This document shows positions 1-64,000 of a stretch of 64,000 nucleotides of DNA, piece after piece. Below the pieces are notes generated by a model. It searched no databases. It saw nothing but the letters and a program-made list of their open reading frames with translations, and had not been told where the DNA came from. How positions within the stretch are numbered: the first letter of the stretch is position 1; each line of letters begins with the position of its first letter. This DNA is from Aureimonas pseudogalii (lineage in GTDB: Bacteria > Pseudomonadota > Alphaproteobacteria > Rhizobiales > Rhizobiaceae). The stretch lies in NCBI RefSeq assembly GCF_014196835.1, contig NZ_JACIEK010000016.1, positions 1 to 64,000 on the forward strand, in the 5' to 3' direction. The translations under genes were made by a program, and so were the position numbers.

Positions 1-141
1 AGCCAGTCCATCAAGGTCGTGGCCGGTCGTTGGGGGTTCGTTCACATGAGCGACTTCACCAAGCGGTTTCGCCAGCGCTTCGGGCATGTTCCCAGCGAAA
101 CGCAGTGGAAGTCGAAGATCGCCGCCAGCCGCCCGCAGTGA
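1..141 (+). CDS. C-terminal end of an AraC-family transcriptional regulator (partial)
   Basis: The first 46 codons are open from the window edge to a TGA at 139-141. The encoded tail (VVAGRWGFVHMSDFTKRFRQ, then RFGHVPSE) is the second helix-turn-helix and closing motif typical of AraC/XylS regulators, where the usual form is GF.s.s.FsraFrr.fG.sPs. The DNA-binding end is therefore present, while the sensor domain lies outside the window. It points away from the genes that follow, so its target cannot be inferred here. Confidence 0.75.
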   Translation, partial: SQSIKVVAGRWGFVHMSDFTKRFRQRFGHVPSETQWKSKIAASRPQ

Positions 142-167
142 GCGCGTCGCGGGCGCCGGAGCCGACA

Positions 168-660
168 TCAGCCGAGGATGGCGGGCGCGGGGCGCCCCGG
201 CAGTTATCCCTGTAGATCATGGCAGCCGAGGTCGAGCCGGACCTTGCGCTGCTGCTCGGTCTCCACGCCCTCGCCCGTCATCGCAAGACCGTAGCCCCCG
301 CAGAGCGCCACCACGGCCTCGACCACGGCAGTCGATGCGCTTCTCCGTCGACGTCGCCGACGAAGCCCGCTCGATCTCGATGCGGGTCAGCGGCAGCCGC
401 CGCACCGGCGACAGCGAGGAGAACCCGGTTCCGAAATCGTCGAGCGCGATGCCGACGCCGAGCTCGCGCAGCCGCACGAGCGAGCGATGCGTGCCGTCGA
501 GATCCGAGAGGACGGCGGTTTCGGTGATCTCGAACTCAGCCGCGCGGCCGGTAGCCTCGGCTTCCGCGCCGCCGTCCACTTCTCGGTGCAGGTCAAGCGC
601 CCGTGCGGCTGCTCGCCGGCGCATCGGCGGGAGGCCCGGCATCGCTTGCTGATCCCCGGC
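168..660 (-). pseudogene. Relic of an EAL-domain (c-di-GMP phosphodiesterase) gene
   Basis: Read on the minus strand, the segment FEITETAVLSDLDG followed by GVGIALDDFGTGFSSL is the heart of an EAL domain. Further on, in another frame, come GLAMTGEGVETEQQR and DLGCHDLQG, which match the conserved TAEGVET and GCD..QGY parts. The codon expected to be the Tyr of QGY is a TAA stop (complement of 204-206), and LPGRPAP resumes behind it, ending at a TGA at 168-170. At least one frame change lies near 370. The N-terminal half and any GGDEF or sensor domain are missing. This is a decayed fragment, not a functional enzyme. Confidence 0.7.
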
Positions 661-690
661 AAGGCCTGACGCCTCGGCGCCGGCGGCACC

Positions 691-2397
691 TCAACCGAGG
701 GGAAGGCCGGCCGCGCGGCGCGCGATGCGCCAGCCCATGACGATGGCCGGGCCGATCGTCGTCCCGGGGCCGGGATAGGTGCCGCGGAACATCGAGGCGG
801 CGTCGTTGCCGCAGGCGTAGAGGCCGGGAATGGGACGGGCGTCGGCGGTGAGGACTTCGCCGTGCTCGCCGGTCTTCAACCCGCCGCTGCCCGCCAGATC
901 GACGGGCACCACGCGCAGCGCGTAGAAGGGCGGACGCTCCATCGTGCCGAGGCAGGGATTGCCGCCCCGGCTCGCATCGCCGTTGAAGCGGTTGACCACC
1001 GAGCCGCCGCGGCCGTAGTCGCGATCCTCGCCGTTCAGCGCGAAGCGGTTGTTCGCGGCGATGCTGGCTTCGAGCCCGGCGGCGTCGATGCCCACGGCCC
1101 GCGCCAGTTCGGCGGGCGTGTCGGCGCGGGTCAGGTAGTTCCGTCGCAGGAGGCGCCGCAGGCCGCGGCCGCCGGGCATCACCAGTCCGAGGCCGTAGCG
1201 ACGGATGAAGGGGTCGTCGACGATCAGCCAGGCTTCCGACAGGCCTGCCTCGATCATGCCCCGGCAGAAGTCGTGATAGCTGCCGGCTTCGTTGACGAAA
1301 CGCCGGCCATCCCGGCCCACCGCGATCAGGCCGGGTTTGGCGCGGTCGAGGATGATGTGAGGCCAGACGGCGGCGGTCCCGTCCGCCTGTTTCAGAAGGG
1401 AGCAGGGCATCCACAGTCCGGCGCTGTCGCCGCCATCGTCCACGCTCGCATCGAGGCGCGCGGTGGCGGCCGCGATGCCGTCTCCGGTGTTGGCGGCGGG
1501 GGCCTGGCTGAGATCGGCGATCTCCGGCGGGAAAAGGCGCGCCCGCAGCTCCCTGTTCCAGCCGATGCCGCCCGTCGCCAGCACGACGCCGCGTCTGGCA
1601 CGGACCCGTCGCTCGCCCCCCGGCGTGCGAACCACGGCCCCGACGACCTCGTGTCCTTCCAGGATGAAATCGGCGAGCGGGCTTTCGAACCAGACGGGCA
1701 CTTGGCGTTGGCGCAGGCTGTAGAAGAGCTGCGCCACCAGCGCGTTGCCCATCAGCAGCCGCGTTCCGCGCTTGTGGGTGAGCCGGTCGCGAAGATAGGG
1801 CAGCACCACCTTCAGCGTGCCGCGAAGGTTGGCAAGGCTCGCGAGCGGCGACAGAAGCATGCCGAGTTCGGCCCGGCCGACCATCATGCCGCCGAGGCCC
1901 ATGAACACGGCGCCGGGCGGGCGGATGCGGCGGAAGTCGCCGCCGAGCCGGCGTCCGTCGAACGGGACCGGCGCCAGCGCCCGGCCACCATAGGCTGCGC
2001 CCGGTGCGTCCAGATAGTCGGGATGGGCGGTCGCGGCGACGAAGCGCACGTCGGAATGGGCTTCGAGATCGCCGATCGCCGCATCGCCGGAGGCCAGGAA
2101 GGCGCAGCGAAGATCGTCGCCGCCGCGATTGCCCACCACGTGCCGCAGGAACGCGGCGGCCTCCTCGACGCGGTCGGGCACGCCGGCCCGGACCGACAAG
2201 GCGGTGCCGGGCACCCAGGCGGTTCCCCCGGACGTCGACGTGGTGCCGCCGACCATCTCCGTCTTCTCGCAAAGCAGCACCGACAGCCCGTTGATCGCGC
2301 CCGAAAGCGCCGCGCTCATGCCGCCGGCGCCGGCCCCGAACACCAAGAGATCGACCTCTTCGTCAAAAACGTCCATCGCCGGCCCGTCCGTTTCCAT
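691..2397 (-). CDS. FAD-dependent 3-ketosteroid dehydrogenase/fumarate reductase-like flavoprotein
   Basis: The protein has about 568 residues. Its N-terminus carries a dinucleotide-binding motif (LLVFGAGAGGMSAAL, with LLCEK at the end of the second strand). The C-terminus shows the second flavin contact typical of the FAD-binding-2 family (PIPGLYACGND, then GTYPGPGTTIGPA). Length and the GGTTSTSGGTAWVPG segment resemble 3-ketosteroid delta-1-dehydrogenase-like enzymes, which desaturate ring ketones. The exact substrate is unknown. Desaturation of an alicyclic acid feeding the protocatechuate pathway nearby is an inference from context. An ATG at 2376 is an equally possible start. An IclR-type dyad at 2429-2443 sits just upstream, and an iclR gene lies at 3120. 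Confidence 0.8.
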   Translation of the reverse strand: METDGPAMDVFDEEVDLLVFGAGAGGMSAALSGAINGLSVLLCEKTEMVGGTTSTSGGTAWVPGTALSVRAGVPDRVEEAAAFLRHVVGNRGGDDLRCAFLASGDAAIGDLEAHSDVRFVAATAHPDYLDAPGAAYGGRALAPVPFDGRRLGGDFRRIRPPGAVFMGLGGMMVGRAELGMLLSPLASLANLRGTLKVVLPYLRDRLTHKRGTRLLMGNALVAQLFYSLRQRQVPVWFESPLADFILEGHEVVGAVVRTPGGERRVRARRGVVLATGGIGWNRELRARLFPPEIADLSQAPAANTGDGIAAATARLDASVDDGGDSAGLWMPCSLLKQADGTAAVWPHIILDRAKPGLIAVGRDGRRFVNEAGSYHDFCRGMIEAGLSEAWLIVDDPFIRRYGLGLVMPGGRGLRRLLRRNYLTRADTPAELARAVGIDAAGLEASIAANNRFALNGEDRDYGRGGSVVNRFNGDASRGGNPCLGTMERPPFYALRVVPVDLAGSGGLKTGEHGEVLTADARPIPGLYACGNDAASMFRGTYPGPGTTIGPAIVMGWRIARRAAGLPLG

Positions 2398-2763
2398 GCC
2401 ACCGGAAAATGCCACAGACGTCTCCAAATGGAAGAGGTTTCCATTGTAGAATGATGTTCCATTCAACCGTGTATGGTGTTGACGTCTTGGATCTCGACGG
2501 TGGACACAGTTTGGACGATCGGTTGCCTCCATCCGGCCGAGCCGGACGTCGAGACCGCCGATGGAAGACGCGCCGGTCCGGGCGAACGGTCGTGAGCGAG
2601 ATCGATTTGGGGCTGGAGCCAAGTCGGGGTCGCCGACCAGGAGCTCGACGGATCGAAGACCGCGCGCGACCGTTCGCGGCGAAGCGGAGCAGAGCATTCG
2701 GTTGCGGCGCGGTGGCGGCGGTGCCGACCATGGGATGGAAGCGGAAGGGGCGTGGGGCCAGTC
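2398..2763. other. Intergenic region upstream of the flavoprotein gene
   Basis: This 366-base interval separates the minus-strand flavoprotein from the plus-strand Gfo/Idh relic. It is relatively AT-rich from about 2405 to 2520, where the dyad at 2429-2443 lies. I see no convincing gene in it. The open frames crossing it on both strands lack family signatures and are extensions of neighbouring genes. Confidence 0.5.
2429..2443. promoter_or_regulatory. Putative IclR-type operator TGGAA-N5-TTCCA
   Basis: The sequence TGGAAGAGGTTTCCA is an inverted repeat with five-base arms and a five-base spacer, and it extends by one further matched pair (A at 2428, T at 2444). The TGGAA-N5-TTCCA form is the recognised core of E. 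coli IclR operators. It lies 32 bases upstream of the flavoprotein start, and the IclR-family gene at 3120 is the nearest candidate regulator. A second TTCCA half-site occurs at 2457-2461. Confidence 0.5.
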
Positions 2764-3123
2764 ATGAGGCGTGAGAAGGGATCTGCGAGCCGGGATGGCG
2801 CGGCGGCCGTCGCGATCGTCGACGCCGGCGTGATCGGCCGCCCGCATGTCGAGGTCCTCGCGCACCGGCCCGGCCTGCGCCTCGCTGCCATGGTGGACCC
2901 GAAGCCCGCGGCCGGGCGCCTCGCCAAGGCCGAGAGCCCCGCATCGACGCCCGAACGCGTCGGGTTGGCCGGTGAGACCGGCGTTCCCACTGCGGGCGGG
3001 CCGCTCCGCATCGACCTCGCTCGCGAGATCGATCGTCTGCGCCATGTCGTCGGCGAGATCGCCCGCGTGCCGACCACGATCGCCCAGACGCGCCGCGGAT
3101 CGCCCGCACAGGCCACCGCGTGA
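2764..3123 (+). pseudogene. Internally deleted Gfo/Idh/MocA-family dehydrogenase relic
   Basis: The 119-codon frame joins two separated parts of a Gfo/Idh/MocA protein: an N-terminal Rossmann start (VAIVDAGVIGRPHVEVLA, then LAAMVDP) and a mid-protein piece (GGPLRIDLAREIDRLRHVVGEI). In the intact paralogue at 13815-14876 the same pieces ([15 protein letters not shown] and [20 protein letters not shown]) are about 120 residues apart. The nucleotide-binding loop has lost its first glycine (VDAGVIG instead of VLGAGLIG), and the catalytic EKP region is gone. The frame remained open and its TGA overlaps the GTG start of iclR, so it may still be translated and coupled. Loss of dehydrogenase function is very likely. 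Confidence 0.65.
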
Positions 3124-3950
3124 GCAGCGTTCTCGAAAAGGCCCTCGCTCTCGTCGAACGGCTCGCGGAGCAACCCGGCGGACTGTCGATCTCGGCGCTC
3201 GCGGCGGCCACCGACCAGCCCGCCAGCGGCGTGCATCGCACGTTGCAGGAACTCGCCCGGCTCGGCTACGTGCGCCAGCACCAGACCGGCGGCGACTACG
3301 GCCTGACCATCAAGCTGCCGGCGATGGGACTGACGTTCCTCGGCCGCTCCGGCATCACCGACGTCGCCCAGCCGGTGCTCGCCGCGCTCGCCGCCGAATG
3401 CCGCGAGCTCGTGCGGCTCTCGGTGATCGACGGCGAGGATCTCGTCTGGGTGGCGGTGGCGCAGGGCGCGACCGGCGGTCTGCGCTACGATCCCGGCCAG
3501 GAACAGGGCGTCGTCGTCCATCTGGCGAGCTCTGCCGGCGGCAGAGCCTGGCTTTCCACCCTGAGCGACGAGGACGCGCTGCTCAAGGTCGGCGTGCAGG
3601 GGCTCGTGCGGCAGGCCGAGGGACAGGGATACAACGCGTCGCAAAGCCTTCCTCTGCTGCTGAAGCAACTGACGGAGGCCCGGTCGCGAGGCTACGCCAC
3701 CGCCGTCGACAGCTACATCGCCGGCATGGCCGCGATGGCGGTGCCGGTGCGCGGCCCATTCGGCGGACCGGTCCTCGGCTGCCTCTCGATCGCCGGTCCC
3801 GCCGTGCGGATGACCGCGGAGAGGATGGACGAACTCGCGCCCCGCCTGCGGCAGGCCGCGGAAGATCTCGGCGCGGCGGCGGCGGGGTCGAGGATGCTGC
3901 GCGCGAACGCCCGGACGCCGGACGAGACGGCGCGGCGCGCGCGCCGATGA
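3120..3950 (+). CDS. IclR-family transcriptional regulator
   Basis: This is a 276-residue IclR-type repressor or activator. An N-terminal winged helix-turn-helix (residues about 3-65, with LSISALAAATDQPASGVHRT) precedes an effector-binding GAF-like domain, which ends in the family's typical AVPVRGPFGGPVLGCLSIAGP stretch. The GTG start overlaps the stop of the preceding relic by four bases, and the protein begins close to the HTH as is usual. IclR regulators commonly control aromatic-acid catabolism. The dyad at 2429-2443, in front of the divergent flavoprotein gene, is a candidate target. The effector is unknown. Confidence 0.88.
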   Translation: MSSVLEKALALVERLAEQPGGLSISALAAATDQPASGVHRTLQELARLGYVRQHQTGGDYGLTIKLPAMGLTFLGRSGITDVAQPVLAALAAECRELVRLSVIDGEDLVWVAVAQGATGGLRYDPGQEQGVVVHLASSAGGRAWLSTLSDEDALLKVGVQGLVRQAEGQGYNASQSLPLLLKQLTEARSRGYATAVDSYIAGMAAMAVPVRGPFGGPVLGCLSIAGPAVRMTAERMDELAPRLRQAAEDLGAAAAGSRMLRANARTPDETARRARR

Positions 3951-4007
3951 ACGGGATCGGCCGAAACCGGCGCCATGCGGGAACGCCGCGCCGCGCCGGG
4001 GGCGAGC

Positions 4008-5900
4008 TCAATGGGCGGGAATGCCCGCCGGCGTCTGCCGGGTCTGCGTCGCCAGCCGGATCGGCGCGTTCGCCGCGCCGAGGCCTCGGTAGCCGCGGCG
4101 CTCCACGATCTCGATGAAGAAGCCCCCGTCGAGCGCCTTCAGATAGATCTGGAAATACTCGCCGCCCTCGTCCCGGTCGTAGAGAATGCCGGTCTGGCGC
4201 ATGATCTCCAGCGTCTCGGGCGCGATGTCGAACCGGGCGTCGAGGTCGTCGTAGTAGTTCTGCGGAATGGGCAGCAGCGCCACCCCGTTCGAGGCCAGGG
4301 TGCGGACGGTCGCGAAGATGTCGAGACTGCGAAAGGCGACGTGCTGGACGCCGGGACCGACGAACTGCGAGACGAAGCGCGCCGAAAGAGTGCGCGTCGA
4401 TTGCGAGCCGTTGAGAACGATGCGCAGGCTGGCATCCTCGTTCTCCAGCACCTGGCTGAGCACGAGGCCGCCGGGATCGGGCACCTCCAGCGGCGGCAGC
4501 GGCGTGAGGTCGAAGATCGAGCGGTAGAACAGCGTCCACGACAAGATGTCCTCGAAGCGCACGGTCTGCGCGACGTGGTCGACGGCCACCAGCCCCGCAC
4601 TCCCGCTCTCGCCCCCGTTCGCCGTCAGCTCGAAATCCGCTGCCCATTGCGGGCCGAGCGCGTCTTCCTCCGGCACGAGATAAAGGAGGCTCCCGCCAAC
4701 GCCGCGGATCGTGGCGAACTCACGCTCGCCCGGTCCCACCGGCTGGCGGAAGGGCGAGGCCAGCAACCCTTGCGAACGCGCGAAGGCCTCGTCGGCATCG
4801 GCCATGCGCAGGCCGAGTGCGCAGACATTCGTGCCGTGGACCACGTAGGACGAATGCGCGAACCCCTCCGTCTCCGTGTTGATCACGACGCGCAGATCCC
4901 CTTGCGCGTAGAGTTCGACGTCCTTGGTGCGGTGGCGGCCGGCATGGTGGAAGCCGATCGCCTCCAGAAGGGTGGCGAGGGACGGGCCGGACGCGGCGTC
5001 GGTCGCGAACTCGACGAAGGAGACGCCGCTCGTGCGGGCGGGCGGGGGCAGGGGGGTCGCCTCGGACGGCCCCTTCATCGCCCGGCCCTCGGCCTTGAGG
5101 CGGTCCATGACGTAGATCAGCGACCGGCGACCGTCCACGGCGGTCTGACGCGGCGAGCCGGCGCGGAACTGGTCGTTGAAGATCTCCAGCGAATAGTAGC
5201 CGTCGTAGCCCGTCGCCTCGACGGCGGCCATGAAGTCCGACACCGGCAGGTCGCCCTGGCCGGGCATGTTGCGGTAGTGCCGGCTCCAGGACAGGAGATC
5301 GAGGTCGAGCCGGGGCGCGTCCGCGATCTGGACGATGAAGATCTTCTCGCGCGGGATGGAGCGGATCGACTGCGAATCGATGCCGCGCGACAACGAATGG
5401 AAGCTGTCGAGGATCAGGCCGATGCGGGGATGATCGGCGCGCCGCACGATCTCCCAGGCGTCGCGGTGGTCGTTGACGAAGCGGCCCCAGGCCAGCGCCT
5501 CGTAGCCGACGCGCACGTTCGCCGCTGCTGCGATCTCGCCGAGTTCGGCCAGATCCTCGGCCGCCCGGTCGATGCCGCCGAGCGCCAGCGGCGAGAGCGA
5601 AGAGCAGATGAGGATGAGATCGGTGCCGAGCTCGTTCATCGTTTCGAACTTGCGCTTCGCCCGGTCGAACGCCCGGGTGCGCTGCGGCTCCGGCAGGCCC
5701 TCGAAATCGCGGAACGGCTGGAAGAGGGAAATCTCGAGCCCGGCGTCGCGCACCATGCGCCCGACGTCCCGCGCGCTCCGGTCGGAGGCCAGGAAGTCGT
5801 TCTCGAAGATTTCCACCGCGCCGAAGCCCGCCGCGGCGATGGCCGCGAGCTTCTCGGCGAGGTCGCCCGAGATCGAGACGGTGGCGATCGAGGTCTTCAT
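4008..5900 (-). CDS. quiC: 3-dehydroshikimate dehydratase (QuiC type), TIM barrel fused to an HPPD-like domain
   Basis: The 630-residue protein converts 3-dehydroshikimate to protocatechuate. Residues about 1-280 form an AP-endonuclease-2-type TIM barrel. The residues expected to bind the divalent metal fall at Glu134 (VGYEALAWG), Asp165 (LILDSFHSL), Gln191 (IVQIADAP) and Glu239 (YYSLEIFND), the same spacing I recall for Pseudomonas QuiC1. The remainder is a vicinal-oxygen-chelate half resembling 4-hydroxyphenylpyruvate dioxygenase, with VDHVAQTV, GPGVQHVAF and GGFFIEIVERRGYRG. ATG 5900 is preceded by GGAG at seven bases. The enzyme links the hydroaromatic genes around it to the pca operon at 18953-25127. 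Confidence 0.9.
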   Translation of the reverse strand: MKTSIATVSISGDLAEKLAAIAAAGFGAVEIFENDFLASDRSARDVGRMVRDAGLEISLFQPFRDFEGLPEPQRTRAFDRAKRKFETMNELGTDLILICSSLSPLALGGIDRAAEDLAELGEIAAAANVRVGYEALAWGRFVNDHRDAWEIVRRADHPRIGLILDSFHSLSRGIDSQSIRSIPREKIFIVQIADAPRLDLDLLSWSRHYRNMPGQGDLPVSDFMAAVEATGYDGYYSLEIFNDQFRAGSPRQTAVDGRRSLIYVMDRLKAEGRAMKGPSEATPLPPPARTSGVSFVEFATDAASGPSLATLLEAIGFHHAGRHRTKDVELYAQGDLRVVINTETEGFAHSSYVVHGTNVCALGLRMADADEAFARSQGLLASPFRQPVGPGEREFATIRGVGGSLLYLVPEEDALGPQWAADFELTANGGESGSAGLVAVDHVAQTVRFEDILSWTLFYRSIFDLTPLPPLEVPDPGGLVLSQVLENEDASLRIVLNGSQSTRTLSARFVSQFVGPGVQHVAFRSLDIFATVRTLASNGVALLPIPQNYYDDLDARFDIAPETLEIMRQTGILYDRDEGGEYFQIYLKALDGGFFIEIVERRGYRGLGAANAPIRLATQTRQTPAGIPAH

Positions 5901-5964
5901 GGGCAAACTCCATCGACGAGGAGGGGTGTGATGCGGCGTGTCGCGGCGAAAGAGGCGCGCCCGC

Positions 5965-6978
5965 TCACGCGACGGCGTCCGGGTTCTTGAGGATCAGCTT
6001 GGCCTTGGCGAACCGCCCCCGGTCGATGTCCTCGAAGGCGGCGGCGCCGTCCTCCAGCGGCCGTTCCTCGATCCAGTTCAGCGGCCCCAGGCGGTTCGAC
6101 GCCAGAAGCGCGACGGTCTCGCGGAAGTCCGGCATGGAATAGCAGTAGGATCCGGCGAAGGCGATCTCGGCCAGCGTCAGGCGGCGCATGTCGACGCCCT
6201 CCGATCCCGGCATCAGGCCCATATGGACGATCGCGCCGCCGCGGCGCACCATTCGAAACGCGGCCTCGCGCGTCGCCCTCGCGCCGACGGCGTCGAAGAC
6301 GAGATCGATCGATCCCGGCGCCGGGCCGTCCGGTCCGCCGGGATCGTAGGCGCGGATCGCGGCGTTCGCGGCTCGGGCGGTGTCGCGGCGTCCGGCGTGA
6401 ACCTCGCCGAGGTGAACCACCCCCGCGCCCTGCAGCGCTGCGATCAGGGCCGTCGCGAGGCCGATCGCCCCGCCGCCCAGCACCGCGACCGCGAGGGCCG
6501 AGAGCGGGCGATGCGACAGCCGGGTTCCGATCCGCACGGCGTGATAGGCGACGGCGACCGGCTCGGCGAGGCAGGCCGCGGCGAAATCCAGCCCGTCTGG
6601 AATGGGCACGAGACTGCCGTCGGGCACCCGCACCTTGCGCGCGAAGCCGCCGCGATGGGGCGGCAGGCCGATGACGCCCTGTTCCTCGCAGAGTTGCGGC
6701 CGGCCGGAGAGACACGCGTCGCAGGTGCCGCAGGTGACGAGCGGGTTGACGGCGACGCGGGCGCCCGCCAGCGGCCCGGTCTCCACGACGCCGGCGATCT
6801 CGTGGCCCATGACGAGCGGCGGCACGCGGCGCGGATCGTCGCCGTGATAGCCGTGCAGGTCGGACCCGCAGATGCCGCAGGCGGCGACCCGGACGATCGA
6901 CGAACCGGGCTCGGCGCGGGGCTCGTCGACGTCTCGCAGCTCCAGGTGGCGCTTGCCGAGATAGACCAGTGCCTTCAT
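5965..6978 (-). CDS. Zinc-dependent medium-chain alcohol/polyol dehydrogenase
   Basis: This 337-residue MDR protein has the catalytic zinc motif AACGICGSDLHGYHG and GHEIAG. The structural zinc cysteines are in CGTCDACLSGRPQLC, and the NAD(P)-binding segment is AVLGGGAIGLATAL. It belongs to the threonine/sorbitol dehydrogenase-like group that oxidises secondary alcohols of polyols or hydroxy acids. The gene lies between the GntR-family regulator and quiC on the same strand, 64 bases upstream of quiC. Oxidation of a hydroxylated ring or side-chain substrate in this island is therefore plausible. It is one of several candidates for the missing quinate/shikimate dehydrogenase step, but that assignment is an inference. 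Confidence 0.85.
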   Translation of the reverse strand: MKALVYLGKRHLELRDVDEPRAEPGSSIVRVAACGICGSDLHGYHGDDPRRVPPLVMGHEIAGVVETGPLAGARVAVNPLVTCGTCDACLSGRPQLCEEQGVIGLPPHRGGFARKVRVPDGSLVPIPDGLDFAAACLAEPVAVAYHAVRIGTRLSHRPLSALAVAVLGGGAIGLATALIAALQGAGVVHLGEVHAGRRDTARAANAAIRAYDPGGPDGPAPGSIDLVFDAVGARATREAAFRMVRRGGAIVHMGLMPGSEGVDMRRLTLAEIAFAGSYCYSMPDFRETVALLASNRLGPLNWIEERPLEDGAAAFEDIDRGRFAKAKLILKNPDAVA

Positions 6979-7075
6979 CCCGCCGACCTCTCTGCCAATC
7001 CCTCGACGCGCGCCGGCAAACTCGATCGGCGCACCGTCCGATCTCGGCTCCCGCGCCCTGCGAGCCCGGCGTCGG

Positions 7076-7783
7076 CTATTCCGGGAGCGGCCCGATATGG
7101 TCGAAGCGCAGGCCGCGGGTCGTTCGTCCGGGCGCGGGTGGAGCGAGGGCGAAGCCGTAACGCTCGGCCATCTTCACGATATGGGTTCCCAGCTCTTCCA
7201 TCGCGCCGGCGAGATCCCCCGTCTCCAGCCGGCCGATGATGACGTAATGCTCCTCGTTCGCCTGCTCGCGCGTCGGCAGGGCCGAGCGATGGGCGCGCAG
7301 CGCGGCGACCTTGCCGCTGATCAGCCGGTAGGCGTTGACGAGGTAGGGGTTGCCGCAATGGTCGATCGCCGCCTCGTGAAATTCCGTATCGGCGCTGGCG
7401 CTGCGCATCATGTCGCCCGAGGCCAGCGCGTCGCGGATGCTGTCGGCGGCCAGACGCATCGCGGCGATGGTCTGCGCGCCGCTGCGCTCCATCGCGAGGC
7501 GCAGGGCGTCGAGTTCGATCATGCGGCGAAACTCGCAGATGTTCTCGGTGTCCTCGGGGGTCGGCAGGAACACGAAACTGCCGCGCTGCGGGCGGATGTC
7601 GATCAGCCCCTGCTGTTCCAGCGCCGCGAAGGCCTCGCGCACCGGGCTTCGGCTGACGCCCAGCGTGCTCGCCAGCTTGTCTTCCGACAGCGCGTCCCCG
7701 AGTTCGAATTCGCCGTCGAGGATCGCGCGGCGCAGACGCTCGGCCACCCGCAGCCCCAGGGAACCCCGTTGTCTCGAACTCAA
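7076..7783 (-). CDS. GntR-family transcriptional regulator, FCD (FadR) subfamily
   Basis: The 235-residue protein has an N-terminal winged helix (LGLRVAERLRRAILDGEF, then KLASTLGVSRSPVREAF), which is the classic GntR signature. An all-helical FCD ligand domain follows, with residues such as DTEFHEAAIDHCGN and EHYVIIGRL. The start codon is TTG, supported by a strong AAGGAGG nine bases upstream. It sits inside a minus-strand gene series running from the SDR (9502) to quiC (4008), and FCD regulators generally sense organic acids made or consumed by the neighbouring enzymes. Confidence 0.88.
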   Translation of the reverse strand: MSSRQRGSLGLRVAERLRRAILDGEFELGDALSEDKLASTLGVSRSPVREAFAALEQQGLIDIRPQRGSFVFLPTPEDTENICEFRRMIELDALRLAMERSGAQTIAAMRLAADSIRDALASGDMMRSASADTEFHEAAIDHCGNPYLVNAYRLISGKVAALRAHRSALPTREQANEEHYVIIGRLETGDLAGAMEELGTHIVKMAERYGFALAPPAPGRTTRGLRFDHIGPLPE

Positions 7784-7905
7784 AGCGCCGCGCCTCCTTC
7801 ACATCGAGCCGCCCGCTCGCGGGTCGAACGGTTTTCCGGCCTGGAGCCGGGCGGTCATCCCGCGGATGCCGGCCGGTGCCAGACTATCGCCTCGGCCGGC
7901 CCCGC

Positions 7906-8754
7906 TCAACATCGACCGCTCGCGGCGCCGCCGCCGCCTGACCTCGGCGCATCGAGAAACCGCCGCGTCGCCGCCATGGCCTTTTCGGCGCGCGCCCCGA
8001 AGCTCAGCGCGGCGTCGCCCGCATGGGGCGTTTCCACGCTGATCGTGATGTCGGGCCCAAGAACCGACATCAGCTCATCGAGCCACAGCCCGCCTTCGCC
8101 CGGCATCAGGCGCCCGCCGCGCGCTTCCGCGATGCAGGCGGCGTCGCTTGCCGGCGGCTCGGCCGGCGCGTCGCAGAGCTGGAGATAGAGCACCCGGTCG
8201 CGGTCCAGCGTCCGGACGTCGTCCGGCCGGCCGCCGGAACGCGACAGGTGCAGCGCATCGATGAGGATGCCGACATTCGAGCGGCCGGCGGCCTCCACGA
8301 GCCGCTTGGCGTCGGCGAGCGTCGACATGGCGCGCCAGCGCGTCAGCTCGATGGCCAGGGTGACGGCATAGCCGGCGGCGACGTCGGCGATGCCGGCGAG
8401 CCGGTCCGCCGCGCGGGCGAGGTCCGCGTCGTCGCTGGTGATCTGCATCATCGGCATGCCGAGTTCGGCCGCCGTCTCGATCGCCGGCGCCCAGTGCCGG
8501 ACGTCGGTGTCCGGCAGAAGGGTCAGAAGCTCGGCGTCGAACAGCGAGATGCCCTCGTTCGCGGTGGCGGCCTTGATCCGGCGGATCAGCGCGGCGTCGC
8601 CGAGGATGGGATGCGCGAGATCCACCCCGTTGGGCGCCACGAGGCGAAGGCTCGTGGCGTCGTATCCGGCGGCGGCGGCGACGCGGATCTGTTCCTCGGG
8701 CGGGCAGCCCTGGACGGTCAGGTAGGCGAGCGACAGGCGATGGGCGCGGTGCAT
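7906..8754 (-). CDS. Sugar phosphate isomerase/epimerase-like TIM-barrel protein
   Basis: The 282-residue protein is an AP-endonuclease-2-type TIM barrel. Recognisable elements are RVAAAAGYDATSLRL, EGISLFDAE, AIELTRW, GILIDALHLSRSG, YLQLCDAP and RLMPGEGGLW. It is clearly a paralogue of the protein at 14873-15700, sharing the APNG, EGIS.FD, DALH.SR, Q.CDAP and L.PGEGG blocks. Its acidic residues and DALH motif suggest a metal-dependent isomerase, epimerase or dehydratase acting on a keto acid or sugar-like compound. It lies eight bases downstream of the SDR gene on the same strand. The reaction is unknown. Confidence 0.8.
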   Translation of the reverse strand: MHRAHRLSLAYLTVQGCPPEEQIRVAAAAGYDATSLRLVAPNGVDLAHPILGDAALIRRIKAATANEGISLFDAELLTLLPDTDVRHWAPAIETAAELGMPMMQITSDDADLARAADRLAGIADVAAGYAVTLAIELTRWRAMSTLADAKRLVEAAGRSNVGILIDALHLSRSGGRPDDVRTLDRDRVLYLQLCDAPAEPPASDAACIAEARGGRLMPGEGGLWLDELMSVLGPDITISVETPHAGDAALSFGARAEKAMAATRRFLDAPRSGGGGAASGRC

Positions 8755-8761
8755 CCGGGCC

Positions 8762-9502
8762 TCAATAGGTCGCGCGTCCGCCGGACACGTCGAACACGGC
8801 CCCGGTCGAGAACGAGCATTCCTCCGACGCCAGCCAGGCGACGAGCGAGGCGACCTCCGAGGCCTTGCCGAGGCGACCGACCGGGATCTTGGCGGTGACG
8901 AAGGCGCGGAACTCGGGCGTCAGCTGGTTCAGCATCTCCGTCTCGATCGCGGCGGGCGCGACGCAGTTCACCCGGATCTCGGTGTTCGCCAGCTCCCGGC
9001 CGACCGATTTCGTCAGGCCGATCACCCCGGCCTTCGACGCCGAATAGGCGACGGCATTGGGGTTGCCCTCCTTGCCGGCGATCGAGGCGATGTTGACGAT
9101 GCGCCCGTAGCCCGTCTTCAGCATCTCGCGCACGCCGGCCTGGCAGCAGTGGAAGACCGCGTCGAGATTGAGCGCCATCACGAAGCGCCAGCCCTCGAAG
9201 GGATAGCTGGCGAAGGCTTCCACCGGCCCGTTGTGGCCGGCGCTGTTGACGAGGATGCCGAGCGGGCCGAACTCCTGGACGACCTCCGTCATCGCCGCGT
9301 CGACCGAGGCGCGGTCGGTGACGTCGACGCCGTAGCCGCGGGCCCGCGGCAGTCGGGCGGCGGCGTCGCGCGCGCGCGCGGCGTCGAGATCCCAGATCGC
9401 CACGGTGTGGCCCTGCGCCGCCAGTCGCTCGGCGATGGGGAACCCCAGACCACCGGCGCCTCCCGTGACGATGGCCACGCGCGCCTGTTCCGGTGTCGTC
9501 AT
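8762..9502 (-). CDS. Short-chain dehydrogenase/reductase (FabG-like)
   Basis: A classical 246-residue SDR: cofactor motif VTGGAGGLGFPIAE, adenine-ring aspartate segment YGVDVTD, NSAGHNG, active-site YSASKAG with the catalytic Tyr and Lys, and a C-terminal GAVFDVSGGRATY. ATG 9502 is preceded by GGGAGGA at about seven bases, and the longer upstream frame lacks support. It oxidises a secondary hydroxyl with NAD(P) and is the first gene of the minus-strand series containing the TIM barrel, GntR regulator, MDR dehydrogenase and quiC. Its substrate is probably an intermediate of the same pathway. Confidence 0.87.
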   Translation of the reverse strand: MTTPEQARVAIVTGGAGGLGFPIAERLAAQGHTVAIWDLDAARARDAAARLPRARGYGVDVTDRASVDAAMTEVVQEFGPLGILVNSAGHNGPVEAFASYPFEGWRFVMALNLDAVFHCCQAGVREMLKTGYGRIVNIASIAGKEGNPNAVAYSASKAGVIGLTKSVGRELANTEIRVNCVAPAAIETEMLNQLTPEFRAFVTAKIPVGRLGKASEVASLVAWLASEECSFSTGAVFDVSGGRATY

Positions 9503-9542
9503 GGTCTGCTTCCTCCCGCTTCGTCGGCGCTCGAGGGCGGAC

Positions 9543-9571
9543 TTGACAACCGCTCGAACTAACATTCTAGT
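9543..9571 (+). promoter_or_regulatory. Possible sigma-70-type promoter for the 9655 operon
   Basis: TTGACA at 9543-9548 is followed, after 17 bases, by TCTAGT at 9566-9571. The following AT-rich stretch contains a short TAG-N4-CTA dyad (9569-9578). A longer inverted pair, GGTCGC at 9585-9590 and GCGACC at 9607-9612, lies just downstream and could be an operator. This 152-base interval also drives the divergent SDR gene. Confidence 0.35.
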
Positions 9572-9654
9572 ATTCTACGGTAAGGGTCGCCTTCGATCCT
9601 TGTCAAGCGACCGCCGGCCGCAAGGCGCCCCTCGCAACATTCGGAGAGTCGGGT

Positions 9655-10383
9655 TTGGGACTGAAGGGATCCGCGTTTCTGGCCATCTGGCACGACATCG
9701 CTGCAGGGGCGCATGGCGACTATGTCGAATGGCACACGCGCGAGCACATGCCCGAACGGCTCTCCATTCCCGGCTTTCGAACCGGCAAGCGCCTGCATGC
9801 GCCCGGCTCCGCGCGCCATGTGTTCGGCACGATCTATGCCGGCGACGGCGTCGATGTCTTCCAGTCCCCCGCCTATCTCGCACGCCTGAACGACCCCACC
9901 GCCTGGACCACCGCGGTCGCGCCGAGCTTCCGGAACTTCCTGCGCGTCGCCTGCGAGCGCATCGCCTTTGCCGGGCGAGGGGACGGCGGCAGCATGGCGA
10001 CCCTTCGCTTCGACTTTTCCGGCGCCGAGCCGGAGGCGAGACTGCGGGCCGCGGCGTCCACGCTGGTTCGCGACGTGCTGGCGTTCCCTTCCGTCTGCTC
10101 GGTGCATCTGGGCGTCGCCCGCGCCAAGGTCTCCGGCGTCCGCACGCGCGAGACGGAGCTGCGCGAGGCCATGTCCGAGCGGGGCTTCGACGTGGTGCTT
10201 CTCGTGGAGGGCAGCGCCCGTCCCGGTCTGGAGGCGGCGATGCCGGGCATCTTCGAGCTCTGCGCGGCGACGGGCGCCCTCGGTGTTCCCGTCGCCGCGA
10301 TCTACGAGACCGCCTACACGCTGACGGCGCAGGACATGGAAGCGCCCGACACGGCAGCATCCGGCATGGGGGCGCAGGGATGA
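9655..10383 (+). CDS. DUF4286/EthD-like dimeric alpha-beta barrel protein
   Basis: The 242-residue protein has an N-terminal ferredoxin-like barrel segment, AIWHDIAAGAHGDYVEWH followed by REHMPERLSIPGF. The NWH.REH.PER..vpGF form is characteristic of DUF4286/EthD-like proteins found in aromatic and ring-compound catabolic clusters. The start is TTG, chosen because GGAGAG lies seven bases upstream and the conserved barrel begins about ten residues later. Its stop overlaps the next gene's ATG by four bases, so the two are translationally coupled. The role is unknown; tautomerase-like, monooxygenase-like or accessory functions are possible. Confidence 0.65.
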   Translation: MGLKGSAFLAIWHDIAAGAHGDYVEWHTREHMPERLSIPGFRTGKRLHAPGSARHVFGTIYAGDGVDVFQSPAYLARLNDPTAWTTAVAPSFRNFLRVACERIAFAGRGDGGSMATLRFDFSGAEPEARLRAAASTLVRDVLAFPSVCSVHLGVARAKVSGVRTRETELREAMSERGFDVVLLVEGSARPGLEAAMPGIFELCAATGALGVPVAAIYETAYTLTAQDMEAPDTAASGMGAQG

Positions 10384-11285
10384 CGCGCATCCTCGTCACC
10401 GGCGGCGGCGGTTTTCTCGGCGGCTGGATCTCCAAGCTGCTCATCGAGGGCGGGCACGAGGTCCGCATCTTCGACCGCGGAAGCGAGCGCCGCGTGGTGC
10501 GGGAGGTCGTGGGCGGGGCGGCGGACGATCTGGACTGGGTCGAGGGCGACGTCATGGACGGCGCGGCTGTGACGCACGCGGCGGAGGGATGCGCTGCGAT
10601 CGTCCATCTGGCCGCGCTTCTGACGCCGGCCTGCGCCGCCGACCCGGTGCGGGGCGCCGAGGTCAACCTGATCGGCACGCTGAACGTCTTCGAGGCCGCG
10701 AAGGCGCGGGGCATCCGGCGCATCGCCTATGCGAGCAGCGCCGCCGTGTTCGGTCCCGACGACGGCGAGCATCCCCGGCCGGTGACGATGTACGGCGCCT
10801 TCAAGCTCGCAGGCGAGGGCTGCGCGCGTGCCTACTGGCACGATGCGGGGATCGCCAGCGTCGGGCTGCGCCCCACGGTGGTCTACGGGCCGGGCCGCGA
10901 GATCGGGTTGACGGCCGGGCCGACGCTGGCCTGCCGCGAGGCGGTGGCGGGGCGCCCCTACGTCATCGGCTATACAGGGCGTCAGGATCTCGTCTTCGCC
11001 GGCGACGTCGCCGCCGCCTTCGCGGCCGCCGCTACGCGGAACCTGGAGGGCGCGCATGCCGTGTCGCTCGGCGGAAGCGTCGTGGACGTGCCCGACATCG
11101 TCGCCGCGATCGAGGCCGAGGTGCCGGGCGCCGTCATCGGCTTCGAGGGCCCGGCCGTTCCCATGGCGTCGAACATCGCAGGGGCGGGCGATGCGACGAT
11201 CCTCGGCCTCGCGCCGCGAACCACGCTGCGCGATGGCATCGCGCGGACGGTGGCGCATTATCGCCGCGTGGCGGGGGAGGCCTGA
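10380..11285 (+). CDS. NAD-dependent epimerase/dehydratase
   Basis: The 301-residue extended SDR begins with the NAD motif ILVTGGGGFLGGWI. The active-site region is IAYASSAAVFG and, farther on, MYGAFKLAGEG with the YxxxK pair. Other extended-SDR elements are LRPTVVYGPGREIG and DLVFAGDVAAAF. The ATG overlaps the upstream stop (ATGA). Together with the DUF4286-like protein it forms a two-gene operon divergent from the SDR gene. Members of this group oxidise or epimerise sugars and sugar acids. The substrate here is not determinable, although a ring polyol is plausible from context. Confidence 0.82.
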   Translation: MTRILVTGGGGFLGGWISKLLIEGGHEVRIFDRGSERRVVREVVGGAADDLDWVEGDVMDGAAVTHAAEGCAAIVHLAALLTPACAADPVRGAEVNLIGTLNVFEAAKARGIRRIAYASSAAVFGPDDGEHPRPVTMYGAFKLAGEGCARAYWHDAGIASVGLRPTVVYGPGREIGLTAGPTLACREAVAGRPYVIGYTGRQDLVFAGDVAAAFAAAATRNLEGAHAVSLGGSVVDVPDIVAAIEAEVPGAVIGFEGPAVPMASNIAGAGDATILGLAPRTTLRDGIARTVAHYRRVAGEA

Positions 11286-11345
11286 ATGTCGCGCCGTCAT
11301 TCCATCGGCGTCGCTGCCGGCGACAGTCCTGCCATCCGGAGAAAG

Positions 11346-12008
11346 CTAGGGCGCGAGGTAGCGCAGGATCATTTCCGTCATCGTTTCCAGACGTTTCTCG
11401 ACGGCCGCGTCGGCGAGGAGGTCTCGCCCGAAGAGGATCTTCAGCGTGTGGCGGTTGGACACGTAGGTGAAGCCGAGCGCGGAGATCGAGATGTAGAGGT
11501 CGAGCGCATCGACGTCGGCGCGAAATGTGCCGGAGGCGACGCCCCGAGCCAGGATGGCCTCGACCTTGGCGAGCACGGGGCGGTTCAGCCCGGACATGTC
11601 GCCGGCGGTGCGCAGATGCGAGGCGCCGTGCAGGTTCTCGGTGTTGATCATCCGCACGAAGGCGGGATGGTCGATGTAGTAGCGGAAGGTGAAGGCGACG
11701 AGGGTGGCGATCGCGCCGCAGGGGTCGTCGAGGTCGAGGTCCAGCCGGTCCTCGGCGTCGCGGATGCCGGCGTAGATGTCCTGCAGAGCGGCGCGGTAGA
11801 GATCCTCCTTGCTGTCGAAATAGTGGTAGACCATCGCCTTGTTGCTGCTCGCCCGGGCCGCGATCCGGTCCACCCGCGCGCCGCCGATGCCGTAGGTGGA
11901 GAATTCGAGAATGGCGGAGTCGAGCAGCGCCCGGCGACGTCGCAGCGGCGCACGCTCGCCCGCGTCGGGCCCGATGCCGATCCGGTTCTCGTCGTCGACC
12001 CGCGCCAT
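11346..12008 (-). CDS. TetR-family transcriptional repressor
   Basis: The 220-residue protein has a TetR helix-turn-helix near residues 40-65 (GGARVDRIAARASSNKAMVY, then HYFDSKEDLYRAAL) and a ligand-binding all-helical remainder containing a TetR_C-like FRYYIDHPAFVRMIN. ATG 12008 has GAGGGA about eight bases upstream; longer upstream codons lack a ribosome binding site. It is divergent from the binding-protein gene of an ABC importer. The perfect 16-base palindrome between them lies in the importer promoter spacer, so this protein probably represses the whole 12216-18836 catabolic operon until an inducer binds. Confidence 0.88.
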   Translation of the reverse strand: MARVDDENRIGIGPDAGERAPLRRRRALLDSAILEFSTYGIGGARVDRIAARASSNKAMVYHYFDSKEDLYRAALQDIYAGIRDAEDRLDLDLDDPCGAIATLVAFTFRYYIDHPAFVRMINTENLHGASHLRTAGDMSGLNRPVLAKVEAILARGVASGTFRADVDALDLYISISALGFTYVSNRHTLKILFGRDLLADAAVEKRLETMTEMILRYLAP

Positions 12009-12087
12009 GCTCGTTCCCTCGATGCCCGTCCCGTCGGCGGTCCGTCTTCGCCGGTCATGACGTTTTCGACAAGGCGTCACGGTGTCG

Positions 12088-12116
12088 TTGACTTCAACCA
12101 ACCGGTTGGTTAGCTT
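12088..12116 (+). promoter_or_regulatory. Promoter with a 16-bp TetR-type palindromic operator in its spacer
   Basis: TTGACT (12088-12093) and TAGCTT (12111-12116) are spaced by 17 bases. The spacer and its edge are filled by a perfect palindrome, AACCAACC/GGTTGGTT, at 12096-12111. A dyad placed between -35 and -10 is the classic arrangement for repression by a divergently encoded TetR protein, here the one ending at 12008. The site also lies upstream of the tetR start, so autoregulation is likely. Confidence 0.7.
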
Positions 12117-12215
12117 TTTTACCAGCATCGCATGAGGATCGGCAAGGGAGGACTTGCCGCTCTTTCGACAACCGCCCCGTCGGGGGTGCATCGGTCACAG
12201 TCTGGGAGGACAAGC

Positions 12216-13046
12216 ATGTTCAAGGTTTCATTGTCGCGCGTCGCGGCGCTCGCGCTCGTCGCAGGTCTCGGCTTCGCCGGCACCGTCTCGAACGCGGCGG
12301 CGCAGACGCTGGAGAAGATCAAGGAAGCCGGCGTCATGCGCGTCGGCGTCATGGGCGAGCAGGCGCCCTGGGGCTCGATCGACGCGAGCGGGCAGAACAT
12401 CGGCTACGACGTTGACGTCGCCCAGCTGATGGCCAAGGAGCTCGGCGTGAAGGTCGAGTTCGTGGCGAACGCCGTCGCCGCCCGCATCCCGAACCTTCTG
12501 ACCAACAAGGTCGACGTTCAGATGGCGGTGATGGGCATGTATCCCGACCGCGCCAAGGTCGTGCAGTTCTCCAAGCCCTATGCCGGCCTGAAGATCATTC
12601 TCCTGTCCAGCGCCAAGAACAAGATCGAGACGATCGAGGACGCGCGAAACCTGCGCATCGGCGTGCCGCGCGGCGCCGCGCAGGACAAGGCGATCACCGC
12701 GCTTCTCGGCGACTCCCCGAACATCCGGCGCTTCGACGACGACAGCTCCAACATCCAGGCGCTGGTCTCCGGCCAGGTCGACGCGATCGGCGGAAATACG
12801 ACCTACAAGATCAATCTCGACCGCGCCGCGCCCGGCAACGACTTCGAGCAGAAGCTGGTCTTCAACGAGCAGTGGATGGGCGCCACGACCCGGCCGGGCG
12901 ATGCCGAGATGAACGGCTGGCTCAACGCCTTCATCGACAAGATCAAGGCGAACGGCGAACTGCAGAAGATCAGCGAGAAGTGGCTGGACGCGCCGCTCCC
13001 GACCTTCCCCGAGAGCCTCGAAGGCGTGCCGTTCGCCGCCAAGTGA
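12216..13046 (+). CDS. Polar amino-acid-type ABC transporter substrate-binding protein
   Basis: The 276-residue periplasmic protein has a signal peptide (LSRVAALALVAGLGFAG, cleavage near NAAAQ). It then follows the SBP_bac_3 pattern: VMRVGVMGEQAPWGSID, YDVDVAQLMAKELGVKVEF, IPNLLTNKVDVQMAVMGM, and a C-terminal LNAFIDKIKANGELQKISEKW. The start is preceded by GGGAGGA. Its cognate permeases and ATPase are encoded at 16601-18836 after four enzyme genes, so the ligand is probably the substrate of those enzymes, a hydroaromatic or sugar-like acid rather than an ordinary amino acid. That ligand assignment is inference. Confidence 0.88.
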   Translation: MFKVSLSRVAALALVAGLGFAGTVSNAAAQTLEKIKEAGVMRVGVMGEQAPWGSIDASGQNIGYDVDVAQLMAKELGVKVEFVANAVAARIPNLLTNKVDVQMAVMGMYPDRAKVVQFSKPYAGLKIILLSSAKNKIETIEDARNLRIGVPRGAAQDKAITALLGDSPNIRRFDDDSSNIQALVSGQVDAIGGNTTYKINLDRAAPGNDFEQKLVFNEQWMGATTRPGDAEMNGWLNAFIDKIKANGELQKISEKWLDAPLPTFPESLEGVPFAAK

Positions 13047-13054
13047 TCTCGGCT

Positions 13055-13087
13055 CGGTCCCGCCGGCCGACCTAGCCGGCGGGACCG
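13055..13087 (+). terminator. 13-bp perfect hairpin after the binding-protein gene
   Basis: CGGTCCCGCCGGC (13055-13067) pairs perfectly with its complement at 13075-13087 around a seven-base loop, nine bases after the stop codon. No T-run follows. It is therefore more likely a 3'-end-stabilising or partial-termination structure that raises binding-protein mRNA over the downstream genes. The remaining bases up to 13383 contain no gene I can recognise. Confidence 0.6.
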
Positions 13088-13383
13088 ATGCCTTGAGACC
13101 CTCGGAAAAGCCGTCAGGGGTGCGGGATCGCCTCCGTCGATCGTGATCCTGCCGGTCGAAGACGGGGTGACCGGAAGTGCGGCGACGCTCGATGCGATCC
13201 CGCTGCCGGCTTCCGTCCATCAAGACTCCACCAAGAGACCGTCAGTGGAGAAGCGGCGCCGGCTCCCGGTCGATCGTCACTGCGCAGGCCGCGGTTGCCG
13301 CGTCCCCCCTGCCGGAACGGGCGGCCGCCGTCCGGCGCCGTCGTGCGATCGCCTTTCCCGCCTCCCGTCCTTCGAGAAGAGAC

Positions 13384-13818
13384 ATGCGCACCATCTTCGT
13401 TCTGAACGGCCCCAACCTCAATCTTCTGGGCGAGCGCGAGCCGGACATCTACGGCCACACGACGCTCGCCGACATTCGCCGGTGGTGCGAGAGCGACGCC
13501 GAGGAGCTGGGGCTCGCGATCGACTTCCGGCAGTCGAATTTCGAGGGTGAGATCATCGAGGCGATCCACGCGGCTCGCAAGGACGCGGCGGGGATCATCA
13601 TCAACCCGGCCGCCTACACCTTCACCTCGATCGCCATTCTCGATGCTTTGAAGACCTTCAACGGACCCAAGATCGAGCTGCACATCTCCAACGTCCACCA
13701 GCGCGAGGAGATTTACCACAAGTCCCTCGTCTCGAAGACCGCCACCGCTGTCATGGCGGGCTTCGGCGCCTACGGCTACCGGCTGGCGCTGCGGGCCATG
13801 GCGGAGATGACCCGTTGA
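13384..13818 (+). CDS. aroQ: Type II 3-dehydroquinate dehydratase
   Basis: The 144-residue enzyme interconverts 3-dehydroquinate and 3-dehydroshikimate. The signature elements are all present: [17 protein letters not shown] with the lid Arg and the catalytic Tyr, [18 protein letters not shown], and [18 protein letters not shown] with the catalytic His. Position inside an uptake and catabolic operon, together with a 3-dehydroshikimate dehydratase at 4008-5900, argues for a catabolic (quiB/qsuC-like) rather than biosynthetic role. ATG 13384 follows GAGAAGAG. Its TGA overlaps the TTG start of the next gene. Confidence 0.92.
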
Positions 13819-14876
13819 CCGCGATCGCCGTTCTCGGCGCCGGGCTCATCGGCCGCGAACATGCCGAACTGGTAGCCTCGCACGCCTCCGCCTCGCTCGC
13901 GGCCATCGCCGATCCGTCGCCGCAGGCACAGGCTTTGGCGGCCCGCCTCTGCGTGCCCCACTATCGCGACTACGAGACGATGCTGGACGAGGTGCGCCCC
14001 GCGGGCGCGATCATCGCCCTGCCGAACCATCTTCATGCGCCGGCGGCGCTGGCCTGCATCGCGCGCGGCATCGCCTGCCTCGTCGAGAAGCCGGTGGCCG
14101 ACGATCTCGCCGCGGCCCGGCGCCTGGCGGAGGCTGCCGAGAGAGCCGACGTCCCGGTCCTCGTCGGTCATCACCGCCGGCACAGTCCCGACATCCACGC
14201 CGCCAAGCGCGCGATCGAGGCGGGCGAGCTCGGCGCGGTCGTTGCGGTGAGCGGCATGACGCTGTTCGACAAGCCCGACGGCTATTTCGACGTCGAATGG
14301 CGTCGCTCGGTCGGCGGCGGCGTCCTTCTCATCAATCTCATCCACGACATCGACGTGCTGCGCCATCTCGTCGGCGAGATCGAATCCGTGCGCGCCTTCA
14401 CATCCAACGCCCACCGGGGCCTCGCGGTCGAGGACACCGCGAGCATCGCGATCCGTTTCGTCAACGGGGCGCTCGGCACGTTCGTCATCTCCGACAACGC
14501 CGTCAGCCCCTGGGCCTGGGAATACACGTCGGGCCAGGCGCTCTATCACCCTTCGGAGCCCGGCCCCTATCTGTTCCTGTCCGGCCGCAAGGGCGCCCTG
14601 TCGGTCTCCGATCTCTATCTCTGGCGCCACGCCAAGGAGAGCGACCACTGGCAGGATCGTCTGGTTCGCGAGTCCCGCAGCGGCGACGGATCGCGCACCT
14701 ACGTCAACCAGCTCGACCACTTCCTCGCCGTCGTGCAGCGGCAGGCCAAGCCCCTCGTCGACGCGCGCGATGGCATGGCGACGCTCGCCGTCACGCTCGC
14801 CGTCGATCGCGCCGCGCAAGAAGACCGCACCGTCACCCTCGCCGAAATGCTGGCGGAAGGCGCCGAGGCTGCATGA
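13815..14876 (+). CDS. Gfo/Idh/MocA-family NAD(P)-dependent dehydrogenase
   Basis: The 353-residue protein starts with a Rossmann motif ([17 protein letters not shown]). It continues with the catalytic EKP segment ([14 protein letters not shown]) and the middle domain [19 protein letters not shown] with the conserved DID..H. The family oxidises hydroxyls of inositols, sugars and related cyclic polyols. The TTG start overlaps the aroQ stop by four bases, so the two products are made together. Direct coupling to a dehydroquinase makes it a strong candidate for a non-canonical quinate or shikimate dehydrogenase, an inference from context only. A deleted relative lies at 2764-3123. Confidence 0.85.
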
Positions 14877-15700
14877 CCCGAAAACTCGCTCTCTCCTTCC
14901 TCACCTGTCTCGGCGCCGCTCCCGAAGAGGCGGTTCGCGCCGCCGCTGCCGCGGGCTACGACCATGTGGGTCTGCGTATGCTGCCCGCCGCCCCCAACGG
15001 CCTGGCGTTCCCGCTGATGGACGATCCCGGCCGGGTGCGCGATCTCGCCGCCCTGATGAAGGACGAAGGCATCTCGGTCTTCGACATGGAGATCGTGCGC
15101 ATCGGCCCGACCTTCGAAGTCGAGCCGCTCCGGCCCTTCCTCGACTGCACCGCGCGCCTCGGGGCCAAGACGATCCTCGTCGCCGGCGACGATCCGGACG
15201 AAGCCCGGCTGACCGCCTCCTACGTCGCCTTCTGCGAGGCCGCGGCCCGGTTCGGGCTCACCGCCGATCTCGAGTTCATGCCGCAGTCGGACCTGCGCGA
15301 TCTCGCGGCGGCACTTCGGGTGCTGCGTGCCGCCGGGCAGCCGAACCAGGGCGTCATCGTCGATGCCCTGCACGTCTCGCGCGCCGGCGTCTCGCCCGCC
15401 GAGATCGCGGCGATCCCGCCCCAATGGCTGCATTACGCGCAGATCTGCGACGCGCCGGCGGCGGTTCCCACGGGCCGAGACGCGCTGAACTTCACGGCGC
15501 GCCACGATCGCCTGCTGCCGGGCGAGGGGGGCATCGATCTCGCCGCCATCTTCGCGGCGCTGCCGTCCGACCTCCCCGTCGCGGTGGAGATCCCGAACGA
15601 CCGGCAGTCGGCGGGCCATTCGCCGGCGCAATGGGCAAAGCGGGCGCGGGATGCCAGCCTTGCCGTCTTGAGCGAGAAACGGGCGGAGCGGGTCGCATGA
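14873..15700 (+). CDS. Sugar phosphate isomerase/epimerase-like TIM-barrel protein (paralogue of 7906-8754)
   Basis: The 275-residue AP-endonuclease-2-type barrel shows RAAAAAGYDHVGLRML, EGISVFDMEIV, TADLEFMP, GVIVDALHVSRAG, YAQICDAP and RLLPGEGGID. The Glu of LEFMP, Asp of VDALH, Gln of AQICD and Glu of VEIPN occupy the metal-ligand positions of this fold. It shares these blocks with the protein at 7906-8754. Both neighbouring junctions are ATGA overlaps, placing it firmly inside the operon between the dehydrogenase and the aldo/keto reductase. A metal-dependent isomerase, dehydratase or epimerase acting on a ketone made by the upstream dehydrogenase is likely. Confidence 0.82.
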   Translation: MTRKLALSFLTCLGAAPEEAVRAAAAAGYDHVGLRMLPAAPNGLAFPLMDDPGRVRDLAALMKDEGISVFDMEIVRIGPTFEVEPLRPFLDCTARLGAKTILVAGDDPDEARLTASYVAFCEAAARFGLTADLEFMPQSDLRDLAAALRVLRAAGQPNQGVIVDALHVSRAGVSPAEIAAIPPQWLHYAQICDAPAAVPTGRDALNFTARHDRLLPGEGGIDLAAIFAALPSDLPVAVEIPNDRQSAGHSPAQWAKRARDASLAVLSEKRAERVA

Positions 15701-16524
15701 ACATCCCCAGCAAGATCGTCCGCGGCGAAGCCATTCCCGCCCTCGGCCTCGGCACGTTCGAGCTCACGGGGCCGGACGGAGAGACCGCGATCCGCGCCGC
15801 CATCGACCTCGGATACCGCCAGATCGACACGGCCATCCGCTACGGCAACGAGCTGGAGGTCGGCCGGGCGATCCGCGCGTCCGGCGTGCCACGGGGCGAC
15901 TTCTTCGTCACCACCAAGATCTGGTTCGACTCGCTCGATCCCGACGTGGTGCCGCGGCGGGTGGGCGAAAGCCTGGAGCGCCTCGCGCTCGACCAGGTGG
16001 ACCTCCTTCTCGTGCACTGGCCGACGAAGGACGTGCCGCTCGGTGAGACGCTCGCCGCCTTCGAGGCGGAAAAGGCGAGGGGGCGCACGCGGCTGATCGG
16101 CGTCAGCAACTTCACCGTGGCCTTGCTCGACGAGGCGCTGGGTACGCACGGCGCCGATCTCTTCTGCAATCAGGTGGAGTACCACCCGTTCCTGTCGCAG
16201 GAGACGCTGCTGGCGCGGATGCGCCGCGCCGACATGCTGCTCAACGCCTATCAGCCGATCGCGCGCGGCAAGGTCTTCCAGTGCGAGCCGCTGAACGAGA
16301 TCGGGCGCAAATACGGCAAGACGGCGGGCCAGGTGACGCTGCGCTGGCTGGTGCAGCAGGAGGGCGTCGGCGCCATTCCCCGCTCGTCGCGCCCCGAGAA
16401 CATGCGTGCCAATCTCGACATCTTCGACTTCGAGCTCTTGGCGCAGGACATGGCGGCGATCCATGGGCTGGCGCGGGGCGAACGCTACTCGAGCTTCGAC
16501 TGGCAGCCCGAATGGGACGACTGA
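15697..16524 (+). CDS. Aldo/keto reductase
   Basis: The 275-residue NADPH-dependent reductase has the family tetrad: Asp and Tyr in QIDTAIRYGNE, Lys in TTKIWFD and His in LLVHWPTKD. The GVSNF and IPRSSRPEN cofactor segments are also present. It resembles the 2,5-diketo-D-gluconate reductase-like group. Its ATG overlaps the upstream stop, and it is the last enzyme gene before the importer membrane genes. It may reduce a keto intermediate or work oxidatively in this pathway; direction and substrate are unknown. Confidence 0.87.
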   Translation: MNIPSKIVRGEAIPALGLGTFELTGPDGETAIRAAIDLGYRQIDTAIRYGNELEVGRAIRASGVPRGDFFVTTKIWFDSLDPDVVPRRVGESLERLALDQVDLLLVHWPTKDVPLGETLAAFEAEKARGRTRLIGVSNFTVALLDEALGTHGADLFCNQVEYHPFLSQETLLARMRRADMLLNAYQPIARGKVFQCEPLNEIGRKYGKTAGQVTLRWLVQQEGVGAIPRSSRPENMRANLDIFDFELLAQDMAAIHGLARGERYSSFDWQPEWDD

Positions 16525-16534
16525 GGCATTTTTT

Positions 16535-16559
16535 CGTGAAAGCCGTGTCGGCTTTCACG
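16535..16559. repeat. 11-bp perfect hairpin between the aldo/keto reductase and permease genes
   Basis: CGTGAAAGCCG (16535-16545), a three-base loop TGT, and the exact complement (16549-16559) form a very tight stem. It is immediately preceded by six T residues. No T-run lies 3' of it on the plus strand, so it is unlikely to be a plus-strand intrinsic terminator. An mRNA processing or stability element dividing enzyme and transporter messages is more likely. Confidence 0.55.
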
Positions 16560-16600
16560 TCCGGACGACGCGGCAACCATGGTAAACCGGGAGGACGACC

Positions 16601-17263
16601 ATGACACTCGATTTCAGCGTGGTGACCGACGCCTGGTACAGCCTGCTGATGGGCGTGCTCGGCACGTTGTTCCTCGCCGCCTCCGGCATGGTCATCGCCA
16701 TGGTCGTGGGGGTGCTCGGCGTCGTCGTGCTGCGCGCGCAGATGCGCATTCCCAGCCTCTTGATCAACGCCTTCGTCGAGATCATCCGCAACACGCCGTT
16801 CCTCGTCCAGATATTCTTCATCTTCTTCGCCCTGCCGCTCGCCGGCATCCGGCTGAACCCGACGATGACGGCGGTGATCGCCCTCGGGCTGAACGGCGGC
16901 GCCTACGCGATCGAGATCATCCGCGGCGGCGTGGAGAGCGTGCCGCAGGGCCAGACCGAGGCGGGGCTGGCGCTCGGCCTGCACAAGGGCGAGGTCTTCC
17001 GCCTCATCGTGCTGACGCCGGCGCTTCGCGCGATCTATCCCTCGCTGACAAGCCAGTTCATCCTGCTGACGCTGACCACGGCGATCTGCACCTCGATCTC
17101 CGCCTACGAGCTCACCTCCGTCGGCCAGCGGATCGAGGCGGAGACGTTCCGCAGCTTCGAGGTCTACTTCACGCTGACCGGCATCTATCTCGTGATCTCC
17201 CTGATGACGATGTGGCTTCTGGCGGCCATCGGCCGCTGGGCCTTCAGCTATCCGCAGCGCTGA
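16601..17263 (+). CDS. Polar amino-acid-type ABC transporter permease
   Basis: The 220-residue inner-membrane protein of the HisM/GlnP family begins with a hydrophobic span. It carries VEIIRNTPFLVQIFFIFFAL and the EAA loop NGGAYAIEIIRGGVESVPQG followed by TEAGLALGL, which contacts the ATPase. GGGAGGA precedes ATG 16601. With the next gene it forms the heterodimeric channel for the binding protein at 12216, and the two permease genes are only ten bases apart. Confidence 0.9.
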   Translation: MTLDFSVVTDAWYSLLMGVLGTLFLAASGMVIAMVVGVLGVVVLRAQMRIPSLLINAFVEIIRNTPFLVQIFFIFFALPLAGIRLNPTMTAVIALGLNGGAYAIEIIRGGVESVPQGQTEAGLALGLHKGEVFRLIVLTPALRAIYPSLTSQFILLTLTTAICTSISAYELTSVGQRIEAETFRSFEVYFTLTGIYLVISLMTMWLLAAIGRWAFSYPQR

Positions 17264-17273
17264 GGAGACGGCG

Positions 17274-17918
17274 ATGGGCTATCTCGAGTTCTCCTATCTG
17301 TTTCAGGGCCTGCTGTGGACGGTGGTGCTGACGGCCATCGGCTTTTCCGGCGGCATCGTCTTCGGTGCGATCGTGGCGCTGATGCGCGTGTCGAAATCGC
17401 CGTGGCTGCGCATTCCCGCGATCGGCTGGATCGGCCTGTTCCAGGGCACGCCGCTGCTGATGCAGCTCTTCGTCGCCTATTTCGGCCTGCCGCTGCTCGG
17501 CTTCGACCTGCCGGCCTGGGCCGCCGTCGCCATCGCGCTGACCGCGCATGCCTCCGCCTTTCTCGGCGAGATCTGGCGCGGCGCCATCCAGGCTGTGCCG
17601 AAGGGGCAGAGCGAGGCCGCCCATGCGCTGGGTCTGCACACGCGCAGTCGGATGATCGACGTGATCGCGCCGCAGGCCTTCAAGCTGTCGCTGCCGGCCA
17701 CCGTCGGCTTCCTCGTGCAGCTGCTCAAGGGAACGTCGCTTGCGGCCATCGTCGGCTTCATCGAGCTCGCCCGCGCCGGCACCATCGTCTCCAACCAGAT
17801 CTACCGCCCGATCCTCGTGTTCGGCGTCGTCGGGGCGATGTATTTCGCGATGTGCTGGCCCCTGTCGTTCTACGGCCGGCGGCTGGAGCGGCGCATGTCG
17901 GCGGGCTCGGCGCGATGA
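17274..17918 (+). CDS. Polar amino-acid-type ABC transporter permease, second subunit
   Basis: This 214-residue permease shows the same family signatures, WIGLFQGTPLLMQLFVAYFG and an EAA loop (ASAFLGEIWRGAIQAVPKG, then SEAAHALGL), with about five membrane spans. It pairs with the product of 16601-17263. After its stop there are 138 bases before the ATPase gene, which contain a GGGATGCC/GGCATCCC hairpin at 18011-18028. Confidence 0.9.
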   Translation: MGYLEFSYLFQGLLWTVVLTAIGFSGGIVFGAIVALMRVSKSPWLRIPAIGWIGLFQGTPLLMQLFVAYFGLPLLGFDLPAWAAVAIALTAHASAFLGEIWRGAIQAVPKGQSEAAHALGLHTRSRMIDVIAPQAFKLSLPATVGFLVQLLKGTSLAAIVGFIELARAGTIVSNQIYRPILVFGVVGAMYFAMCWPLSFYGRRLERRMSAGSAR

Positions 17919-18056
17919 CGGCCGACCCTAGCGACGCGAGAGGCGTCCGGTCGCTCCTTCGGGGAACGCAAAGGGCGGCGACCCGACGGCAGGCTTCGCA
18001 GAGTTTCGGCGGGATGCCCCGGCATCCCCGGCCGATCGTATGACGGGAGAACGGAC

Positions 18057-18836
18057 ATGACGCAGATGCCAACCACGGATCGCGCGACGCCCGGCGCCGC
18101 CGGACCGATGATCGAGATGCGGCAGGTCGAGAAATACTACGGCGCCTTCCATGCGCTGAAGTCGATCGACCTCACCGTCACCAAGGGCGAGAAGATCGTG
18201 CTGTGTGGCCCGTCGGGGTCGGGCAAGTCGACGCTCATCCGCTGCATCAACCATCTCGAGACCATCAAGAGCGGCGAGATCGTCGTGGCGGGCCACCGGC
18301 TGAACGACAGCCAGAAGGCCGTGGACGCGGTGCGCCAGACGGTCGGCATGGTGTTCCAGCAGTTCAACCTGTTTCCGCACCGCACGGTTCTGGAAAACTG
18401 CATCCTGGCGCCGATGCGCGTGCGCAAGTTGTCGCGCGCGGACGCCGAGGCGACGGCGCGCAAGTACCTGGAGCGGGTGCGGATCGGCGATCAGGCGAAC
18501 AAGTATCCGGCGCAGCTCTCGGGCGGCCAGCAGCAGCGCGTCGCCATCGCCCGCGCCCTGTGCATGGAGCCCAAGGCCATGCTCTTCGACGAGCCGACCT
18601 CCGCCCTCGACCCCGAGATGGTGAAGGAGGTGCTCGACACCATGGTGTCGCTCGCCCAGGACGGCATGACGATGATCTGCGTCACCCACGAGATGGGCTT
18701 CGCCCATCAGGTCGCCGATCGCGTGATCTTCATGGCCGATGGCCGCATTCTCGAAGAGAACGTTCCCTCGATCTTTTTCAAGTCGCCGCAGCACGAGCGC
18801 ACTCGCGCGTTCCTCGGCGAGATCCTGCATCACTGA
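18057..18836 (+). CDS. Polar amino-acid-type ABC transporter ATP-binding protein
   Basis: The 259-residue ATPase has a Walker A ([12 protein letters not shown]), a Q-loop ([11 protein letters not shown]), the signature [15 protein letters not shown], a Walker B ([14 protein letters not shown]) and a switch His ([10 protein letters not shown]). It is closest in pattern to GlnQ/HisP proteins. GGGAGAA precedes ATG 18057. It completes the importer that begins with the binding protein at 12216, and the operon ends here, converging on pcaB. Confidence 0.92.
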
Positions 18837-18952
18837 GGCCGGGCGAACGCATCTTGCGACGACGGGAAATGCCTCGACGTCGGCGCGCCCTGCTGGCGTC
18901 GGCGGAGAAAGGGTCTCAATCGGCCGAATGGCCGCCTGCCGAGGCGCCCATA

Positions 18953-19992
18953 TCAGGCGGGGCAGCCGATCACCGCGCCGTCGAGAAGGGCGGCGGCGTG
19001 CCGAAGCGCCGCGCCCACCGCCTCCGCCATGGGGGGCAGCACCATCCATTCGAGCGTCCAGGCCGCCCCCGAGCGCTCGTTCTCGTGGATCATGGACTGG
19101 TGGAGCGTGCCCATCATTCCGGCGTTGAAGCGGGCGAGCGCCACGAGCACCTCGGCGCCGACCGGATTCTGCTTGTGCGCCATGGCGGACGAGCCGCCGC
19201 TTCCCGTGAGCGTCACGGTGCCGATCCCCGTCTGTGCCATCAGCGCCAGGTCCTGGCCGAGCTTGCCGAGCGTTCCCGTGACGAGCGCAAGGGCCTGCGC
19301 GACGTCGAGGATGCGCGTGCGGTCGGACTGCCAGGGTTCGGCGTCGGCAAGGCCGAGATGCCGTGCGAGCGCCGCGCGCACCGCGCCGGCCTTGCCGCCG
19401 AAGCTCGACCCGTCGCCGATCGGCCCGCCCAGCTGGATCGCGAGGCCCTCTCGCAGCGCCGCGAGCCGGGCCGCATGCCCATCGAGCGGCGACGCCCACG
19501 TCCGCAGCTTGGCGGCGACCGTGAAGGGGAGGGCGGCCTGCATGCGCGTCTGCGCCATCAGCGCATGGTCGCCTTGATCGGCCGACATCTCGTCGAGGCG
19601 CGCGCGGAGGCCCGCCAGACGCGCCTCGACGAGCGGGATCAGCGTCGCCAGTCTCAGCATCAGGGCGGTGTCGATCGCATCCTGGCTGGTGGCACCCAGA
19701 TGAACCCTGGCGCGGTGCGGCTCGTCCACGGCCTCGCGCAGCTGCCGCACCAGATCGGGCACGACGACGCCGTCGCGCGCGAGACCGGCCGCGAGAGCGG
19801 CGAGATCGGGACGGAAGCTCGCCAGCGCCGTCGCGATCGCCGCCGCCGCGTCCCTCTCGATCAGGCCGGCCTCCGCCTCGGCATCTGCGAGGGCGATCTC
19901 GAAGCGCACGAGCGCCTCGATCTCGGCCTGCGGCGCGAACAGTGCGGCGATCTCGGCGTCGCCGGCGAGCGAGGACAGAAGCGGCATCCCGA

Positions 19993-19996
<4 letters not shown>
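18953..19996 (-). CDS. pcaB: 3-carboxy-cis,cis-muconate cycloisomerase
   Basis: The 347-residue member of the fumarase/argininosuccinate lyase superfamily carries the signature GGSSAMAHKQNPVGAEVL and the upstream HLGATSQDAIDTAL. It converts 3-carboxy-cis,cis-muconate into 4-carboxymuconolactone. It is the last gene of the pca operon. The GTG at 19996 overlaps the pcaF stop (GTGA) and has GGAG at five bases; an in-frame ATG lies at 19987. The protein is somewhat short for the family because the C-terminal domain is reduced, as in several rhizobial PcaB proteins. Confidence 0.87.
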
Positions 19997-21195
<1,199 letters not shown>

Positions 21196-21196
21196 C

Positions 21197-21868
21197 TCAA
21201 AGCTCCGGAACGAGGAGATCGGCGACGGGACCGGGAACGAGGAGTTCGGCGCCCGTCACGGCTTGCAACTCTTCGACCGACAGGGACGGCAGCTTCTCGC
21301 GCAGCACGAAGCGACCGCCCTCGATGTCGATCACCGCAAGGCTCGTATAGACCCGGGTGACGCAGGCGACGCCCGTCAGCGGCAGCGAGCAGCGCTTCAC
21401 GAGCTTGGGGCGGCCCTCCTTGGTCACGTGGTCGGTGATGACGGCGACGCGCTTGGCGCCGTGGACGAGGTCCATCGCGCCGCCCACCGCCGGAACGCCC
21501 TTCGGCCCCGTCGACCAGTTGGCGAGATCGCCGGTCTCGGCCACCTCGTAGGCGCCGAGGATCGCGACATCGAGATGGCCGCCGCGCACCATGGCGAAAC
21601 TGTCGGCGTGGTGGAAGAAGGCGGTGCCGGGCTTCAGCGTGACGGCCTTCTTGCCGGCGTTGATGAGGTCCCAGTCTTCCTCGCCCAAAGCCGGTGCCTC
21701 GCCGAAGCCGAGGATGCCGTTCTCGGTGTGGAAGATCGCCTGCCGACCCGGTGGCTGGAAGCGCGCGACCATCTCGGGGAAGCCGATGCCGAGGTTCACG
21801 TAGGCGCCGTCGGCGATGTCCTGCGCGGCGCGCCAGGCGATCTGGGTGGCGGAAAGCTTGGCGCTCAT
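21197..21868 (-). CDS. pcaJ: 3-oxoadipate CoA-transferase, beta subunit
   Basis: The 223-residue subunit contains YVNLGIGFPEMVA and the catalytic glutamate region HTENGILGFGEAP of class I CoA-transferases. It ends with the FxVREKLPSLSVEELQAVTGA segment common to PcaJ. With PcaI it transfers CoA from succinyl-CoA to 3-oxoadipate. Its ATG overlaps the pcaI stop by four bases. Confidence 0.92.
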   Translation of the reverse strand: MSAKLSATQIAWRAAQDIADGAYVNLGIGFPEMVARFQPPGRQAIFHTENGILGFGEAPALGEEDWDLINAGKKAVTLKPGTAFFHHADSFAMVRGGHLDVAILGAYEVAETGDLANWSTGPKGVPAVGGAMDLVHGAKRVAVITDHVTKEGRPKLVKRCSLPLTGVACVTRVYTSLAVIDIEGGRFVLREKLPSLSVEELQAVTGAELLVPGPVADLLVPEL

Positions 21869-22599
21869 GCGGCCCTCGGAGGATAGACGGCGTTGGCGCG
21901 GTTGAGGTCTTCTTCTTGAGCTGGGTTCGCCACCTCGACGAGCCCCTGCACGAAGATGCCGGGCGTGACGACCGCTTCCGGATCGAGGACGCCGGGTTCG
22001 ACGATCTCGGTCACCTGGACGATCGTGGTCGCCGCGGCCATGGCCATCAGCGGATTGAAGTTGCGCGCCGCCTTGTTGAAGACGAGGTTGCCGAGGGTGT
22101 CGCCGCGATGGGCCTTGACCAGCGCGACGTCGGCCTTCAGCCAGAGTTCGCGCACGTAAGGGCGGCCGTCGAACGCCTCCACCGGCTTGCCCTTGGCGAG
22201 GTCGGTGCCGAAGCTCGTCGGCGTGTAGAAGGCCGGGATGCCGGCACCGCCGGCCCGGATGCGCTCGGCCAGCGTGCCCTGCGGCACCAGCTCCAGCTCG
22301 ATCTCGCCCTTGAGATAGCGCTCGGTGAAGACGCGCGGATCGGCCGAGCGCGGGAAGGAGCAGACGAGCTTGCGCACCATGCCCTGCTCGATCAGCGCCG
22401 CGAGCCCGACATGGCCGTTGCCCGCGTTGTTGTTGACGACGGTGAGGTCCTTGGGCGAGCCGGTCGCGACGAAGCGGTCGATCAGCGCGTGGATCAGCTC
22501 GATCGGCGCGCCGGAGCCGCCGAAGCCGCCGATCATCACGGTCATGCCGTCCCGAATGCCGGATACCGCCTCGGCGAGGCTGGAGATCGTCTTGTCCAT
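21865..22599 (-). CDS. pcaI: 3-oxoadipate CoA-transferase, alpha subunit
   Basis: The 244-residue subunit begins with a conserved MIGGFGGSGAPIELIHAL glycine-rich loop and contains NNNAGNGHVGLAAL and PAFYTPTSFGTDLAKG, all typical of PcaI. It is translationally coupled to pcaJ and follows pcaG by seven bases. Substrate specificity for 3-oxoadipate is inferred from the operon. Confidence 0.92.
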   Translation of the reverse strand: MDKTISSLAEAVSGIRDGMTVMIGGFGGSGAPIELIHALIDRFVATGSPKDLTVVNNNAGNGHVGLAALIEQGMVRKLVCSFPRSADPRVFTERYLKGEIELELVPQGTLAERIRAGGAGIPAFYTPTSFGTDLAKGKPVEAFDGRPYVRELWLKADVALVKAHRGDTLGNLVFNKAARNFNPLMAMAAATTIVQVTEIVEPGVLDPEAVVTPGIFVQGLVEVANPAQEEDLNRANAVYPPRAA

Positions 22600-22606
22600 G
22601 CGGCCC

Positions 22607-23230
22607 TCACATATCCAGAAAGACGGTTTCGTCGTCGCCCTGCAGCCGGATGTCGAACCGGAAGACGGGGAGCCCGTCGCGCTCGCTCCGCCGGGCGATC
22701 AGCGTTCGGCGCCGGTGCGGCTCGGGAATGCGCAGGAGCAGCGGGTCCGCCTCGTTCGCCGCCTCGTCCTCGAAATAGACGCGGGTGTGGAGCCCGATAT
22801 TGATGCCGCGCGCCACGATCCAGACGCTGATGTGCGGCGCCTGCATCCGGCCGTCGGGATAGGGCACTCGGCCCGGGCGGATCGTCTCGAAGCGGTACGA
22901 GCCGTCGGTCTCGGACACGGGCTGGCGGCCCCAACCGGCAAAGGCGGGGTCGGCGGCGCCGCGCGTCTCGGCCGGCGAATTGTGGAGCCCTTGGGCGTCG
23001 GCCTGCCAGATCTCGACCAGCGCGTCGCGCACCGGCGAGCCGGCGCCGTCGATCAGCGTGCCTTCCAGCAGGATCCGCTCGCCCTTCGTCTCCGGCCCGA
23101 CCAGCACGAGGCCGAGATCGGCCTTCCAGACGCCGGTGATCTCGACCCAGTTGGGATTGGTGCCGATATGGACGTAAGGGCCCGCCGTCTGCGAGGCCGA
23201 TTCCTTCAGGTAGTCGAGGTGCTGGACCAT
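22607..23230 (-). CDS. pcaG: Protocatechuate 3,4-dioxygenase, alpha subunit
   Basis: The 207-residue intradiol dioxygenase subunit shows TAGPYVHIG near the start, GAGSPVRDALVEIWQADAQG in the dioxygenase core, and PHISVWIVARGINIGLHTR. The alpha subunit lacks the full iron ligand set supplied by PcaH. The ATG at 23230 shares a base with the pcaH TGA (TGATG), so it is coupled. The longer TTG-initiated form would add a single residue. Confidence 0.92.
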   Translation of the reverse strand: MVQHLDYLKESASQTAGPYVHIGTNPNWVEITGVWKADLGLVLVGPETKGERILLEGTLIDGAGSPVRDALVEIWQADAQGLHNSPAETRGAADPAFAGWGRQPVSETDGSYRFETIRPGRVPYPDGRMQAPHISVWIVARGINIGLHTRVYFEDEAANEADPLLLRIPEPHRRRTLIARRSERDGLPVFRFDIRLQGDDETVFLDM

Positions 23231-23952
23231 CAATTGCCCTCCATCCGGTTCTCGAACGGGGTCGAGCGGCGGCCGCGAAGCACGATGTCGAACTTGTAGG
23301 CGAGCGAGTCCATCGGGATCGTCGCGTTGCGGTCGAGCGCGGCGACGAGTTGCTCGATCGCCGCCCTATCGGGGATCGTCTTCACGATCGGGCACTGCCA
23401 GATCATCGGGTCGCCCTCGAAATACATCTGGGTGATCAGGCGCTGCGCGAAGGCATGGCCGAAGATCGAGAAGTGGATATGCGCCGGCCGCCAGTCGTTG
23501 ACGCCGTTCGGCCAGGGGTAGGCGCCCGGCTTCACCGTGCGAAAGGCGTAGCGCCCGTCCTCGTCCGTGATGCAGCGCCCGCAGCCGCCGAAATTGGGAT
23601 CGAGCGCGGCGAGATAGCTCTCCTTCTTGTGGCGGTAGCGGCCGCCGGCATTGGCCTGCCAGAACTCGACGAGGGCGCCCGGCACCGGGCGCGCCGCCTC
23701 GTCCAGCACCCGGCCGTAGACGACGATGCGCTGGCCGATCGCCTCCGTGCCGTCTTGGGAGAAGTTGCGGATGAGGTCGGCGTCGAGGGGGCCGAGAACG
23801 TCGTGCCCGAACACCGGACCGGTTTCCTCGGAGGCGGTGGTGGGAAGCGACAGGAGCGCGTTCTTCGGCGCCCGGAGGATGGAGGTCTTGTAGCTCGGCG
23901 TCAGCGCCGGCGGGTGCCATTGCCGATCGCGCTGAAAATAGGAACCGCTCAT
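23230..23952 (-). CDS. pcaH: Protocatechuate 3,4-dioxygenase, beta subunit
   Basis: The 240-residue catalytic subunit opens protocatechuate between C3 and C4. The iron ligands are visible as the Tyr of [10 protein letters not shown], the Tyr of [10 protein letters not shown], and the two His of [32 protein letters not shown] and [13 protein letters not shown] are further PcaH elements. The start overlaps the pcaDC stop by four bases. Confidence 0.94.
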
Positions 23953-25127
23953 CGCGCCGCCTCCCCCTTCATCTGAGCCAAGGTCGCCTTGGCGATCTTG
24001 ATGGCATGATTGGCCGCCGGCACGCCCGCATAGACCGCGACATGCATCAGCGCCTCCGCGATGTCGGCCGGGCTCGCCCCGGTTCGCACGGTCGCCCGCA
24101 CGTGCATCGCCACCTCCTCGTCCTGCCCGAGCGCCGCGAGCAGCGCGATCGTGACGATCGAGCGCTCGCGCCGCGTGAAGTGATCGCCCGACCAGACCGT
24201 GCCCCAGGCGCCTTCGGTGATGAAGCGCTGGAAGGCGCGGTCGAAATCGGTGATCGCGGCGCCCGCGCGCTCGACATGGGCCTCGCCCAGAACCTCGCGG
24301 CGAACCGCCATGCCCGCGTCGTATCGCGCCGCCGGTGCCGCCATGGCGCCCGCGACATGCGCCGCGACGAGCTCGGCGACCTCAGTCGGGCGATCGATGC
24401 AGGGCAGGTGCCCCGCGCCGGCGATCTCCGCGAAACGGCCGCCGACGATGCCCTCCGCCGTTCGGCGCACGAGATCGGGCGGCGTCGACAGATCCTCCGA
24501 TCCCGCGATCACCAGCGTCGGCGCGCGGATGGCCGGCAGCTCGGGCGTCAGATCGGCGTCGCGCAGGGCCGCACAGGTGCCGACATAGCCGGCGACGGAG
24601 GTGCGTTCCAGCATGGTGCGCCAGCCGGCGACGGTGGCAGGCTCGCTCGAACGGAAGGCGGCGCCGAACCAGCGCTCGACGATCGCCCCTCCGATGGCGC
24701 CGAGGCCGCCACCTTCTACCGCGGCAATGCGATCGTTCCAGCTCTCGCGGGTTCCGATCCGGGCCGCCGTGTCCATTAGGACGAGAGCCTCGACGCGCTC
24801 GGGATGGCGCGCGGCGAAGGCCTGCGCGATCAGCCCTCCGACCGAGAGCCCCACCGGCACGACGCGCGTCCAGCCGAGCGCGTCCAGAAGCCCGCAAAGA
24901 TCCGCCAGATGACGCTCGATCGAGTAGGGGGCCGGCGTCGCCTCGCTCAGGCCGTGGCCGCGCAGGTCGTAGAAGAGAAGCTCGTGCGAGGCTCGCAGGC
25001 GCTCGGCAACCGCGTCCCAGATCCGCAGATCGCTGCCGAGCGAATTCAGGAACACCAGCCGCGGCCGCCCCGGCGTGCCGTGCATGCGATAGTGGAGGAC
25101 GATCCCGTTGACGGAATGGAAGGGCAT
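23949..25127 (-). CDS. pcaDC: Fused 3-oxoadipate enol-lactonase and 4-carboxymuconolactone decarboxylase
   Basis: The 392-residue fusion has an alpha/beta-hydrolase half (residues about 1-260; nucleophile in [14 protein letters not shown], catalytic His in [11 protein letters not shown]) that hydrolyses 3-oxoadipate enol-lactone. The C-terminal carboxymuconolactone decarboxylase half (about 275-392) contains [17 protein letters not shown] and [14 protein letters not shown] packing. Separate pcaD and pcaC genes are absent, so this one gene supplies both consecutive steps. It leads the pca operon, downstream of the PcaQ-type site at 25213-25228. Confidence 0.93.
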
Positions 25128-25212
25128 CGGCGCTTGCGAACTCCCAGGGTGCGGCGACGCGGAGTCTAGGAGGCTTGCCTTGCGAACGGAAATGACCGTT
25201 TATCCCGTCATC

Positions 25213-25228
25213 ATAACCGCTGAGTTAT
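25213..25228. promoter_or_regulatory. PcaQ-type operator ATAACC-N4-AGTTAT
   Basis: The dyad ATAACCGCTGAGTTAT closely follows the ATAACC-N4-GGTTAA form reported for PcaQ in rhizobia and retains the LysR T-N11-A character. It lies about 86 bases upstream of pcaDC, where a LysR activator would act, and ends four bases before the pcaQ ATG. PcaQ bound here should also limit its own synthesis. Confidence 0.7.
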
Positions 25229-25232
25229 ACGA

Positions 25233-26162
25233 ATGCTGCCCAACGGGATCCGGATGCGCCATCTCACCACGTTCGTGGAGGTGGCTCGACTGAAAAGCTT
25301 CGTGAAGGCGGCGGACCTGCTGGCGGTGACGCAGCCCGCGGTCTCCAAGACGGTACGCGAGCTCGAGGACCTCCTGGGCTCTCCCCTCATCGACCGTTCG
25401 CGCCGCGCGGTCGCGCTGACGCCCGACGGCGAGATCTTCCTGCGCCATGCCGAGGCGAGCCTCGTGTCGCTGCGGCGCGGCGTCGGCGCGCTTCTCGACG
25501 CACGGCTTCCGCAGGCGCCTCCGCTGCGGATCGGCGCGCTGCCCACCGTCTCCGCCCGCCTGCTGCCGCCCGTGCTCCGCGCCTTCATGGCGGCTAGGCT
25601 CGGCGCGGTGCCGCGCATCGTCACCGGGCCGAACGCTTACCTCCTCTCGCAGCTGCGGCGCGGCGATCTCGACATCGTCCTCGGGCGCATGGGCGACACC
25701 GCGGAGATGGCCGACTTCGCCTTCGAGCGGCTCTATTCCGAGCGGATCGCCTTCGTGGTGCGCCCGGACCACCCGTTGCGCCGCAAGACGCCGCTGGATC
25801 TCGCGGGGATCGGCGCCTACGAGGCGCTGATGCCGCCGCCGGGGTCGGCGATCCGGCCGGTGGTGGACCAACTCGTGCTCGCGCTGGGGCTGGCCCGGCC
25901 GCAGGCGGTGCTGGAAACCGTGTCGCCTTCCTTCGGCCGGGCCTATGTGCGAAGCAGCGATGCGATCTGGGTGATTTCCGAAGGCGTCGTGGAGCAGGAC
26001 ATCGCCGATGGCATTCTCGCGATCCTGCCGGTGGACACGTCGCTGACGCTCGGGCCCGTGGGCATCACGATGCGACCGGATCGATCGGTGGATCTCGCCA
26101 GCGAGACCTTCCTCGCAGAGCTGCGAACCGCCTCATCCCGGCTTCGCGGCGACGGCGACTGA
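25233..26162 (+). CDS. pcaQ: LysR-family activator of the pca operon
   Basis: The 309-residue LysR protein has the HTH RHLTTFVEVARLKSFVKAAD, then LAVTQPAVSKTVRELEDLLG, near the N-terminus. A LysR substrate-binding domain follows, including LGRMGDTAEMADFAFERLY and ERIAFVVRPDHPL, both PcaQ-like. The effector of PcaQ proteins is 3-carboxymuconate or carboxymuconolactone. It is transcribed divergently from pcaDC across the operator at 25213-25228. The ATG at 25233 gives the usual distance to the HTH; the ATG at 25254 would shorten the N-terminus. Confidence 0.9.
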   Translation: MLPNGIRMRHLTTFVEVARLKSFVKAADLLAVTQPAVSKTVRELEDLLGSPLIDRSRRAVALTPDGEIFLRHAEASLVSLRRGVGALLDARLPQAPPLRIGALPTVSARLLPPVLRAFMAARLGAVPRIVTGPNAYLLSQLRRGDLDIVLGRMGDTAEMADFAFERLYSERIAFVVRPDHPLRRKTPLDLAGIGAYEALMPPPGSAIRPVVDQLVLALGLARPQAVLETVSPSFGRAYVRSSDAIWVISEGVVEQDIADGILAILPVDTSLTLGPVGITMRPDRSVDLASETFLAELRTASSRLRGDGD

Positions 26163-26213
26163 CGCGTGGCCTTCCGGGTCTGCGTGGGCAGCCGCGATGG
26201 TCCGGCGCTGACG

Positions 26214-26789
26214 TCAGCGACCGAGGTCGTAGATCGCCGTCGCGACCACCTGGGGACGGTCCCGCCGGGCATCGGGCGCATCGGCCCGGCTGACGAGAAG
26301 CGTCAGCTTCGGCTCCTTGCGCGAGCGAAACAGCGTCGACACGATCCCGGTCGAGCGTTCCTCCTCGACGCGGCTCCAGTTCGCCGTGAAGCTCGCCGAC
26401 CCGACCACCGCCTCGGCCGCCGGCTGCAGATCCTCGCCGCCCCCGCCCGTGACGTGGCACATGGGCAGATCGACGGAGACCACGAGCGCATAGCCGGTCT
26501 CGCCGCCGGCTCCGATGCGCCAGTATCGATTGCCCCGCCGCAGGGGTTCCGGCGGCAGAAGGGCCTCGGGCAGGGCCTCGGCCTCCGACACACGCCCGCT
26601 GAGATCGATCGCGGCGAGGAACGGCGCAGGATCGTCGATCCAGCTCTGGGGGTCGAGGATCCACGTCTCGCAACCGCGCAACGCGCCTTCCATGCCGGTG
26701 CGCAACGGATCGACGGGCGTCGGCCCCTCGGCGACGGCCGGCGGGACGGCGGCAAGCAGCGCCGCGGCTGCAAAGACGAAAAGACGCAT
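26214..26789 (-). CDS. Hypothetical secreted protein
   Basis: The 191-residue protein has a clear signal peptide (RLFVFAAAALLAAVPPAVAE). Its mature part includes GCETWILDPQSWIDDPAP and GNRYWRIGAGGETGYALVV, and there is a cysteine pair candidate (GCETW and PMCHV). I do not recognise a family. It ends convergently to pcaQ, with a 14-bp palindrome CGCTGACGTCAGCG at 26206-26219 spanning its stop codon. The next minus-strand gene upstream starts a group of similarly small exported proteins. Confidence 0.6.
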   Translation of the reverse strand: MRLFVFAAAALLAAVPPAVAEGPTPVDPLRTGMEGALRGCETWILDPQSWIDDPAPFLAAIDLSGRVSEAEALPEALLPPEPLRRGNRYWRIGAGGETGYALVVSVDLPMCHVTGGGGEDLQPAAEAVVGSASFTANWSRVEEERSTGIVSTLFRSRKEPKLTLLVSRADAPDARRDRPQVVATAIYDLGR

Positions 26790-26792
26790 CGG

Positions 26793-27182
26793 TCACCCTT
26801 CGATCGGAGGAGGTGCCCGGTCGCATCTCGACACGGCAGGGGCCGTCCTCAGGAATAGGCCGCGTGCCGGCGGGGGAACCGAGGCGACGAGAAAGAGCAG
26901 GACGATGCAAAGCCGGCCGCCGAGGGAGCCGCGACGTTCGGACGTCGCATTGCCCCCGGTGAGGATTTCCAACGCCATCGGAGCGAGCGCTGCGGGAACG
27001 CGCAGATCGATGCCGCCGAGCGCCACCATCCAGGGTGACGCGACGCTCGCGAGATGCCGGGCGCTGGAATGAGCGGGAATGCCGGCGGCCCCGAGAGCCG
27101 AGAGGGCCACGGCGCCGTCCGGCAGGCCGTAGGCCCAACCGATCACGGCGAAGCGATCCGGCACCACGGCGGCTCCGTTCAT
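26793..27182 (-). CDS. Hypothetical protein with DUF2007-like N-terminus and a C-terminal membrane segment
   Basis: The 129-residue product has an N-terminal part (FAVIGWAYGLPDGAVAL, GIPAHSSARHLASV, IDLRVPAALAPMALEIL) whose layout resembles the DUF2007 putative signal-transducing domain. That domain often reads as .a...L.a.GIpa and ..v.V...d...A..iL. A hydrophobic stretch, CIVLLFLVASVPPPA, near the C-terminus may anchor it. Its start overlaps the stop of the upstream gene by four bases. The family assignment is tentative. Confidence 0.5.
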   Translation of the reverse strand: MNGAAVVPDRFAVIGWAYGLPDGAVALSALGAAGIPAHSSARHLASVASPWMVALGGIDLRVPAALAPMALEILTGGNATSERRGSLGGRLCIVLLFLVASVPPPARGLFLRTAPAVSRCDRAPPPIEG

Positions 27183-27688
27183 CGATTGGCCAATCCGCGC
27201 GCGGCGCGCTCGGTTCGGATTGCGTCGGCCTCGCGCCCGATCTGATCGCGTAGATCCGCCAGACCCTTTCGCGTGGCGGCATGCACGGCCCCATCGAGCG
27301 AAGGATCCGGGTAGCGATCGTCCCAGTCGAGGACGGCATCGATCGTGCGCTGGAGCTCGGGAATGTTCCCAAAGGCCCAGTCGTTCACCTCGGGGCCGAT
27401 CGTCTCGAAAAGCGACGAGAACAGCGCCGGCTCGCCCGTCGGGTCCTGGGTCGGATCGGCGGTCAAGCGCGAGCGCCAGCGCAGTTGCCCGGCATAGAAC
27501 CAGAACGTCGCCTCCTCGCCCTTGCCGGACTGGAGAAGCGCCGGCGCTCTCATCATGAGTTCGCTCGGATGGCTCCGTCCCATCGTCTCGGCGCCGGCGG
27601 GAAAGGCATGATCCCTAGCGTGTGACGGGATCGCCACCGCGAGAAGAAGCGTTGCGAGGAGGCCGGCGAGACCGGTGCGAGGGACCAT
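27179..27688 (-). CDS. Hypothetical secreted protein
   Basis: The 169-residue protein starts with a signal peptide (GLAGLLATLLLAVAIPSHA). The mature sequence contains LLQSGKGEEATFWFYAGQLR, a pattern often seen in exported proteins with an FWFYAGQLR segment, then WAFGNIPELQRTIDAVLDWD. Such sequences recur in small periplasmic proteins of enterobacteria and rhizobia, but no function is known to me. It overlaps the next gene (ATGA), so the two are coupled. Confidence 0.6.
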   Translation of the reverse strand: MVPRTGLAGLLATLLLAVAIPSHARDHAFPAGAETMGRSHPSELMMRAPALLQSGKGEEATFWFYAGQLRWRSRLTADPTQDPTGEPALFSSLFETIGPEVNDWAFGNIPELQRTIDAVLDWDDRYPDPSLDGAVHAATRKGLADLRDQIGREADAIRTERAARGLANR

Positions 27689-27827
27689 GCGAGCCAGCGA
27701 CCTCTCGTTCGATGTGGAACCGGCGCGTTCCGGTGCTTCCAGAAATGGTCGCCCGGGCACAAATTCAAGCAAGTCTTGCAACCGGCAATCGGCATGGCGC
27801 TTCGCCGGCGCTTGGAACGGTGGCCGT

Positions 27828-27875
27828 CCCACGCTAGAGCGTGGGCGCTCGAAGGATGCGCCGCTCTTGCGGCGC
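27828..27875. repeat. Two consecutive short hairpins in a divergent intergenic region
   Basis: CCCACGCT/AGCGTGGG (27828-27845, two-base turn) is followed by GCGCCGC-TCTT-GCGGCGC (27858-27875). They lie between the minus-strand secreted protein (start 27688) and the plus-strand gene at 27914. They could be 5'-leader structures of the latter. No further element is evident in this 225-base interval. Confidence 0.4.
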
Positions 27876-27913
27876 GTCCCGTTCGCTCGGTTCGAGACCG
27901 GAGGTTTGCCGTC

Positions 27914-28216
27914 ATGCCCATCCTCGTTCGCGTCGTGCTGGCGCTCGTCGCCGCCGCCATCGTGGGAGGTGGCTTCATGATGTTCGACCGCACGCGCGGG
28001 GCCGAATGGACGGTGTCGCCGACTGAGATCGCCGCGGCGCAGGCGGACGGCAAGGCCGGGGTCGAAACCGATCGCGGCTCGGTCACGGTGCTGCCGATCC
28101 GATCGGAGACCGCCGACGCGCTGCCGTTCAAATGGGCGCTCGCCGGCATCGGTGCCGGCGCCGTTTGCTTTGCCGCGACACGCCGGCGAACCTCGCGCCG
28201 AGGGAAGGCCTCGTGA
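27914..28216 (+). CDS. Hypothetical small membrane protein
   Basis: The 100-residue protein has two predicted membrane spans, ILVRVVLALVAAAIVGGGF near the start and LAGIGAGAVCFAATRRR near the end, flanking a periplasmic loop of about 50 residues. A basic tail follows the second span. GGAGG lies about nine bases before ATG 27914. Its TGA shares a base with the next gene's ATG. No family recognised. Confidence 0.55.
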   Translation: MPILVRVVLALVAAAIVGGGFMMFDRTRGAEWTVSPTEIAAAQADGKAGVETDRGSVTVLPIRSETADALPFKWALAGIGAGAVCFAATRRRTSRRGKAS

Positions 28217-29079
28217 TGCGCTGGACCACCGCAGCCCTCGCCCTGGTCGGCGTGCTCGCCGCGATCCTGCCGGGACGGGCGATGGCCGACCCGGCGGGTG
28301 ACGAACGCTATCTTCGCCTCGAAGACGCCGAGCGCGTCTACGCGGGCATGGCCGAGTTCGCGCGCATGCAGGGGCCCTTGATCGAGGTCTCGGACCGCCG
28401 CGAGCTGCCGGCACTGGCGGAGCGCGGCACGGCGCTGGCGGCGCAGACGTTCGCGGTGGCTGGTGCGCGCGATGCCATGCTCGAAAGGCTCCGCAAAACC
28501 CCCGGCGAGGTGCCGGTGGCCTTCGATGCGATCGTTGCCCGGATGCGCGCCGTGGAGGCGGAGTTCGCCTCCCGCTCGCTCGAGGCGCTGCAGGCCGGCG
28601 AGGCGGACGCGGTGGCGCATTACGAGGCGCGACCGGATCGTGCGTCCATCGATGCGGTCGGCGATGCCATGGCGGCTCCCGATCTCGCGCGCGAAACCGC
28701 GGTGACGGGCCTGCGCGTCAAGTGGATCTACGAGACCCTGCTGACGGGGAACATGGACGAGATGCGCGCCATGACGCCCGCCTTGGTCGAGACGGGGATC
28801 CGCGAGGTGCTGGATCGCACGCGCGCCCCCGACGATCCCGAATACGGGGCGCCGCCGCTTCGCAAGGAACTGGTGCGCGAGCAGGCGCGCATGGTCAAGC
28901 GCATGGTCCTCTCGCATCTGCCCGAAGCCGACGTCGCGGCGCTCGCGGCCTTCTACGCCAGCGATGTCGGCCGAGCCAAACGTCGCGCGTTGGTCGAGGC
29001 CTTCGGCGCCCGCAACGACGAGGATGGCGCCCGCTTCATCCGGCAACTCCTCGAACGGGAACGCAGCCGGACACCGTAG
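28216..29079 (+). CDS. Hypothetical secreted protein, possibly DUF2059-like
   Basis: The 287-residue protein has a signal peptide (TTAALALVGVLAAILPGRAMA) and a largely helical mature part. Toward the C-terminus, EADVAALAAFYASDVGRAKR resembles the FY.S..G..... motif of DUF2059 proteins. A possible internal duplication of this helical pattern was not established. It is coupled to the preceding small membrane protein. The role is unknown, probably periplasmic. Confidence 0.55.
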   Translation: MRWTTAALALVGVLAAILPGRAMADPAGDERYLRLEDAERVYAGMAEFARMQGPLIEVSDRRELPALAERGTALAAQTFAVAGARDAMLERLRKTPGEVPVAFDAIVARMRAVEAEFASRSLEALQAGEADAVAHYEARPDRASIDAVGDAMAAPDLARETAVTGLRVKWIYETLLTGNMDEMRAMTPALVETGIREVLDRTRAPDDPEYGAPPLRKELVREQARMVKRMVLSHLPEADVAALAAFYASDVGRAKRRALVEAFGARNDEDGARFIRQLLERERSRTP

Positions 29080-29109
29080 GGAGAGGGGAGGCGGGTCGCC
29101 GGCTCGCCG

Positions 29110-29538
29110 TCACCGCGCCGGCCCCTCGCGCTCGACGAGGCTTGCGCGGCGCAGCGCGAGGCTCGCGAGCGCCGCGGGAACGGCGAGGCCGAAACTGAGG
29201 AGGGGAACGAGGAGGGCGTCGCCCCGTAGGAGCGCGAAAGCCAAGCCGAGGCCGGCCCCGCCGACGCTGAGCAACAGGGCCGAGGTCCAGAGCCGCACGG
29301 CGCGGGCCGTGAAGCGCGCGAGATCGCCGACCCACCATGCCATGGGCAGCATCAGCAGCCAGGAGAGGAAGCCGGCGCTCGGGGCGTGATGGGGGCCATC
29401 GACGAGGGCGGTGATCACGCCGAGCGTGCCGAAGAGCGCCGCCACCGCCGCGAGGATCACGGCCGCGTTCGACCGTCGGTCGCGGCGCAGCCGCTGCCAG
29501 TACTCGGCGTCGGTTCGCCGGGAGGCGCTCCGTTTCAT
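29110..29538 (-). CDS. Hypothetical four-helix membrane protein
   Basis: The 142-residue protein has a basic N-terminal region (RRTDAEYWQRLRRDRR) followed by four hydrophobic spans (for example NAAVILAAVAALFGTLGVI and LLVPLLSFGLAVPAAL). No conserved catalytic motif is visible. It lies four bases downstream of another minus-strand gene and is probably co-transcribed. Function unknown. Confidence 0.55.
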   Translation of the reverse strand: MKRSASRRTDAEYWQRLRRDRRSNAAVILAAVAALFGTLGVITALVDGPHHAPSAGFLSWLLMLPMAWWVGDLARFTARAVRLWTSALLLSVGGAGLGLAFALLRGDALLVPLLSFGLAVPAALASLALRRASLVEREGPAR

Positions 29539-29541
29539 CCG

Positions 29542-30273
29542 CTACGTCCCGCATTCCACCGCGCCGAGGAGCGCCCACGCCTCTACAAAGTCCGGCTCGA
29601 TGCCGGCTTCCGCCTCGCCGTGCCATTCGAGCGCCAGCACGCCCGACGTCGACGGGCGTTCGGCGCGCATCGTGATGGCGTCGCCCCCCGACCCGCCGCC
29701 CTCGCGGGAGACGGCGTAGCGCACGAGGTCGCCGCCGACGCGAACCTGCCGATCGAGCCCGGGCGAGGCCTCGACGCCGGGACGAAGCGAGACCGTCATC
29801 TCCCAAGGCTGTCGCAGATCTCGCCAGCCCTCGGGTCGCACGAGAAGACGGTTTTCGGTCTGCCGAACGTCGAAGCCGGCGATGTCGGCGACGAGCCGGC
29901 AGGGGCCGGGCGGCGCGATCGTGAGCCGCAGGGTCGTGTCCGGAAACACGAACTCGACGAAGGCGTCGTCCTCGCTCCACCGGATCACGCGGTGCGAGGA
30001 GCGCGAGCCGAAATAGGGACCGTCGATCGGATTGCCGCTGAGCGCGTGATGGACGCCCGGTCCCTCGACCCGGTACTCGAACCAGCGACGCGGCGCATCG
30101 GTGAGGAAGCCGCGCTCCGACCAGTCCATCACCGACGCGGTGAAGCGCCCGTCCGGCGAGGCTCGGGTCTCACCGGTTCCGACCGGCATCACATGGAGGG
30201 CACGCACGAGCGCGGCGACGATGAGAAGCACCGCGAGGCCGGCGAAACCGAGAATTCGTCGCCGGGAGTTCAC
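29542..30273 (-). CDS. Hypothetical membrane-anchored periplasmic protein
   Basis: The 243-residue product, from GTG 30273, begins with one membrane span (ILGFAGLAVLLIVAALVRAL). A beta-rich extracytoplasmic domain follows, with repeated tryptophans (MDWSERGFL, RPEGWRDLRQPWEM). The start is uncertain because no good ribosome binding site is seen. It precedes and is nearly contiguous with the membrane gene at 29110-29538. No family recognised. Confidence 0.5.
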   Translation of the reverse strand: MNSRRRILGFAGLAVLLIVAALVRALHVMPVGTGETRASPDGRFTASVMDWSERGFLTDAPRRWFEYRVEGPGVHHALSGNPIDGPYFGSRSSHRVIRWSEDDAFVEFVFPDTTLRLTIAPPGPCRLVADIAGFDVRQTENRLLVRPEGWRDLRQPWEMTVSLRPGVEASPGLDRQVRVGGDLVRYAVSREGGGSGGDAITMRAERPSTSGVLALEWHGEAEAGIEPDFVEAWALLGAVECGT

Positions 30274-30313
30274 GAGGAGAACGCCCTGTCGGCGGATCTG
30301 CCGTTCGCAACGG

Positions 30314-30643
30314 TCATCTCGGTGGCCGGTCGAGGCGCGGCACGGTCGCCGGGCCCTCGTCCCACGTCTGCGGGAAGGGGCGCACGGGAACCTCGCCGCC
30401 CCGTGGGATCGCGCCGAGATGGCGGTGGACGCAGCCGTAGTCGAGGTCTTCCGGCGCGTAGCGCAACTCGCCCTCGCCGAGCGTCGAACCATCCTCGGCT
30501 TCGGCGCGAAGCCGCAGAACCAGAGTGCCGTCGGCCTCCTCGTGCGCCGACCCGATCGAGCCGTCGTCCGCTCGAAGCGGGGTGCACGGGATCGACAGGC
30601 TGGCGAGCACGAGACCTGCGGTGGCCCACCCGACGCGGTTCAC
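30314..30643 (-). CDS. Hypothetical small secreted protein
   Basis: From GTG 30643 the 109-residue product has a signal peptide (VGWATAGLVLASLSIPCTPLRA). The short mature part includes LVLRLRAEAEDGSTLGEGELRYAPEDLDY and ends PFPQTWDEG. An ATG at 30691 would give a longer N-terminus less like a signal peptide. It belongs to the series of minus-strand genes downstream of the M48 peptidase. Function unknown. Confidence 0.45.
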   Translation of the reverse strand: MNRVGWATAGLVLASLSIPCTPLRADDGSIGSAHEEADGTLVLRLRAEAEDGSTLGEGELRYAPEDLDYGCVHRHLGAIPRGGEVPVRPFPQTWDEGPATVPRLDRPPR

Positions 30644-30779
30644 GAGCGCGTCTCGACGAAAGGCCGCGGATCCCGGGCGCGGGACCACCAACCGCGAAGA
30701 CGCGGAGCCGCACGGCCCGCCCGCCCTTGCGTCACGTCCCTCGCGTCGTCGGCGAAGCCGCGATGATCCGGCATTCCCG

Positions 30780-31427
30780 TCATCGCGAGCGCTCCGTCAG
30801 AGCCCTCAGCATCTGCACGAATTGCGCTCGCGGGCAGGCCGCGCCGAACTCGTGCAGCACGTCGCCCCCGTCGAAGAGTGCCACGCTGCAGAGCGCATCC
30901 GTCGGCCCGGGCGCGTCGATCGGTGCCGGATCCCGCGTCGCCCAGACGGCGTTCGCGGCTGCGATGGCCGCATCTATCTCGCTTGCCGTCAGGTCTCGGC
31001 TCGCGTCGTGTTCGATGACGGTCGTCGGCTTGCCATGACGCGTCGCATCGGAAAGGCGCGTGGTCGCCCGGCGGAGGGTGCGAGCGTCCAGATCGACGAT
31101 GATCCACGTCGCCGTCGGCGACAGGGCGTTTCCGGTGGCGACGAGCGCGCCTCGCCGGGGAAGGTCGCCGGGAAGGGCAAACTGCGCACCGGCGCGATCC
31201 GTGCGGAAGGGAGAGACGAGCTTGTGCGGTGCGTAGGCAATGCGCGGCTCGGCGGCGGCGACGCCCGTCCCGGTCGACGAGGCCAGCCAACCGAGGGCGA
31301 GCGCCAGCGCGAGCGGACGGACTCGCCCCTCGCGTCTCACGACGGCGGGTCTTGGCGCCGCGCCTCGAAAGGGCGGAGCAGCCCGCCCGAGGAGGCGCGA
31401 AGGAGGGGCGCGCTCGCTGGTCCTCAT
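30780..31427 (-). CDS. Hypothetical secreted protein coupled to the M48 peptidase
   Basis: The 215-residue frame starts with an ATG overlapping the peptidase stop (ATGA). The first 35 residues are arginine- and proline-rich. They precede an evident signal segment (PLALALALGWLASSTGTGVAA), so an internal GTG may be the true start. The mature part contains TATWIIVDLDARTLRRATT and an ending ALCSVALFDGGDVLHEFGAA with two cysteines. No family recognised; translational coupling suggests it works with the peptidase. Confidence 0.55.
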   Translation of the reverse strand: MRTSERAPPSRLLGRAAPPFRGAAPRPAVVRREGRVRPLALALALGWLASSTGTGVAAAEPRIAYAPHKLVSPFRTDRAGAQFALPGDLPRRGALVATGNALSPTATWIIVDLDARTLRRATTRLSDATRHGKPTTVIEHDASRDLTASEIDAAIAAANAVWATRDPAPIDAPGPTDALCSVALFDGGDVLHEFGAACPRAQFVQMLRALTERSR

Positions 31428-33577
31428 TCCTTCGGCGCCACAAGCTCCCGGCGCGCATAGGCCGCGTGCAGGTATCGCCCGATCAGCTCGGAGAAGGCGT
31501 CGACCTTCATGCCCTTCACGCCGAAGGCATCGATCGTCACGGTCCGTCGCCGGCGGTTGACCTTGCTGTAGAACCAGAAGCCGCGCCGCGCGGGAAGCGG
31601 AGCCTCCTCGTGCAGCACCAGCTGCAGGGCGAAACGCTGGTTGGCGTAGACCTGATACTGCTCGACGTCCGTCCAGGGAATGGGATCGAGGAACCGCGAG
31701 GTTTCCAAGTGCTCGGGCGTCAGAACAAAAAGCGGTGCGCGGCTTCGGCGATGCGAGACGATGGCGATCGCCGCGAAGCCCAGGAAGCCCGTGGCGCCGA
31801 CGGCGGCGAGGATGGCCTGCGCCCACTCGTCGTGACCGAAGCCGATCTGCGCCGCGGCCGCGACGGCCCCGATCCCGATGATGGCGAAGAAACCGCTGGC
31901 GATGCCCATGACCCAGATCATCGGCTTGGCGTTGTCGTAGAGAACGAGCGCCTCGCTGCCGACCGCCGCGGCCGCCGTCTCGAGGCTCTCGCGATACTCG
32001 GCATGGGCGCCGCGCGCCCGTGTCAGGAAGTCGAGACTGAGCGCGCGGCAGATCGCGTCCCAGTCGGCGAAGGCCTTGCGCCCGAAGGAGGGCACGCCGG
32101 GCTCCGGGCGCCGCGTGGCGTGCGCCAGAACGGGCTCGTCGATGGCGACGCCGAGCGCCTCGATCCGCTGGCTGGTGGGCGGATGGCTGTCGGTCGGGTG
32201 GGGCTGCCGGTCCTCGAGATGAGCCGCGGGATCGGGAAAGCCTTCCTCCGCCGTCAGCCGGGCCGTGGCGGCGACGAGGTCGTCTTCGCCGGTCTCCGGT
32301 GCCTGGAAGGCGCGTTGCAGGACGAAGGAGACCGCCGGCTCGATGATCGAGCTGCGGATCAGCGCCGACGCGGCGCCCGCCGGCCGGCTGATCAGGCTGC
32401 CGTTGCGATCGGCCTCGAACTCGCGCAGGCGGCTCCAATGCGCCACGGCGACGTCGAACTGGCCGATCGCATGAAAGCCGAGGCGTGTGGCGGGTTGCAC
32501 GACGATCGCGCCGCGGTTGGCTTGATGAAGCGCCTCGAGCGAGCGCCAGAGCGTGGCGTAGATCGGCGTGAACTTGCGGCTGTAGCGCGTGTCGTCGCCG
32601 GTGAAATGCGCCAGTTCGTGGCCGATGATGGCCGACACTTCGGCGGTGTCGAGGAGTTCGAGGGCGGGCGCGGGCAGATACAGCGTCCGGCCTTCGAGAA
32701 GGCGACCCTCCGGCTCGATGCGAACGGCCCCTTCGGTGACGTAGAACCCTTCCGTCAGACCGACGATGATCGTGTCGGGGAGCGGAGCACCCTGGCGGGC
32801 GGCGATCTCGCGTGTGAAGCGCCACAGGCCGGGCGCCTCGTCCTCGCCGACGACGCGGGCCAGCACATCGATCGGCTGCGGCGTGAAGAGATCGAAGACG
32901 CGGCGCAGGCTGACCACGGCCATCACCGCACCATAGGCCGCAAGCGCCGCCAGCACGATGCCGGCGCCGGCGAGCTTGATGCCGTTGCCGGAAACCCGCT
33001 CCCAGAACCACAGGCTCATCGCCTCGAACGACGTCGCGCAGAAGAGCGCGACCCCGAAACCGAGGACCACTGCGGCCATGAGGACGGGCAGCACCACCCG
33101 CAGACGTCCGAAGCTCTCGATCAGCTGGTCGCGCGAGCGCCGCGCCCGCCACCCCGCGACGCGGGCCGCCAGAAGGCCCGAGCCGGTGCCGGCGACGACG
33201 AGGAGGCTGGCGCCGATGGTGGCCCAGGCCAGAGGAACGCGCGCCCGCGCGACCGTCAGATCGGTCTCGAGGCTCGCCAGCGCCGTCTCGATCCGCGCGG
33301 TGGTCTCGGAGGCCTTGAGCACGGTGACGTCGGTGCCGTCTCCGGGGAAGCGAAGCAAGGCCTCCGGGTCTTCCGCTCCGAACTGGCGCACCTTGCCCAG
33401 CCTCTGCCGGAGCCCGTCGACGGAGGCCGTCTCGATCTCCACCATCGAGGCCGCGCGCTGCGCCTGCCACGTGCCGAGGCCCGTCAGCGCCAGCGGCAGG
33501 ACGAACAGCCACAGAGCGAGACCGAACGGCGGCGAACGACGCCAGAACGGCGAAGGCGGTGACTGCGTGAAGGCCAT
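31424..33577 (-). CDS. M48-family membrane metallopeptidase
   Basis: The 717-residue protein has membrane spans near residues 20-40, 115-140, 160-180 and 200-225. The zinc motif HELAH follows at residues 320-324 (VSAIIGHELAHFTGDD), with the third ligand in REFEAD (386-390). A second pair of spans lies near residues 570-620, and a long soluble C-terminus follows (FDPI-like RFLDPIPWTDVEQYQV). It is much longer than HtpX (about 290 residues) and resembles the large M48 proteins of rhizobia. It probably degrades damaged or misfolded membrane proteins. Two further secreted proteins follow on the same strand. Confidence 0.85.
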   Translation of the reverse strand: MAFTQSPPSPFWRRSPPFGLALWLFVLPLALTGLGTWQAQRAASMVEIETASVDGLRQRLGKVRQFGAEDPEALLRFPGDGTDVTVLKASETTARIETALASLETDLTVARARVPLAWATIGASLLVVAGTGSGLLAARVAGWRARRSRDQLIESFGRLRVVLPVLMAAVVLGFGVALFCATSFEAMSLWFWERVSGNGIKLAGAGIVLAALAAYGAVMAVVSLRRVFDLFTPQPIDVLARVVGEDEAPGLWRFTREIAARQGAPLPDTIIVGLTEGFYVTEGAVRIEPEGRLLEGRTLYLPAPALELLDTAEVSAIIGHELAHFTGDDTRYSRKFTPIYATLWRSLEALHQANRGAIVVQPATRLGFHAIGQFDVAVAHWSRLREFEADRNGSLISRPAGAASALIRSSIIEPAVSFVLQRAFQAPETGEDDLVAATARLTAEEGFPDPAAHLEDRQPHPTDSHPPTSQRIEALGVAIDEPVLAHATRRPEPGVPSFGRKAFADWDAICRALSLDFLTRARGAHAEYRESLETAAAAVGSEALVLYDNAKPMIWVMGIASGFFAIIGIGAVAAAAQIGFGHDEWAQAILAAVGATGFLGFAAIAIVSHRRSRAPLFVLTPEHLETSRFLDPIPWTDVEQYQVYANQRFALQLVLHEEAPLPARRGFWFYSKVNRRRRTVTIDAFGVKGMKVDAFSELIGRYLHAAYARRELVAPKE

Positions 33578-33706
33578 GAACCACTCCGGTCGTTCGCCCG
33601 ATCGGTCCCTCGACCGAGCTTCTTTCCATCAAGTCCTCTTCAAAGCAGACCTTATCAACTTTGGCGATTGCCGTTCTGCCATCGGGCGACCGGGGGCTTC
33701 ATCAGG

Positions 33707-34762
33707 CTACGAGACGCGCGCCTGCCGGACTTGCGGACTTGCGGACTTGGCGTTCGGGCGTAGCAGCCAGGTCAGCGGTCGCTCGACGATGCGATGAGCG
33801 AAGAGGCCGCCGATGCAGCAGGCGAGCGTCGCAGCGGCGACGAAGAGAAGCGCGAAGGGGCCCGTGGCGGTCGGCATCAGCTTGCGCCAGACGATCTGCG
33901 CCACCGGCAATGTCAGGACGTGGGTGAGGTAGAGCGCGTAGGACGCATCGCCCAAGGCCTGCAGGCGAGGCAGATGCAAGGGGCCGCGCGCGCGCTCGCG
34001 GAACACGAGCCCGGCGACGAGAAGCGCCGATGGCATGCCGCCCGAGGCCACCCGCCATTCCGCCGGCAGGACGAGCGGAAGCCAGAGGAGAAGCGCCGCG
34101 CCGAGGAGGGCGACGAGCGTCGAGACGCGTGCGCCGATCACGCGTCCTTTCGTGTAGAGCCGCCCGATCGCGAGGCCCATGGCGAATTCGAGGATGATCG
34201 GGTCGCAGTAGAAGCCGGCGATGCCGCCGGGATCGGCGGCCAGCCCGAGCGTCGCGAGCGAGACGAGGACAGCGGTCACCGCAACGAACTGGTGGCGCGC
34301 GGGTAGAAGGAGAGCGAGGCCGAAGAGCGCGTAGAACGCCATCTCGTAGTTCAGCGTCCAGCCGATGACGAGGAGCGGGTTGTAGAGCCCGATCGTCGGG
34401 TGCGGCCAGGGAACGAAGGCGAGCGACGCGACGAGGTGGTCGATGGAGAGGACGGTCGTGCCGAGGAGGTCGGGCCGCAGGGCCGCGACGTTGGCGAGAA
34501 CGAGCGTCAGCAGCCAGTAGAGCGGCACGACGCGCACGAGGCGCTTCATCGCGAAGCGCCGCGGCGAGGCGCCCGACGCCCCGCGTGTCGTCGTCCAGAT
34601 GATGAAGCCGGAGATGACGAAGAAGAGGTCGACGCCCATCTGGCCGGCGTCGAAGCGCGGCAACGCCGCACTCTCTCCCAGCCGTCCCGCCCCGTCCGTC
34701 GCGTGGAAAACCACCACCATCAGAGCGGCGACCGCGCGAAGGATCTGCAGGTTGAAGATCAT
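33707..34762 (-). CDS. Acyltransferase family 3 (OafA/YrhL-like) membrane protein
   Basis: The 351-residue integral membrane protein begins NLQILRAVAALMVVVFHATDG, the typical RaiA-like start with the catalytic His. GVDLFFVISGFIIW and FAMKRLVRVVPLYWLLT then follow, the second family block. About ten hydrophobic spans are evident. Such proteins O-acetylate surface polysaccharides or other glycans. No polysaccharide genes surround it. It is separated by 171 bases from the sugar permease gene upstream, so it may be an independent unit. Confidence 0.87.
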   Translation of the reverse strand: MIFNLQILRAVAALMVVVFHATDGAGRLGESAALPRFDAGQMGVDLFFVISGFIIWTTTRGASGASPRRFAMKRLVRVVPLYWLLTLVLANVAALRPDLLGTTVLSIDHLVASLAFVPWPHPTIGLYNPLLVIGWTLNYEMAFYALFGLALLLPARHQFVAVTAVLVSLATLGLAADPGGIAGFYCDPIILEFAMGLAIGRLYTKGRVIGARVSTLVALLGAALLLWLPLVLPAEWRVASGGMPSALLVAGLVFRERARGPLHLPRLQALGDASYALYLTHVLTLPVAQIVWRKLMPTATGPFALLFVAAATLACCIGGLFAHRIVERPLTWLLRPNAKSASPQVRQARVS

Positions 34763-34933
34763 GGCGAAGGCCCTGCCTCGTCTCCGGCCACGACCGCCCG
34801 GCAGGTCGGCGAGGGTTTGAAAGTCGCTCCGAGACTGCCACCGATCGGTTAAGCCCTTGCCAATCGGTGGCGGTTTCGCCCGTTCGAGCCGACGTGGAAG
34901 CGAGATCCGGTCGTCGGCCTTCGTGCCCCTTTC

Positions 34934-35800
34934 TCAGCCTTTCACCGCGCCGGCGGTGAGGCCGGCCACGATGTGCTTCTGGGCCGCGAAGAAGACGATG
35001 ATCGTCGGCAGGATCGTCAGCGTGATGAAGGCGAGCACGAGCTGCCAATTGGTGGAGAACTCGCCCTGGTAGATCATGATGCCGAGCGGCCAGGGAAACT
35101 TGTCCTGACTGTTCAGTATGATCAGCGGCATGATGTAGTTGTTCCAGCTGTTGACGAAGGCGACGATGCCGACGGTGGCGAGGATCGGGCGCGACAGCGG
35201 CAGCGTCACGTACCAGAAGAAGCGGATGTAGCCGCTGCCGTCGACGAAGGCGGCCTCGAAAAGCTCGCTCGGCACGTTCTTGAAGAAGTTGCGCAGGAGC
35301 AGGATGCTCATGCCCAGCCCGAACGCCACCTGCGGCAGCACCACGCCGAGATAGCTGTCGAGAAGCCCGAGGTCGCGGATGCGGATGAAGAGCGGCAGGA
35401 TCGCCGTCGCGATCGGGAACATCAGCCCGACGAGGAAATAGTTCATGAGGAAGCTCGCCCCGAAGAACTTGATGTGGGCGAGCGTGAAGGCGGCCATGGA
35501 GGCCGCGGCGAGGGTCAGCGCGACGGTCAGCGTCGCGATGAACAGCGAGTTGCCGAGCATCTGCCAGTAGCGCCGGCTCGACAGGATGTCCCAGTAGTTC
35601 GCCCATTCCCAGGTGGTGGGCAGGCCGAACGGATTGACCCGCAGGTCGCCCAGCGACTTGAAGCCGCCGATCGCCGTGGTCAAGAGCGGCACCAGCACCA
35701 CCGCCGCCATGATGAAGAGGCTGGCATAGATGTAGAGCCCGGCGACGAAACCCGGCCGGCGCCGGCTGTCCGAATAGGAGGGTTCGGCTTTGTCAGTCAT
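34934..35800 (-). CDS. Carbohydrate ABC transporter permease (MalG type)
   Basis: The 288-residue permease has six spans and the EAA loop EAAFVDGSGYIRFFWYVTLPL. Its closing segment, IIVFFAAQKHIVAGLTAGAVKG, is characteristic of the CUT1 family. It overlaps the partner permease gene by eight bases. With 35793-36746 and the binding protein 36859-38154 it makes a sugar or oligosaccharide importer. No ATPase gene is in this locus, so a shared ATPase such as MsmK/UgpC type elsewhere is expected. Confidence 0.9.
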   Translation of the reverse strand: MTDKAEPSYSDSRRRPGFVAGLYIYASLFIMAAVVLVPLLTTAIGGFKSLGDLRVNPFGLPTTWEWANYWDILSSRRYWQMLGNSLFIATLTVALTLAAASMAAFTLAHIKFFGASFLMNYFLVGLMFPIATAILPLFIRIRDLGLLDSYLGVVLPQVAFGLGMSILLLRNFFKNVPSELFEAAFVDGSGYIRFFWYVTLPLSRPILATVGIVAFVNSWNNYIMPLIILNSQDKFPWPLGIMIYQGEFSTNWQLVLAFITLTILPTIIVFFAAQKHIVAGLTAGAVKG

Positions 35801-36746
35801 GGCGCATGAAGATCCGTCGATAGCCGAAGGCGATGGTGACGCAGATCACGAAGAGCACGACGCCGATGGCGCTGCCGAACCCGACCTTCATCCGCGTCAC
35901 GCCGTAGGTGTAGAGGAAGGTGACCATGGTCTGCGTCGAGTTCGACGGCCCGCCGCCGGTGAGCGGCATGATCATGTCGAAGAGCTGCAGCGAGCCGACG
36001 ATCGAGAAGAAGACCGAGAGGCGGATCGTCGGCGAGAGCAGCGGCAGGGTGATGTTGCGGAACTTCTGCCAGCCCGTCGCGCCGTCGATGTCGGCCGCCT
36101 CGTAGAGCGACTTGTCGATCGACTGGAGCCCGGCGATGAACAGCATCATGTGGAAGCCGAAATACTTCCAGATGACCACCGCGAGCACGGCGTAGATGGC
36201 GAGGTTCCGGTCGGCGAGGACATAGGGCGTCTCGATGCCGACGAGGTTCGCGACCGAGGCGACGAGCCCGTAGTCGCCGTCGTAGATGAAGCGCCAGATG
36301 AGGCCGGCCGCGACGTCGGCGAGGACGTAGGGCAGGAAGAACACCAGCCGGAAGGCCGTGACGCCGGGCATGCGATGCGCGACGAGGGTCGCCAGCCACA
36401 GCGCGAGCGGCAGCTGGATTGCCAGCGAGACGAGGATGATGAGGCCGTTGTTGGCGAGAGCGGTGCGGAAGGCGCCGTTCTTGAACAGAACCTCGAAATT
36501 GCGCAGCCCGACGAAGGTCTCGGGGTCGCCGTAGCCGCTCCAGTCGAACAGGCTGTACCACGCCGCCTCGCCCATCGGCAGGATGACGAAGAGGGTGAAG
36601 AGCAGGAAGGCAGGGGGAAGGAACAGGACGAGCACCGGCAGCACGCCGCCGATGTTGCGGTGGCGCACCGGCGCCTTGCGCGGCCGGGCCGGTTTCGCGC
36701 TCGCCGTCGAAGGGCTTCGAGCGTCGAGAGCTGTCACATCCGCCAT
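35793..36746 (-). CDS. Carbohydrate ABC transporter permease (MalF type)
   Basis: The 317-residue permease has the EAA loop YEAADIDGATGWQKFRNITLP and a preceding FRLVFFLPYVLADVAAGLIW typical of the CUT1 family. ATG 36746 is preferred over an upstream ATG at 36782, which has no ribosome binding site and lies at the edge of the hairpin repeats. It pairs with the MalG-type subunit downstream. Expression relative to the binding protein is probably reduced by the hairpins at 36785-36852. Confidence 0.88.
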   Translation of the reverse strand: MADVTALDARSPSTASAKPARPRKAPVRHRNIGGVLPVLVLFLPPAFLLFTLFVILPMGEAAWYSLFDWSGYGDPETFVGLRNFEVLFKNGAFRTALANNGLIILVSLAIQLPLALWLATLVAHRMPGVTAFRLVFFLPYVLADVAAGLIWRFIYDGDYGLVASVANLVGIETPYVLADRNLAIYAVLAVVIWKYFGFHMMLFIAGLQSIDKSLYEAADIDGATGWQKFRNITLPLLSPTIRLSVFFSIVGSLQLFDMIMPLTGGGPSNSTQTMVTFLYTYGVTRMKVGFGSAIGVVLFVICVTIAFGYRRIFMRHD

Positions 36747-36784
36747 GGCCGTCTCGTTCCTCGCGACATCGCGTTCGGTCATTG

Positions 36785-36852
36785 GGGTGGAATGGGGCGG
36801 ACCGGGAGGCCCGCCCGAGGGGGTGGAATAGGGCGGACCGGAAGGCCCGCCC
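36785..36852 (-). repeat. Two near-identical tandem 32-bp hairpin repeats after the sugar-binding-protein gene
   Basis: Copies at 36785-36816 and 36821-36852 differ at only two positions and recur with a 36-base period. Each contains GGGCGG and CCGCCC arms that fold on themselves around an internal CC/GG pair. They lie between the binding-protein stop and the first permease. Stem-loops at this place commonly protect binding-protein mRNA and dampen permease expression, as in malE-malF type operons. Direct duplication of the element is unusual. Confidence 0.65.
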
Positions 36853-36858
36853 GGTTCC

Positions 36859-38154
36859 TCACTGGAGTTCGAAGGCGTCCTGGATCTCCTGCATCGCGGC
36901 GTCCGGCTCCATCTGGCCGGAGACCATCTCCACCGTGACGTCGTTCACGACGCGCCCGACGGAGGGGCCGAGATCCTGGTCGAGAAAGAGCTGGTGATAG
37001 GGCGAGGCCGTGAGGTCGGCCGCGAAGCCCTTCACGATCGGATCCTTCAACCCTTCGTCCGCGCCCGCCGCCGCGGGGATCAGCATGCCGGTTTCGGCCA
37101 TCCGTCGCTCCGCTTCTGGGCCGGTGAACCAGCGCACGAAGTCGATCGCTTCCGGCTTGGCATTGCGCGACACCGCCCAGCAGTTCACGCCGCCGAAGGT
37201 TTCCGTGCCCTTCGCGGTGCCGCCCGCGACAACGGGGAAGCGGAACGTGCCGATCTCCTCGCGCGGGATGCCCTTGCCATCGGCCGCCGCGGCGGACTGG
37301 CGGCCGGCGGAATCGTCGAAGGTGAGCAGCATCGCCGCCCGTCCGTCGCCGAAGAGCGCCAGCGTGTCCTGCCAGCGTGTGCCGAGATAGCCGGGCTGGA
37401 AGGGCTCCATGGCGCCGAGCTCGCGCAGCTTGGTCGAGGCCTCGATGAAGGGCGCGGCCGCGAAGCCGCCGTTCTCGCCGGCCTTGGCCGCCGTGAAGGC
37501 CTCTTCGCCGCCGATCCGAAGCGCCAGATACGACCAGTAGAAATGGAGCGGCCACTTGTCGCCGCCGCCGCCCGCGATCGGCGTGATGCCGGCGGCCTTC
37601 AGCTTCGCCACCGCGCCGGTGAAGTCGTCCCAGGTCTTGATCGCATCGCCGTCGACGCCGGCCTTGGCGAAGAGCGCCTTGTTGTAGAAGAAGCCGACGA
37701 CGCTCATCTTGAGCGGCACGCAGAGGGTCTTGCCGTCGATCGTGACGCCCGCGACGGAGGCGGGAACGTAGGCGTTGGCCCAGGCGCCGCCATCGGCCTG
37801 CATCTTCTCGGTGAGATCCTGCACCGCTCCGGCCTCGGCCTGCGCCTTCAGGACGCCGCCGGACCAGCTGTAGAACAGATCCGGCGCGTCGTCGGACTGG
37901 AGCAGCGTCGGCAGCTTCGCCTTGAAGGCCTCGTTCTCGAGGAACTGCAGGTCGATCGTGATGCCGGGATGGGCCGTCTGGTATTCGTCGGCGAGATCGC
38001 GCCAGAGCTTGGCGTAGTTCGGGTTCGCCTCGACATGCAGCAGGCGCACGGTCGTGTCGGCGAGGGCGGGGTCGGCGGAAACCGCAAGGCCCGCCGCCAG
38101 AAGGCAGCGGGCCAGGATTCCACGCGAGCGTCGCGTTGGGTTGGACTGCGTCAT
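36859..38154 (-). CDS. Carbohydrate ABC transporter substrate-binding protein
   Basis: The 431-residue periplasmic protein carries a signal peptide (RSRGILARCLLAAGLAVSADPALA). It then shows SBP_bac_1 features: WRDLADEYQTAHPGITIDLQ, GVLKAQAEAGAVQDL, WDDFTGAVAKLKAAGITPI and FVRWFTGPEAERRMAE. GGGAGG precedes ATG 38154. The first gene of the importer operon, it is divergent from the ROK regulator. The adjacent Gfo/Idh and ThuA-like genes suggest a disaccharide or modified sugar ligand, which is an inference. Confidence 0.9.
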   Translation of the reverse strand: MTQSNPTRRSRGILARCLLAAGLAVSADPALADTTVRLLHVEANPNYAKLWRDLADEYQTAHPGITIDLQFLENEAFKAKLPTLLQSDDAPDLFYSWSGGVLKAQAEAGAVQDLTEKMQADGGAWANAYVPASVAGVTIDGKTLCVPLKMSVVGFFYNKALFAKAGVDGDAIKTWDDFTGAVAKLKAAGITPIAGGGGDKWPLHFYWSYLALRIGGEEAFTAAKAGENGGFAAAPFIEASTKLRELGAMEPFQPGYLGTRWQDTLALFGDGRAAMLLTFDDSAGRQSAAAADGKGIPREEIGTFRFPVVAGGTAKGTETFGGVNCWAVSRNAKPEAIDFVRWFTGPEAERRMAETGMLIPAAAGADEGLKDPIVKGFAADLTASPYHQLFLDQDLGPSVGRVVNDVTVEMVSGQMEPDAAMQEIQDAFELQ

Positions 38155-38193
38155 CGGAACCTCCCAGCAGGCTATTTTTATCGCCTTGCGGAT

Positions 38194-38224
38194 TAAATAC
38201 GGCGGCGTTTGCCTCCTCTGTCAA
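38194..38224 (-). promoter_or_regulatory. Putative promoter of the sugar importer operon
   Basis: On the minus strand TTGACA (complement of 38219-38224) is followed after 19 bases by TATTTA (complement of 38194-38199), about 40 bases before the binding-protein ATG. The spacing is longer than ideal. The region between the divergent genes is clearly more AT-rich than the coding sequence. Confidence 0.4.
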
Positions 38225-38292
38225 GACGGCTTTCATGTTGCAGCGCCGAAGACGTCGGTCTTCCGGGTCGTAAGGCGTCTTTACGGCAGCCA

Positions 38293-38340
38293 TTGACAGC
38301 GGGTGCTCGAGTCTCCTTATTTCCGCTGTCCGAAATTAAG
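38293..38340 (+). promoter_or_regulatory. Promoter of the ROK regulator gene with an overlapping inverted repeat
   Basis: TTGACA at 38293-38298 and CTTATT at 38316-38321 are separated by 17 bases, a good sigma-70-type promoter. The -10 overlaps an imperfect inverted repeat (CTTATTTC at 38316-38323 and GAAATTAAG at 38332-38340), a plausible binding site for the ROK protein itself. It lies 12 bases before its ATG. Confidence 0.5.
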
Positions 38341-38352
38341 ACGGCTGTGATC

Positions 38353-39561
38353 ATGAAGACGGGTGATCCCGAACTGATGCGCGTGATCAACCGCTTCCAC
38401 ATCCTCGACGTCATCCGGCGGTACGGGCCGATCTCGCGCGTCGAGATCGCCCAGCGCGGCGAGCTGTCCTCCACCACCGTGTCCGCGATCACCGGCGCGC
38501 TCGTCGAGGACGGCATCATCCAGCCCGTCCCGGTCGGCGGCATCCACGAGCCGGCGCGCGGCCGGCCCCGCGTCATGCTGGAACTGAACGCGGCCGCCGC
38601 GCGCGTCGTCGGCCTGCGCATCGGTCCACACCAGATCGCGGTCGCCGTCACCGATTTTCGCGGCGACGTCCTCGCCCATCTCGACGTTCCCATCCGCGTG
38701 CGCCGGCAGTCCGTCGCCACCGTCGCCGATCTCGCCGAGGACGTGGTGCGCCGCGCCGTGGTCGACGCCGGCCTGACGCTGAAGGAGATCGACAGCGTCT
38801 GCGCCACCATGCCCGGCATCGTCGAATACGGCATGGGTCGCGTGCGCGTCAGCCCGATCTTCGCCGAGCGCGACGTGTGCTTCGGCGAGGCGCTGGTCTC
38901 GCGCCTCGCCGTTCCCGTCGTGGTCGAAAGTGAGGCGAACGCGCTGGCCCTGTCGGAACACTGGTTCGGCGGCTCGCGCGATCTCGGCGATCTCGCCGTC
39001 CTCTCGCTCGAACAGGCGATCGGTCTCGGCATCCTGCACGGCGGCCAGCTCTTTCGCGGCGCGCACGGCCTCAGCCACGACATCGGGCGCATGGTGGTCG
39101 GCACGCGGCCCGACGGCTCGCTCCTGCGCCTCATCGACGTCGCCTGCGAACAGGCCGTGCTCGACGGGTTGGGCGCCGACCCCTCGATCCGCGACGCCGC
39201 CCATGCCGGCCTCGGCCTGCGCCATGCGGTGGAGCGGCTGGCCCGCGCCGATGCCGGGGTGCTGGACCTCGTGGAGCAGGCCGGACGCGCCGTCGGCATC
39301 GCGCTCGCCAACGTCGTCGCGCTGTTCTCGCCGCCGCGCGTCCTTCTCGCGGGCTCGCTGCTGCATCTCGGCGCGCCGTTCACCGCGGCCGTCGCGCGAA
39401 GCTTCGCCGAGACCGTCGCCGAACCGCTCGGCGAGGTGACCGAGATCCTCGTCGATCCGCCGCGCGACGCCCGCCGCCTCGGCCAGGGCGCCGCCGCCAT
39501 CGCGCTGTGCGAGCTCTACGGCTCGCCCTGGAGCACCACGGGCCCGGCGCGTCCGGCCTGA
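38353..39561 (+). CDS. ROK-family transcriptional regulator without the zinc-binding motif
   Basis: The 402-residue protein has an N-terminal MarR-like HTH (RRYGPISRVEIAQRGELSST, then TVSAITGALVEDGII) and a ROK sugar-kinase-fold domain. The CxCGxxGCxE zinc motif usual in ROK proteins is absent: the corresponding stretch reads GRMVVGTRPDGSLLRLIDVA. The phosphate-binding DxGxT loop is also not evident. It should therefore act only as a sugar-responsive repressor. It is divergent from the importer operon and precedes the Gfo/Idh gene by 28 bases. A GTG six bases upstream of the ATG is an alternative start. Confidence 0.88.
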   Translation: MKTGDPELMRVINRFHILDVIRRYGPISRVEIAQRGELSSTTVSAITGALVEDGIIQPVPVGGIHEPARGRPRVMLELNAAAARVVGLRIGPHQIAVAVTDFRGDVLAHLDVPIRVRRQSVATVADLAEDVVRRAVVDAGLTLKEIDSVCATMPGIVEYGMGRVRVSPIFAERDVCFGEALVSRLAVPVVVESEANALALSEHWFGGSRDLGDLAVLSLEQAIGLGILHGGQLFRGAHGLSHDIGRMVVGTRPDGSLLRLIDVACEQAVLDGLGADPSIRDAAHAGLGLRHAVERLARADAGVLDLVEQAGRAVGIALANVVALFSPPRVLLAGSLLHLGAPFTAAVARSFAETVAEPLGEVTEILVDPPRDARRLGQGAAAIALCELYGSPWSTTGPARPA

Positions 39562-39589
39562 CCACCCCCCGATCTCTGGAGGATCATCC

Positions 39590-40687
39590 ATGAAACCCGT
39601 CGGCATCGGCATCATCGGCTGCGGCAACATCAGCGCCGCCTATCTGAAGGCCGCCAGGAGCTTTCCCATCCTCGACATCCGCGCCTTGAGCGATGCGCGG
39701 CCGGAGGCGGCCGAGGCGCGCGCCGCCGAGTTCGGCGGCGTCGCGCGATCCGTCGCCGAGATCCTCGCCGATCCCGAGATCGAGATCGTCCTCAACCTCA
39801 CCATCCCCGCCGCCCATGTCGACGTCGGGCTGCAGATCATCGAGGCCGGCAAGCACGCCTATTCGGAAAAGCCGCTCGGCATCGACTACCGCGACGCCCG
39901 GCGCCTGAGCGATGCCGCGGCGGCGAAGGGGCTTCGCCTCGGCTCGGCGCCCGACACGTTTCTCGGCGGCGCGCATCAGGCGGCGCGGGCCTTCGTCGAT
40001 GCCGGCCATCTCGGCCAGCCGATCGGCGGCACCGCCTTCTTCATGTGCCCCGGCCACGAGCGCTGGCACCCCGATCCCGGCTTCTACTACAAGCGCGGCG
40101 GCGGCCCGATGCTCGACATGGGCCCCTATTACATCACCGACCTCGTCAACCTCCTCGGCCCCGTCGCCCGCGTCGCCGGCCTCTCGCCGGAGCCGCGCCG
40201 CGCGCGCACCATCGCGAGCGAGCCGAAGAAGGGCGAGACGATCGAGGTGGAGGTGCCGACCCACGTCGCCGGCGCGATCCAGTTCGCGAACGGCGCGGTG
40301 GTCACCATGGCGATGAGCTTCGACGTCGCCGCGCACCGGCATCTGCCGCTGGAGATCTACGGCACGGAGGGCTCGCTCGTCGTGCCCGATCCCAATTATT
40401 TCGGCGGCGAGGTGTCGTTCCGGGCGAAGGGCGACACGGACTGGAGCCCGGTCGAGGTGACGCTGCCCTATGCCGACGGCAACCATCGCTCGCTGGGCCT
40501 CGCCGACATGGCCGCCGCCATCCGCGCGGATCGGCCCCACCGGGCGAGCGGAGAGCTCGCGCTGCACGTCCTGGAGGTGATGGAGGCCTTCGGCCGCTCC
40601 AGCGAGACCGGCCGCTTCGTCGAGATCGAAACCGCGCCGGGGCGTCCGGCGCCGCTCAGTGCCGACGCCCCGCTCGATCGTCTGTGA
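39590..40687 (+). CDS. Gfo/Idh/MocA-family sugar dehydrogenase
   Basis: The 365-residue oxidoreductase starts IGIIGCGNISAAYLKAARS and contains HAYSEKPLGIDYRDARRL with the catalytic EKP. It also has GGGPMLDMGPYYITDLVNLLG, whose DMGPYYI block is typical of this group. CTGGAGG precedes ATG 39590. Together with the downstream ThuA-like gene it forms a pair frequently found in sugar catabolic loci, where such enzymes oxidise sugar carbon 3. Specific activity is not shown by sequence. Confidence 0.9.
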   Translation: MKPVGIGIIGCGNISAAYLKAARSFPILDIRALSDARPEAAEARAAEFGGVARSVAEILADPEIEIVLNLTIPAAHVDVGLQIIEAGKHAYSEKPLGIDYRDARRLSDAAAAKGLRLGSAPDTFLGGAHQAARAFVDAGHLGQPIGGTAFFMCPGHERWHPDPGFYYKRGGGPMLDMGPYYITDLVNLLGPVARVAGLSPEPRRARTIASEPKKGETIEVEVPTHVAGAIQFANGAVVTMAMSFDVAAHRHLPLEIYGTEGSLVVPDPNYFGGEVSFRAKGDTDWSPVEVTLPYADGNHRSLGLADMAAAIRADRPHRASGELALHVLEVMEAFGRSSETGRFVEIETAPGRPAPLSADAPLDRL

Positions 40688-40713
40688 TCCCCACCAATCC
40701 GAGGAGAAACGCC

Positions 40714-41355
40714 ATGAAGGAAGCACTGATCGTCTGGGGCGGCTGGAGCGGCCACGAGCCGCAGCAATGCGCCGAGATCGTCGGGCAGATGCTGGAGGAG
40801 GAGGGCTTCAAGGTCTTCACCGAGAACACGACCGAGGCCTTCGCGGACCCCTCGATCCGCGAGCTTTCGCTGATCGTCCCGATCATCACCATGGCCAAGA
40901 TCGAGAAGGAGGAGGTGTCCAACCTGCTCGAGGCGGTGAAGGGCGGCGTCGGGCTCGGCGGCTATCACGGCGGCACCGGCGACGCCTTCCGCGACCAGCC
41001 GGAATACCAGTTCATGGTCGGCGGCCAATGGGTCGCCCATCCCGGCGACATCATCGACTACCGCGTGGACGTGACGCGCGCCGACGATCCGGTGATGGCC
41101 GGCATCGAGAGCTTCGCCTACCGCTCCGAGCAGTACTACATGCACGTCGACCCCTCGAACGAGGTGCTGGCGACGACGCGTTTTGGCGGCGACCATGCCG
41201 AATGGATCGACGGCACGGTGATGCCGGTCGTCTGGAAGCGGCGCTACGGCCGCGGTCGCGTCTTCTATTCCTCGCTCGGCCATGTCGCCTCGGAGTTCCA
41301 GGTGCCGCAGATGCGTGCCATCCTCCAGCGCGGGCTGGTCTGGGCCGCGGCCTGA
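40714..41355 (+). CDS. ThuA-like domain protein
   Basis: The 213-residue glutamine-amidotransferase-like ThuA protein shows IVWGGWSGHEPQQCAEI, GVGLGGYHGGTGDAF, and the family ending WKRRYGRGRVFYSSLGHVASEF. ThuA proteins act in trehalose or 3-keto-sugar metabolism beside Gfo/Idh dehydrogenases, and recent family members are isomerases or hydrolases of 3-ketoglycosides. GAGGAG precedes the ATG. It is the last gene of the ROK operon and is followed by a strong hairpin at 41370-41391. Confidence 0.88.
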   Translation: MKEALIVWGGWSGHEPQQCAEIVGQMLEEEGFKVFTENTTEAFADPSIRELSLIVPIITMAKIEKEEVSNLLEAVKGGVGLGGYHGGTGDAFRDQPEYQFMVGGQWVAHPGDIIDYRVDVTRADDPVMAGIESFAYRSEQYYMHVDPSNEVLATTRFGGDHAEWIDGTVMPVVWKRRYGRGRVFYSSLGHVASEFQVPQMRAILQRGLVWAAA

Positions 41356-41369
41356 CCGGGCCTTTCGAA

Positions 41370-41391
41370 CCGCCGCCCCGGCCGGCGGCGG
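41370..41391 (+). terminator. GC-rich hairpin after the ThuA-like gene
   Basis: CCGCCGCC (41370-41377) and its complement (41384-41391) flank a six-base CCGGCC loop, 15 bases after the stop. No T-run follows, so termination may depend on Rho or on the second hairpin at 41474-41506. Confidence 0.5.
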
Positions 41392-42184
41392 ACTGGCCGC
41401 CGACCTGGCCCGCCGCCGCCGCCGCCGCCGCCGCCGGAGCGGATTTTCGGCGACGGTAACCGGGCAGGTCGATGACGAGACGGGCGAGGCGGAGCCTCGC
41501 CTCGTCCGCTGCGGTCCGCCAGCCGGGCTCCGTCGAAGATCGCCGATCGGGCTGCGAGATGGCGATCCGTCTCGGCAAGGGTGTATGGCGAGACGGGCGA
41601 AGCCCGCGACGGCCGTCCTTCTGCGGCGCGCCGCGGGTACTTCCGGGCGAAAACGTGCCGCCGATCCACCCGGTGCCGCGGCGCGCGGGACGACGATGGG
41701 GCCGCCGATCATCCTCTCCCCGACCCCCTTCCCGGATCGTCCCTCGCGTGTGCCGATGTCGAAGACCGGCACCCTCTGACCTGCGGAACACGATGACGGA
41801 TCGGCTCGGGTCGCGGCGGCCTCCGGCCTTGCTTCGTCGTCTGCAATTTCGCTCGAGGCCGACAGGTGGGGCCGTGTCTGCTAGAGCGACAGGGCGAACG
41901 CGCGCCGCGCCCTGCCGCGCCCGCCGAAGCTCGATGTTGCCGCGACCATGAGGCAAGCGCTTCTCGTTTGAGGCAAGCTCGGCGGCATCCCGTTGAGGCC
42001 ATGAAACCAGCCGAGCCGCCCGACGTCGTAAGCGTCACGCTGGATTGCGCCAGGCTCCTGACCTGCCCACCCGGCGCACCGCAAACCCCGTCCCTCGATG
42101 GTTCCGGCCATCTGCGAGGCTTGTCGTTGCGCGCTCGAACGGCAAGGGGCCGCAGGGTCCGGGGCGTCGGCAAGGTCGCGTCGG
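41392..42184. other. Gene-poor stretch upstream of the curli locus
   Basis: No supportable gene was found in these 0.8 kb. It contains a CCG trinucleotide run of nine units (41410-41436) and a two-part hairpin, GACGAG/CTCGTC enclosing GCGAGGC-GGA-GCCTCGC, at 41474-41506. The open frames covering it are arginine/proline-rich translations typical of high-GC non-coding DNA. Degenerate remnants cannot be excluded. Confidence 0.5.
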
Positions 42185-42368
42185 CGCTACGGATACAACT
42201 TTAAAAATAATCCATACTTACAATAAATATAACTTAGTATAGCTTCAGCTTACTGGCTGTTGTTAATAATTAATTAGGCATCAGATTGACGCCGAGGTAA
42301 GAAATGGGGCATCTATCGGTAGTTGAAACACGGCAGCCTTTGGCGCCCCACTCTCAAGGTCCCATCCC
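42185..42368 (+). promoter_or_regulatory. AT-rich leader and probable promoter region of the curli operon
   Basis: From about 42190 to 42300 the base composition changes abruptly to mostly A and T (for example AATAAATATAACTTAGTATA and a TTAATAATTAA palindrome), unlike anything else in the window. It directly precedes the curlin gene. Such leaders bind nucleoid proteins and CsgD-like activators in known csg systems. I could not assign a specific -35/-10 pair with confidence, although TTGACG occurs at 42286-42291. Confidence 0.6.
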
Positions 42369-43040
42369 ATGAAAATCTCCATCCTCGCCGGTCTCGTCGT
42401 CGCCATGTCCGTCTCGACCGCCTTCGCCGGCGGCAACGGCGCCTACATCACGCAGATCGGCCAGACTCATAAGGCCACCGTCACGCAGAGCGGCACCGGT
42501 CAGGCCACCTACATCAGCCAGTCTCACGTTAAGAATACTGCTACATCGACTCAGTCGGATGCTCGCAACTATGCCGATATTAAGCAGAACCAACAAGTTG
42601 GTGGCACCCTGAACAAGGTCACCTCGACGCAGAAGGGCCAAGATGCGCGTTTTGAGGCGCATCAGGAAGGCTCGAGCAACACGATCACATCGACGCAGGG
42701 CGGCCTGGATAACGTTGCTCGTATCGCTCAGGTCAATACGAAGCAGATCGTTACCAACACCCAGACCGGTAATGGCGGTGTGCTGGAAGCCTGGCAGATT
42801 GGCGGCAGCAACGAACTGACGAACAAGGACGAGGGCCAGTTGAATTCTACGTCCAGCATTCAGAACGGCACGGGGAACACGGCGACTGCGACATTCGGAG
42901 GTTCTTCTCGGGAGAGCAGGTCGGTTTTCCTTCAGCAGGGCAATAGCAACACGGCTTCCAGCACCCAGAATGCTGCCAATGATACCTCGTGGATCCTGCA
43001 GTTTGGTGATAATAACGATGGGACTGTGACGCAGAACTAA
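42369..43040 (+). CDS. Curlin-repeat protein, major-subunit-like (CsgA type)
   Basis: The 223-residue protein has a signal peptide (ILAGLVVAMSVSTAFAGG) followed by a series of repeats rich in Gln, Asn, Ser, Thr and Gly. Examples are YITQIGQTHKATVTQSGTG, ISQSHVKNTATSTQ and FLQQGNSNTASSTQNAAND, with Q-x-G and N-x-A-x3-Q positions typical of curlins. It should be exported through CsgG and polymerise as amyloid fibre. It has more repeats than E. coli CsgA (about 150 residues). Codon use is less GC-biased than in the flanking catabolic genes. Confidence 0.82.
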   Translation: MKISILAGLVVAMSVSTAFAGGNGAYITQIGQTHKATVTQSGTGQATYISQSHVKNTATSTQSDARNYADIKQNQQVGGTLNKVTSTQKGQDARFEAHQEGSSNTITSTQGGLDNVARIAQVNTKQIVTNTQTGNGGVLEAWQIGGSNELTNKDEGQLNSTSSIQNGTGNTATATFGGSSRESRSVFLQQGNSNTASSTQNAANDTSWILQFGDNNDGTVTQN

Positions 43041-43068
43041 TCACCGCTTGGTGCGTAAGTTACGTCAG

Positions 43069-43104
43069 CAGTCGGGGCGGCGGCAATCGCCGTCGCCCCG
43101 ACTG
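43069..43104 (+). terminator. Strong hairpin between the first two curlin genes
   Basis: CAGTCGGGGCG (43069-43079) pairs perfectly with 43094-43104, and three further pairs follow a single G-T apposition, giving a 15-bp stem. It lies 28 bases after the first curlin gene. It would make the upstream curlin mRNA more abundant than the downstream csg genes, as seen between csg genes with unequal subunit demand. Confidence 0.6.
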
Positions 43105-43132
43105 TCGTCTTGAACCACGGAAAGGCCTATCG

Positions 43133-43660
43133 ATGTCGTTTGGTCGTGCGCTCTCAGTTGCTTTGATGTTCTTCGCTTTGCCGGCCGCTGCGCAGGCCCA
43201 GCAGTCTCAAGGAGTCGCAAACTCCCTTGGGGGTGAGGCCGCCATCCTGAATGCCCTGAAGGCTCGCGGCGCGGTGCAGGCGGGAGCGCCTCGATCCCAG
43301 ACTGGTAATTTCGCGTGGATCTCTCAGACCGGCGACAATAATCGTTCGACGATCATACAGCGTGGTGAGGCGAATGTGGCGATCACTTCCATTCGGGGCT
43401 CCGGCAACGAAACGTTTCAGGAGCAGCTGGGTGCGCGGAACCGTTCCTCCATCACGGTTTCCGATGGCGACCATAACAGGGTTCAGACTCATCAGGTCGG
43501 GTCGGGGAACTACCTCGGACTGACGCTAAGAAACACTGATAATATGTCTCTGGAATATTCTCAGGTCGATAGTGGCATGAATGCCGCAGAGCAGAATATT
43601 GTGATTGACAGCAACGCGCAGACTCCTACAGCAATTGTCATTCAACAGACGAAGCGATAG
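43133..43660 (+). CDS. Curlin-repeat protein, possible minor subunit/nucleator (CsgB-like)
   Basis: The 175-residue protein has a signal peptide (LSVALMFFALPAAAQAQQ) and curlin-type repeats such as NFAWISQTGDNNRSTIIQRG, ANVAITSIRGSGNETFQEQ and DHNRVQTHQVGSGNYL. The repeats are fewer and less regular than in the gene before it. The C-terminus ends IVIQQTKR, with basic residues as in CsgB, which anchors fibres to the cell surface. It lies between the major curlin and csgF. Confidence 0.78.
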   Translation: MSFGRALSVALMFFALPAAAQAQQSQGVANSLGGEAAILNALKARGAVQAGAPRSQTGNFAWISQTGDNNRSTIIQRGEANVAITSIRGSGNETFQEQLGARNRSSITVSDGDHNRVQTHQVGSGNYLGLTLRNTDNMSLEYSQVDSGMNAAEQNIVIDSNAQTPTAIVIQQTKR

Positions 43661-43700
43661 AGAATTGCCGATCGGTAGTCGCTGGCGACAGGAATTGGAC

Positions 43701-44120
43701 ATGCGCATCGTTCTTATGGCGGCTCTCGCCGTGCTCTGCTCCGATGCAGCTTCCGCCGGGAACCTGAAATATCAGCCTCAGAACCCGTCCTTCGGGGGTA
43801 GTTCGCTGAACGGGTCCGTCCTGCTGGGGCAGGCGGGCGCGCAGAACAAATATGCCGCCGAAGAAAGCCAGCGCAGCAGTGCTTCGAGCCTGCTGAACCA
43901 GACGCCGGCCCAGCGGTTCGCCGCGACCTTTCAGCAGCGGCTGTTGTCGAGCGTCGCCGACAACATCACCGACTCCATTCTAGGGCCGAACGCTCGCGAG
44001 TCGGGGCGTTTCCAAATCGATGGAACGACCATTCAGTTCCAGCGTGAAGGTAACAACGTAAACCTTACGATCAATGATGGTGTCAACCAGACGTCAGTCA
44101 TCGTTCCCGTAAGCTTCTGA
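43701..44120 (+). CDS. csgF: Curli assembly protein CsgF
   Basis: The 139-residue secreted protein has a signal peptide (RIVLMAALAVLCSDAASAG). The diagnostic CsgF start of the mature protein is NLKYQPQNPSFGGSSLNG, the region that inserts into the CsgG pore. The C-terminal part, DGTTIQFQREGNNVNLTIND, also matches the family. It couples secretion to nucleation at the cell surface. AGGAA lies upstream of the ATG, and the gene is 40 bases after the CsgB-like gene. Confidence 0.93.
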   Translation: MRIVLMAALAVLCSDAASAGNLKYQPQNPSFGGSSLNGSVLLGQAGAQNKYAAEESQRSSASSLLNQTPAQRFAATFQQRLLSSVADNITDSILGPNARESGRFQIDGTTIQFQREGNNVNLTINDGVNQTSVIVPVSF

Positions 44121-44213
44121 CCATCTTCGAATTGTAACGATGGGCCAGATAGGGTGACCCGAAGCGGGGATAACCTGATAGGTTGCTTCGAAGGTGCCAG
44201 GGAACTTGGATTG

Positions 44214-45287
44214 ATGATGTCTCGTTTTCTTCGTGGAGCCAGTCTGCTCGCGCTCTGCCTCGTCATGTCCGGTTGTGCGACCGATGGCGAAGGGGTGAGC
44301 CTCGTGGCGATTGCTCCGAAGGTCAGCAACCTGACCCAGGTCGGACTCAAGCTGCGCGATCTTCCGCCGCCGGCTCAGTCCGTCGATATCGCGATCTACG
44401 CGTTTCCGGATTTGACCGGCCAGTACAAGGAAAGCGACACCTCCACCGAGTATTCCCGCGCGGTGACGCAGGGCGCCGGCGCGTTTCTCGTCGATGCTCT
44501 GCAGCAGGCGGGCAACGGGCGCTGGTTCAACGTGGTGGAACGGGCGGGCCTGCAGAACCTGCTGCAGGAACGCCAGATCATCGCGACGACGTTGCAGCAA
44601 TACGATCCGAAGGCCACCGGGCTGCCGCCGCTGCGTTTTGCCGGCATCATCCTGGAAGGCGGGATCGTCGGCTACGACACCAACACCTCGACCGGCGGTG
44701 CAGGCGCCAAGTTCCTCGGTGTCGGCGGCGACGCCAAGTATCGCAAGGACGTCATCACGGTCAGCCTGCGCGCCATCTCCGTGCAGACCGGCCTCGTCCT
44801 CGACAGCGTGACGACGACGAAGACGATCTATTCCATCGCCCTGCAGGGCGGTGCCTATCGCTACGTCGCGCTCAACGAACTCCTCGAGATCGAGGCGGGT
44901 GTCACCCGCAACGAGCCGACCACGATCGGCGTGCGCGAGGCGGTCGAGGTCGGCGTGATGGCACTGATCGTCGATGGTGTCCGCAAGGATCTCTGGCAGT
45001 TCCAGGACCGGGCGGCGGGCGAGCGGGTCGTGCAGGCCTTCATCGCCAAGGAAGGACGAGGCTCGCGCCTCGCGCCGTCGCAGGTGGCGGCCGTGAACCC
45101 CGTGGTGGCACAGGCGCCGAGCGCTCGCAAACCGACCGCCTCCCAGCAGGCCGCGACGGATCGCGTGCTGGCCGCGAGCAACGAGACGGCCGCGGACACC
45201 GCAGCTGCCCGTCGCCGCGCCAACACCGTCGCCGGTGCCGACGAGAACGCGCCCGTGCGCAGAGGCCCGACGGCCGGAAACCTCTGA
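44214..45287 (+). CDS. csgG: Curli secretion channel lipoprotein CsgG
   Basis: The outer-membrane protein has a lipoprotein signal ending LVMSGCA, with the acylated Cys, and the CsgG core: RDLPPPAQSVDIAIYAFPDLTGQYKES, WFNVVERAGLQNLLQERQII and VSLRAISVQTGLVLDSV. With 357 residues it is longer than E. coli CsgG (277), because of an alanine-, threonine- and arginine-rich tail after about residue 280. Two adjacent ATG codons (44214 and 44217) could start it. No csgE, csgC or csgD is visible nearby. Confidence 0.93.
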   Translation: MMSRFLRGASLLALCLVMSGCATDGEGVSLVAIAPKVSNLTQVGLKLRDLPPPAQSVDIAIYAFPDLTGQYKESDTSTEYSRAVTQGAGAFLVDALQQAGNGRWFNVVERAGLQNLLQERQIIATTLQQYDPKATGLPPLRFAGIILEGGIVGYDTNTSTGGAGAKFLGVGGDAKYRKDVITVSLRAISVQTGLVLDSVTTTKTIYSIALQGGAYRYVALNELLEIEAGVTRNEPTTIGVREAVEVGVMALIVDGVRKDLWQFQDRAAGERVVQAFIAKEGRGSRLAPSQVAAVNPVVAQAPSARKPTASQQAATDRVLAASNETAADTAAARRRANTVAGADENAPVRRGPTAGNL

Positions 45288-46593
45288 TAGAAGGGTCGAT
45301 CGACCTCGAACGCTTGCCATCGGGCCGTCGTCCCGATCCATGCGGACGTCATTCGAGACGACTTCGGTATCGGTGACGCCCGGCGTTCAGATGGTCGGAG
45401 ACGACCCGGACGCCTTTTGCAAGTCTGCGACATTTCAAGCCATGGATGGCCGTCGCGCCGATACCCGATCGGCGCGACGGCACCATCGACGGGAACTCGC
45501 GGGTTGGCGGCGGATCGCCTCTGCCTCCCACACCGCTCCCGGGGAGGTCCGGGTGACGGTTCCCGGTCTCGTCCGCCCCTGCGGGTCTGCGAGGCAAGGG
45601 CGTACGGGCGCCGGGATACCCCGGGATACCCCATCGAGCGACCCGTTTTCACGGCATCGCGCGCACGGGTCCGTCGGCGGCCGAGGGCCGCTGGCGCACG
45701 ATCGTTTGGAAGCCGAGTTCCCGTCGGTGGCATCCGCGGACGGTTGTTTCGGCAGCGAGACGCCGCAGGAAGGGCCGCTGCCTGGGGCACGGTGCCTGGG
45801 ATCCGGAACCGGACGAGGGGATCCGAGATCCGAGGGCTGGTGTCTCGACGACGACGGTCGCGCGGCCCCGCACATCGCTCTGTCGGCCGATGCGGTCGCA
45901 CGCGCCGCCGTCGCCATGGTCCATGATCACCGTCAACGACCGTCGAGCGCGGCCCTTGCCACCAGCGTCGAGCCCATCGTTCGAGATTTCGGTCTCGCGT
46001 CGTCTCTCGAAGACGTCGATGACGTTGCAGCGTCTGCTGCGGTGACGCGCGCTCCTCCGCCGCTGCGGCGAACGCCGCATGCGCCGCCGCGCCTGCCGCA
46101 GTCCACTGGACCTTACGCCGGCAAGGGAGCGTCTCGGCGTGACGCCATGATCCCATCGGCCGTCAGGCGAACCGCCGCGCCGACCTCTTGAGTGAGGGCA
46201 ACCCCGGCCGTCCGTCACGATCGACGAAGTAGCCCGCAACCTTCGAACGAGAACCGACCCTCCCTACGGCACGCTCCCCATCGCGCGGTCGGGCGACATC
46301 GTCGGCGGGTGGTGCGAGGCGCGCCACCTTCCACTGCCCGTCGTTCGGCCTTGCGGAGACAAGGCGGACTGTGTTGGCGGGTCGCCGCGACATCTCGCTT
46401 CGCTCACCGAGTCCGACGGACAAGGATCAGCTTTACGAGCGATTCAAATTTATTGACAAATCGATATGACGTTACTGTGTCACTCACCGGTTTTCAGTGC
46501 GATTTCTCGATGGTCCGTAAAATTCAAGCATTTCTCGCGAGGTTGAATTTATGTGCCTTGCGTAGGGTTCCTATCAGACCGGGGAGCCTTCAC
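45288..46593. other. 1.3-kb interval without recognisable genes inside the curli locus
   Basis: Neither strand shows a protein with family signatures. A 14-bp perfect hairpin, GCCGTCGCGCCGAT (45449-45462) and its complement (45468-45481), stands 160 bases after csgG and may end its transcript. From about 46440 to 46560 the DNA is AT-rich with TTGACA at 46453-46458, probably part of the promoter of the third curlin gene. The rest looks like degenerate or non-coding high-GC sequence. Confidence 0.5.
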
Positions 46594-47070
46594 ATGAAAA
46601 ACTCAGCACTCTTTCTCTCGATGATGATTGCATCCGTGACCTCTGCCACCGCATCCATGGCATCGGAGGTTCATATCTCGCAGGTCGGCCAGTACGAGAG
46701 CGTGAGAGCCGCCGTCATCTCTCAGGTCGGCAACCGGCAGGCGAAGGCCGGCGCCAGAGCCTCGATGATCGACGACTATTCCGCTCGCGCCTATCAGGTG
46801 GCCTCGAACGACGAGCCGTCGAGTTCGGATCCGGCATCCGATCGCAACGTCATCTCGATGACGCGGATCGGCACCGGACATACCGCGACGTTGCGGCAGG
46901 AAGGACAGTCGAACATCATCCTGCTGACGCAGACCGGCACGAACCAGTCGGTCGAAGGGTTTCAGTCAGGCTCCGAAAACTTCGCCGAAATCTCGCAGGG
47001 GCAGAGCGACAATCATGCGTCCTTCACCCAATCTGGAACCGGCAACCACGCCGTCATCGTCCAGAACTGA
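46594..47070 (+). CDS. Third curlin-repeat protein
   Basis: The 158-residue protein has a signal peptide (ALFLSMMIASVTSATASMA). Curlin repeats follow: EVHISQVGQYESVRAAVISQVGN, then NIILLTQTGTNQSVEGFQSG, and a C-terminal NHASFTQSGTGNHAVIVQN. A serine- and aspartate-rich non-repeat insert (NDEPSSSDPASDRN) divides the repeats. GGGGAG precedes the ATG. It is separated from the csg operon by 1.3 kb and has its own AT-rich leader, so it may be expressed separately as an alternative or minor fibre subunit. Confidence 0.8.
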   Translation: MKNSALFLSMMIASVTSATASMASEVHISQVGQYESVRAAVISQVGNRQAKAGARASMIDDYSARAYQVASNDEPSSSDPASDRNVISMTRIGTGHTATLRQEGQSNIILLTQTGTNQSVEGFQSGSENFAEISQGQSDNHASFTQSGTGNHAVIVQN

Positions 47071-47517
47071 CCGGGCCGGCTGACACGCGGGGGAGCGCTT
47101 CCCCTTCGCGGTCGACGATGGCTCGCGGAGGCAAGGGCGACGGCCGCCGATCGGTCTTCGAGCGGGTTGGACGAGGAGGCTTGCGCCGTGCCGCAGCTCC
47201 GCTGCCATGGCGACGAGCGGACGATTGGACGAGGTCCGAGACCGATCCGCGCGATCCCGCCCGCCAACTTGCCAGCATCACCGAGCGCGATGCCGTCGAT
47301 CGGCAGGGCCGCGTTCGCGTCGTTTCCGCACGAGATCTGCGTCCACCGGGTCCGGGAACGAACGTCCCGTTCTCCGCATCGGCGCAAGCGCTCGCTCGCC
47401 GCGTTGCGTCGTCATTGCGTGAAAGATCAATCGGGAACCAACCTCGGCAGGGTGCGACAGGGGAAGCGCCGTGACGGCCGGAGCGGTCGCGGGCCCCTCG
47501 TTCCACGTTCGTCTGCG
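47071..47517. other. Convergent intergenic interval
   Basis: These 447 bases separate the third curlin gene from the convergent tetR gene. I see no gene, tRNA or strong terminator. The open frames through it are shadow-like and rich in Arg and Pro. Confidence 0.45.
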
Positions 47518-48117
47518 TCACGCCCCGTTCGGCTCGCGGCGGTGCCGGGCGATGGCGCCGAGCAAGGTGGCCTCGTGGCGGCGCAAGATCCTGGTGAAGG
47601 CCACGTCCCCGCGCAGGGCGCGCGCCAGGACGATGGCGCCCTGGATGCCGCAGACCGTCTCCTCCGCGAGTGGCCTCGCCTGCGAAGGCGGAACGTGGCC
47701 GGCTTCGAGGCAACGCGCCAATGCCGAAATCCAGCGGGCGAAATAGCCTCCGATCCTCGCCGAGAAGCGGTCGCCGGAGCTGCCGAGGCCGACCCAGCCG
47801 ACGAGGCACACCCGCCCGCCGGATCGAAAATAGGTCGTCACCGTCTCGATCATCGTCGTGATCGCCCCCGCCGGGTCGTTGGGCTGCTCCAGGGGCGCGA
47901 AGACCGCCGCCGTGAACCAGCGGTCGATGTCGGCGAGAACGGCGTCCATCATCTCCTCCTTGCCGCCGGGAAAGAAGTTGTAGAGGCTGCCTTTGCCGAG
48001 GCCCGTCGCCTTCGACAGGATCGCCACGCTCGCGCCCTCGAAGCCATGTTCGCGGAAGGCTTCCGCGAGCGCGGGCAGCGCGTCGGCGCGTTCGGTGAGG
48101 ATGCGCTTGGCGCTCAG
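47518..48117 (-). CDS. TetR-family regulator with an apparent CTG start
   Basis: The protein reads [20 protein letters not shown] at its N-terminus, where relatives begin close to this point. It continues with the HTH ([20 protein letters not shown], then [14 protein letters not shown]). No ATG, GTG or TTG occurs in frame before the HTH. The codon aligned to the expected start is CTG at 48117-48115, overlapping the upstream gene's TGA (CTGA), which is the coupling geometry normally seen as ATGA. Either CTG initiates or the gene is translated by reinitiation. About 199 residues. It probably binds the dyad at 48600-48617. Confidence 0.72.
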
Positions 48118-48578
48118 AGGTCGAGATCGCCGAGCGAGGGGTGGTCGTCCGGGCGGCGGCCGAGCGGCCAGCGGAACTGGCGTTCTTCCTCGGTGATCGG
48201 GCGATCGTTGATCGAGGCGATCCGGCGCGCCATCAGGCCTGCATCGTCGAACTCCCAGTTCTCGTTGCCGTAGGATCGAAACCAGTTGCCGCTGTCGTCG
48301 CGCCACTCGTAGGCAAACCGCACGGCGATCCGCCGGCGATCGTGCGCCCACACCTCCTTGATGAGGCGATAGTCCAGTTCCCGCGACCATTTGCGCGTCA
48401 GGAAGGCGACGATCGCCTCGCGACCGCTCAGGAACTCGCCTCGGTTCCGCCAGACGCTGTCGGACGTATAGGCCAGCGACACCGTTTCGGGATTGCGGCT
48501 GTTCCAGGCATCCTCGGCCATGCGCGCCTTGAGCGTCGCGGTCTCGAAGGTGAAGGGGGGCACGGGTGGTCGAGACAT
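48114..48578 (-). CDS. DUF1348 (nuclear transport factor 2-like) protein
   Basis: The 154-residue protein matches the DUF1348 family closely: [59 protein letters not shown], and the family ending [18 protein letters not shown]. The fold is a cone-shaped SnoaL/NTF2 barrel of unknown catalytic function. It is the first gene of a two-gene operon with tetR, the four-base overlap coupling them. Confidence 0.9.
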
Positions 48579-48599
48579 GGCGGCGCCTGCGAAACAAGT

Positions 48600-48617
48600 T
48601 TGTACCTTTCGGTACAA
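48600..48617. promoter_or_regulatory. TetR-type operator TTGTACC-N4-GGTACAA
   Basis: A perfect inverted repeat with seven-base arms and a four-base spacer (TTTC) lies 22 bases before the DUF1348 start. It is the only strong dyad in this promoter. The downstream tetR gene in the same operon is the obvious binding partner, giving autoregulation of the pair. Confidence 0.7.
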
Positions 48618-48783
48618 GAGGGCCGACGCGACGTCAACGCGATCCTGCGGCTCATGCGGCAATGGCCGAGCCGGGAACTTCGGGCGAGGGGGCGTCCGGC
48701 CATGAAGCCCGACCCTCCCGTCCGGTATGACGAGCCTTTCGGCGCCGAATGCGCTTGGTGCGGGGGGCTCGCTCCCGAACGCT

Positions 48784-49530
48784 CTACCGGTCGGCGGCGA
48801 CCCCGCGGTCGGACCTCTGGACGCGGGATGTCGGCGCCGATGGCGGCAATCCCAGATCGCCGAGGTTCTCCGTGCCGCCGGATTGCAGAGCCGCGCCCGC
48901 AGCGTCCGGCCGCGTCCGGCCGCGAGCGGTGTGGCCGCTCGCTCGCCAGGCCGAGGTCTCGCTGTCGTCGCGGTAGAGGAGGCCCGCGCCCTCGCTCGCG
49001 ACCGGGCCGAAGACGCGAAGATCGATCTCTCCGTCCTCGTCAACCGGCACGATCGCACCGGCGCGTGCGAGGAGCGGTGGGTGGCCGAGCGAGGCGCCGA
49101 TCGCCACTGCCTGGCCACCCGGATGGGGCGAGCCCTCGTTCCCATCGTGCACGCCGCCGGCATGCTCGGGCAGGTACAGGTTGTGCGTCGCCGCGCGCTC
49201 TTCCAGCACCGGGGCGACGAGACGGTCGAGGCTCGGCATGACCCTGTCGTGGACCATGCGGGTCGTGCGGGTCTGCGAGAAAGTCCCGACGGGGTGGCCG
49301 CATCGTCGGCTGGTTCTTGGCCGTGGCATCCACGGCATGTCGAGCGTGCCGCCGTCCGTCCAGGAGTTCGTCACCATGCGCGGCCGGAGCGCAGAGCTTG
49401 GCGAAGCGGCAGAAGAGTTCCGGCGGCGGCCATGGAAGCCGCCGACGTCATGGATGGTGCTGTCATCGCCGCCAAGGCTCATCTATTCCCATTGCGGCGA
49501 GCCCATCGTCACCTGCCCGGAACAGCTCGA
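48784..49530 (-). pseudogene. Relic of a GH31 alpha-glucosidase gene
   Basis: On the minus strand CSGQVTMGSPQWE, then [33 protein letters not shown] and [18 protein letters not shown] follow in the order of a GH31 catalytic domain. They lead to [20 protein letters not shown] and [13 protein letters not shown] from its C-terminal beta domain. The piece between VGGFHG and LRPRM is in another frame (PELFCRFAKLCA), a TAG interrupts after SPQWE (complement of 49483-49485), and the catalytic acid of the usual SGD motif reads SGQ. The N-terminal two thirds are missing. It is an inactivated, partly deleted gene. Confidence 0.75.
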
Positions 49531-49943
49531 CGTCGGCAAGCCGGCGGGGAATCGCATCCTTCCGTTCGGTTCGCTCCGTCGGATGGCGCTTCCGACGTCG
49601 ATCAACCGCGCGATCGCTTTTGGTCGGCCCGCGCGCGTTCAAGTTCGGCGTGACGTCGCAAGACAATCCAGACTTGCAATCGGCCTGCGGCGGCAAATGA
49701 ATTCCGGCATGATTCGATGGGGATTCGTAAGTCTACAAGATATTAAACCAAGATGATTTCAAGTTTCGGAACAGCTAACCATTCTATTCAGTTTGCATAG
49801 TCGTCGCCCCGAATGGGTGCAGGCATCCAGTGCCGGGCGAGCGGCATTCAGGGTGCGAAATATAAGAAGCAGCGCCGCCAGGACGTGTGGATCTGCGTGA
49901 GTAATCTGTGCGTCAACGTTCGATCGAGCCAACGAAAGCCAGC
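49531..49943. other. Leader region of the GGDEF-EAL gene
   Basis: The left part may contain further unrecognisable GH31 debris. From about 49730 to 49800 the sequence is AT-rich (for example AAGATATTAAACCAAGATGA) and probably holds the promoter of the diguanylate cyclase/phosphodiesterase gene. No gene seen. Confidence 0.4.
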
Positions 49944-52034
49944 ATGAGCGAACCTTGTCGCCTGTCCGACCAGCCGAACTCGGCGTTGGAGCCGCTTTCG
50001 TTTCAGAAGATCTTCGACATGCTCCCCGTCGGAGCGATGACCTGTAATCTCGACACGTTCGAGATCGACTACGCCAATCCCTATTCCATCGAACTCCTGC
50101 ATTCGATCCGGGAAACGCTCGGCATCGATCCCAACGAGATCGTCGGCACGTCCATCGACGTCTTCCACAAGAACCCGCTCCACCAACGCTCGCTTCTCTC
50201 CAAGTCCGAAAATCTTCCCCACAAGGCGCGGATCCGGTTCGGAGAGGAATGGCTGGACCTCCACATCCATCCGCTCCCCGATTCCACCGGGCGGATCAGC
50301 CGGGCATTGCTCGTCTGGGCCATCGCCACGGCGGAGGTCGCCAAGGCGCGCGAGGAGTACCGGCTTCTGCGCATGATCGACAACATGCCCGTCGCCGTGA
50401 TGACGGTCGATCCGGTTTCCTTCGCCATCACCTATCTGAACGAGACCTCCAAGCGCACGCTCGGGCAGATCGAAACCCTGCTGCCGATCAAGCCGAGCGA
50501 ACTGCTCGGCGCCTCGATCGACGTTTTCCACAAGAACCCGGCGCACCAGCGCGGGCTGCTCTCCGATCCCGCCAATCTGCCGCATCGCGCCAAGATCAAG
50601 CTCGGTCCCGAAGTGCTGGATCTCCAGGTTTCGTCGGTGACGGCAACGGACGGCACCTATCTCGGGCCGATGCTGACATGGTCGGTCATCACCCAGCAGG
50701 TGGCGGCCGAGGCCCGCATCCACCAGCTCGCCCATTTCGACACGCTGACGGGCCTTGCCAACCGCAACACCTTCCGCGAGCATCTGGAAGCGAGCCTTCT
50801 GAAGCCCGCCGCCCAGGTCGCGCTCCTCTTCATCGATCTCGACGGCTTCAAGTTCGTCAACGATTCCAACGGACATCTCGTGGGCGACAAGCTGCTGCGA
50901 CGCGTGGCGGATCGTCTGCGCCTGCACTGCGACGCCAGCAATGTCCTGGTGGGGCGCCTCGGCGGCGACGAGTTCGCCATCTCGATCGAAGGCGGCGACG
51001 TCGCGGAAGCCAGCCGCCTGTCCCAGGCCCTCATCCGCGAGATCGTCGAACCCTATCAGATCGAAGCCGATCGCCGCCTCTCGATCGGCGCCTCCATCGG
51101 CATCGCCGTGTCGCCCGATCACGGCACGACGTCCGAGATGCTTCTGTCGCGCGCCGACATGGCCCTCTACGCTGCCAAGGCCGCCGGCAAGAAGACCTTC
51201 CGCGTCTTCTCTCCCGATCTTGAGAAGCGCCTGCACGAGCGGGTTCGTCTCGAGGCCAAATTGCGCCAGGCCTTGGGCGCGATGGACGGGCTGTTCCTGT
51301 TCTATCAGCCGATCATCGACATCGCGACCGGGCACACGACGGCACGCGAGGCGCTCATCCGCTGGCATCACGGGGCACGCGGCTGGATCCCGCCGAGCGA
51401 GTTCATCCCGATGGCGGAGGACAGCGGCCTGATCGATCAGCTCGGCATCTGGGTTCTCGGTCAGGCCTGCCGCGAGGCCGCGACCTGGACGGACGGCGCC
51501 CGCGTCGCCGTCAACGTCTCGGCCAAGCAGCTCGGCAAGGGCGTTCTCGCCCATCACGTGCTCGAAGCCCTCGTGTCGAGCGGCCTCGAACCCGGACGGC
51601 TGGAGATCGAGGTCACCGAGAGCGCGCTCCTTTCCAACGAGCTCGACTGTCTTTCGGATCTGAGGCGGGTGCGCGATCTCGGCGTGCGCGTCGCGCTGGA
51701 CGATTTCGGCACGGGCTTTTCCTCGCTCGCCCATCTCCGGTCGTTTCCCTTCGATAAGATCAAGATCGACGGGTCTTTCGTGCGCGACGCCGTGCACCGC
51801 GCCGACTGCGCCGCCATCGTCGGCGTTCTCGCGGATCTGGGAAACCGTCTCGGCGTCACCACCGTCGCCGAAGGGGTGGAGACGCAGGCCCATCTCGATC
51901 TCGTCACCGCCGAGGGCTGCACCGAGGTCCAGGGCTACCTCCTCGGCCGCCCCGTTCCCTCGCCAGCCGACGCGGAGGCCGTCGCGCGGCTGAACGCCCG
52001 CCCCTCGGCGGACGGCAAGGCCAAGGCCTCCTGA
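49944..52034 (+). CDS. Tandem-PAS GGDEF-EAL protein (c-di-GMP turnover)
   Basis: The 696-residue cytoplasmic protein has two related PAS-like modules (about 20-125 and 145-250), with matching blocks GTSIDVFHKNPLHQRSLLS and GASIDVFHKNPAHQRGLLS, evidently a duplication. A GGDEF domain follows (about 260-420; motif intact in GRLGGDEFAIS) and then an EAL domain (about 445-690; REALIRWHH, ALDDFGTGFSS, TVAEGVET). The RxxD inhibitory site expected five residues before GGDEF reads ASNV, so product inhibition is probably lost. It may act as synthase, phosphodiesterase or both. Its position near curli genes makes biofilm control a reasonable inference. Confidence 0.92.
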   Translation: MSEPCRLSDQPNSALEPLSFQKIFDMLPVGAMTCNLDTFEIDYANPYSIELLHSIRETLGIDPNEIVGTSIDVFHKNPLHQRSLLSKSENLPHKARIRFGEEWLDLHIHPLPDSTGRISRALLVWAIATAEVAKAREEYRLLRMIDNMPVAVMTVDPVSFAITYLNETSKRTLGQIETLLPIKPSELLGASIDVFHKNPAHQRGLLSDPANLPHRAKIKLGPEVLDLQVSSVTATDGTYLGPMLTWSVITQQVAAEARIHQLAHFDTLTGLANRNTFREHLEASLLKPAAQVALLFIDLDGFKFVNDSNGHLVGDKLLRRVADRLRLHCDASNVLVGRLGGDEFAISIEGGDVAEASRLSQALIREIVEPYQIEADRRLSIGASIGIAVSPDHGTTSEMLLSRADMALYAAKAAGKKTFRVFSPDLEKRLHERVRLEAKLRQALGAMDGLFLFYQPIIDIATGHTTAREALIRWHHGARGWIPPSEFIPMAEDSGLIDQLGIWVLGQACREAATWTDGARVAVNVSAKQLGKGVLAHHVLEALVSSGLEPGRLEIEVTESALLSNELDCLSDLRRVRDLGVRVALDDFGTGFSSLAHLRSFPFDKIKIDGSFVRDAVHRADCAAIVGVLADLGNRLGVTTVAEGVETQAHLDLVTAEGCTEVQGYLLGRPVPSPADAEAVARLNARPSADGKAKAS

Positions 52035-52207
52035 CGACATTGCCCTTGCGGCGTCTCCGCGGCTCTGCTGCCACGGCCTAAGGGATCGCCGCCCGAGCGC
52101 CGTCCGCCTGTCCTCCCCCTCGATCGCGAGCGAGGGCAGGCTCCACTGATTGACCACGCGGGTCTCGGAAGCGGAGCCCCTGCGGGAGACGAGGCGTTGG
52201 CGCGAGC

Positions 52208-55200
52208 CTACGCTTCGACGTCGCTCGGCCGGTCGTCGTTCGACGGCGTCGAGAGCCCCGCGAGCAGCGCCGGCAGCGCGGCGTAGTCGAGCTTGCCGGT
52301 GCCGAGCAGCGGCAGGCGCTCGACGATGCGGACCTGCGAGGGCACCATCAGCTCGCTCGCCCCGCGCGAGCGGGCGAAGGCGGAGAAGTCGGCGCGGGTG
52401 GCGGCGGGGTGCTGCGTCAGCAGCACCAGCCGCTCGCCCTTGCGCGGGTCGGGCTCGGCGACGACGGCGGAGGGTGCGCCCGGCCACAAGTCGCCCGCCA
52501 GCGCCTCGACCGCGGCGAGCGAGATCATCTCGCCGCCGATCTTGGCGAAGCGCTTGGCCCGCCCCTCGATCCGGACGAAACCGTCGGCGTCGATCGAGAC
52601 GATGTCGCCGGTGTCGTGCCAGCCGTCCGCCAGCCGTTCGAGATGGCCGGGTCGATCGCTCCTGAGATAGCCGAGCATGACGTTGCCGCCGCGCACATGG
52701 AGGCGCCCGCCCGTCTCCACGCCCTCGACCGGTTCCAGTCGATGCTCGATGCCCGGCAGAAGGCGCCCCACCGTGCCCGGCCGGTTGTGCATGGCGGTGT
52801 TCAGCGCCAGCACCGGCGAGGCCTCGGTCACGCCGTAGCCCTCGAAGAGGCGGATGCCGAACCGGTCCCCATAGGTCCGGCGCGTCGTGGCCTTCACCGG
52901 CTCGGCGCCGGCGAAGACGTAGCGAAGCGACCGAAGATCGTAGGGGTGCGCGGTGCGGGCATAGCCGGCAAGGAACGTGTCGGTGCCGAAGAGGATCGTG
53001 GCGTTCGCGGCGTAGATGAGCTCGGGCACGATCCGGTAGTGCAGCGGCGAGGGGTAGAGATAGACGGGAACGCCGGAGACGAGCGGCAGCAGCGTCGCGG
53101 CGCTGAGGCCGAAGGAATGGAACATCGGCAGGACGTTGAACACCTTGTCGTGGGCGCCGAAGTCGATGCTCGCGGCGATCTGCGCGATGTTGACGAGGAT
53201 GTTGCGGTGGCTGAGCACCACGCCCTTCGGCGCGCCTTCCGAGCCGGAGGTGAAGAGGATCGCCGCCGGATCGTCCGCGTCCCGCTTCGCGAGCGGTCGG
53301 CTGCGGGCGAGGCGGCCGCGGAGCTTCTCGAGCGTGCCGAGGCTCGCGCGCACGTCCTCCAGCCAGACGAAGACATGGTCCGTGGAGAGCTCGTCCACCA
53401 GCGGCTGGAGCTTGGCCCGCTCGACGAAGGCGCGCGAGGAGAGGATGGTGCGGGTTTCGGCCGCGCGGCAGGCCGCGCGGATGTTGGCGGCCCCGGCGGT
53501 GAAGTTGATCATCGCCGGCACCTTTCCGGCCGAGACGAGGCCGAGGAAGGTCGCAACCGTGCCGTTGGCGTTCGGCAGCATGAGGCCGAGATGCGGCTCG
53601 TTCGGGAACATCAAGGCGAATCGCGCACTGAGAACGCGGGCGGCGGTGAGGAGCGTGCCGTAGGTCATGGCGCCGGTGACGGGATCCTCCAGCGCGAGGC
53701 GACCGAGGCCGTCGCGCCGGGCCTGGGCGGTGATCTTTTCGAGGATCGTCAGGTCGGTGCGCTCGGTGCGGAACACGAGGCCCGACATGACGCGGCCGAG
53801 CTGCGCGCCGGCCAGCGCGCGGCGGGCGCGCGCCGTGCCGCCCTCCGGCACGCCGATGCGCTCGGGCGGCAGGATGGTCACGCGCACCTTCGGAAAGAGG
53901 CTGCGGCGCACTTGGCCGTCGCCGAGCCGCGAGAAGTAGGACCGCTCCAGCCCCTCGATGCGGATCGGAACCACCGGCGCGCCGGTGCGCGCGGCCACCA
54001 TCGCCGCCCCGTCGTAGAGCTTCATCAGGCTGCCCGTGACGGTGATGCGCCCTTCCGGAAAGATCACCAGCGGCTCGCCGGCCTCGGCTGCCTTGATCAG
54101 CGTGCGCGTCGAGATGGGGCGCGAGGGATCGAGCGGCAGGGCGCGCACGAAGCGCAGGAACGGCTTCACCCACGGGCGCGTCGCCGTCACGTGGTCGATC
54201 GCGAAGACGGGATCGCGCTCAGTGAGGGCGAGCGCCAGCGGCGCGTCGAGAAAGCTCGCATGGTTCAGCACGAGGATCGGGTTCGGTCCGGCCGCGTCGA
54301 GGTTTGCGAGGCCCTCGACCTCCATGCGATGGAAGATGCGGAAATACAGGGAGGCGGCATCGCGCACCGGGTTGGTGGGCAGCTTCCGAAGCATCAGCAC
54401 GGCTGCGCCAAGGTTGAGGAGCGCCAGCGCGGCGAGGATGCCCGGCAGCGGAAGGCCCGCCGCCTGAACGAGGGCGAGCGCGATGCCGCCCGCCACCATG
54501 AAGCCGGCGCTCAGCGCGTTGGCGCCGGCCACCGTGCGCGCGCGGCTCGCAGCCGGGGCCCAGGCCTGGACGGCCGCGAAGGTCGGCACCACCAGAAAGG
54601 CACTGGCGAACGCCATGCCGGTGAAGTCGACCAGGGCGCGCGTGGTGCTCGGATCGCCCGACAGCGCGAAGGCGAGGTCGAGGCCGAACCCGGCCATGGC
54701 GAGGGCGGCCAAGGGAGCTGGCAGGAGCACGATGCGACCCCGGCAGATCCAGGCCGCGAGACCCGAGCCGATGGCGACGGCGACGGCGAAGAGCGCCAGA
54801 ACGGCCGACACCATGGCTTCGCTGCCACCGAGCGTTCCCGTGACGATCACCGGCAGCAGCGACAGGAGCACGGCGCCGACCGCCCAGAACCAGGACACCA
54901 TCAGCGAGGCCGCGAAGACGCGGCGATCCGTGCGCAGCCCCGAGACGAGGCCGGCGGTGGAGCGCAGCACGTTCGGCTCGATGCGAAGCTCCGGCGCGGC
55001 CGGGCCGGTGGCCGGGATGCGGCGCGCCGTGAGCCAGCCGGCCACCGCGAGCGCCAGCATCAGGGCGCCGGGCACGACCGGCGAGCCGGCGGCGAGAAGC
55101 CCGGCGAGCAGCGTGCCGCCGAGGATCGCGGCGAAGGTCGCCCCTTCCACCCAGGCATTGGCGGTGGGAAGCTCGGACGCCGGCAGGAGGTCGGGCAGGA

Positions 55201-55579
55201 TGCCGTACTTGATCGGGCCGAACAGGGCCGAGCCGACGCCGAAGCCCGCCAGCGCCACCATCATGACGGGGATCGAGCCGAGAAGGAGGCCCGTAGCGCC
55301 GAGCGCGGCGACGGCGATCTCGGCGAGCTTCAGCCGCCGGGCGACGAGCGCCTTGTCGTGCCGGTCGGCGAGCTCCCCGCCGAGACCCGACAGGAGCAGG
55401 AAGGGCAGGATGAAGATCGCGCCGCACAGCGCCACGAGCGGCGCGGCGCCCTCGGCCGAGACGCGGAAGAGGATCAGGAAGACCAGCGCGTTCTTCAGGA
55501 GGTTGTCGTTGAACGCGGTGAGGAACTGCGTCCAGAAGAGCGGCGCGAAGCGCGCTGATAGCACCATGGGAGAGCCCAT
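52208..55579 (-). CDS. Three-domain Aas-like protein: MFS transporter, 1-acyl-glycerol-phosphate acyltransferase and acyl-ACP ligase
   Basis: The 1123-residue fusion begins with an MFS/LplT-like domain (about 1-400; FWTQFLTAFNDNLLKNALVF). A PlsC acyltransferase domain follows (about 425-610; VLNHASFLDAPLAL and PLVIFPEGRITVTG), then an AMP-binding acyl-ACP synthetase (about 640-1110; AAILFTSGSEGAPKGVVLSH, EGYGVTEASPVL, GWHDTGDIVSID). E. coli encodes LplT and Aas separately. Here uptake of lysophospholipid and its re-acylation are on one chain, as in many rhizobia. It restores diacyl phospholipid at the inner membrane. Confidence 0.92.
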   Translation of the reverse strand: MGSPMVLSARFAPLFWTQFLTAFNDNLLKNALVFLILFRVSAEGAAPLVALCGAIFILPFLLLSGLGGELADRHDKALVARRLKLAEIAVAALGATGLLLGSIPVMMVALAGFGVGSALFGPIKYGILPDLLPASELPTANAWVEGATFAAILGGTLLAGLLAAGSPVVPGALMLALAVAGWLTARRIPATGPAAPELRIEPNVLRSTAGLVSGLRTDRRVFAASLMVSWFWAVGAVLLSLLPVIVTGTLGGSEAMVSAVLALFAVAVAIGSGLAAWICRGRIVLLPAPLAALAMAGFGLDLAFALSGDPSTTRALVDFTGMAFASAFLVVPTFAAVQAWAPAASRARTVAGANALSAGFMVAGGIALALVQAAGLPLPGILAALALLNLGAAVLMLRKLPTNPVRDAASLYFRIFHRMEVEGLANLDAAGPNPILVLNHASFLDAPLALALTERDPVFAIDHVTATRPWVKPFLRFVRALPLDPSRPISTRTLIKAAEAGEPLVIFPEGRITVTGSLMKLYDGAAMVAARTGAPVVPIRIEGLERSYFSRLGDGQVRRSLFPKVRVTILPPERIGVPEGGTARARRALAGAQLGRVMSGLVFRTERTDLTILEKITAQARRDGLGRLALEDPVTGAMTYGTLLTAARVLSARFALMFPNEPHLGLMLPNANGTVATFLGLVSAGKVPAMINFTAGAANIRAACRAAETRTILSSRAFVERAKLQPLVDELSTDHVFVWLEDVRASLGTLEKLRGRLARSRPLAKRDADDPAAILFTSGSEGAPKGVVLSHRNILVNIAQIAASIDFGAHDKVFNVLPMFHSFGLSAATLLPLVSGVPVYLYPSPLHYRIVPELIYAANATILFGTDTFLAGYARTAHPYDLRSLRYVFAGAEPVKATTRRTYGDRFGIRLFEGYGVTEASPVLALNTAMHNRPGTVGRLLPGIEHRLEPVEGVETGGRLHVRGGNVMLGYLRSDRPGHLERLADGWHDTGDIVSIDADGFVRIEGRAKRFAKIGGEMISLAAVEALAGDLWPGAPSAVVAEPDPRKGERLVLLTQHPAATRADFSAFARSRGASELMVPSQVRIVERLPLLGTGKLDYAALPALLAGLSTPSNDDRPSDVEA

Positions 55580-55679
55580 CGGAGATCCTGTTCGGTCGAT
55601 CGTTGTCGAAAAACGGCGGTGACGAAGACGCGTCGGATCCCGGGCGCCCTCGTCGTCGGCGCCCGGGAGGTCTGCCGCG

Positions 55680-55961
55680 TCAGTCGGTGCGGCGCTCGGC
55701 GCCCATCAGCAGCTTTTCGGTGCGCGCCTCTTCCAGGCGGTTGAGGAAGCGCGACGCCTCTTCCTCGTCGCGCAGCGTCTTGGTGACGGAGATGGACGTC
55801 TGGACGAGCATCAGGGACGCCATGGCGTAGAAGCCCTTGGCCGCGAAGCTCGCTTCCAGCGACCAGATGCCGACCGCCATCATGCCGGCGGCGACGACGA
55901 AGCTGGCGATGGTGAAGCTCTTCCAGGCGGCGGACTGCTTAAGGGTGTAGGTCTCGGTCAT
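55680..55961 (-). CDS. YiaAB two-helix membrane protein
   Basis: The 93-residue protein contains WKSFTIASFVVAAGMMAVGI and AAKGFYAMASLMLVQTSISV, then TKTLRDEEE, which together make the YiaA/YiaB domain of two membrane helices. It lies 58 bases downstream of the PspA-like gene on the same strand. The pairing of YiaAB with PspA proteins suggests a role in membrane stress or integrity, but the biochemical role is unknown. Confidence 0.87.
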   Translation of the reverse strand: MTETYTLKQSAAWKSFTIASFVVAAGMMAVGIWSLEASFAAKGFYAMASLMLVQTSISVTKTLRDEEEASRFLNRLEEARTEKLLMGAERRTD

Positions 55962-56019
55962 GATCGGGGTTCTCCAGGTTCGAATGGGGGTCGAAGGGGG
56001 GAAGGCGGGAACGGGGCGT

Positions 56020-56709
56020 TCAGGCGCTCGTCTGGCGGCGACGCTCGTTCAGGCGCTGCAACACGGCGTCGGTGCCGTGGGCGAGGGGCGTCCCGCAGCC
56101 GGCTTCGGCGAGCTTGCGCGACAATGCGCCGGGATCGGCGTCGCGGTCCATCTCGTCCAGCGCGAGAGCCACGCCATCGGCCTCGCCCTGGCGCTGGCGA
56201 AGCCGCGCGAGCGTCGCTTCCGCGTCGCGAAGGCTCGATCCGATCTCGCCGGGCGCTGACGTCCGCAGGCGTCCCACCCGGCCCGCCGCCTCGGCCAGGC
56301 GCTGGCCGCGCCGGAGATCACGCAGCCGGTCCTCGGCATCGGCCACGATGCGGCGAAGGCGTGCGATCTCGGCGGTGAAACTCTCGCTCGCCTGCCGGGC
56401 GGCCGCGAGGTCCGCTTCGAGGCGCGCGATGGTCTCGGCGGCTTCCCGTGCGAGGGCATCCTTGCCGGCGTCGAGCGCTGAAACCGCCCGCTCTTCGAGA
56501 TCGGCGACATGAACCGAAAGGGTCTGCGCCCGCCGGCTTTCCTCGCGCTCCTGCGTCATCGCCACGGCGACGGCGAGGCGTGCGCGCTCCAGCGTCGCGG
56601 CGCCGTCGCGGATCTGCTGGCGCAGGATGACATGGGCATCGCGGTCGAGCACCGCTTCGGCCGCTTCGTATCTGTGACCCCGGGCCAGGGCGACGAACTG
56701 TTTCCACAT
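56020..56709 (-). CDS. PspA/IM30-family protein
   Basis: The 229-residue protein is almost entirely coiled coil (for example QIRDGAATLERARLAVAVAM and AETIARLEADLAAARQASES), starting WKQFVALARGHRYEAAEAVLD as in PspA homologues. Such proteins form membrane-remodelling oligomers under envelope stress. ATG 56709 is chosen because the PspA start is conserved there. Expression is probably controlled by the TetR protein encoded divergently, through the dyads at 56726-56793. Confidence 0.83.
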   Translation of the reverse strand: MWKQFVALARGHRYEAAEAVLDRDAHVILRQQIRDGAATLERARLAVAVAMTQEREESRRAQTLSVHVADLEERAVSALDAGKDALAREAAETIARLEADLAAARQASESFTAEIARLRRIVADAEDRLRDLRRGQRLAEAAGRVGRLRTSAPGEIGSSLRDAEATLARLRQRQGEADGVALALDEMDRDADPGALSRKLAEAGCGTPLAHGTDAVLQRLNERRRQTSA

Positions 56710-56725
56710 GCTGCGAACCTCGCTA

Positions 56726-56793
56726 TGAACATTGTTCAAACGCAATGAACCACGAGAATGAACATCGTTCAAGAAAAAAATGAACGGCGTTCA
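56726..56793. promoter_or_regulatory. Three TGAAC-N3-GTTCA operators between pspA-like and tetR genes
   Basis: Thirteen-base dyads of identical arms occur at 56726-56738 (spacer ATT), 56759-56771 (ATC) and 56781-56793 (GGC). An additional TGAAC half-site lies at 56746-56750. Starts are 33 and 22 bases apart, about three and two helical turns, so bound dimers would lie on the same face. They span the divergent promoters of both genes and are the likely target of the TetR protein at 56812. Confidence 0.8.
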
Positions 56794-56811
56794 AAATTTA
56801 TGGAGTCGGTG

Positions 56812-57444
56812 ATGACGGAGCGAATTGATCGACGCGAGGCGCTGCGGGAGCGGATCCTCTCGGCCGCCGAGGCCCGGATCGTGGCGGGCGGCGTCGCGGT
56901 GCTGCGGGCCCGCGACGTGATGGCGGATGCGGGCGCCGCGCTCGGGGGTCTCTACAACGCCTTCGACGATCTCGACGACGTCGTGCTGCACGTCAACTCG
57001 CGCACGCTCGACCGGCTGAACGGGGCGCTGAGCGACGCGAGACGCGGCCTCGAAGATCCCGCGCAAGCGTTGCAAGCCTCGGCTCTGGCCTACCTCGCCT
57101 TCGCACGGGCCCATCACCCGCTCTGGTCGGCGCTGTTCGACTATCGCTACGCGTTCGATCGCCGAATGCCCGACTGGCTCCTGGCGCAACAGGGCGACCT
57201 TCTGGTCCACATCGTCGAGCCCTTGCGAAAGCTCCGCCCCGATTGGGACGAGGACACGCTTCTGCTGCGCGCCCGCATCCTGTTCGGCGCCATTCACGGC
57301 GTCGTTTCCACCTCGCTGGAAAAGCGCTTCGTCGGCCTGTCCGCCGACCGGCTGGCGACCGAGATCGGCGCGTTCGTCGACGTCATCGTGGCGGGAACGT
57401 TGCACGGCGCGGACGGCGGGGCCTGGGGATCGACAGGGGACTGA
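56812..57444 (+). CDS. TetR-family regulator of the pspA-like/yiaAB operon
   Basis: The 210-residue protein has a TetR-like HTH (RERILSAAEARIVAGGVAVL, then DAGAALGGLYNAFDDLDDVV) and a TetR_C ligand domain (HPLWSALFDYRYAFDRRMPD). ATG 56812 has GGAG at six bases, whereas the ATG at 56800 has none. It is divergent from the PspA-like gene and separated from it by the three dyads, so autoregulation and repression of the envelope-stress genes are expected. Confidence 0.86.
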   Translation: MTERIDRREALRERILSAAEARIVAGGVAVLRARDVMADAGAALGGLYNAFDDLDDVVLHVNSRTLDRLNGALSDARRGLEDPAQALQASALAYLAFARAHHPLWSALFDYRYAFDRRMPDWLLAQQGDLLVHIVEPLRKLRPDWDEDTLLLRARILFGAIHGVVSTSLEKRFVGLSADRLATEIGAFVDVIVAGTLHGADGGAWGSTGD

Positions 57445-57720
57445 ACACGGACCATCCGCCTCGGCCTTCGGAGCGCCGAGCCCGCCCGCGATGAAGCTTC
57501 GCTCCACGCTCCCGCTGCGAACCCCGGTCGTGCCGCCGCGCCATGGCGCCATGGCAGGCCTCGTCGCCTGCCCCGTCCGCGATGGTCCGACGTTGCCCTG
57601 CTGCCGCGGAAGACGACCGCCGGCCGGTTTCCGTCAGGGGTGGCTGGCGAAGTTCGAGCGCCCGCCCCATCTCCGGGCCGAGGCCGGGAGGCCGGCGCCG
57701 GTCGGAACGAGGGATCGCCA

Positions 57721-58893
57721 TTGAACCGTCTGGAAGGCCTGCCGCGATGGTTGGCGATCGATGCGCCGCACGAGAGCGTGGCGGCCCTGTTCGCCGCCTT
57801 CTGCCATGAGGTCGTGCGCGAGGGCGCTCCGATCCACCGGGTCTCTCTCGGTCTCGAAGGGCTGCATCCCGAAGTGAGCGGCTGGCAGCATATGTGGACG
57901 CGCGAAGCCCTGTCGTCGCGCGAGACGGACCGCGCGACGGCGCCGACGTCCCGATCCTACCTTCACAGCCCGACGCGCATCGTCGACGAGACCGGGCGCG
58001 CGTTCCGCCGGCGGCTCGACCAGCCCAGTCCCCATCTGCCGCTGCTCGACGAACTGCGGCTCGGCGGGATGACCGACTATGTCATGTACCCGCTGCCCTT
58101 CCTCGACCGCAGCCGGACGGCCGTCATCTCCTTCGCCACGGCCGACAGGGACGGCTTCGACGATCGTGTCCTGGCCGAGCTCGAGTTCGCCGTCCGGCTG
58201 CTCAGCCCCTACCTGGAACGGCGCGTCCTCCGGCGCATCTCCATGGACCTCCTCGACACCTATGTCGGACCGCACACGGGGCAGCGCATTCTCGAGGGCC
58301 ACGTGGAGCGCGGCGCCGTCGAGCAGATCGAGGCGGCCATCTGGTTCGCCGATCTTCGCGGCTTCACGGCCCTCTCGGAAACGACCCCGACGAGTCAGGT
58401 TCTCGCGATCCTGAACGACTGGTTCGGTATCGCCGGCGAAGTCATCGCCGCCCAGGGCGGCGAGATCCTCAAGTTCATGGGGGATGCCGTCCTCGCGATC
58501 TTCCCGACCGCCGCGGATCAGGATCGCCGGACGGCATGCCGACGAGCCATGGCGGCGGCCGAGGAGTTCACCCACAGAACCGACGCCGCCAACGCACGAC
58601 GAAGGTCACACGGGGCACCGCCGGTCGCGCATGCCCTGGTGCTGGATGTCGGCGAGGTCGCCTACGGCAATGTCGGCGCGGCCCATCGCATGGACTTCAC
58701 GGTCATCGGCCCCGCAGTCAACCGCGCCAGCCGCCTGTTGCACCTGGCCAAGCGCCTGGAGCGGCCCGTTCTCGTCTCGGACGCCGTCGCTCGCGAACTC
58801 GACACCGCGTTGATCGATCTCGGGCATCACGAGCTTCGAGACGTCGCGCTGCCACAACGGGTCTTCGAACCCGGACGCCGAACGTCCGTTTGA
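57721..58893 (+). CDS. Class III adenylate/guanylate cyclase
   Basis: The 390-residue protein has an N-terminal half of about 200 residues, perhaps GAF-like (VISFATADRDGFDDRVLAEL). The C-terminal cyclase domain has the first metal Asp in AIWFADLRGFTALSE, the second in EILKFMGDAVLAIF with the substrate-selecting Lys, and the transition-state elements in MDFTVIGPAVNRASRLL. The Lys and Asp pattern favours ATP. Start TTG 57721 follows GAGGGA; a longer frame to 57640 is possible. No membrane span is evident. The neighbours give no regulatory clue. Confidence 0.87.
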   Translation: MNRLEGLPRWLAIDAPHESVAALFAAFCHEVVREGAPIHRVSLGLEGLHPEVSGWQHMWTREALSSRETDRATAPTSRSYLHSPTRIVDETGRAFRRRLDQPSPHLPLLDELRLGGMTDYVMYPLPFLDRSRTAVISFATADRDGFDDRVLAELEFAVRLLSPYLERRVLRRISMDLLDTYVGPHTGQRILEGHVERGAVEQIEAAIWFADLRGFTALSETTPTSQVLAILNDWFGIAGEVIAAQGGEILKFMGDAVLAIFPTAADQDRRTACRRAMAAAEEFTHRTDAANARRRSHGAPPVAHALVLDVGEVAYGNVGAAHRMDFTVIGPAVNRASRLLHLAKRLERPVLVSDAVARELDTALIDLGHHELRDVALPQRVFEPGRRTSV

Positions 58894-59023
58894 GATCCTC
58901 GTCCAGGCCAAGGATCGCGGCGGCGCCCGCGGGAACGACATCGTTGAACACGGCCGTGCCTCGTCGCTCCGAGGGCGACCCGCATGACGGCGCGGGAATG
59001 GACTGGTCGCAGACGGCCGTCCG

Positions 59024-60133
59024 CTATGCGGAGCGGCCGCAGAAACGGTTCGGGCTGCGGGTCGCGCACCTGCGCTGACGCCCTCGCCCCTTCGGCGTCG
59101 AAGGGCCCCGGCGTCGGGGCCGCACGAGGATCGCGCGGAAGTCGTTGACGTTGGTGAAGGTCGGGCCGGTGGTCACCAGCCGGCCGAGGCGCTCGAAGGC
59201 GGTGAAGCTGTCGTGGCGCGCCAGATGGTCGGCGAGATCGACGCCGGCGGCGCGGGCGTCGGCCGGAAGATCGCCGTCGAACCAGGCGCCGGCATTGCTT
59301 TGCGACCCGTCGATGCCGTCGGTGTCGCAGGCGATCCCCGAAATGCCGGCGCGCCCGCCGAGCGCCAGCGCCAGCGCCAGCAGATACTCGCCGTTGCGCC
59401 CGCCCCGGCCGGAGCCCGACATCGTCACCGTGGTCTCGCCGCCCGACAGCAGCACCGTGGGACGCGCGGGCGCGAGACCCAGCGCCAGCCGCGCATGCGC
59501 CCGCCCGACCTCCACCGCCTCGCCCTCGACCGTGTCGCCGAGGATCACCGGTTCCAGGCCGGCGGCACGCGCCGCCTCTGCCGCCGCCTCCAGCGCCATC
59601 CGCGGCGTCGCCAGCATCTCGATCCCGGCCGGCCCGGCACCGTCGGCGGCCGGCGCCAGACGGTTCGCCTCCATCGCCCGCCGCGCGCGGTCCTCCAGAG
59701 AGAGGCCGTAGCGTTGCAGGATCGCCGCGACCGCGCCGGGATCGGTCTGGTCGGGAACGGTCGGGCCGGAGCCGATCACGGCCGGGTCGTCGCCGGGCAC
59801 GTCGGAGATGACGTAGGTCACGACGGCGGCAGGCCGAGCGGCCTCGAGCAGGCGCCCGCCCTTGATCGCCGAGAGCGCCTTGCGCACGGCGTTCATCTCG
59901 TGGATCGGCGCGCCCGAGCGCAGCAGCGCCCGGTTCAGCGCCTGCTTGTCGGCGAGCGTGACGCCAGCGGCGGGCAGCGAGAGCAGCGAGGACGCGCCGC
60001 CGGAGACGAGCGCCACCATGAGATCGTCCGGCCCCGCGCCGTGCGCCAGCGCCAGGATGCGGCGCGCCGCGTCCTCGCCCGCCTGGTCGGGCACGGGATG
60101 GGCGGCCTCCACCACCTCGACGTGGCGGGTGGG
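59024..60133 (-). pseudogene. 5'-truncated glycerate 2-kinase gene (TtuD/GckA type, MOFRL)
   Basis: The frame contains VEVVEAAHPVPDQAGEDAAR, LMVALVSGGASSLLSLPAAG, VVTYVISDVPGDDPAVIGSG, VLLSGGETTVTM and the closing GPTFTNVNDFRAIL, all glycerate kinase landmarks. The first hundred or so residues, including the N-terminal substrate region, are missing. The upstream sequence at about 60134 switches directly into a BKACE fragment in another frame. About 30 unrelated, arginine-rich residues follow the normal C-terminus before the TGA at 59024. It is very unlikely to make active kinase. Confidence 0.75.
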
Positions 60134-60420
60134 CAGTCGTATCGGAACGTGTCGTACTTCTGTGCGAGATGGAACAGGGCGAAGTTCATCGAGCCCATGT
60201 TTAGCGAGGCGACCTCGGGCTTGAAGGTCGCGGCGGGCAGGACACGCTCCTCGACCTTCATGAAGGGGCTGCCGCCGGTGGTGATGTTGATCACCGCGTC
60301 GATCGCCGCCTTCACCGTCGGCAGGAACCTGGCGAAGCCCTGCGGGCTCTGGTCGGGCCGACCGTTCTCGGGGTTGCGGGCGTGCAGATGCAGGATCGAC
60401 GCGCCCGCCTTCGCCGCGGC
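60134..60420 (-). pseudogene. Internal fragment of a BKACE (DUF849, beta-keto acid cleavage) gene
   Basis: The segment AGASILHLHARNPENGRPDQ, with the zinc-binding HLH, is followed by INITTGGSPFMKVEERVL and VASLNMGSMNFALFHLAQKY. These are consecutive blocks of DUF849 beta-keto acid cleavage enzymes. Only about 95 residues survive. The start of the enzyme and its second half have been replaced by SDR and glycerate-kinase sequence respectively. The upstream join reads straight on from the SDR frame (SAEDVAAAKAGAS). Confidence 0.75.
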
Positions 60421-61141
60421 GACGTCCTCCGCGCTCACCATGCGGCGCAGCGACACCTTCTCCAGGTAGCGCGTTTCCATGTCCTCGTAGGCAACGCCGA
60501 CCTGGTCTGCCCGGTCGCGGATCACCTTCTCCATGCGCGGACCCGCGACGATGCCCGGCAGCACGGCGTTGACGCGGATGTTGGAGGGGCCGAGCTCCTT
60601 TGGCGAGGCTCCGGGTGAAGCCGATGACGCCGAACTTCGAGGCCGAATAGGGCGAGCGATAGGCGTATCCATGCCGCCCGGCCGAGGACGACAGGTTGAC
60701 GATCGAACCGCCGCCCGCCGCCCGCAGATGCGGCACGGCGAGGCGGGTGCAGAGGAACTGCCCGGTGAGCCCGATGTCGAGGCAGCGGCGCCAGTCGTCC
60801 GGCGCGATCTCCTCGACGCCGCCGGTCGGCCCGGCGATTCCGGCACTGTTGACGAGCGCGTCGAGCCCGCCGAGGGCGGCGAGCGCGACGTCGAAGAAGC
60901 GGGCGACCTCGTCCTCGCGCGAGACGTCGGCGAGGGCGACCGTGACGCCCGGCAGTTCCGCGGCCGCCGCATCGAGCGCGGCCTGCGACACGTCGCAGAG
61001 CGCGACGCGGCACCCCTGACCATGAAGCAGGCGGGCGGTCGCGAGCCCGATGCCGCCGGCGCCCGCCGTGACGACGACGCGCTGGCCCGCGAGGCCGGAG
61101 AGGAGGTTGGGCGGGGTAAAGGGCATGGCGGTCTGGGACAC
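60421..61141 (-). pseudogene. Frameshifted and 3'-truncated SDR dehydrogenase gene
   Basis: From GTG 61141 (or ATG 61126) the frame encodes a classical SDR (VVVTAGAGGIGLATARL, NSAGIAGP, YSASKFGVIGFTRSLAK). An extra base in the AAA at the complement of 60599-60601 throws it out of frame. In the next frame the SDR continues with ELGPSNIRVNAVLPGIVAG and SLRRMVSAEDVAA, where it stops resembling an SDR and merges into the BKACE fragment. The cofactor motif also reads TAGAGGIG rather than TGGAGGIG. Both lesions would abolish function. Confidence 0.78.
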
Positions 61142-61147
61142 GATCGT

Positions 61148-63275
61148 TCAGTTCCTGCGTTCGCGAAGGGCGAGGACGGCGGCGAGGTCCACGCAGCCGA
61201 AGAAGAGGGCGCGGAAGGCGTAGGGCAGCGTCGTTCCGGCCAGCAGCGTCTGGAGCGCCGTCAGCAGCAGCGCGCCGCCGACCATGCCGAGAAAATGCCC
61301 GCGTCCGCCGGTGATGAGGGCGCCGCCGACCACGACGACGGCGATCGAGGGCAGGAGGTAGTCGTCGCCCATGCCCAGACTGGCCTGACCGGAGAAGCCG
61401 GTGAGGAGGATGCCGACGAGGGCGGCGCACACCGCCGAGAGAACGTAGACGCCGACGATGACGCGTCCGGTCCGGATGCCGGACAGGCGCGCGGCTTCGA
61501 GGCTGTTTCCCACGGCATAGACGCGCCGGCCGAAGGCGGTGCGCCCGAGGAGCCGCGTGCCGGCGACGAGGAAGAGAAGCAGCAGCGCGAGCACCGGCGT
61601 CATGCCTGCGATCTTGCTCGTCATCGGTCAGCGCAGGCCCGGCGAGGCGAAGCCCGAAGGCGTGCCGCCCGAATAGAGGAGCGCGATGCCCTGGAGGATG
61701 CCGTTCGCCGCGAGCGTCACCGCGATGGGCGAGAGGCCGAGAGCGACGACGCCGAGCCCGTTGAGGAGACCGATGAGGGCGGCGAGCGCGAAAACCGTGG
61801 GGACGGCATAGAGGAGCGCGGCGTCCGAACCCTGGACGAGACCGGCGAGAAGAATGCCGGAGAGGCCGATCGTCCAGGGCACCGAGAGGTCGAGCCCGCC
61901 GGTGAGGATCACCGAGCCCTGCCCGAGTGCGAGGATGATGAGAAAGGTCGAGAGGACGAGGAGCGAGTTCCAGAAGCCCCCGTTCAGAAGCGTGTTGCCG
62001 AGAACCACCTGCGTCGCGACCAGCACGACGAGGAGACAGACACAAGCGGGCACGGCGTAGCGCAGCGCCGCGGCATGGCGCTGGAGGAAGCCAGGCTCGG
62101 GCAGCGCGTCGCCCGGCGCGCGCACACGCCCTCGCGACGCGACGAAGGCGAGTTTTCGGTCGGCGCCGGGGCGCTGCGAGACATGGGTGCCCGCCCGACG
62201 TGCCCGGATGGCACCACGAAGCGTCCGCAGGCGGTCGGCGAGGACGGAATGGCGCGACAGCGAACCGAGAAGCACCGCGGCGAGCAGCACGCCGCCCTCG
62301 GCGATGGTGGAGAAGTAGGCGGAGACGTTCAGCGCGAGAAGGATGTTGACGACGATCATCAGCACGAAGGCGCCGAAGATCGTTCCCACCCGTCCGCCCT
62401 TGCCGCCGCCGAGCTGCGTTCCGCCGATGACGACGGCCGCGAACATCGAGAGCAGCAGCGAGTTGCCGACGAGCGGATCGCCGGATCCGGTCTGCGCGCT
62501 GACGAAGACGCCGGCCAGCCCGTAGAAGCCGCCCGCCAGCACGTAGGCGCCGAAGCGCACCAGCGGAACCCGCACGCCGGTCGCCGCCGCCGAGGCGGGA
62601 TTGCTGCCGAGCGCGTAGAGCGCGACGCCGAAGGCGGTCTTCTTCAGCCAGAGCCAGAACAGGGCGGCGGCGCCAGAAGCACGAGCGAGGCCGGCAGGAG
62701 TTCGGGAACGGCATCACCCATGTAGAGGGCGCCGAGCGAGGGGAGATGAAGCCGCCGGGGTGCGACAGCACGAGAAGCGTCAGCCCCTGCACGATGAACA
62801 TGGTCGACAGCGTCACCACGATGGGCTGGAGCCGCAGCACGGCGACGAAGAACCCGCTGAAGGCGCCGACCGCCATGCCGGTGCCGATGCCAATGAGCGT
62901 CCAGAGGGCGACCGAGGCCTCCATGCCGGCCGGGTCCATCCGGCTTGCGAGGACGGCGTTGACGAGTGAGATCACCGCGCCGGCGGAGAGGTCGAAGCCG
63001 CCGGAGAGAACGACGAGCGTCTGGCCCATGGCCGCGAGGGCGAGGGCGGTGCCGCCGCTCGCCTGGAAGCTGACGTCGAAATAGCTGAGCGGTCCCGGGC
63101 TGATCGCGTCGACGAGGAGAAACAGGGCGACGAAGACGAGAAGCGCCACGATCGGGCGCGGTTGCGCGCCAGCCAGCGCAGCGGCACGGACGCCCCGCCG
63201 GCCCAGCGCGCGCGAAGGGCGTTCGCGGTCTTCGAGCTTCGAAGAATGTTCGGGCAACGAGCATCGGAGATCCAC
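61148..63275 (-). pseudogene. Tandem (fused) RbsC-type sugar ABC permease gene, inactivated
   Basis: Two BPD_transp_2 permease modules lie head to tail. The first is recognisable from MGQTLVVLSGGFDLSAGAVIS and FGAYVLAGGFYGLAG, the second from LALGQGSVILTGGLDLSVPW and LLGRTAFGRRVYAVGNS. The coding frame is broken three times. Single-base shifts occur near 62743 (between GGFIS and SLGALYMGD) and near 62665 (after SLVLLA). A TGA at the complement of 61628-61630 lies where a Trp codon TGG would continue SPGLR into the second module. No ATPase or ribose-type binding-protein gene accompanies it. The start at GTG 63275 is uncertain. Confidence 0.78.
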
Positions 63276-63474
63276 GAGCGGCGTCGCGGTTTCCCTTCAG
63301 ATGGGCAATGCCTTCGGCCGCGACGCGGTCGATCGAGATTTGGGCGTTCCAATGTCGGAGCGATGAGCTAGAAGTTGACGCGTTGCCTCCAGTTTCGAGT
63401 TCCCCTTGTCCGCTTTCGCTCCCCAGCCGTCCCTTGCAGGCCTTCGCTCGCGCCTCCCGGTTCGGCGGGCCGCG

Positions 63475-64000
63475 ATGCTCTGTGCTCTTCTCCTCGCCTG
63501 CGGGCCCCTGAAGGCCGACCCGCTGACGCTGACGGACATGAACGGGCGCGTCGTCACCCTGCCCGGGCTTCCGGAGCGCATCGTCACGCTTCCCCTGCCG
63601 GCGGCTCCGACGCTGATCGCGCTCGATCGCTCGGCGCGCCGCCTCGTCGGCATTCAGCCGATCGCCCGATCGATCCTCACCGAGGGGCCGCTCGGGCGTC
63701 TGTTTCCCGAACTCGCCCGAACCGACGGCGGGTTCCTGCGTTCGGGCGCCTCGGCCTTCATGCCGAATGTCGAGGCCTTGCTGGCCCTGGAGCCCGACCT
63801 GGTCGTGCAGCGCGGCGAACTCGGACACGCGATCGTCGAGCCGCTGGAAGCGGCCGGCCTTCCTCTGCTTCTCGTCAGCTATGGCGACGAAGCGCGCAGC
63901 CTCGCCAATATCCGGCTTCTCGGCCAAGGGATCGGGCAGTCTGCGCGCGCCGAAGGCTTCGTCGCCTGGCGCGCCGAGACTGCCGAGCGCCTGCGCGCAC
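63475..64000 (+). CDS. Periplasmic binding protein of a metal, siderophore or cobalamin ABC importer (partial)
   Basis: The frame is open to the window edge (175 codons). LTLTDMNGRVVTLPGLPERI is the standard opening of TroA/FecB-like helical-backbone binding proteins (T.tD..Gr.v.lp..p.RIv). NVEALLALEPDLVVQRG is their typical N-PD-V segment. MLCALLLACGPLKAD is a short secretion signal. A TTG at 63406 in the same frame would add a basic region (SRLPVRRAA) that makes a better signal peptide, so the start is uncertain. The gene diverges from the broken permease and is unlikely to be its partner. Confidence 0.7.
   Translation, partial: MLCALLLACGPLKADPLTLTDMNGRVVTLPGLPERIVTLPLPAAPTLIALDRSARRLVGIQPIARSILTEGPLGRLFPELARTDGGFLRSGASAFMPNVEALLALEPDLVVQRGELGHAIVEPLEAAGLPLLLVSYGDEARSLANIRLLGQGIGQSARAEGFVAWRAETAERLRA

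Follow-up and report, generated by a model that had tools for sequence, protein, structure and literature searches.

The window, here the whole 64,000-nucleotide stretch of Aureimonas pseudogalii contig NZ_JACIEK010000016.1 that was analysed, carries an island that, judged from its genes, looks built for the catabolism of quinate and shikimate, which are abundant plant acids. The sequence-only reading of this DNA began the island at position 4008. It is larger than that span, in that relatives of two proteins encoded before that position, FAD_binding_2 and IclR, recur at some loci of the Gfo clade, i.e., the relatives of the Gfo/Idh/MocA oxidoreductase at 13815. The genes are:

691..2397, minus: FAD_binding_2 flavoprotein (PF00890, 251 bits; 58% to FAD2 of locus L029)
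3120..3950, plus: IclR-family regulator, BhcR/PcaR-like (NF045644, 110 bits, below cut-off)
4008..5900, minus: QuiC-type 3-dehydroshikimate dehydratase, TIM barrel plus HPPD-like domain (5hmq; NF042435, below cut-off)
5965..6978, minus: MDR zinc-type dehydrogenase (PF08240, PF00107; meets no equivalog cut-off)
7076..7747, minus: GntR/FCD regulator (PF00392, PF07729, scored on the longer frame 7076-7783)
7906..8754, minus: TIM2, single-domain QuiC-like TIM barrel (PF01261; keeps residues aligned with QuiC E134, D165, H168, Q191, E239)
8762..9502, minus: SDR dehydrogenase, candidate quinate/shikimate dehydrogenase (PF13561; near in 18/19 loci of the window's own Gfo clade)
9748..10383, plus: conserved protein, overlapping the next gene (no Pfam or NCBIfam match; at 17/88 loci including the window)
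10380..11285, plus: NAD-dependent epimerase/dehydratase family protein (PF01370, 125 bits)
11346..12008, minus: TetR regulator, divergent (PF00440, PF17938)
12216..13046, plus: periplasmic solute-binding protein, SBP_bac_3 (PF00497)
13384..13818, plus: AroQ, type II 3-dehydroquinate dehydratase, the genome's second copy (PF01220, 187 bits; TIGR01088, over cut-off)
13815..14876, plus: Gfo/Idh/MocA oxidoreductase, TTG start over the aroQ stop (PF01408, 85 bits)
14873..15700, plus: TIM1, single-domain QuiC-like TIM barrel, ATGA overlap (PF01261)
15697..16524, plus: aldo-keto reductase, DkgB-like, ATGA overlap (NF008377, 228 bits, below cut-off)
16601..17263, plus: ABC permease (PF00528)
17274..17918, plus: ABC permease (PF00528)
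18057..18836, plus: ABC ATPase, polar amino acid type (PF00005)
18953..19987, minus: pcaB (NF004631, over cut-off)
19993..21195, minus: pcaF (TIGR02430, over cut-off)
21197..21868, minus: pcaJ (TIGR02428, over cut-off)
21865..22599, minus: pcaI (TIGR02429, over cut-off)
22607..23230, minus: pcaG (PF00775)
23230..23952, minus: pcaH (PF00775, PF12391)
23949..25127, minus: fused pcaD-pcaC (PF00561 + PF02627)
25233..26162, plus: pcaQ (TIGR02424, over cut-off)

From the sequence alone, a 3-dehydroshikimate (DHS) dehydratase, a type II dehydroquinase in catabolic context, and a full pca branch had been named, and all three stand. Residues 1-621 of QuiC align with PDB 5hmq (E 1.8e-176); the NCBIfam QuiC model NF042435 gives 664.9 bits over residues 3-622 against a cut-off of 1200, which is reached in none of the 30 genomes, out of 121 of the order, that encode a QuiC-type protein. 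AroQ scores 175.2 bits with TIGR01088 (cut-off 169.85) and 187.1 bits with PF01220 (23.3), and the other genomic aroQ copy is at C6:25244. The pca branch, recognised by its models, is complete (pcaHGBDCIJF), with pcaD and pcaC fused and pcaQ also present. TIM1 and TIM2 retain the residues aligned with QuiC E134, D165, H168, Q191, R207, R210, and E239; we did not accept this as proof that they are DHS dehydratases, as the residues are compatible with that function but hydroxypyruvate isomerases carry similar motifs.

The aroQ stop and the Gfo start share TTGA, as had been described, and ATGA overlaps join the Gfo gene to TIM1 and TIM1 to the aldo-keto reductase gene. The Gfo protein passes the gathering scores of PF01408 (85 versus 24 bits) and PF22725 (82.3 versus 27), and it is not an IolG inositol 2-dehydrogenase (TIGR04380, 147.4 bits versus a cut-off of 355). 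With IolG and the WlbA-type 3-dehydrogenases it shares the Gfo/Idh/MocA fold, the EKP motif, and a conserved His, but it falls in a separate clade, which has invariant residues and neighbouring genes of its own. Residues K92, K153, Y157, W162, R163, N174, H177, D180, and R183, among others, are kept in at least 87 of 88 members, and this conserved clade is probably isofunctional. The predicted fold (pLDDT 87) has among its neighbours 3-dehydrogenases of the uronate type and one enzyme acting on a carboxylated ring diol, the cis-4,5-dihydrodiol phthalate dehydrogenase 7x1x/7x2y, which is 24% identical and belongs to another pathway; sugar and inositol dehydrogenases match at equal or higher Z. 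The genome has 23 Gfo-family genes, and only the one at 13815 lies near aroQ, quiC, or aroE.

To our knowledge, the entry dehydrogenases known for quinate and shikimate are of AroE or PQQ type only. Six-frame searches of the genome, window included, agreed with the sequence-only reading that the window has no AroE-family and no QuiA-family gene; the matches lie on contigs C2, C1, and C10. The sole Shikimate_dh_N (PF08501) protein is on C2, its best NCBIfam model being shikimate dehydrogenase, over cut-off; the genome's single AroE is of the biosynthetic type. The same searches returned no AroE paralogue, i.e., no second PF08501 protein of the YdiB or QsuD type. Corynebacterium QsuD and E. coli YdiB are AroE-family quinate/shikimate dehydrogenases (NF010631 and NF009390), and the genome's AroE is far below both cut-offs (100.7 bits versus 515, and 92.4 versus 349, respectively). 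Their systems resemble the island in an NAD(P) route via 3-dehydroquinate (DHQ) and DHS to protocatechuate and in a two-domain QuiC/QsuB-type dehydratase, but the window has no AroE-like gene.

The gene company of the Gfo clade was counted over 88 loci (80 of 110 relatives kept from a scan, seven plasmid loci, and the window) and over 93, which add five hand-picked plasmid loci (L109-L113); two genomes contribute two loci each (L016 and L057; L080 and L081). Identity limits were 32% for AroE-like proteins, 45% for aroQ and quiC, and 50% for the SDR in the 88-locus and 19-locus counts, and >30% in the 93-locus counts. At 77/93 loci, aroQ, an AroE-like gene, or quiC lies within 300 bp of the Gfo gene on the same strand (aroQ itself at 32/93), and at 83/93 at least one of them lies within 10.5 kb; the other ten have none of the three nearby, although at L033 and L040 the contig stops a short way from the gene. 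The raw 88-locus counts are inflated because 30 loci are of type C, every one with an AroE-like gene and quiC; the 37 representatives below 80% identity, 28 of which have aroQ or quiC near, correct for this in part, and absences are uncertain at several loci because contig ends cut them. Ten of 12 plasmid relatives examined (43-56% identity) have aroQ, an AroE-like gene, or quiC near, in arrangements that vary. Among the 121 genomes of the order, the clade occurs in 24, QuiC in 30, and both in 14 versus 6 expected (p 8e-5); omitting the window's own genome, QuiC is found in 13 of 23 Gfo-clade genomes (p 2e-4), neither value being corrected for relatedness. QuiC is absent from 10 of the 24. In some Rhodospirillales MAGs the neighbours are acyl-CoA dehydrogenases or a dihydroorotate dehydrogenase. 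Some AroE-aroQ-Gfo groups adjoin CoA-transferase/MaoC or hpaH-type genes with quiC absent within 8 kb, company that points to other substrates. Overall, these results support the Gfo protein as part of the pathway neighbourhood and not a bystander, and the clade very probably takes part in hydroaromatic acid catabolism.

In the reading that we favour on comparative evidence, the SBP_bac_3 ABC importer would take up quinate/shikimate-type acids, and the Gfo enzyme would oxidise the ring C3 hydroxyl in the cytoplasm with NAD(P). DHQ is favoured as its product because the gene adjoins and overlaps that of the dehydroquinase. AroQ, which the gene overlap may couple translationally to the Gfo enzyme, would then yield DHS, QuiC and possibly its paralogues TIM1 and TIM2 would form protocatechuate, and PcaHG with the rest of the pca branch would deliver this to the TCA cycle. 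Where an AroE-like gene accompanies the Gfo gene, it might serve as the shikimate dehydrogenase; here the SDR, or the single AroE working in reverse, may take that role. That the Gfo enzyme is an NAD(P)-dependent hydroaromatic dehydrogenase whose main reaction is quinate to DHQ has, in our estimation, a little less than an even chance of being right.

The sequence-only reading had proposed the Gfo protein as the leading candidate for a substitute dehydrogenase. This is supported in part: the protein belongs to the pathway neighbourhood, and the genome has neither an AroE paralogue nor an enzyme grouping with the two pca-linked QuiA-type references. Simple replacement of AroE fails as a general rule, as 53/88 loci carry an AroE-like gene no more than 10.5 kb away, whose product could itself perform the C3 oxidation. 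Of 50 other genomes that contain the clade, 49 encode at least two Shikimate_dh_N proteins, and 33 have a PQQ family protein over the cut-off. Because such proteins co-occur, the Gfo enzyme is rarely the sole candidate; it is mostly a partner and no stand-in, the clade usually accompanying catabolic AroQ, AroE-like, and QuiC proteins, and the window's genome is unusual in having one Shikimate_dh_N protein only.

The SDR had been ranked below the Gfo protein, yet within the window's own Gfo clade 18 of 19 loci have it nearby (all but L024), an AroE-like gene being near in one (L022). In clusters of this type the SDR may act as quinate/shikimate dehydrogenase where others have an AroE-like protein, and the Gfo enzyme would then carry out another step that the clusters share. 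Over the 88 loci, AroE-like genes number 53 and SDR genes 22, with both in only two, and the SDR subfamily recurs near Gfo genes at L040, L053, L075, and L093 (50-65% identity). Attractive as these counts are, alternation gains no support from the Gfo tree once independent pairs are taken (five on supported branches, seven in total; median p 1), and we rejected a general replacement of AroE by the SDR. Paraburkholderia L093 holds both genes, the window's SDR gene is on the strand opposite to aroQ and 3.9 kb from it, and the best of its NCBIfam matches is generic FabG, although a cis-4-hydroxycyclohexanecarboxylate dehydrogenase model is also among them, below cut-off. We regard the SDR in this role as doubtful.

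The co-presence of AroE-like genes also suits a Gfo enzyme acting on some other hydroaromatic (a stereoisomer, a deoxy or dihydro form of quinate or shikimate, a regioisomeric keto by-product, or a ring diol) that is funnelled into the DHQ/DHS pool, with TIM1, the aldo-keto reductase, the epimerase-like protein, and the FAD protein helping to widen the substrate range. The phthalate dihydrodiol dehydrogenase among the fold neighbours fits this, as do FAD_binding_2 relatives at 16/88 and NIPSNAP at 8/88 Gfo loci. Both families are also present at QuiC locus L105, where the examined stretch has no Gfo gene. The fungal qut set, which differs from the island in being fungal and in having a quinate dehydrogenase of AroE type, offers a parallel in QutH, compared with the bacterial clade by family name only. 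According to PMC12610400, the A. niger orthologue of qutH has Gfo/Idh/MocA domains, is quinate-induced, and is of unknown function; it stands alongside DHQ dehydratase and DHS dehydratase, qutH accompanies a known quinate dehydrogenase in Aspergillus, and Neurospora crassa uses quinate though it lacks qutH. Nothing in the evidence indicates a specific alternative substrate, however, and adjacency to and overlap with the dehydroquinase gene favour DHQ as the product; we consider another substrate unlikely.

Two PQQ membrane dehydrogenases of the genome exceed the cut-off (832.65 bits) of TIGR03074, the PQQ glucose/quinate/shikimate family: one on C1 (1091.8) and one on C10 (900.6, at C10:11027). 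They weaken the notion, considered and set aside, that the genome has no quinate dehydrogenase, which tree grouping partly restores. In a FastTree phylogeny (midpoint root, topology only), the C1 enzyme clusters with E. coli Gcd, a glucose dehydrogenase, and the C10 enzyme neither with Gcd nor with Klebsiella and Acinetobacter references whose QuiA identity is taken from pca linkage and not from characterised enzymes. For this reason the genome has no clear QuiA and one candidate; the rest-of-genome search called for by the sequence-only reading thus left the C10 enzyme standing while returning neither an AroE paralogue nor a QuiA-grouping enzyme. Were the C10 enzyme the quinate dehydrogenase, the acid would be oxidised in the periplasm, as it is in Acinetobacter, and the product that enters through the ABC importer would be the keto acid. 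PqqE is encoded on the same contig, and a 62%-identity homologue (P0176) is labelled quinate dehydrogenase by its source, but many homologues are labelled glucose dehydrogenase, and the neighbours are SDR, cupin, MFS transporter, and LysR genes, with no qui or pca gene seen among them. At the position of E. coli His262 the C10 enzyme has Gly where both references have Trp; L108, on their branch and not pca-linked, has His. We think this route rather improbable. The Acinetobacter pca-qui operon itself, with PQQ enzyme QuiA and periplasmic conversion to protocatechuate, is described in PMC4213383 (PMC3333776 gives general background). The island resembles it in taking quinate to the TCA cycle by DHQ dehydratase, DHS dehydratase, and a pca branch but differs in its ABC importer and its Gfo and SDR proteins, in a genome that has no enzyme grouping with QuiA-type references.

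Five plasmid QuiC regions, drawn from 60 of 478 records, were examined. In the two from S. meliloti, tblastn matched nothing of the AroE-like, QuiA-like, or Gfo-clade kinds over 8 kb; in the one from Chelatococcus, whose plasmid annotation is incomplete, it found an AroE-like match that is split into two pieces and missing from the annotation, and the other two carry AroE-like genes. The window's missing dehydrogenase is less odd because QuiC regions with none locally occur elsewhere. That no dedicated enzyme is needed, with AroE reversed on shikimate or DHQ or DHS imported and the Gfo protein serving an unrelated, linked sugar acid pathway, is consistent with the S. meliloti regions but very improbable given the clade's linkage to aroQ, aroE, and quiC in many arrangements, which is unexpected of a chance neighbour.

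In its broadest form, the favoured reading would add the Gfo clade to the AroE and PQQ types as a new, third kind of quinate (hydroaromatic) dehydrogenase, related to neither. Across many Proteobacteria it would pass DHQ to the type II dehydroquinase encoded next to it, and fungal QutH would be its counterpart; we hold this to be possible though not probable. No report of a bacterial Gfo-type quinate dehydrogenase was found in the literature searched, which left most subscription papers outside, so one may exist. If the proposal is true, the clade, found with aroQ, AroE-like genes, and quiC in Alpha-, Beta-, and Gammaproteobacteria, would fill a gap in pathway annotation. As qutH, a gene with a 1992 reference, places a Gfo/Idh/MocA protein in the fungal quinate gene set as well, one assay series could inform both the bacterial and the fungal proteins.

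The window, bases 1-64000 of contig 16, belongs to a genome of 5.0 Mb, and its gene map was consistent between a codon-score gene caller and Pfam/NCBIfam scans:

4008-5900 (-), quiC, the 3-dehydroshikimate dehydratase gene, in a minus-strand block with an MDR and a GntR gene
7906-8754 (-), TIM2, a TIM barrel
8762-9502 (-), SDR, closing the minus-strand block
9748-10383 (+), a gene without family assignment, then an epimerase-family gene (+)
a divergent TetR gene, then a plus-strand run opening with a solute-binding protein gene
13384-13818 (+), aroQ, the type II dehydroquinase gene
13815-14876 (+), Gfo, a Gfo/Idh/MocA oxidoreductase gene
14873-15700 (+), TIM1, a TIM barrel, then genes for an aldo-keto reductase, two permeases and an ATPase
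downstream of the ATPase gene, the pca operon and pcaQ

The four genes from aroQ through Gfo and TIM1 to the aldo-keto reductase overlap at all three junctions (TTGA, ATGA and ATGA). The TTG start of Gfo is supported because its aligned homologues mostly begin at the same position or a few residues away. The closest named relative by Gfo protein, Aureimonas sp. ME7 (79% identity; locus L015), has an identical gene order. The 211-residue product of 9748-10383 represents an uncharacterised family with no Pfam or NCBIfam match; of the other 87 Gfo loci, 16 have a relative of it (61-74% identity), in most cases together with the epimerase-family gene nearby. A FAD_binding_2 flavoprotein gene (691-2397, -) and an IclR gene (3120-3950, +) lie beyond the span of the sequence-only reading; at some Gfo loci (L093, L098), their relatives are found alongside genes for NIPSNAP, TIM-barrel and AroE-like proteins, and they also occur at a Paracoccus QuiC locus (L105) that had no Gfo in the stretch opened.

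That the island lacks a recognised quinate or shikimate dehydrogenase was borne out for the window, as six-frame searches yielded neither an AroE-like (Shikimate_dh_N) protein nor a PQQ-family dehydrogenase. The whole genome encodes one Shikimate_dh_N protein, scoring above the shikimate dehydrogenase model cut-offs and below those of the quinate/shikimate models. Two proteins, on contigs 1 and 10 (C1 and C10), exceed the cut-off for the PQQ glucose/quinate/shikimate family, and PqqE is also encoded. The two PQQ-family proteins were compared by FastTree with Gcd of E. coli, a Klebsiella enzyme encoded near pcaHG, and an Acinetobacter enzyme whose gene lies downstream of a pca operon, at a distance of ~4 kb. 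The C1 enzyme clusters with Gcd, and the C10 enzyme falls into a third group, apart from Gcd and the pca-linked enzymes. The residue aligned with E. coli His262 is His in the C1 enzyme, Trp in both pca-linked enzymes, and Gly in the C10 enzyme as well as in the four relatives of it shown; a plasmid-borne Acinetobacter enzyme without pca neighbours (L108), which sits on the pca-linked branch, has His. The genome thus appears to be without a clear QuiA, with C10 remaining a candidate, the references being QuiA-type by their pca linkage and not characterised QuiA enzymes. The C10 enzyme, at locus L003 (G000 C10:9527-14866), is a membrane PQQ dehydrogenase whose named relatives include proteins of Methylobacterium, Asaia, Pseudomonas and Xanthomonas.

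A pattern scan using one genome per species supplied the best 80 of 110 Gfo relatives, onto which the window's 25 genes were mapped; adding seven plasmid loci and the window gave 88. Within 10.5 kb, aroQ was found in 45, quiC in 57, either of the two in 76, an AroE-like gene in 53 and a member of the SDR subfamily in 22, with SDR and AroE-like together in only two; among 37 representatives at <80% identity, the counts were 28 for aroQ or quiC, 18 for AroE-like, 11 for SDR and one for the last pair. With five more plasmid loci (n = 93) and looser limits, aroQ, an AroE-like gene or quiC lay on the same strand within 300 bp in 77 (aroQ itself in 32), and at least one lay within 10.5 kb in 83. The ten without any (L030, L031, L033, L040, L041, L046, L053, L084, L094, L098) include two, L033 and L040, where the contig ends close to Gfo and absence is uncertain; at three of the ten, the neighbours seen are acyl-CoA dehydrogenases (L030, L033) or a dihydroorotate dehydrogenase (L041). 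As a control, only one of the genome's 23 Gfo-family genes, that of the window, is near aroQ, quiC or aroE. Of 121 genomes of the order, 24 carry the Gfo clade, 30 carry QuiC and 14 carry both, versus 6 expected (Fisher p 8e-5, relatedness ignored); QuiC is absent from 10 of the 24. Omitting the window's own genome, QuiC occurs in 13 of 23 clade genomes versus 5.6 expected (p 2e-4, relatedness again ignored).

Several gene arrangements were seen, type A resembling the window. In Rhizobium and its relatives (type B), quiC faces a run that starts with the solute-binding protein gene and continues with aroQ, two permeases, ATPase, AroE-like gene and Gfo; pca genes come after it in some loci. Type C comprises 30 loci, nearly all named Bradyrhizobium and all with an AroE-like gene and quiC; in the one opened, L059, the order is LysR, AroE-like gene, ABC genes of branched-chain type, Gfo and quiC. 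Halomonas L054 has quiC, AroE-like, aroQ and Gfo. The Shikimate_dh_N domain scores above cut-off in the AroE-like proteins of L036, L048, L054 and L059. Plasmid relatives (43-56% identity) had aroQ, AroE-like or quiC within 10.5 kb in 10 of 12 opened; tblastn found none in that interval at L094 or L098, the latter having a shikimate dehydrogenase annotated at its extreme edge. AroE-aroQ-Gfo groups occur with ketopantoate reductase-like, VOC, MaoC and CoA-transferase genes in L111 (1-9026) and L113 (4059-9503), and with hpaH and CHM-isomerase-type genes in L112 (1-9038); none has quiC within 8 kb, and they perhaps serve a different ring-acid pathway.

Residues including K92, K153, Y157, W162, R163, N174, H177, D180, R183, R201, W270 and W279 are kept in at least 87 of 88 clade proteins, a density that fits one reaction better than a mixture. 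The predicted Gfo structure (pLDDT 87) has the customary Gfo/Idh/MocA fold. Foldseek placed WlbA and a glucuronide 3-dehydrogenase first, with cis-4,5-dihydrodiol phthalate dehydrogenase coming 20th; by VIA-align, a 1,5-anhydrofructose reductase was top, and because WlbA, glucuronide 3-dehydrogenase and dihydrodiol dehydrogenase follow within ~2 Z units, fold alone cannot pick the substrate. As Gfo adjoins and overlaps the dehydroquinase gene, 3-dehydroquinate would be its most natural product; the frequent AroE-like partner would then be the shikimate enzyme, a division of labour that we infer.

The proposal that Gfo substitutes for the missing dehydrogenase was supported only in part: its substitution element is weakened, since 49 of 50 other clade-bearing genomes (covering 50 of the 80 loci) carry at least two Shikimate_dh_N proteins; a TIGR03074 protein exceeds the cut-off in 33 of the same 50. 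Among the 19 loci of the window's own Gfo clade, an AroE-like gene is near in one and SDR in 18, making SDR a serious candidate for the second (shikimate) activity there, although the alternation of the two has no independent support on the tree. Twelve of these loci have no quiC within 10.5 kb, most of them having a single-domain TIM barrel like TIM2 and TIM1, in which QuiC's aligned site residues are kept. QuiC regions can lack a local dehydrogenase elsewhere as well: five on plasmids were opened, of which two, from S. meliloti, had none of the kinds searched and three had AroE-like matches. In one S. meliloti plasmid cluster (L104, 3164-9890), quiC faces aroQ and the genes of a TRAP transporter and a class III aminotransferase; the cluster possibly handles an amino-hydroaromatic substrate. 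A Chelatococcus plasmid (L103) has a two-piece unannotated AroE-like match at about 3.8-4.6 kb, upstream of a TRAP-aroQ-quiC run.

A reasonable rival is that the clade would perform an accessory or alternative hydroaromatic oxidation, rather than quinate oxidation itself, and it is a fungal parallel that makes this rival reasonable. A 2025 Aspergillus niger study (PMC12610400) reports that the orthologue in that species of qutH, which belongs to the A. nidulans quinate cluster and has no known function, has Gfo/Idh/MocA domains and is up 6-fold on quinate and 245-fold in the repressor mutant; its authors suggest a redox role, non-essential because Neurospora lacks the gene. The company of the bacterial clade resembles that of qutH (dehydroquinase, dehydroshikimate dehydratase and often an AroE-type dehydrogenase). 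A literature search with limited coverage of subscription journals returned no bacterial report pairing quinate with Gfo or MocA, though one may exist. The pathway frame was already known; what is new is the recognition, by comparative evidence, that a specific Gfo clade appears to belong regularly to hydroaromatic acid catabolism, here set in a genome whose recognised entry enzymes are absent or doubtful.
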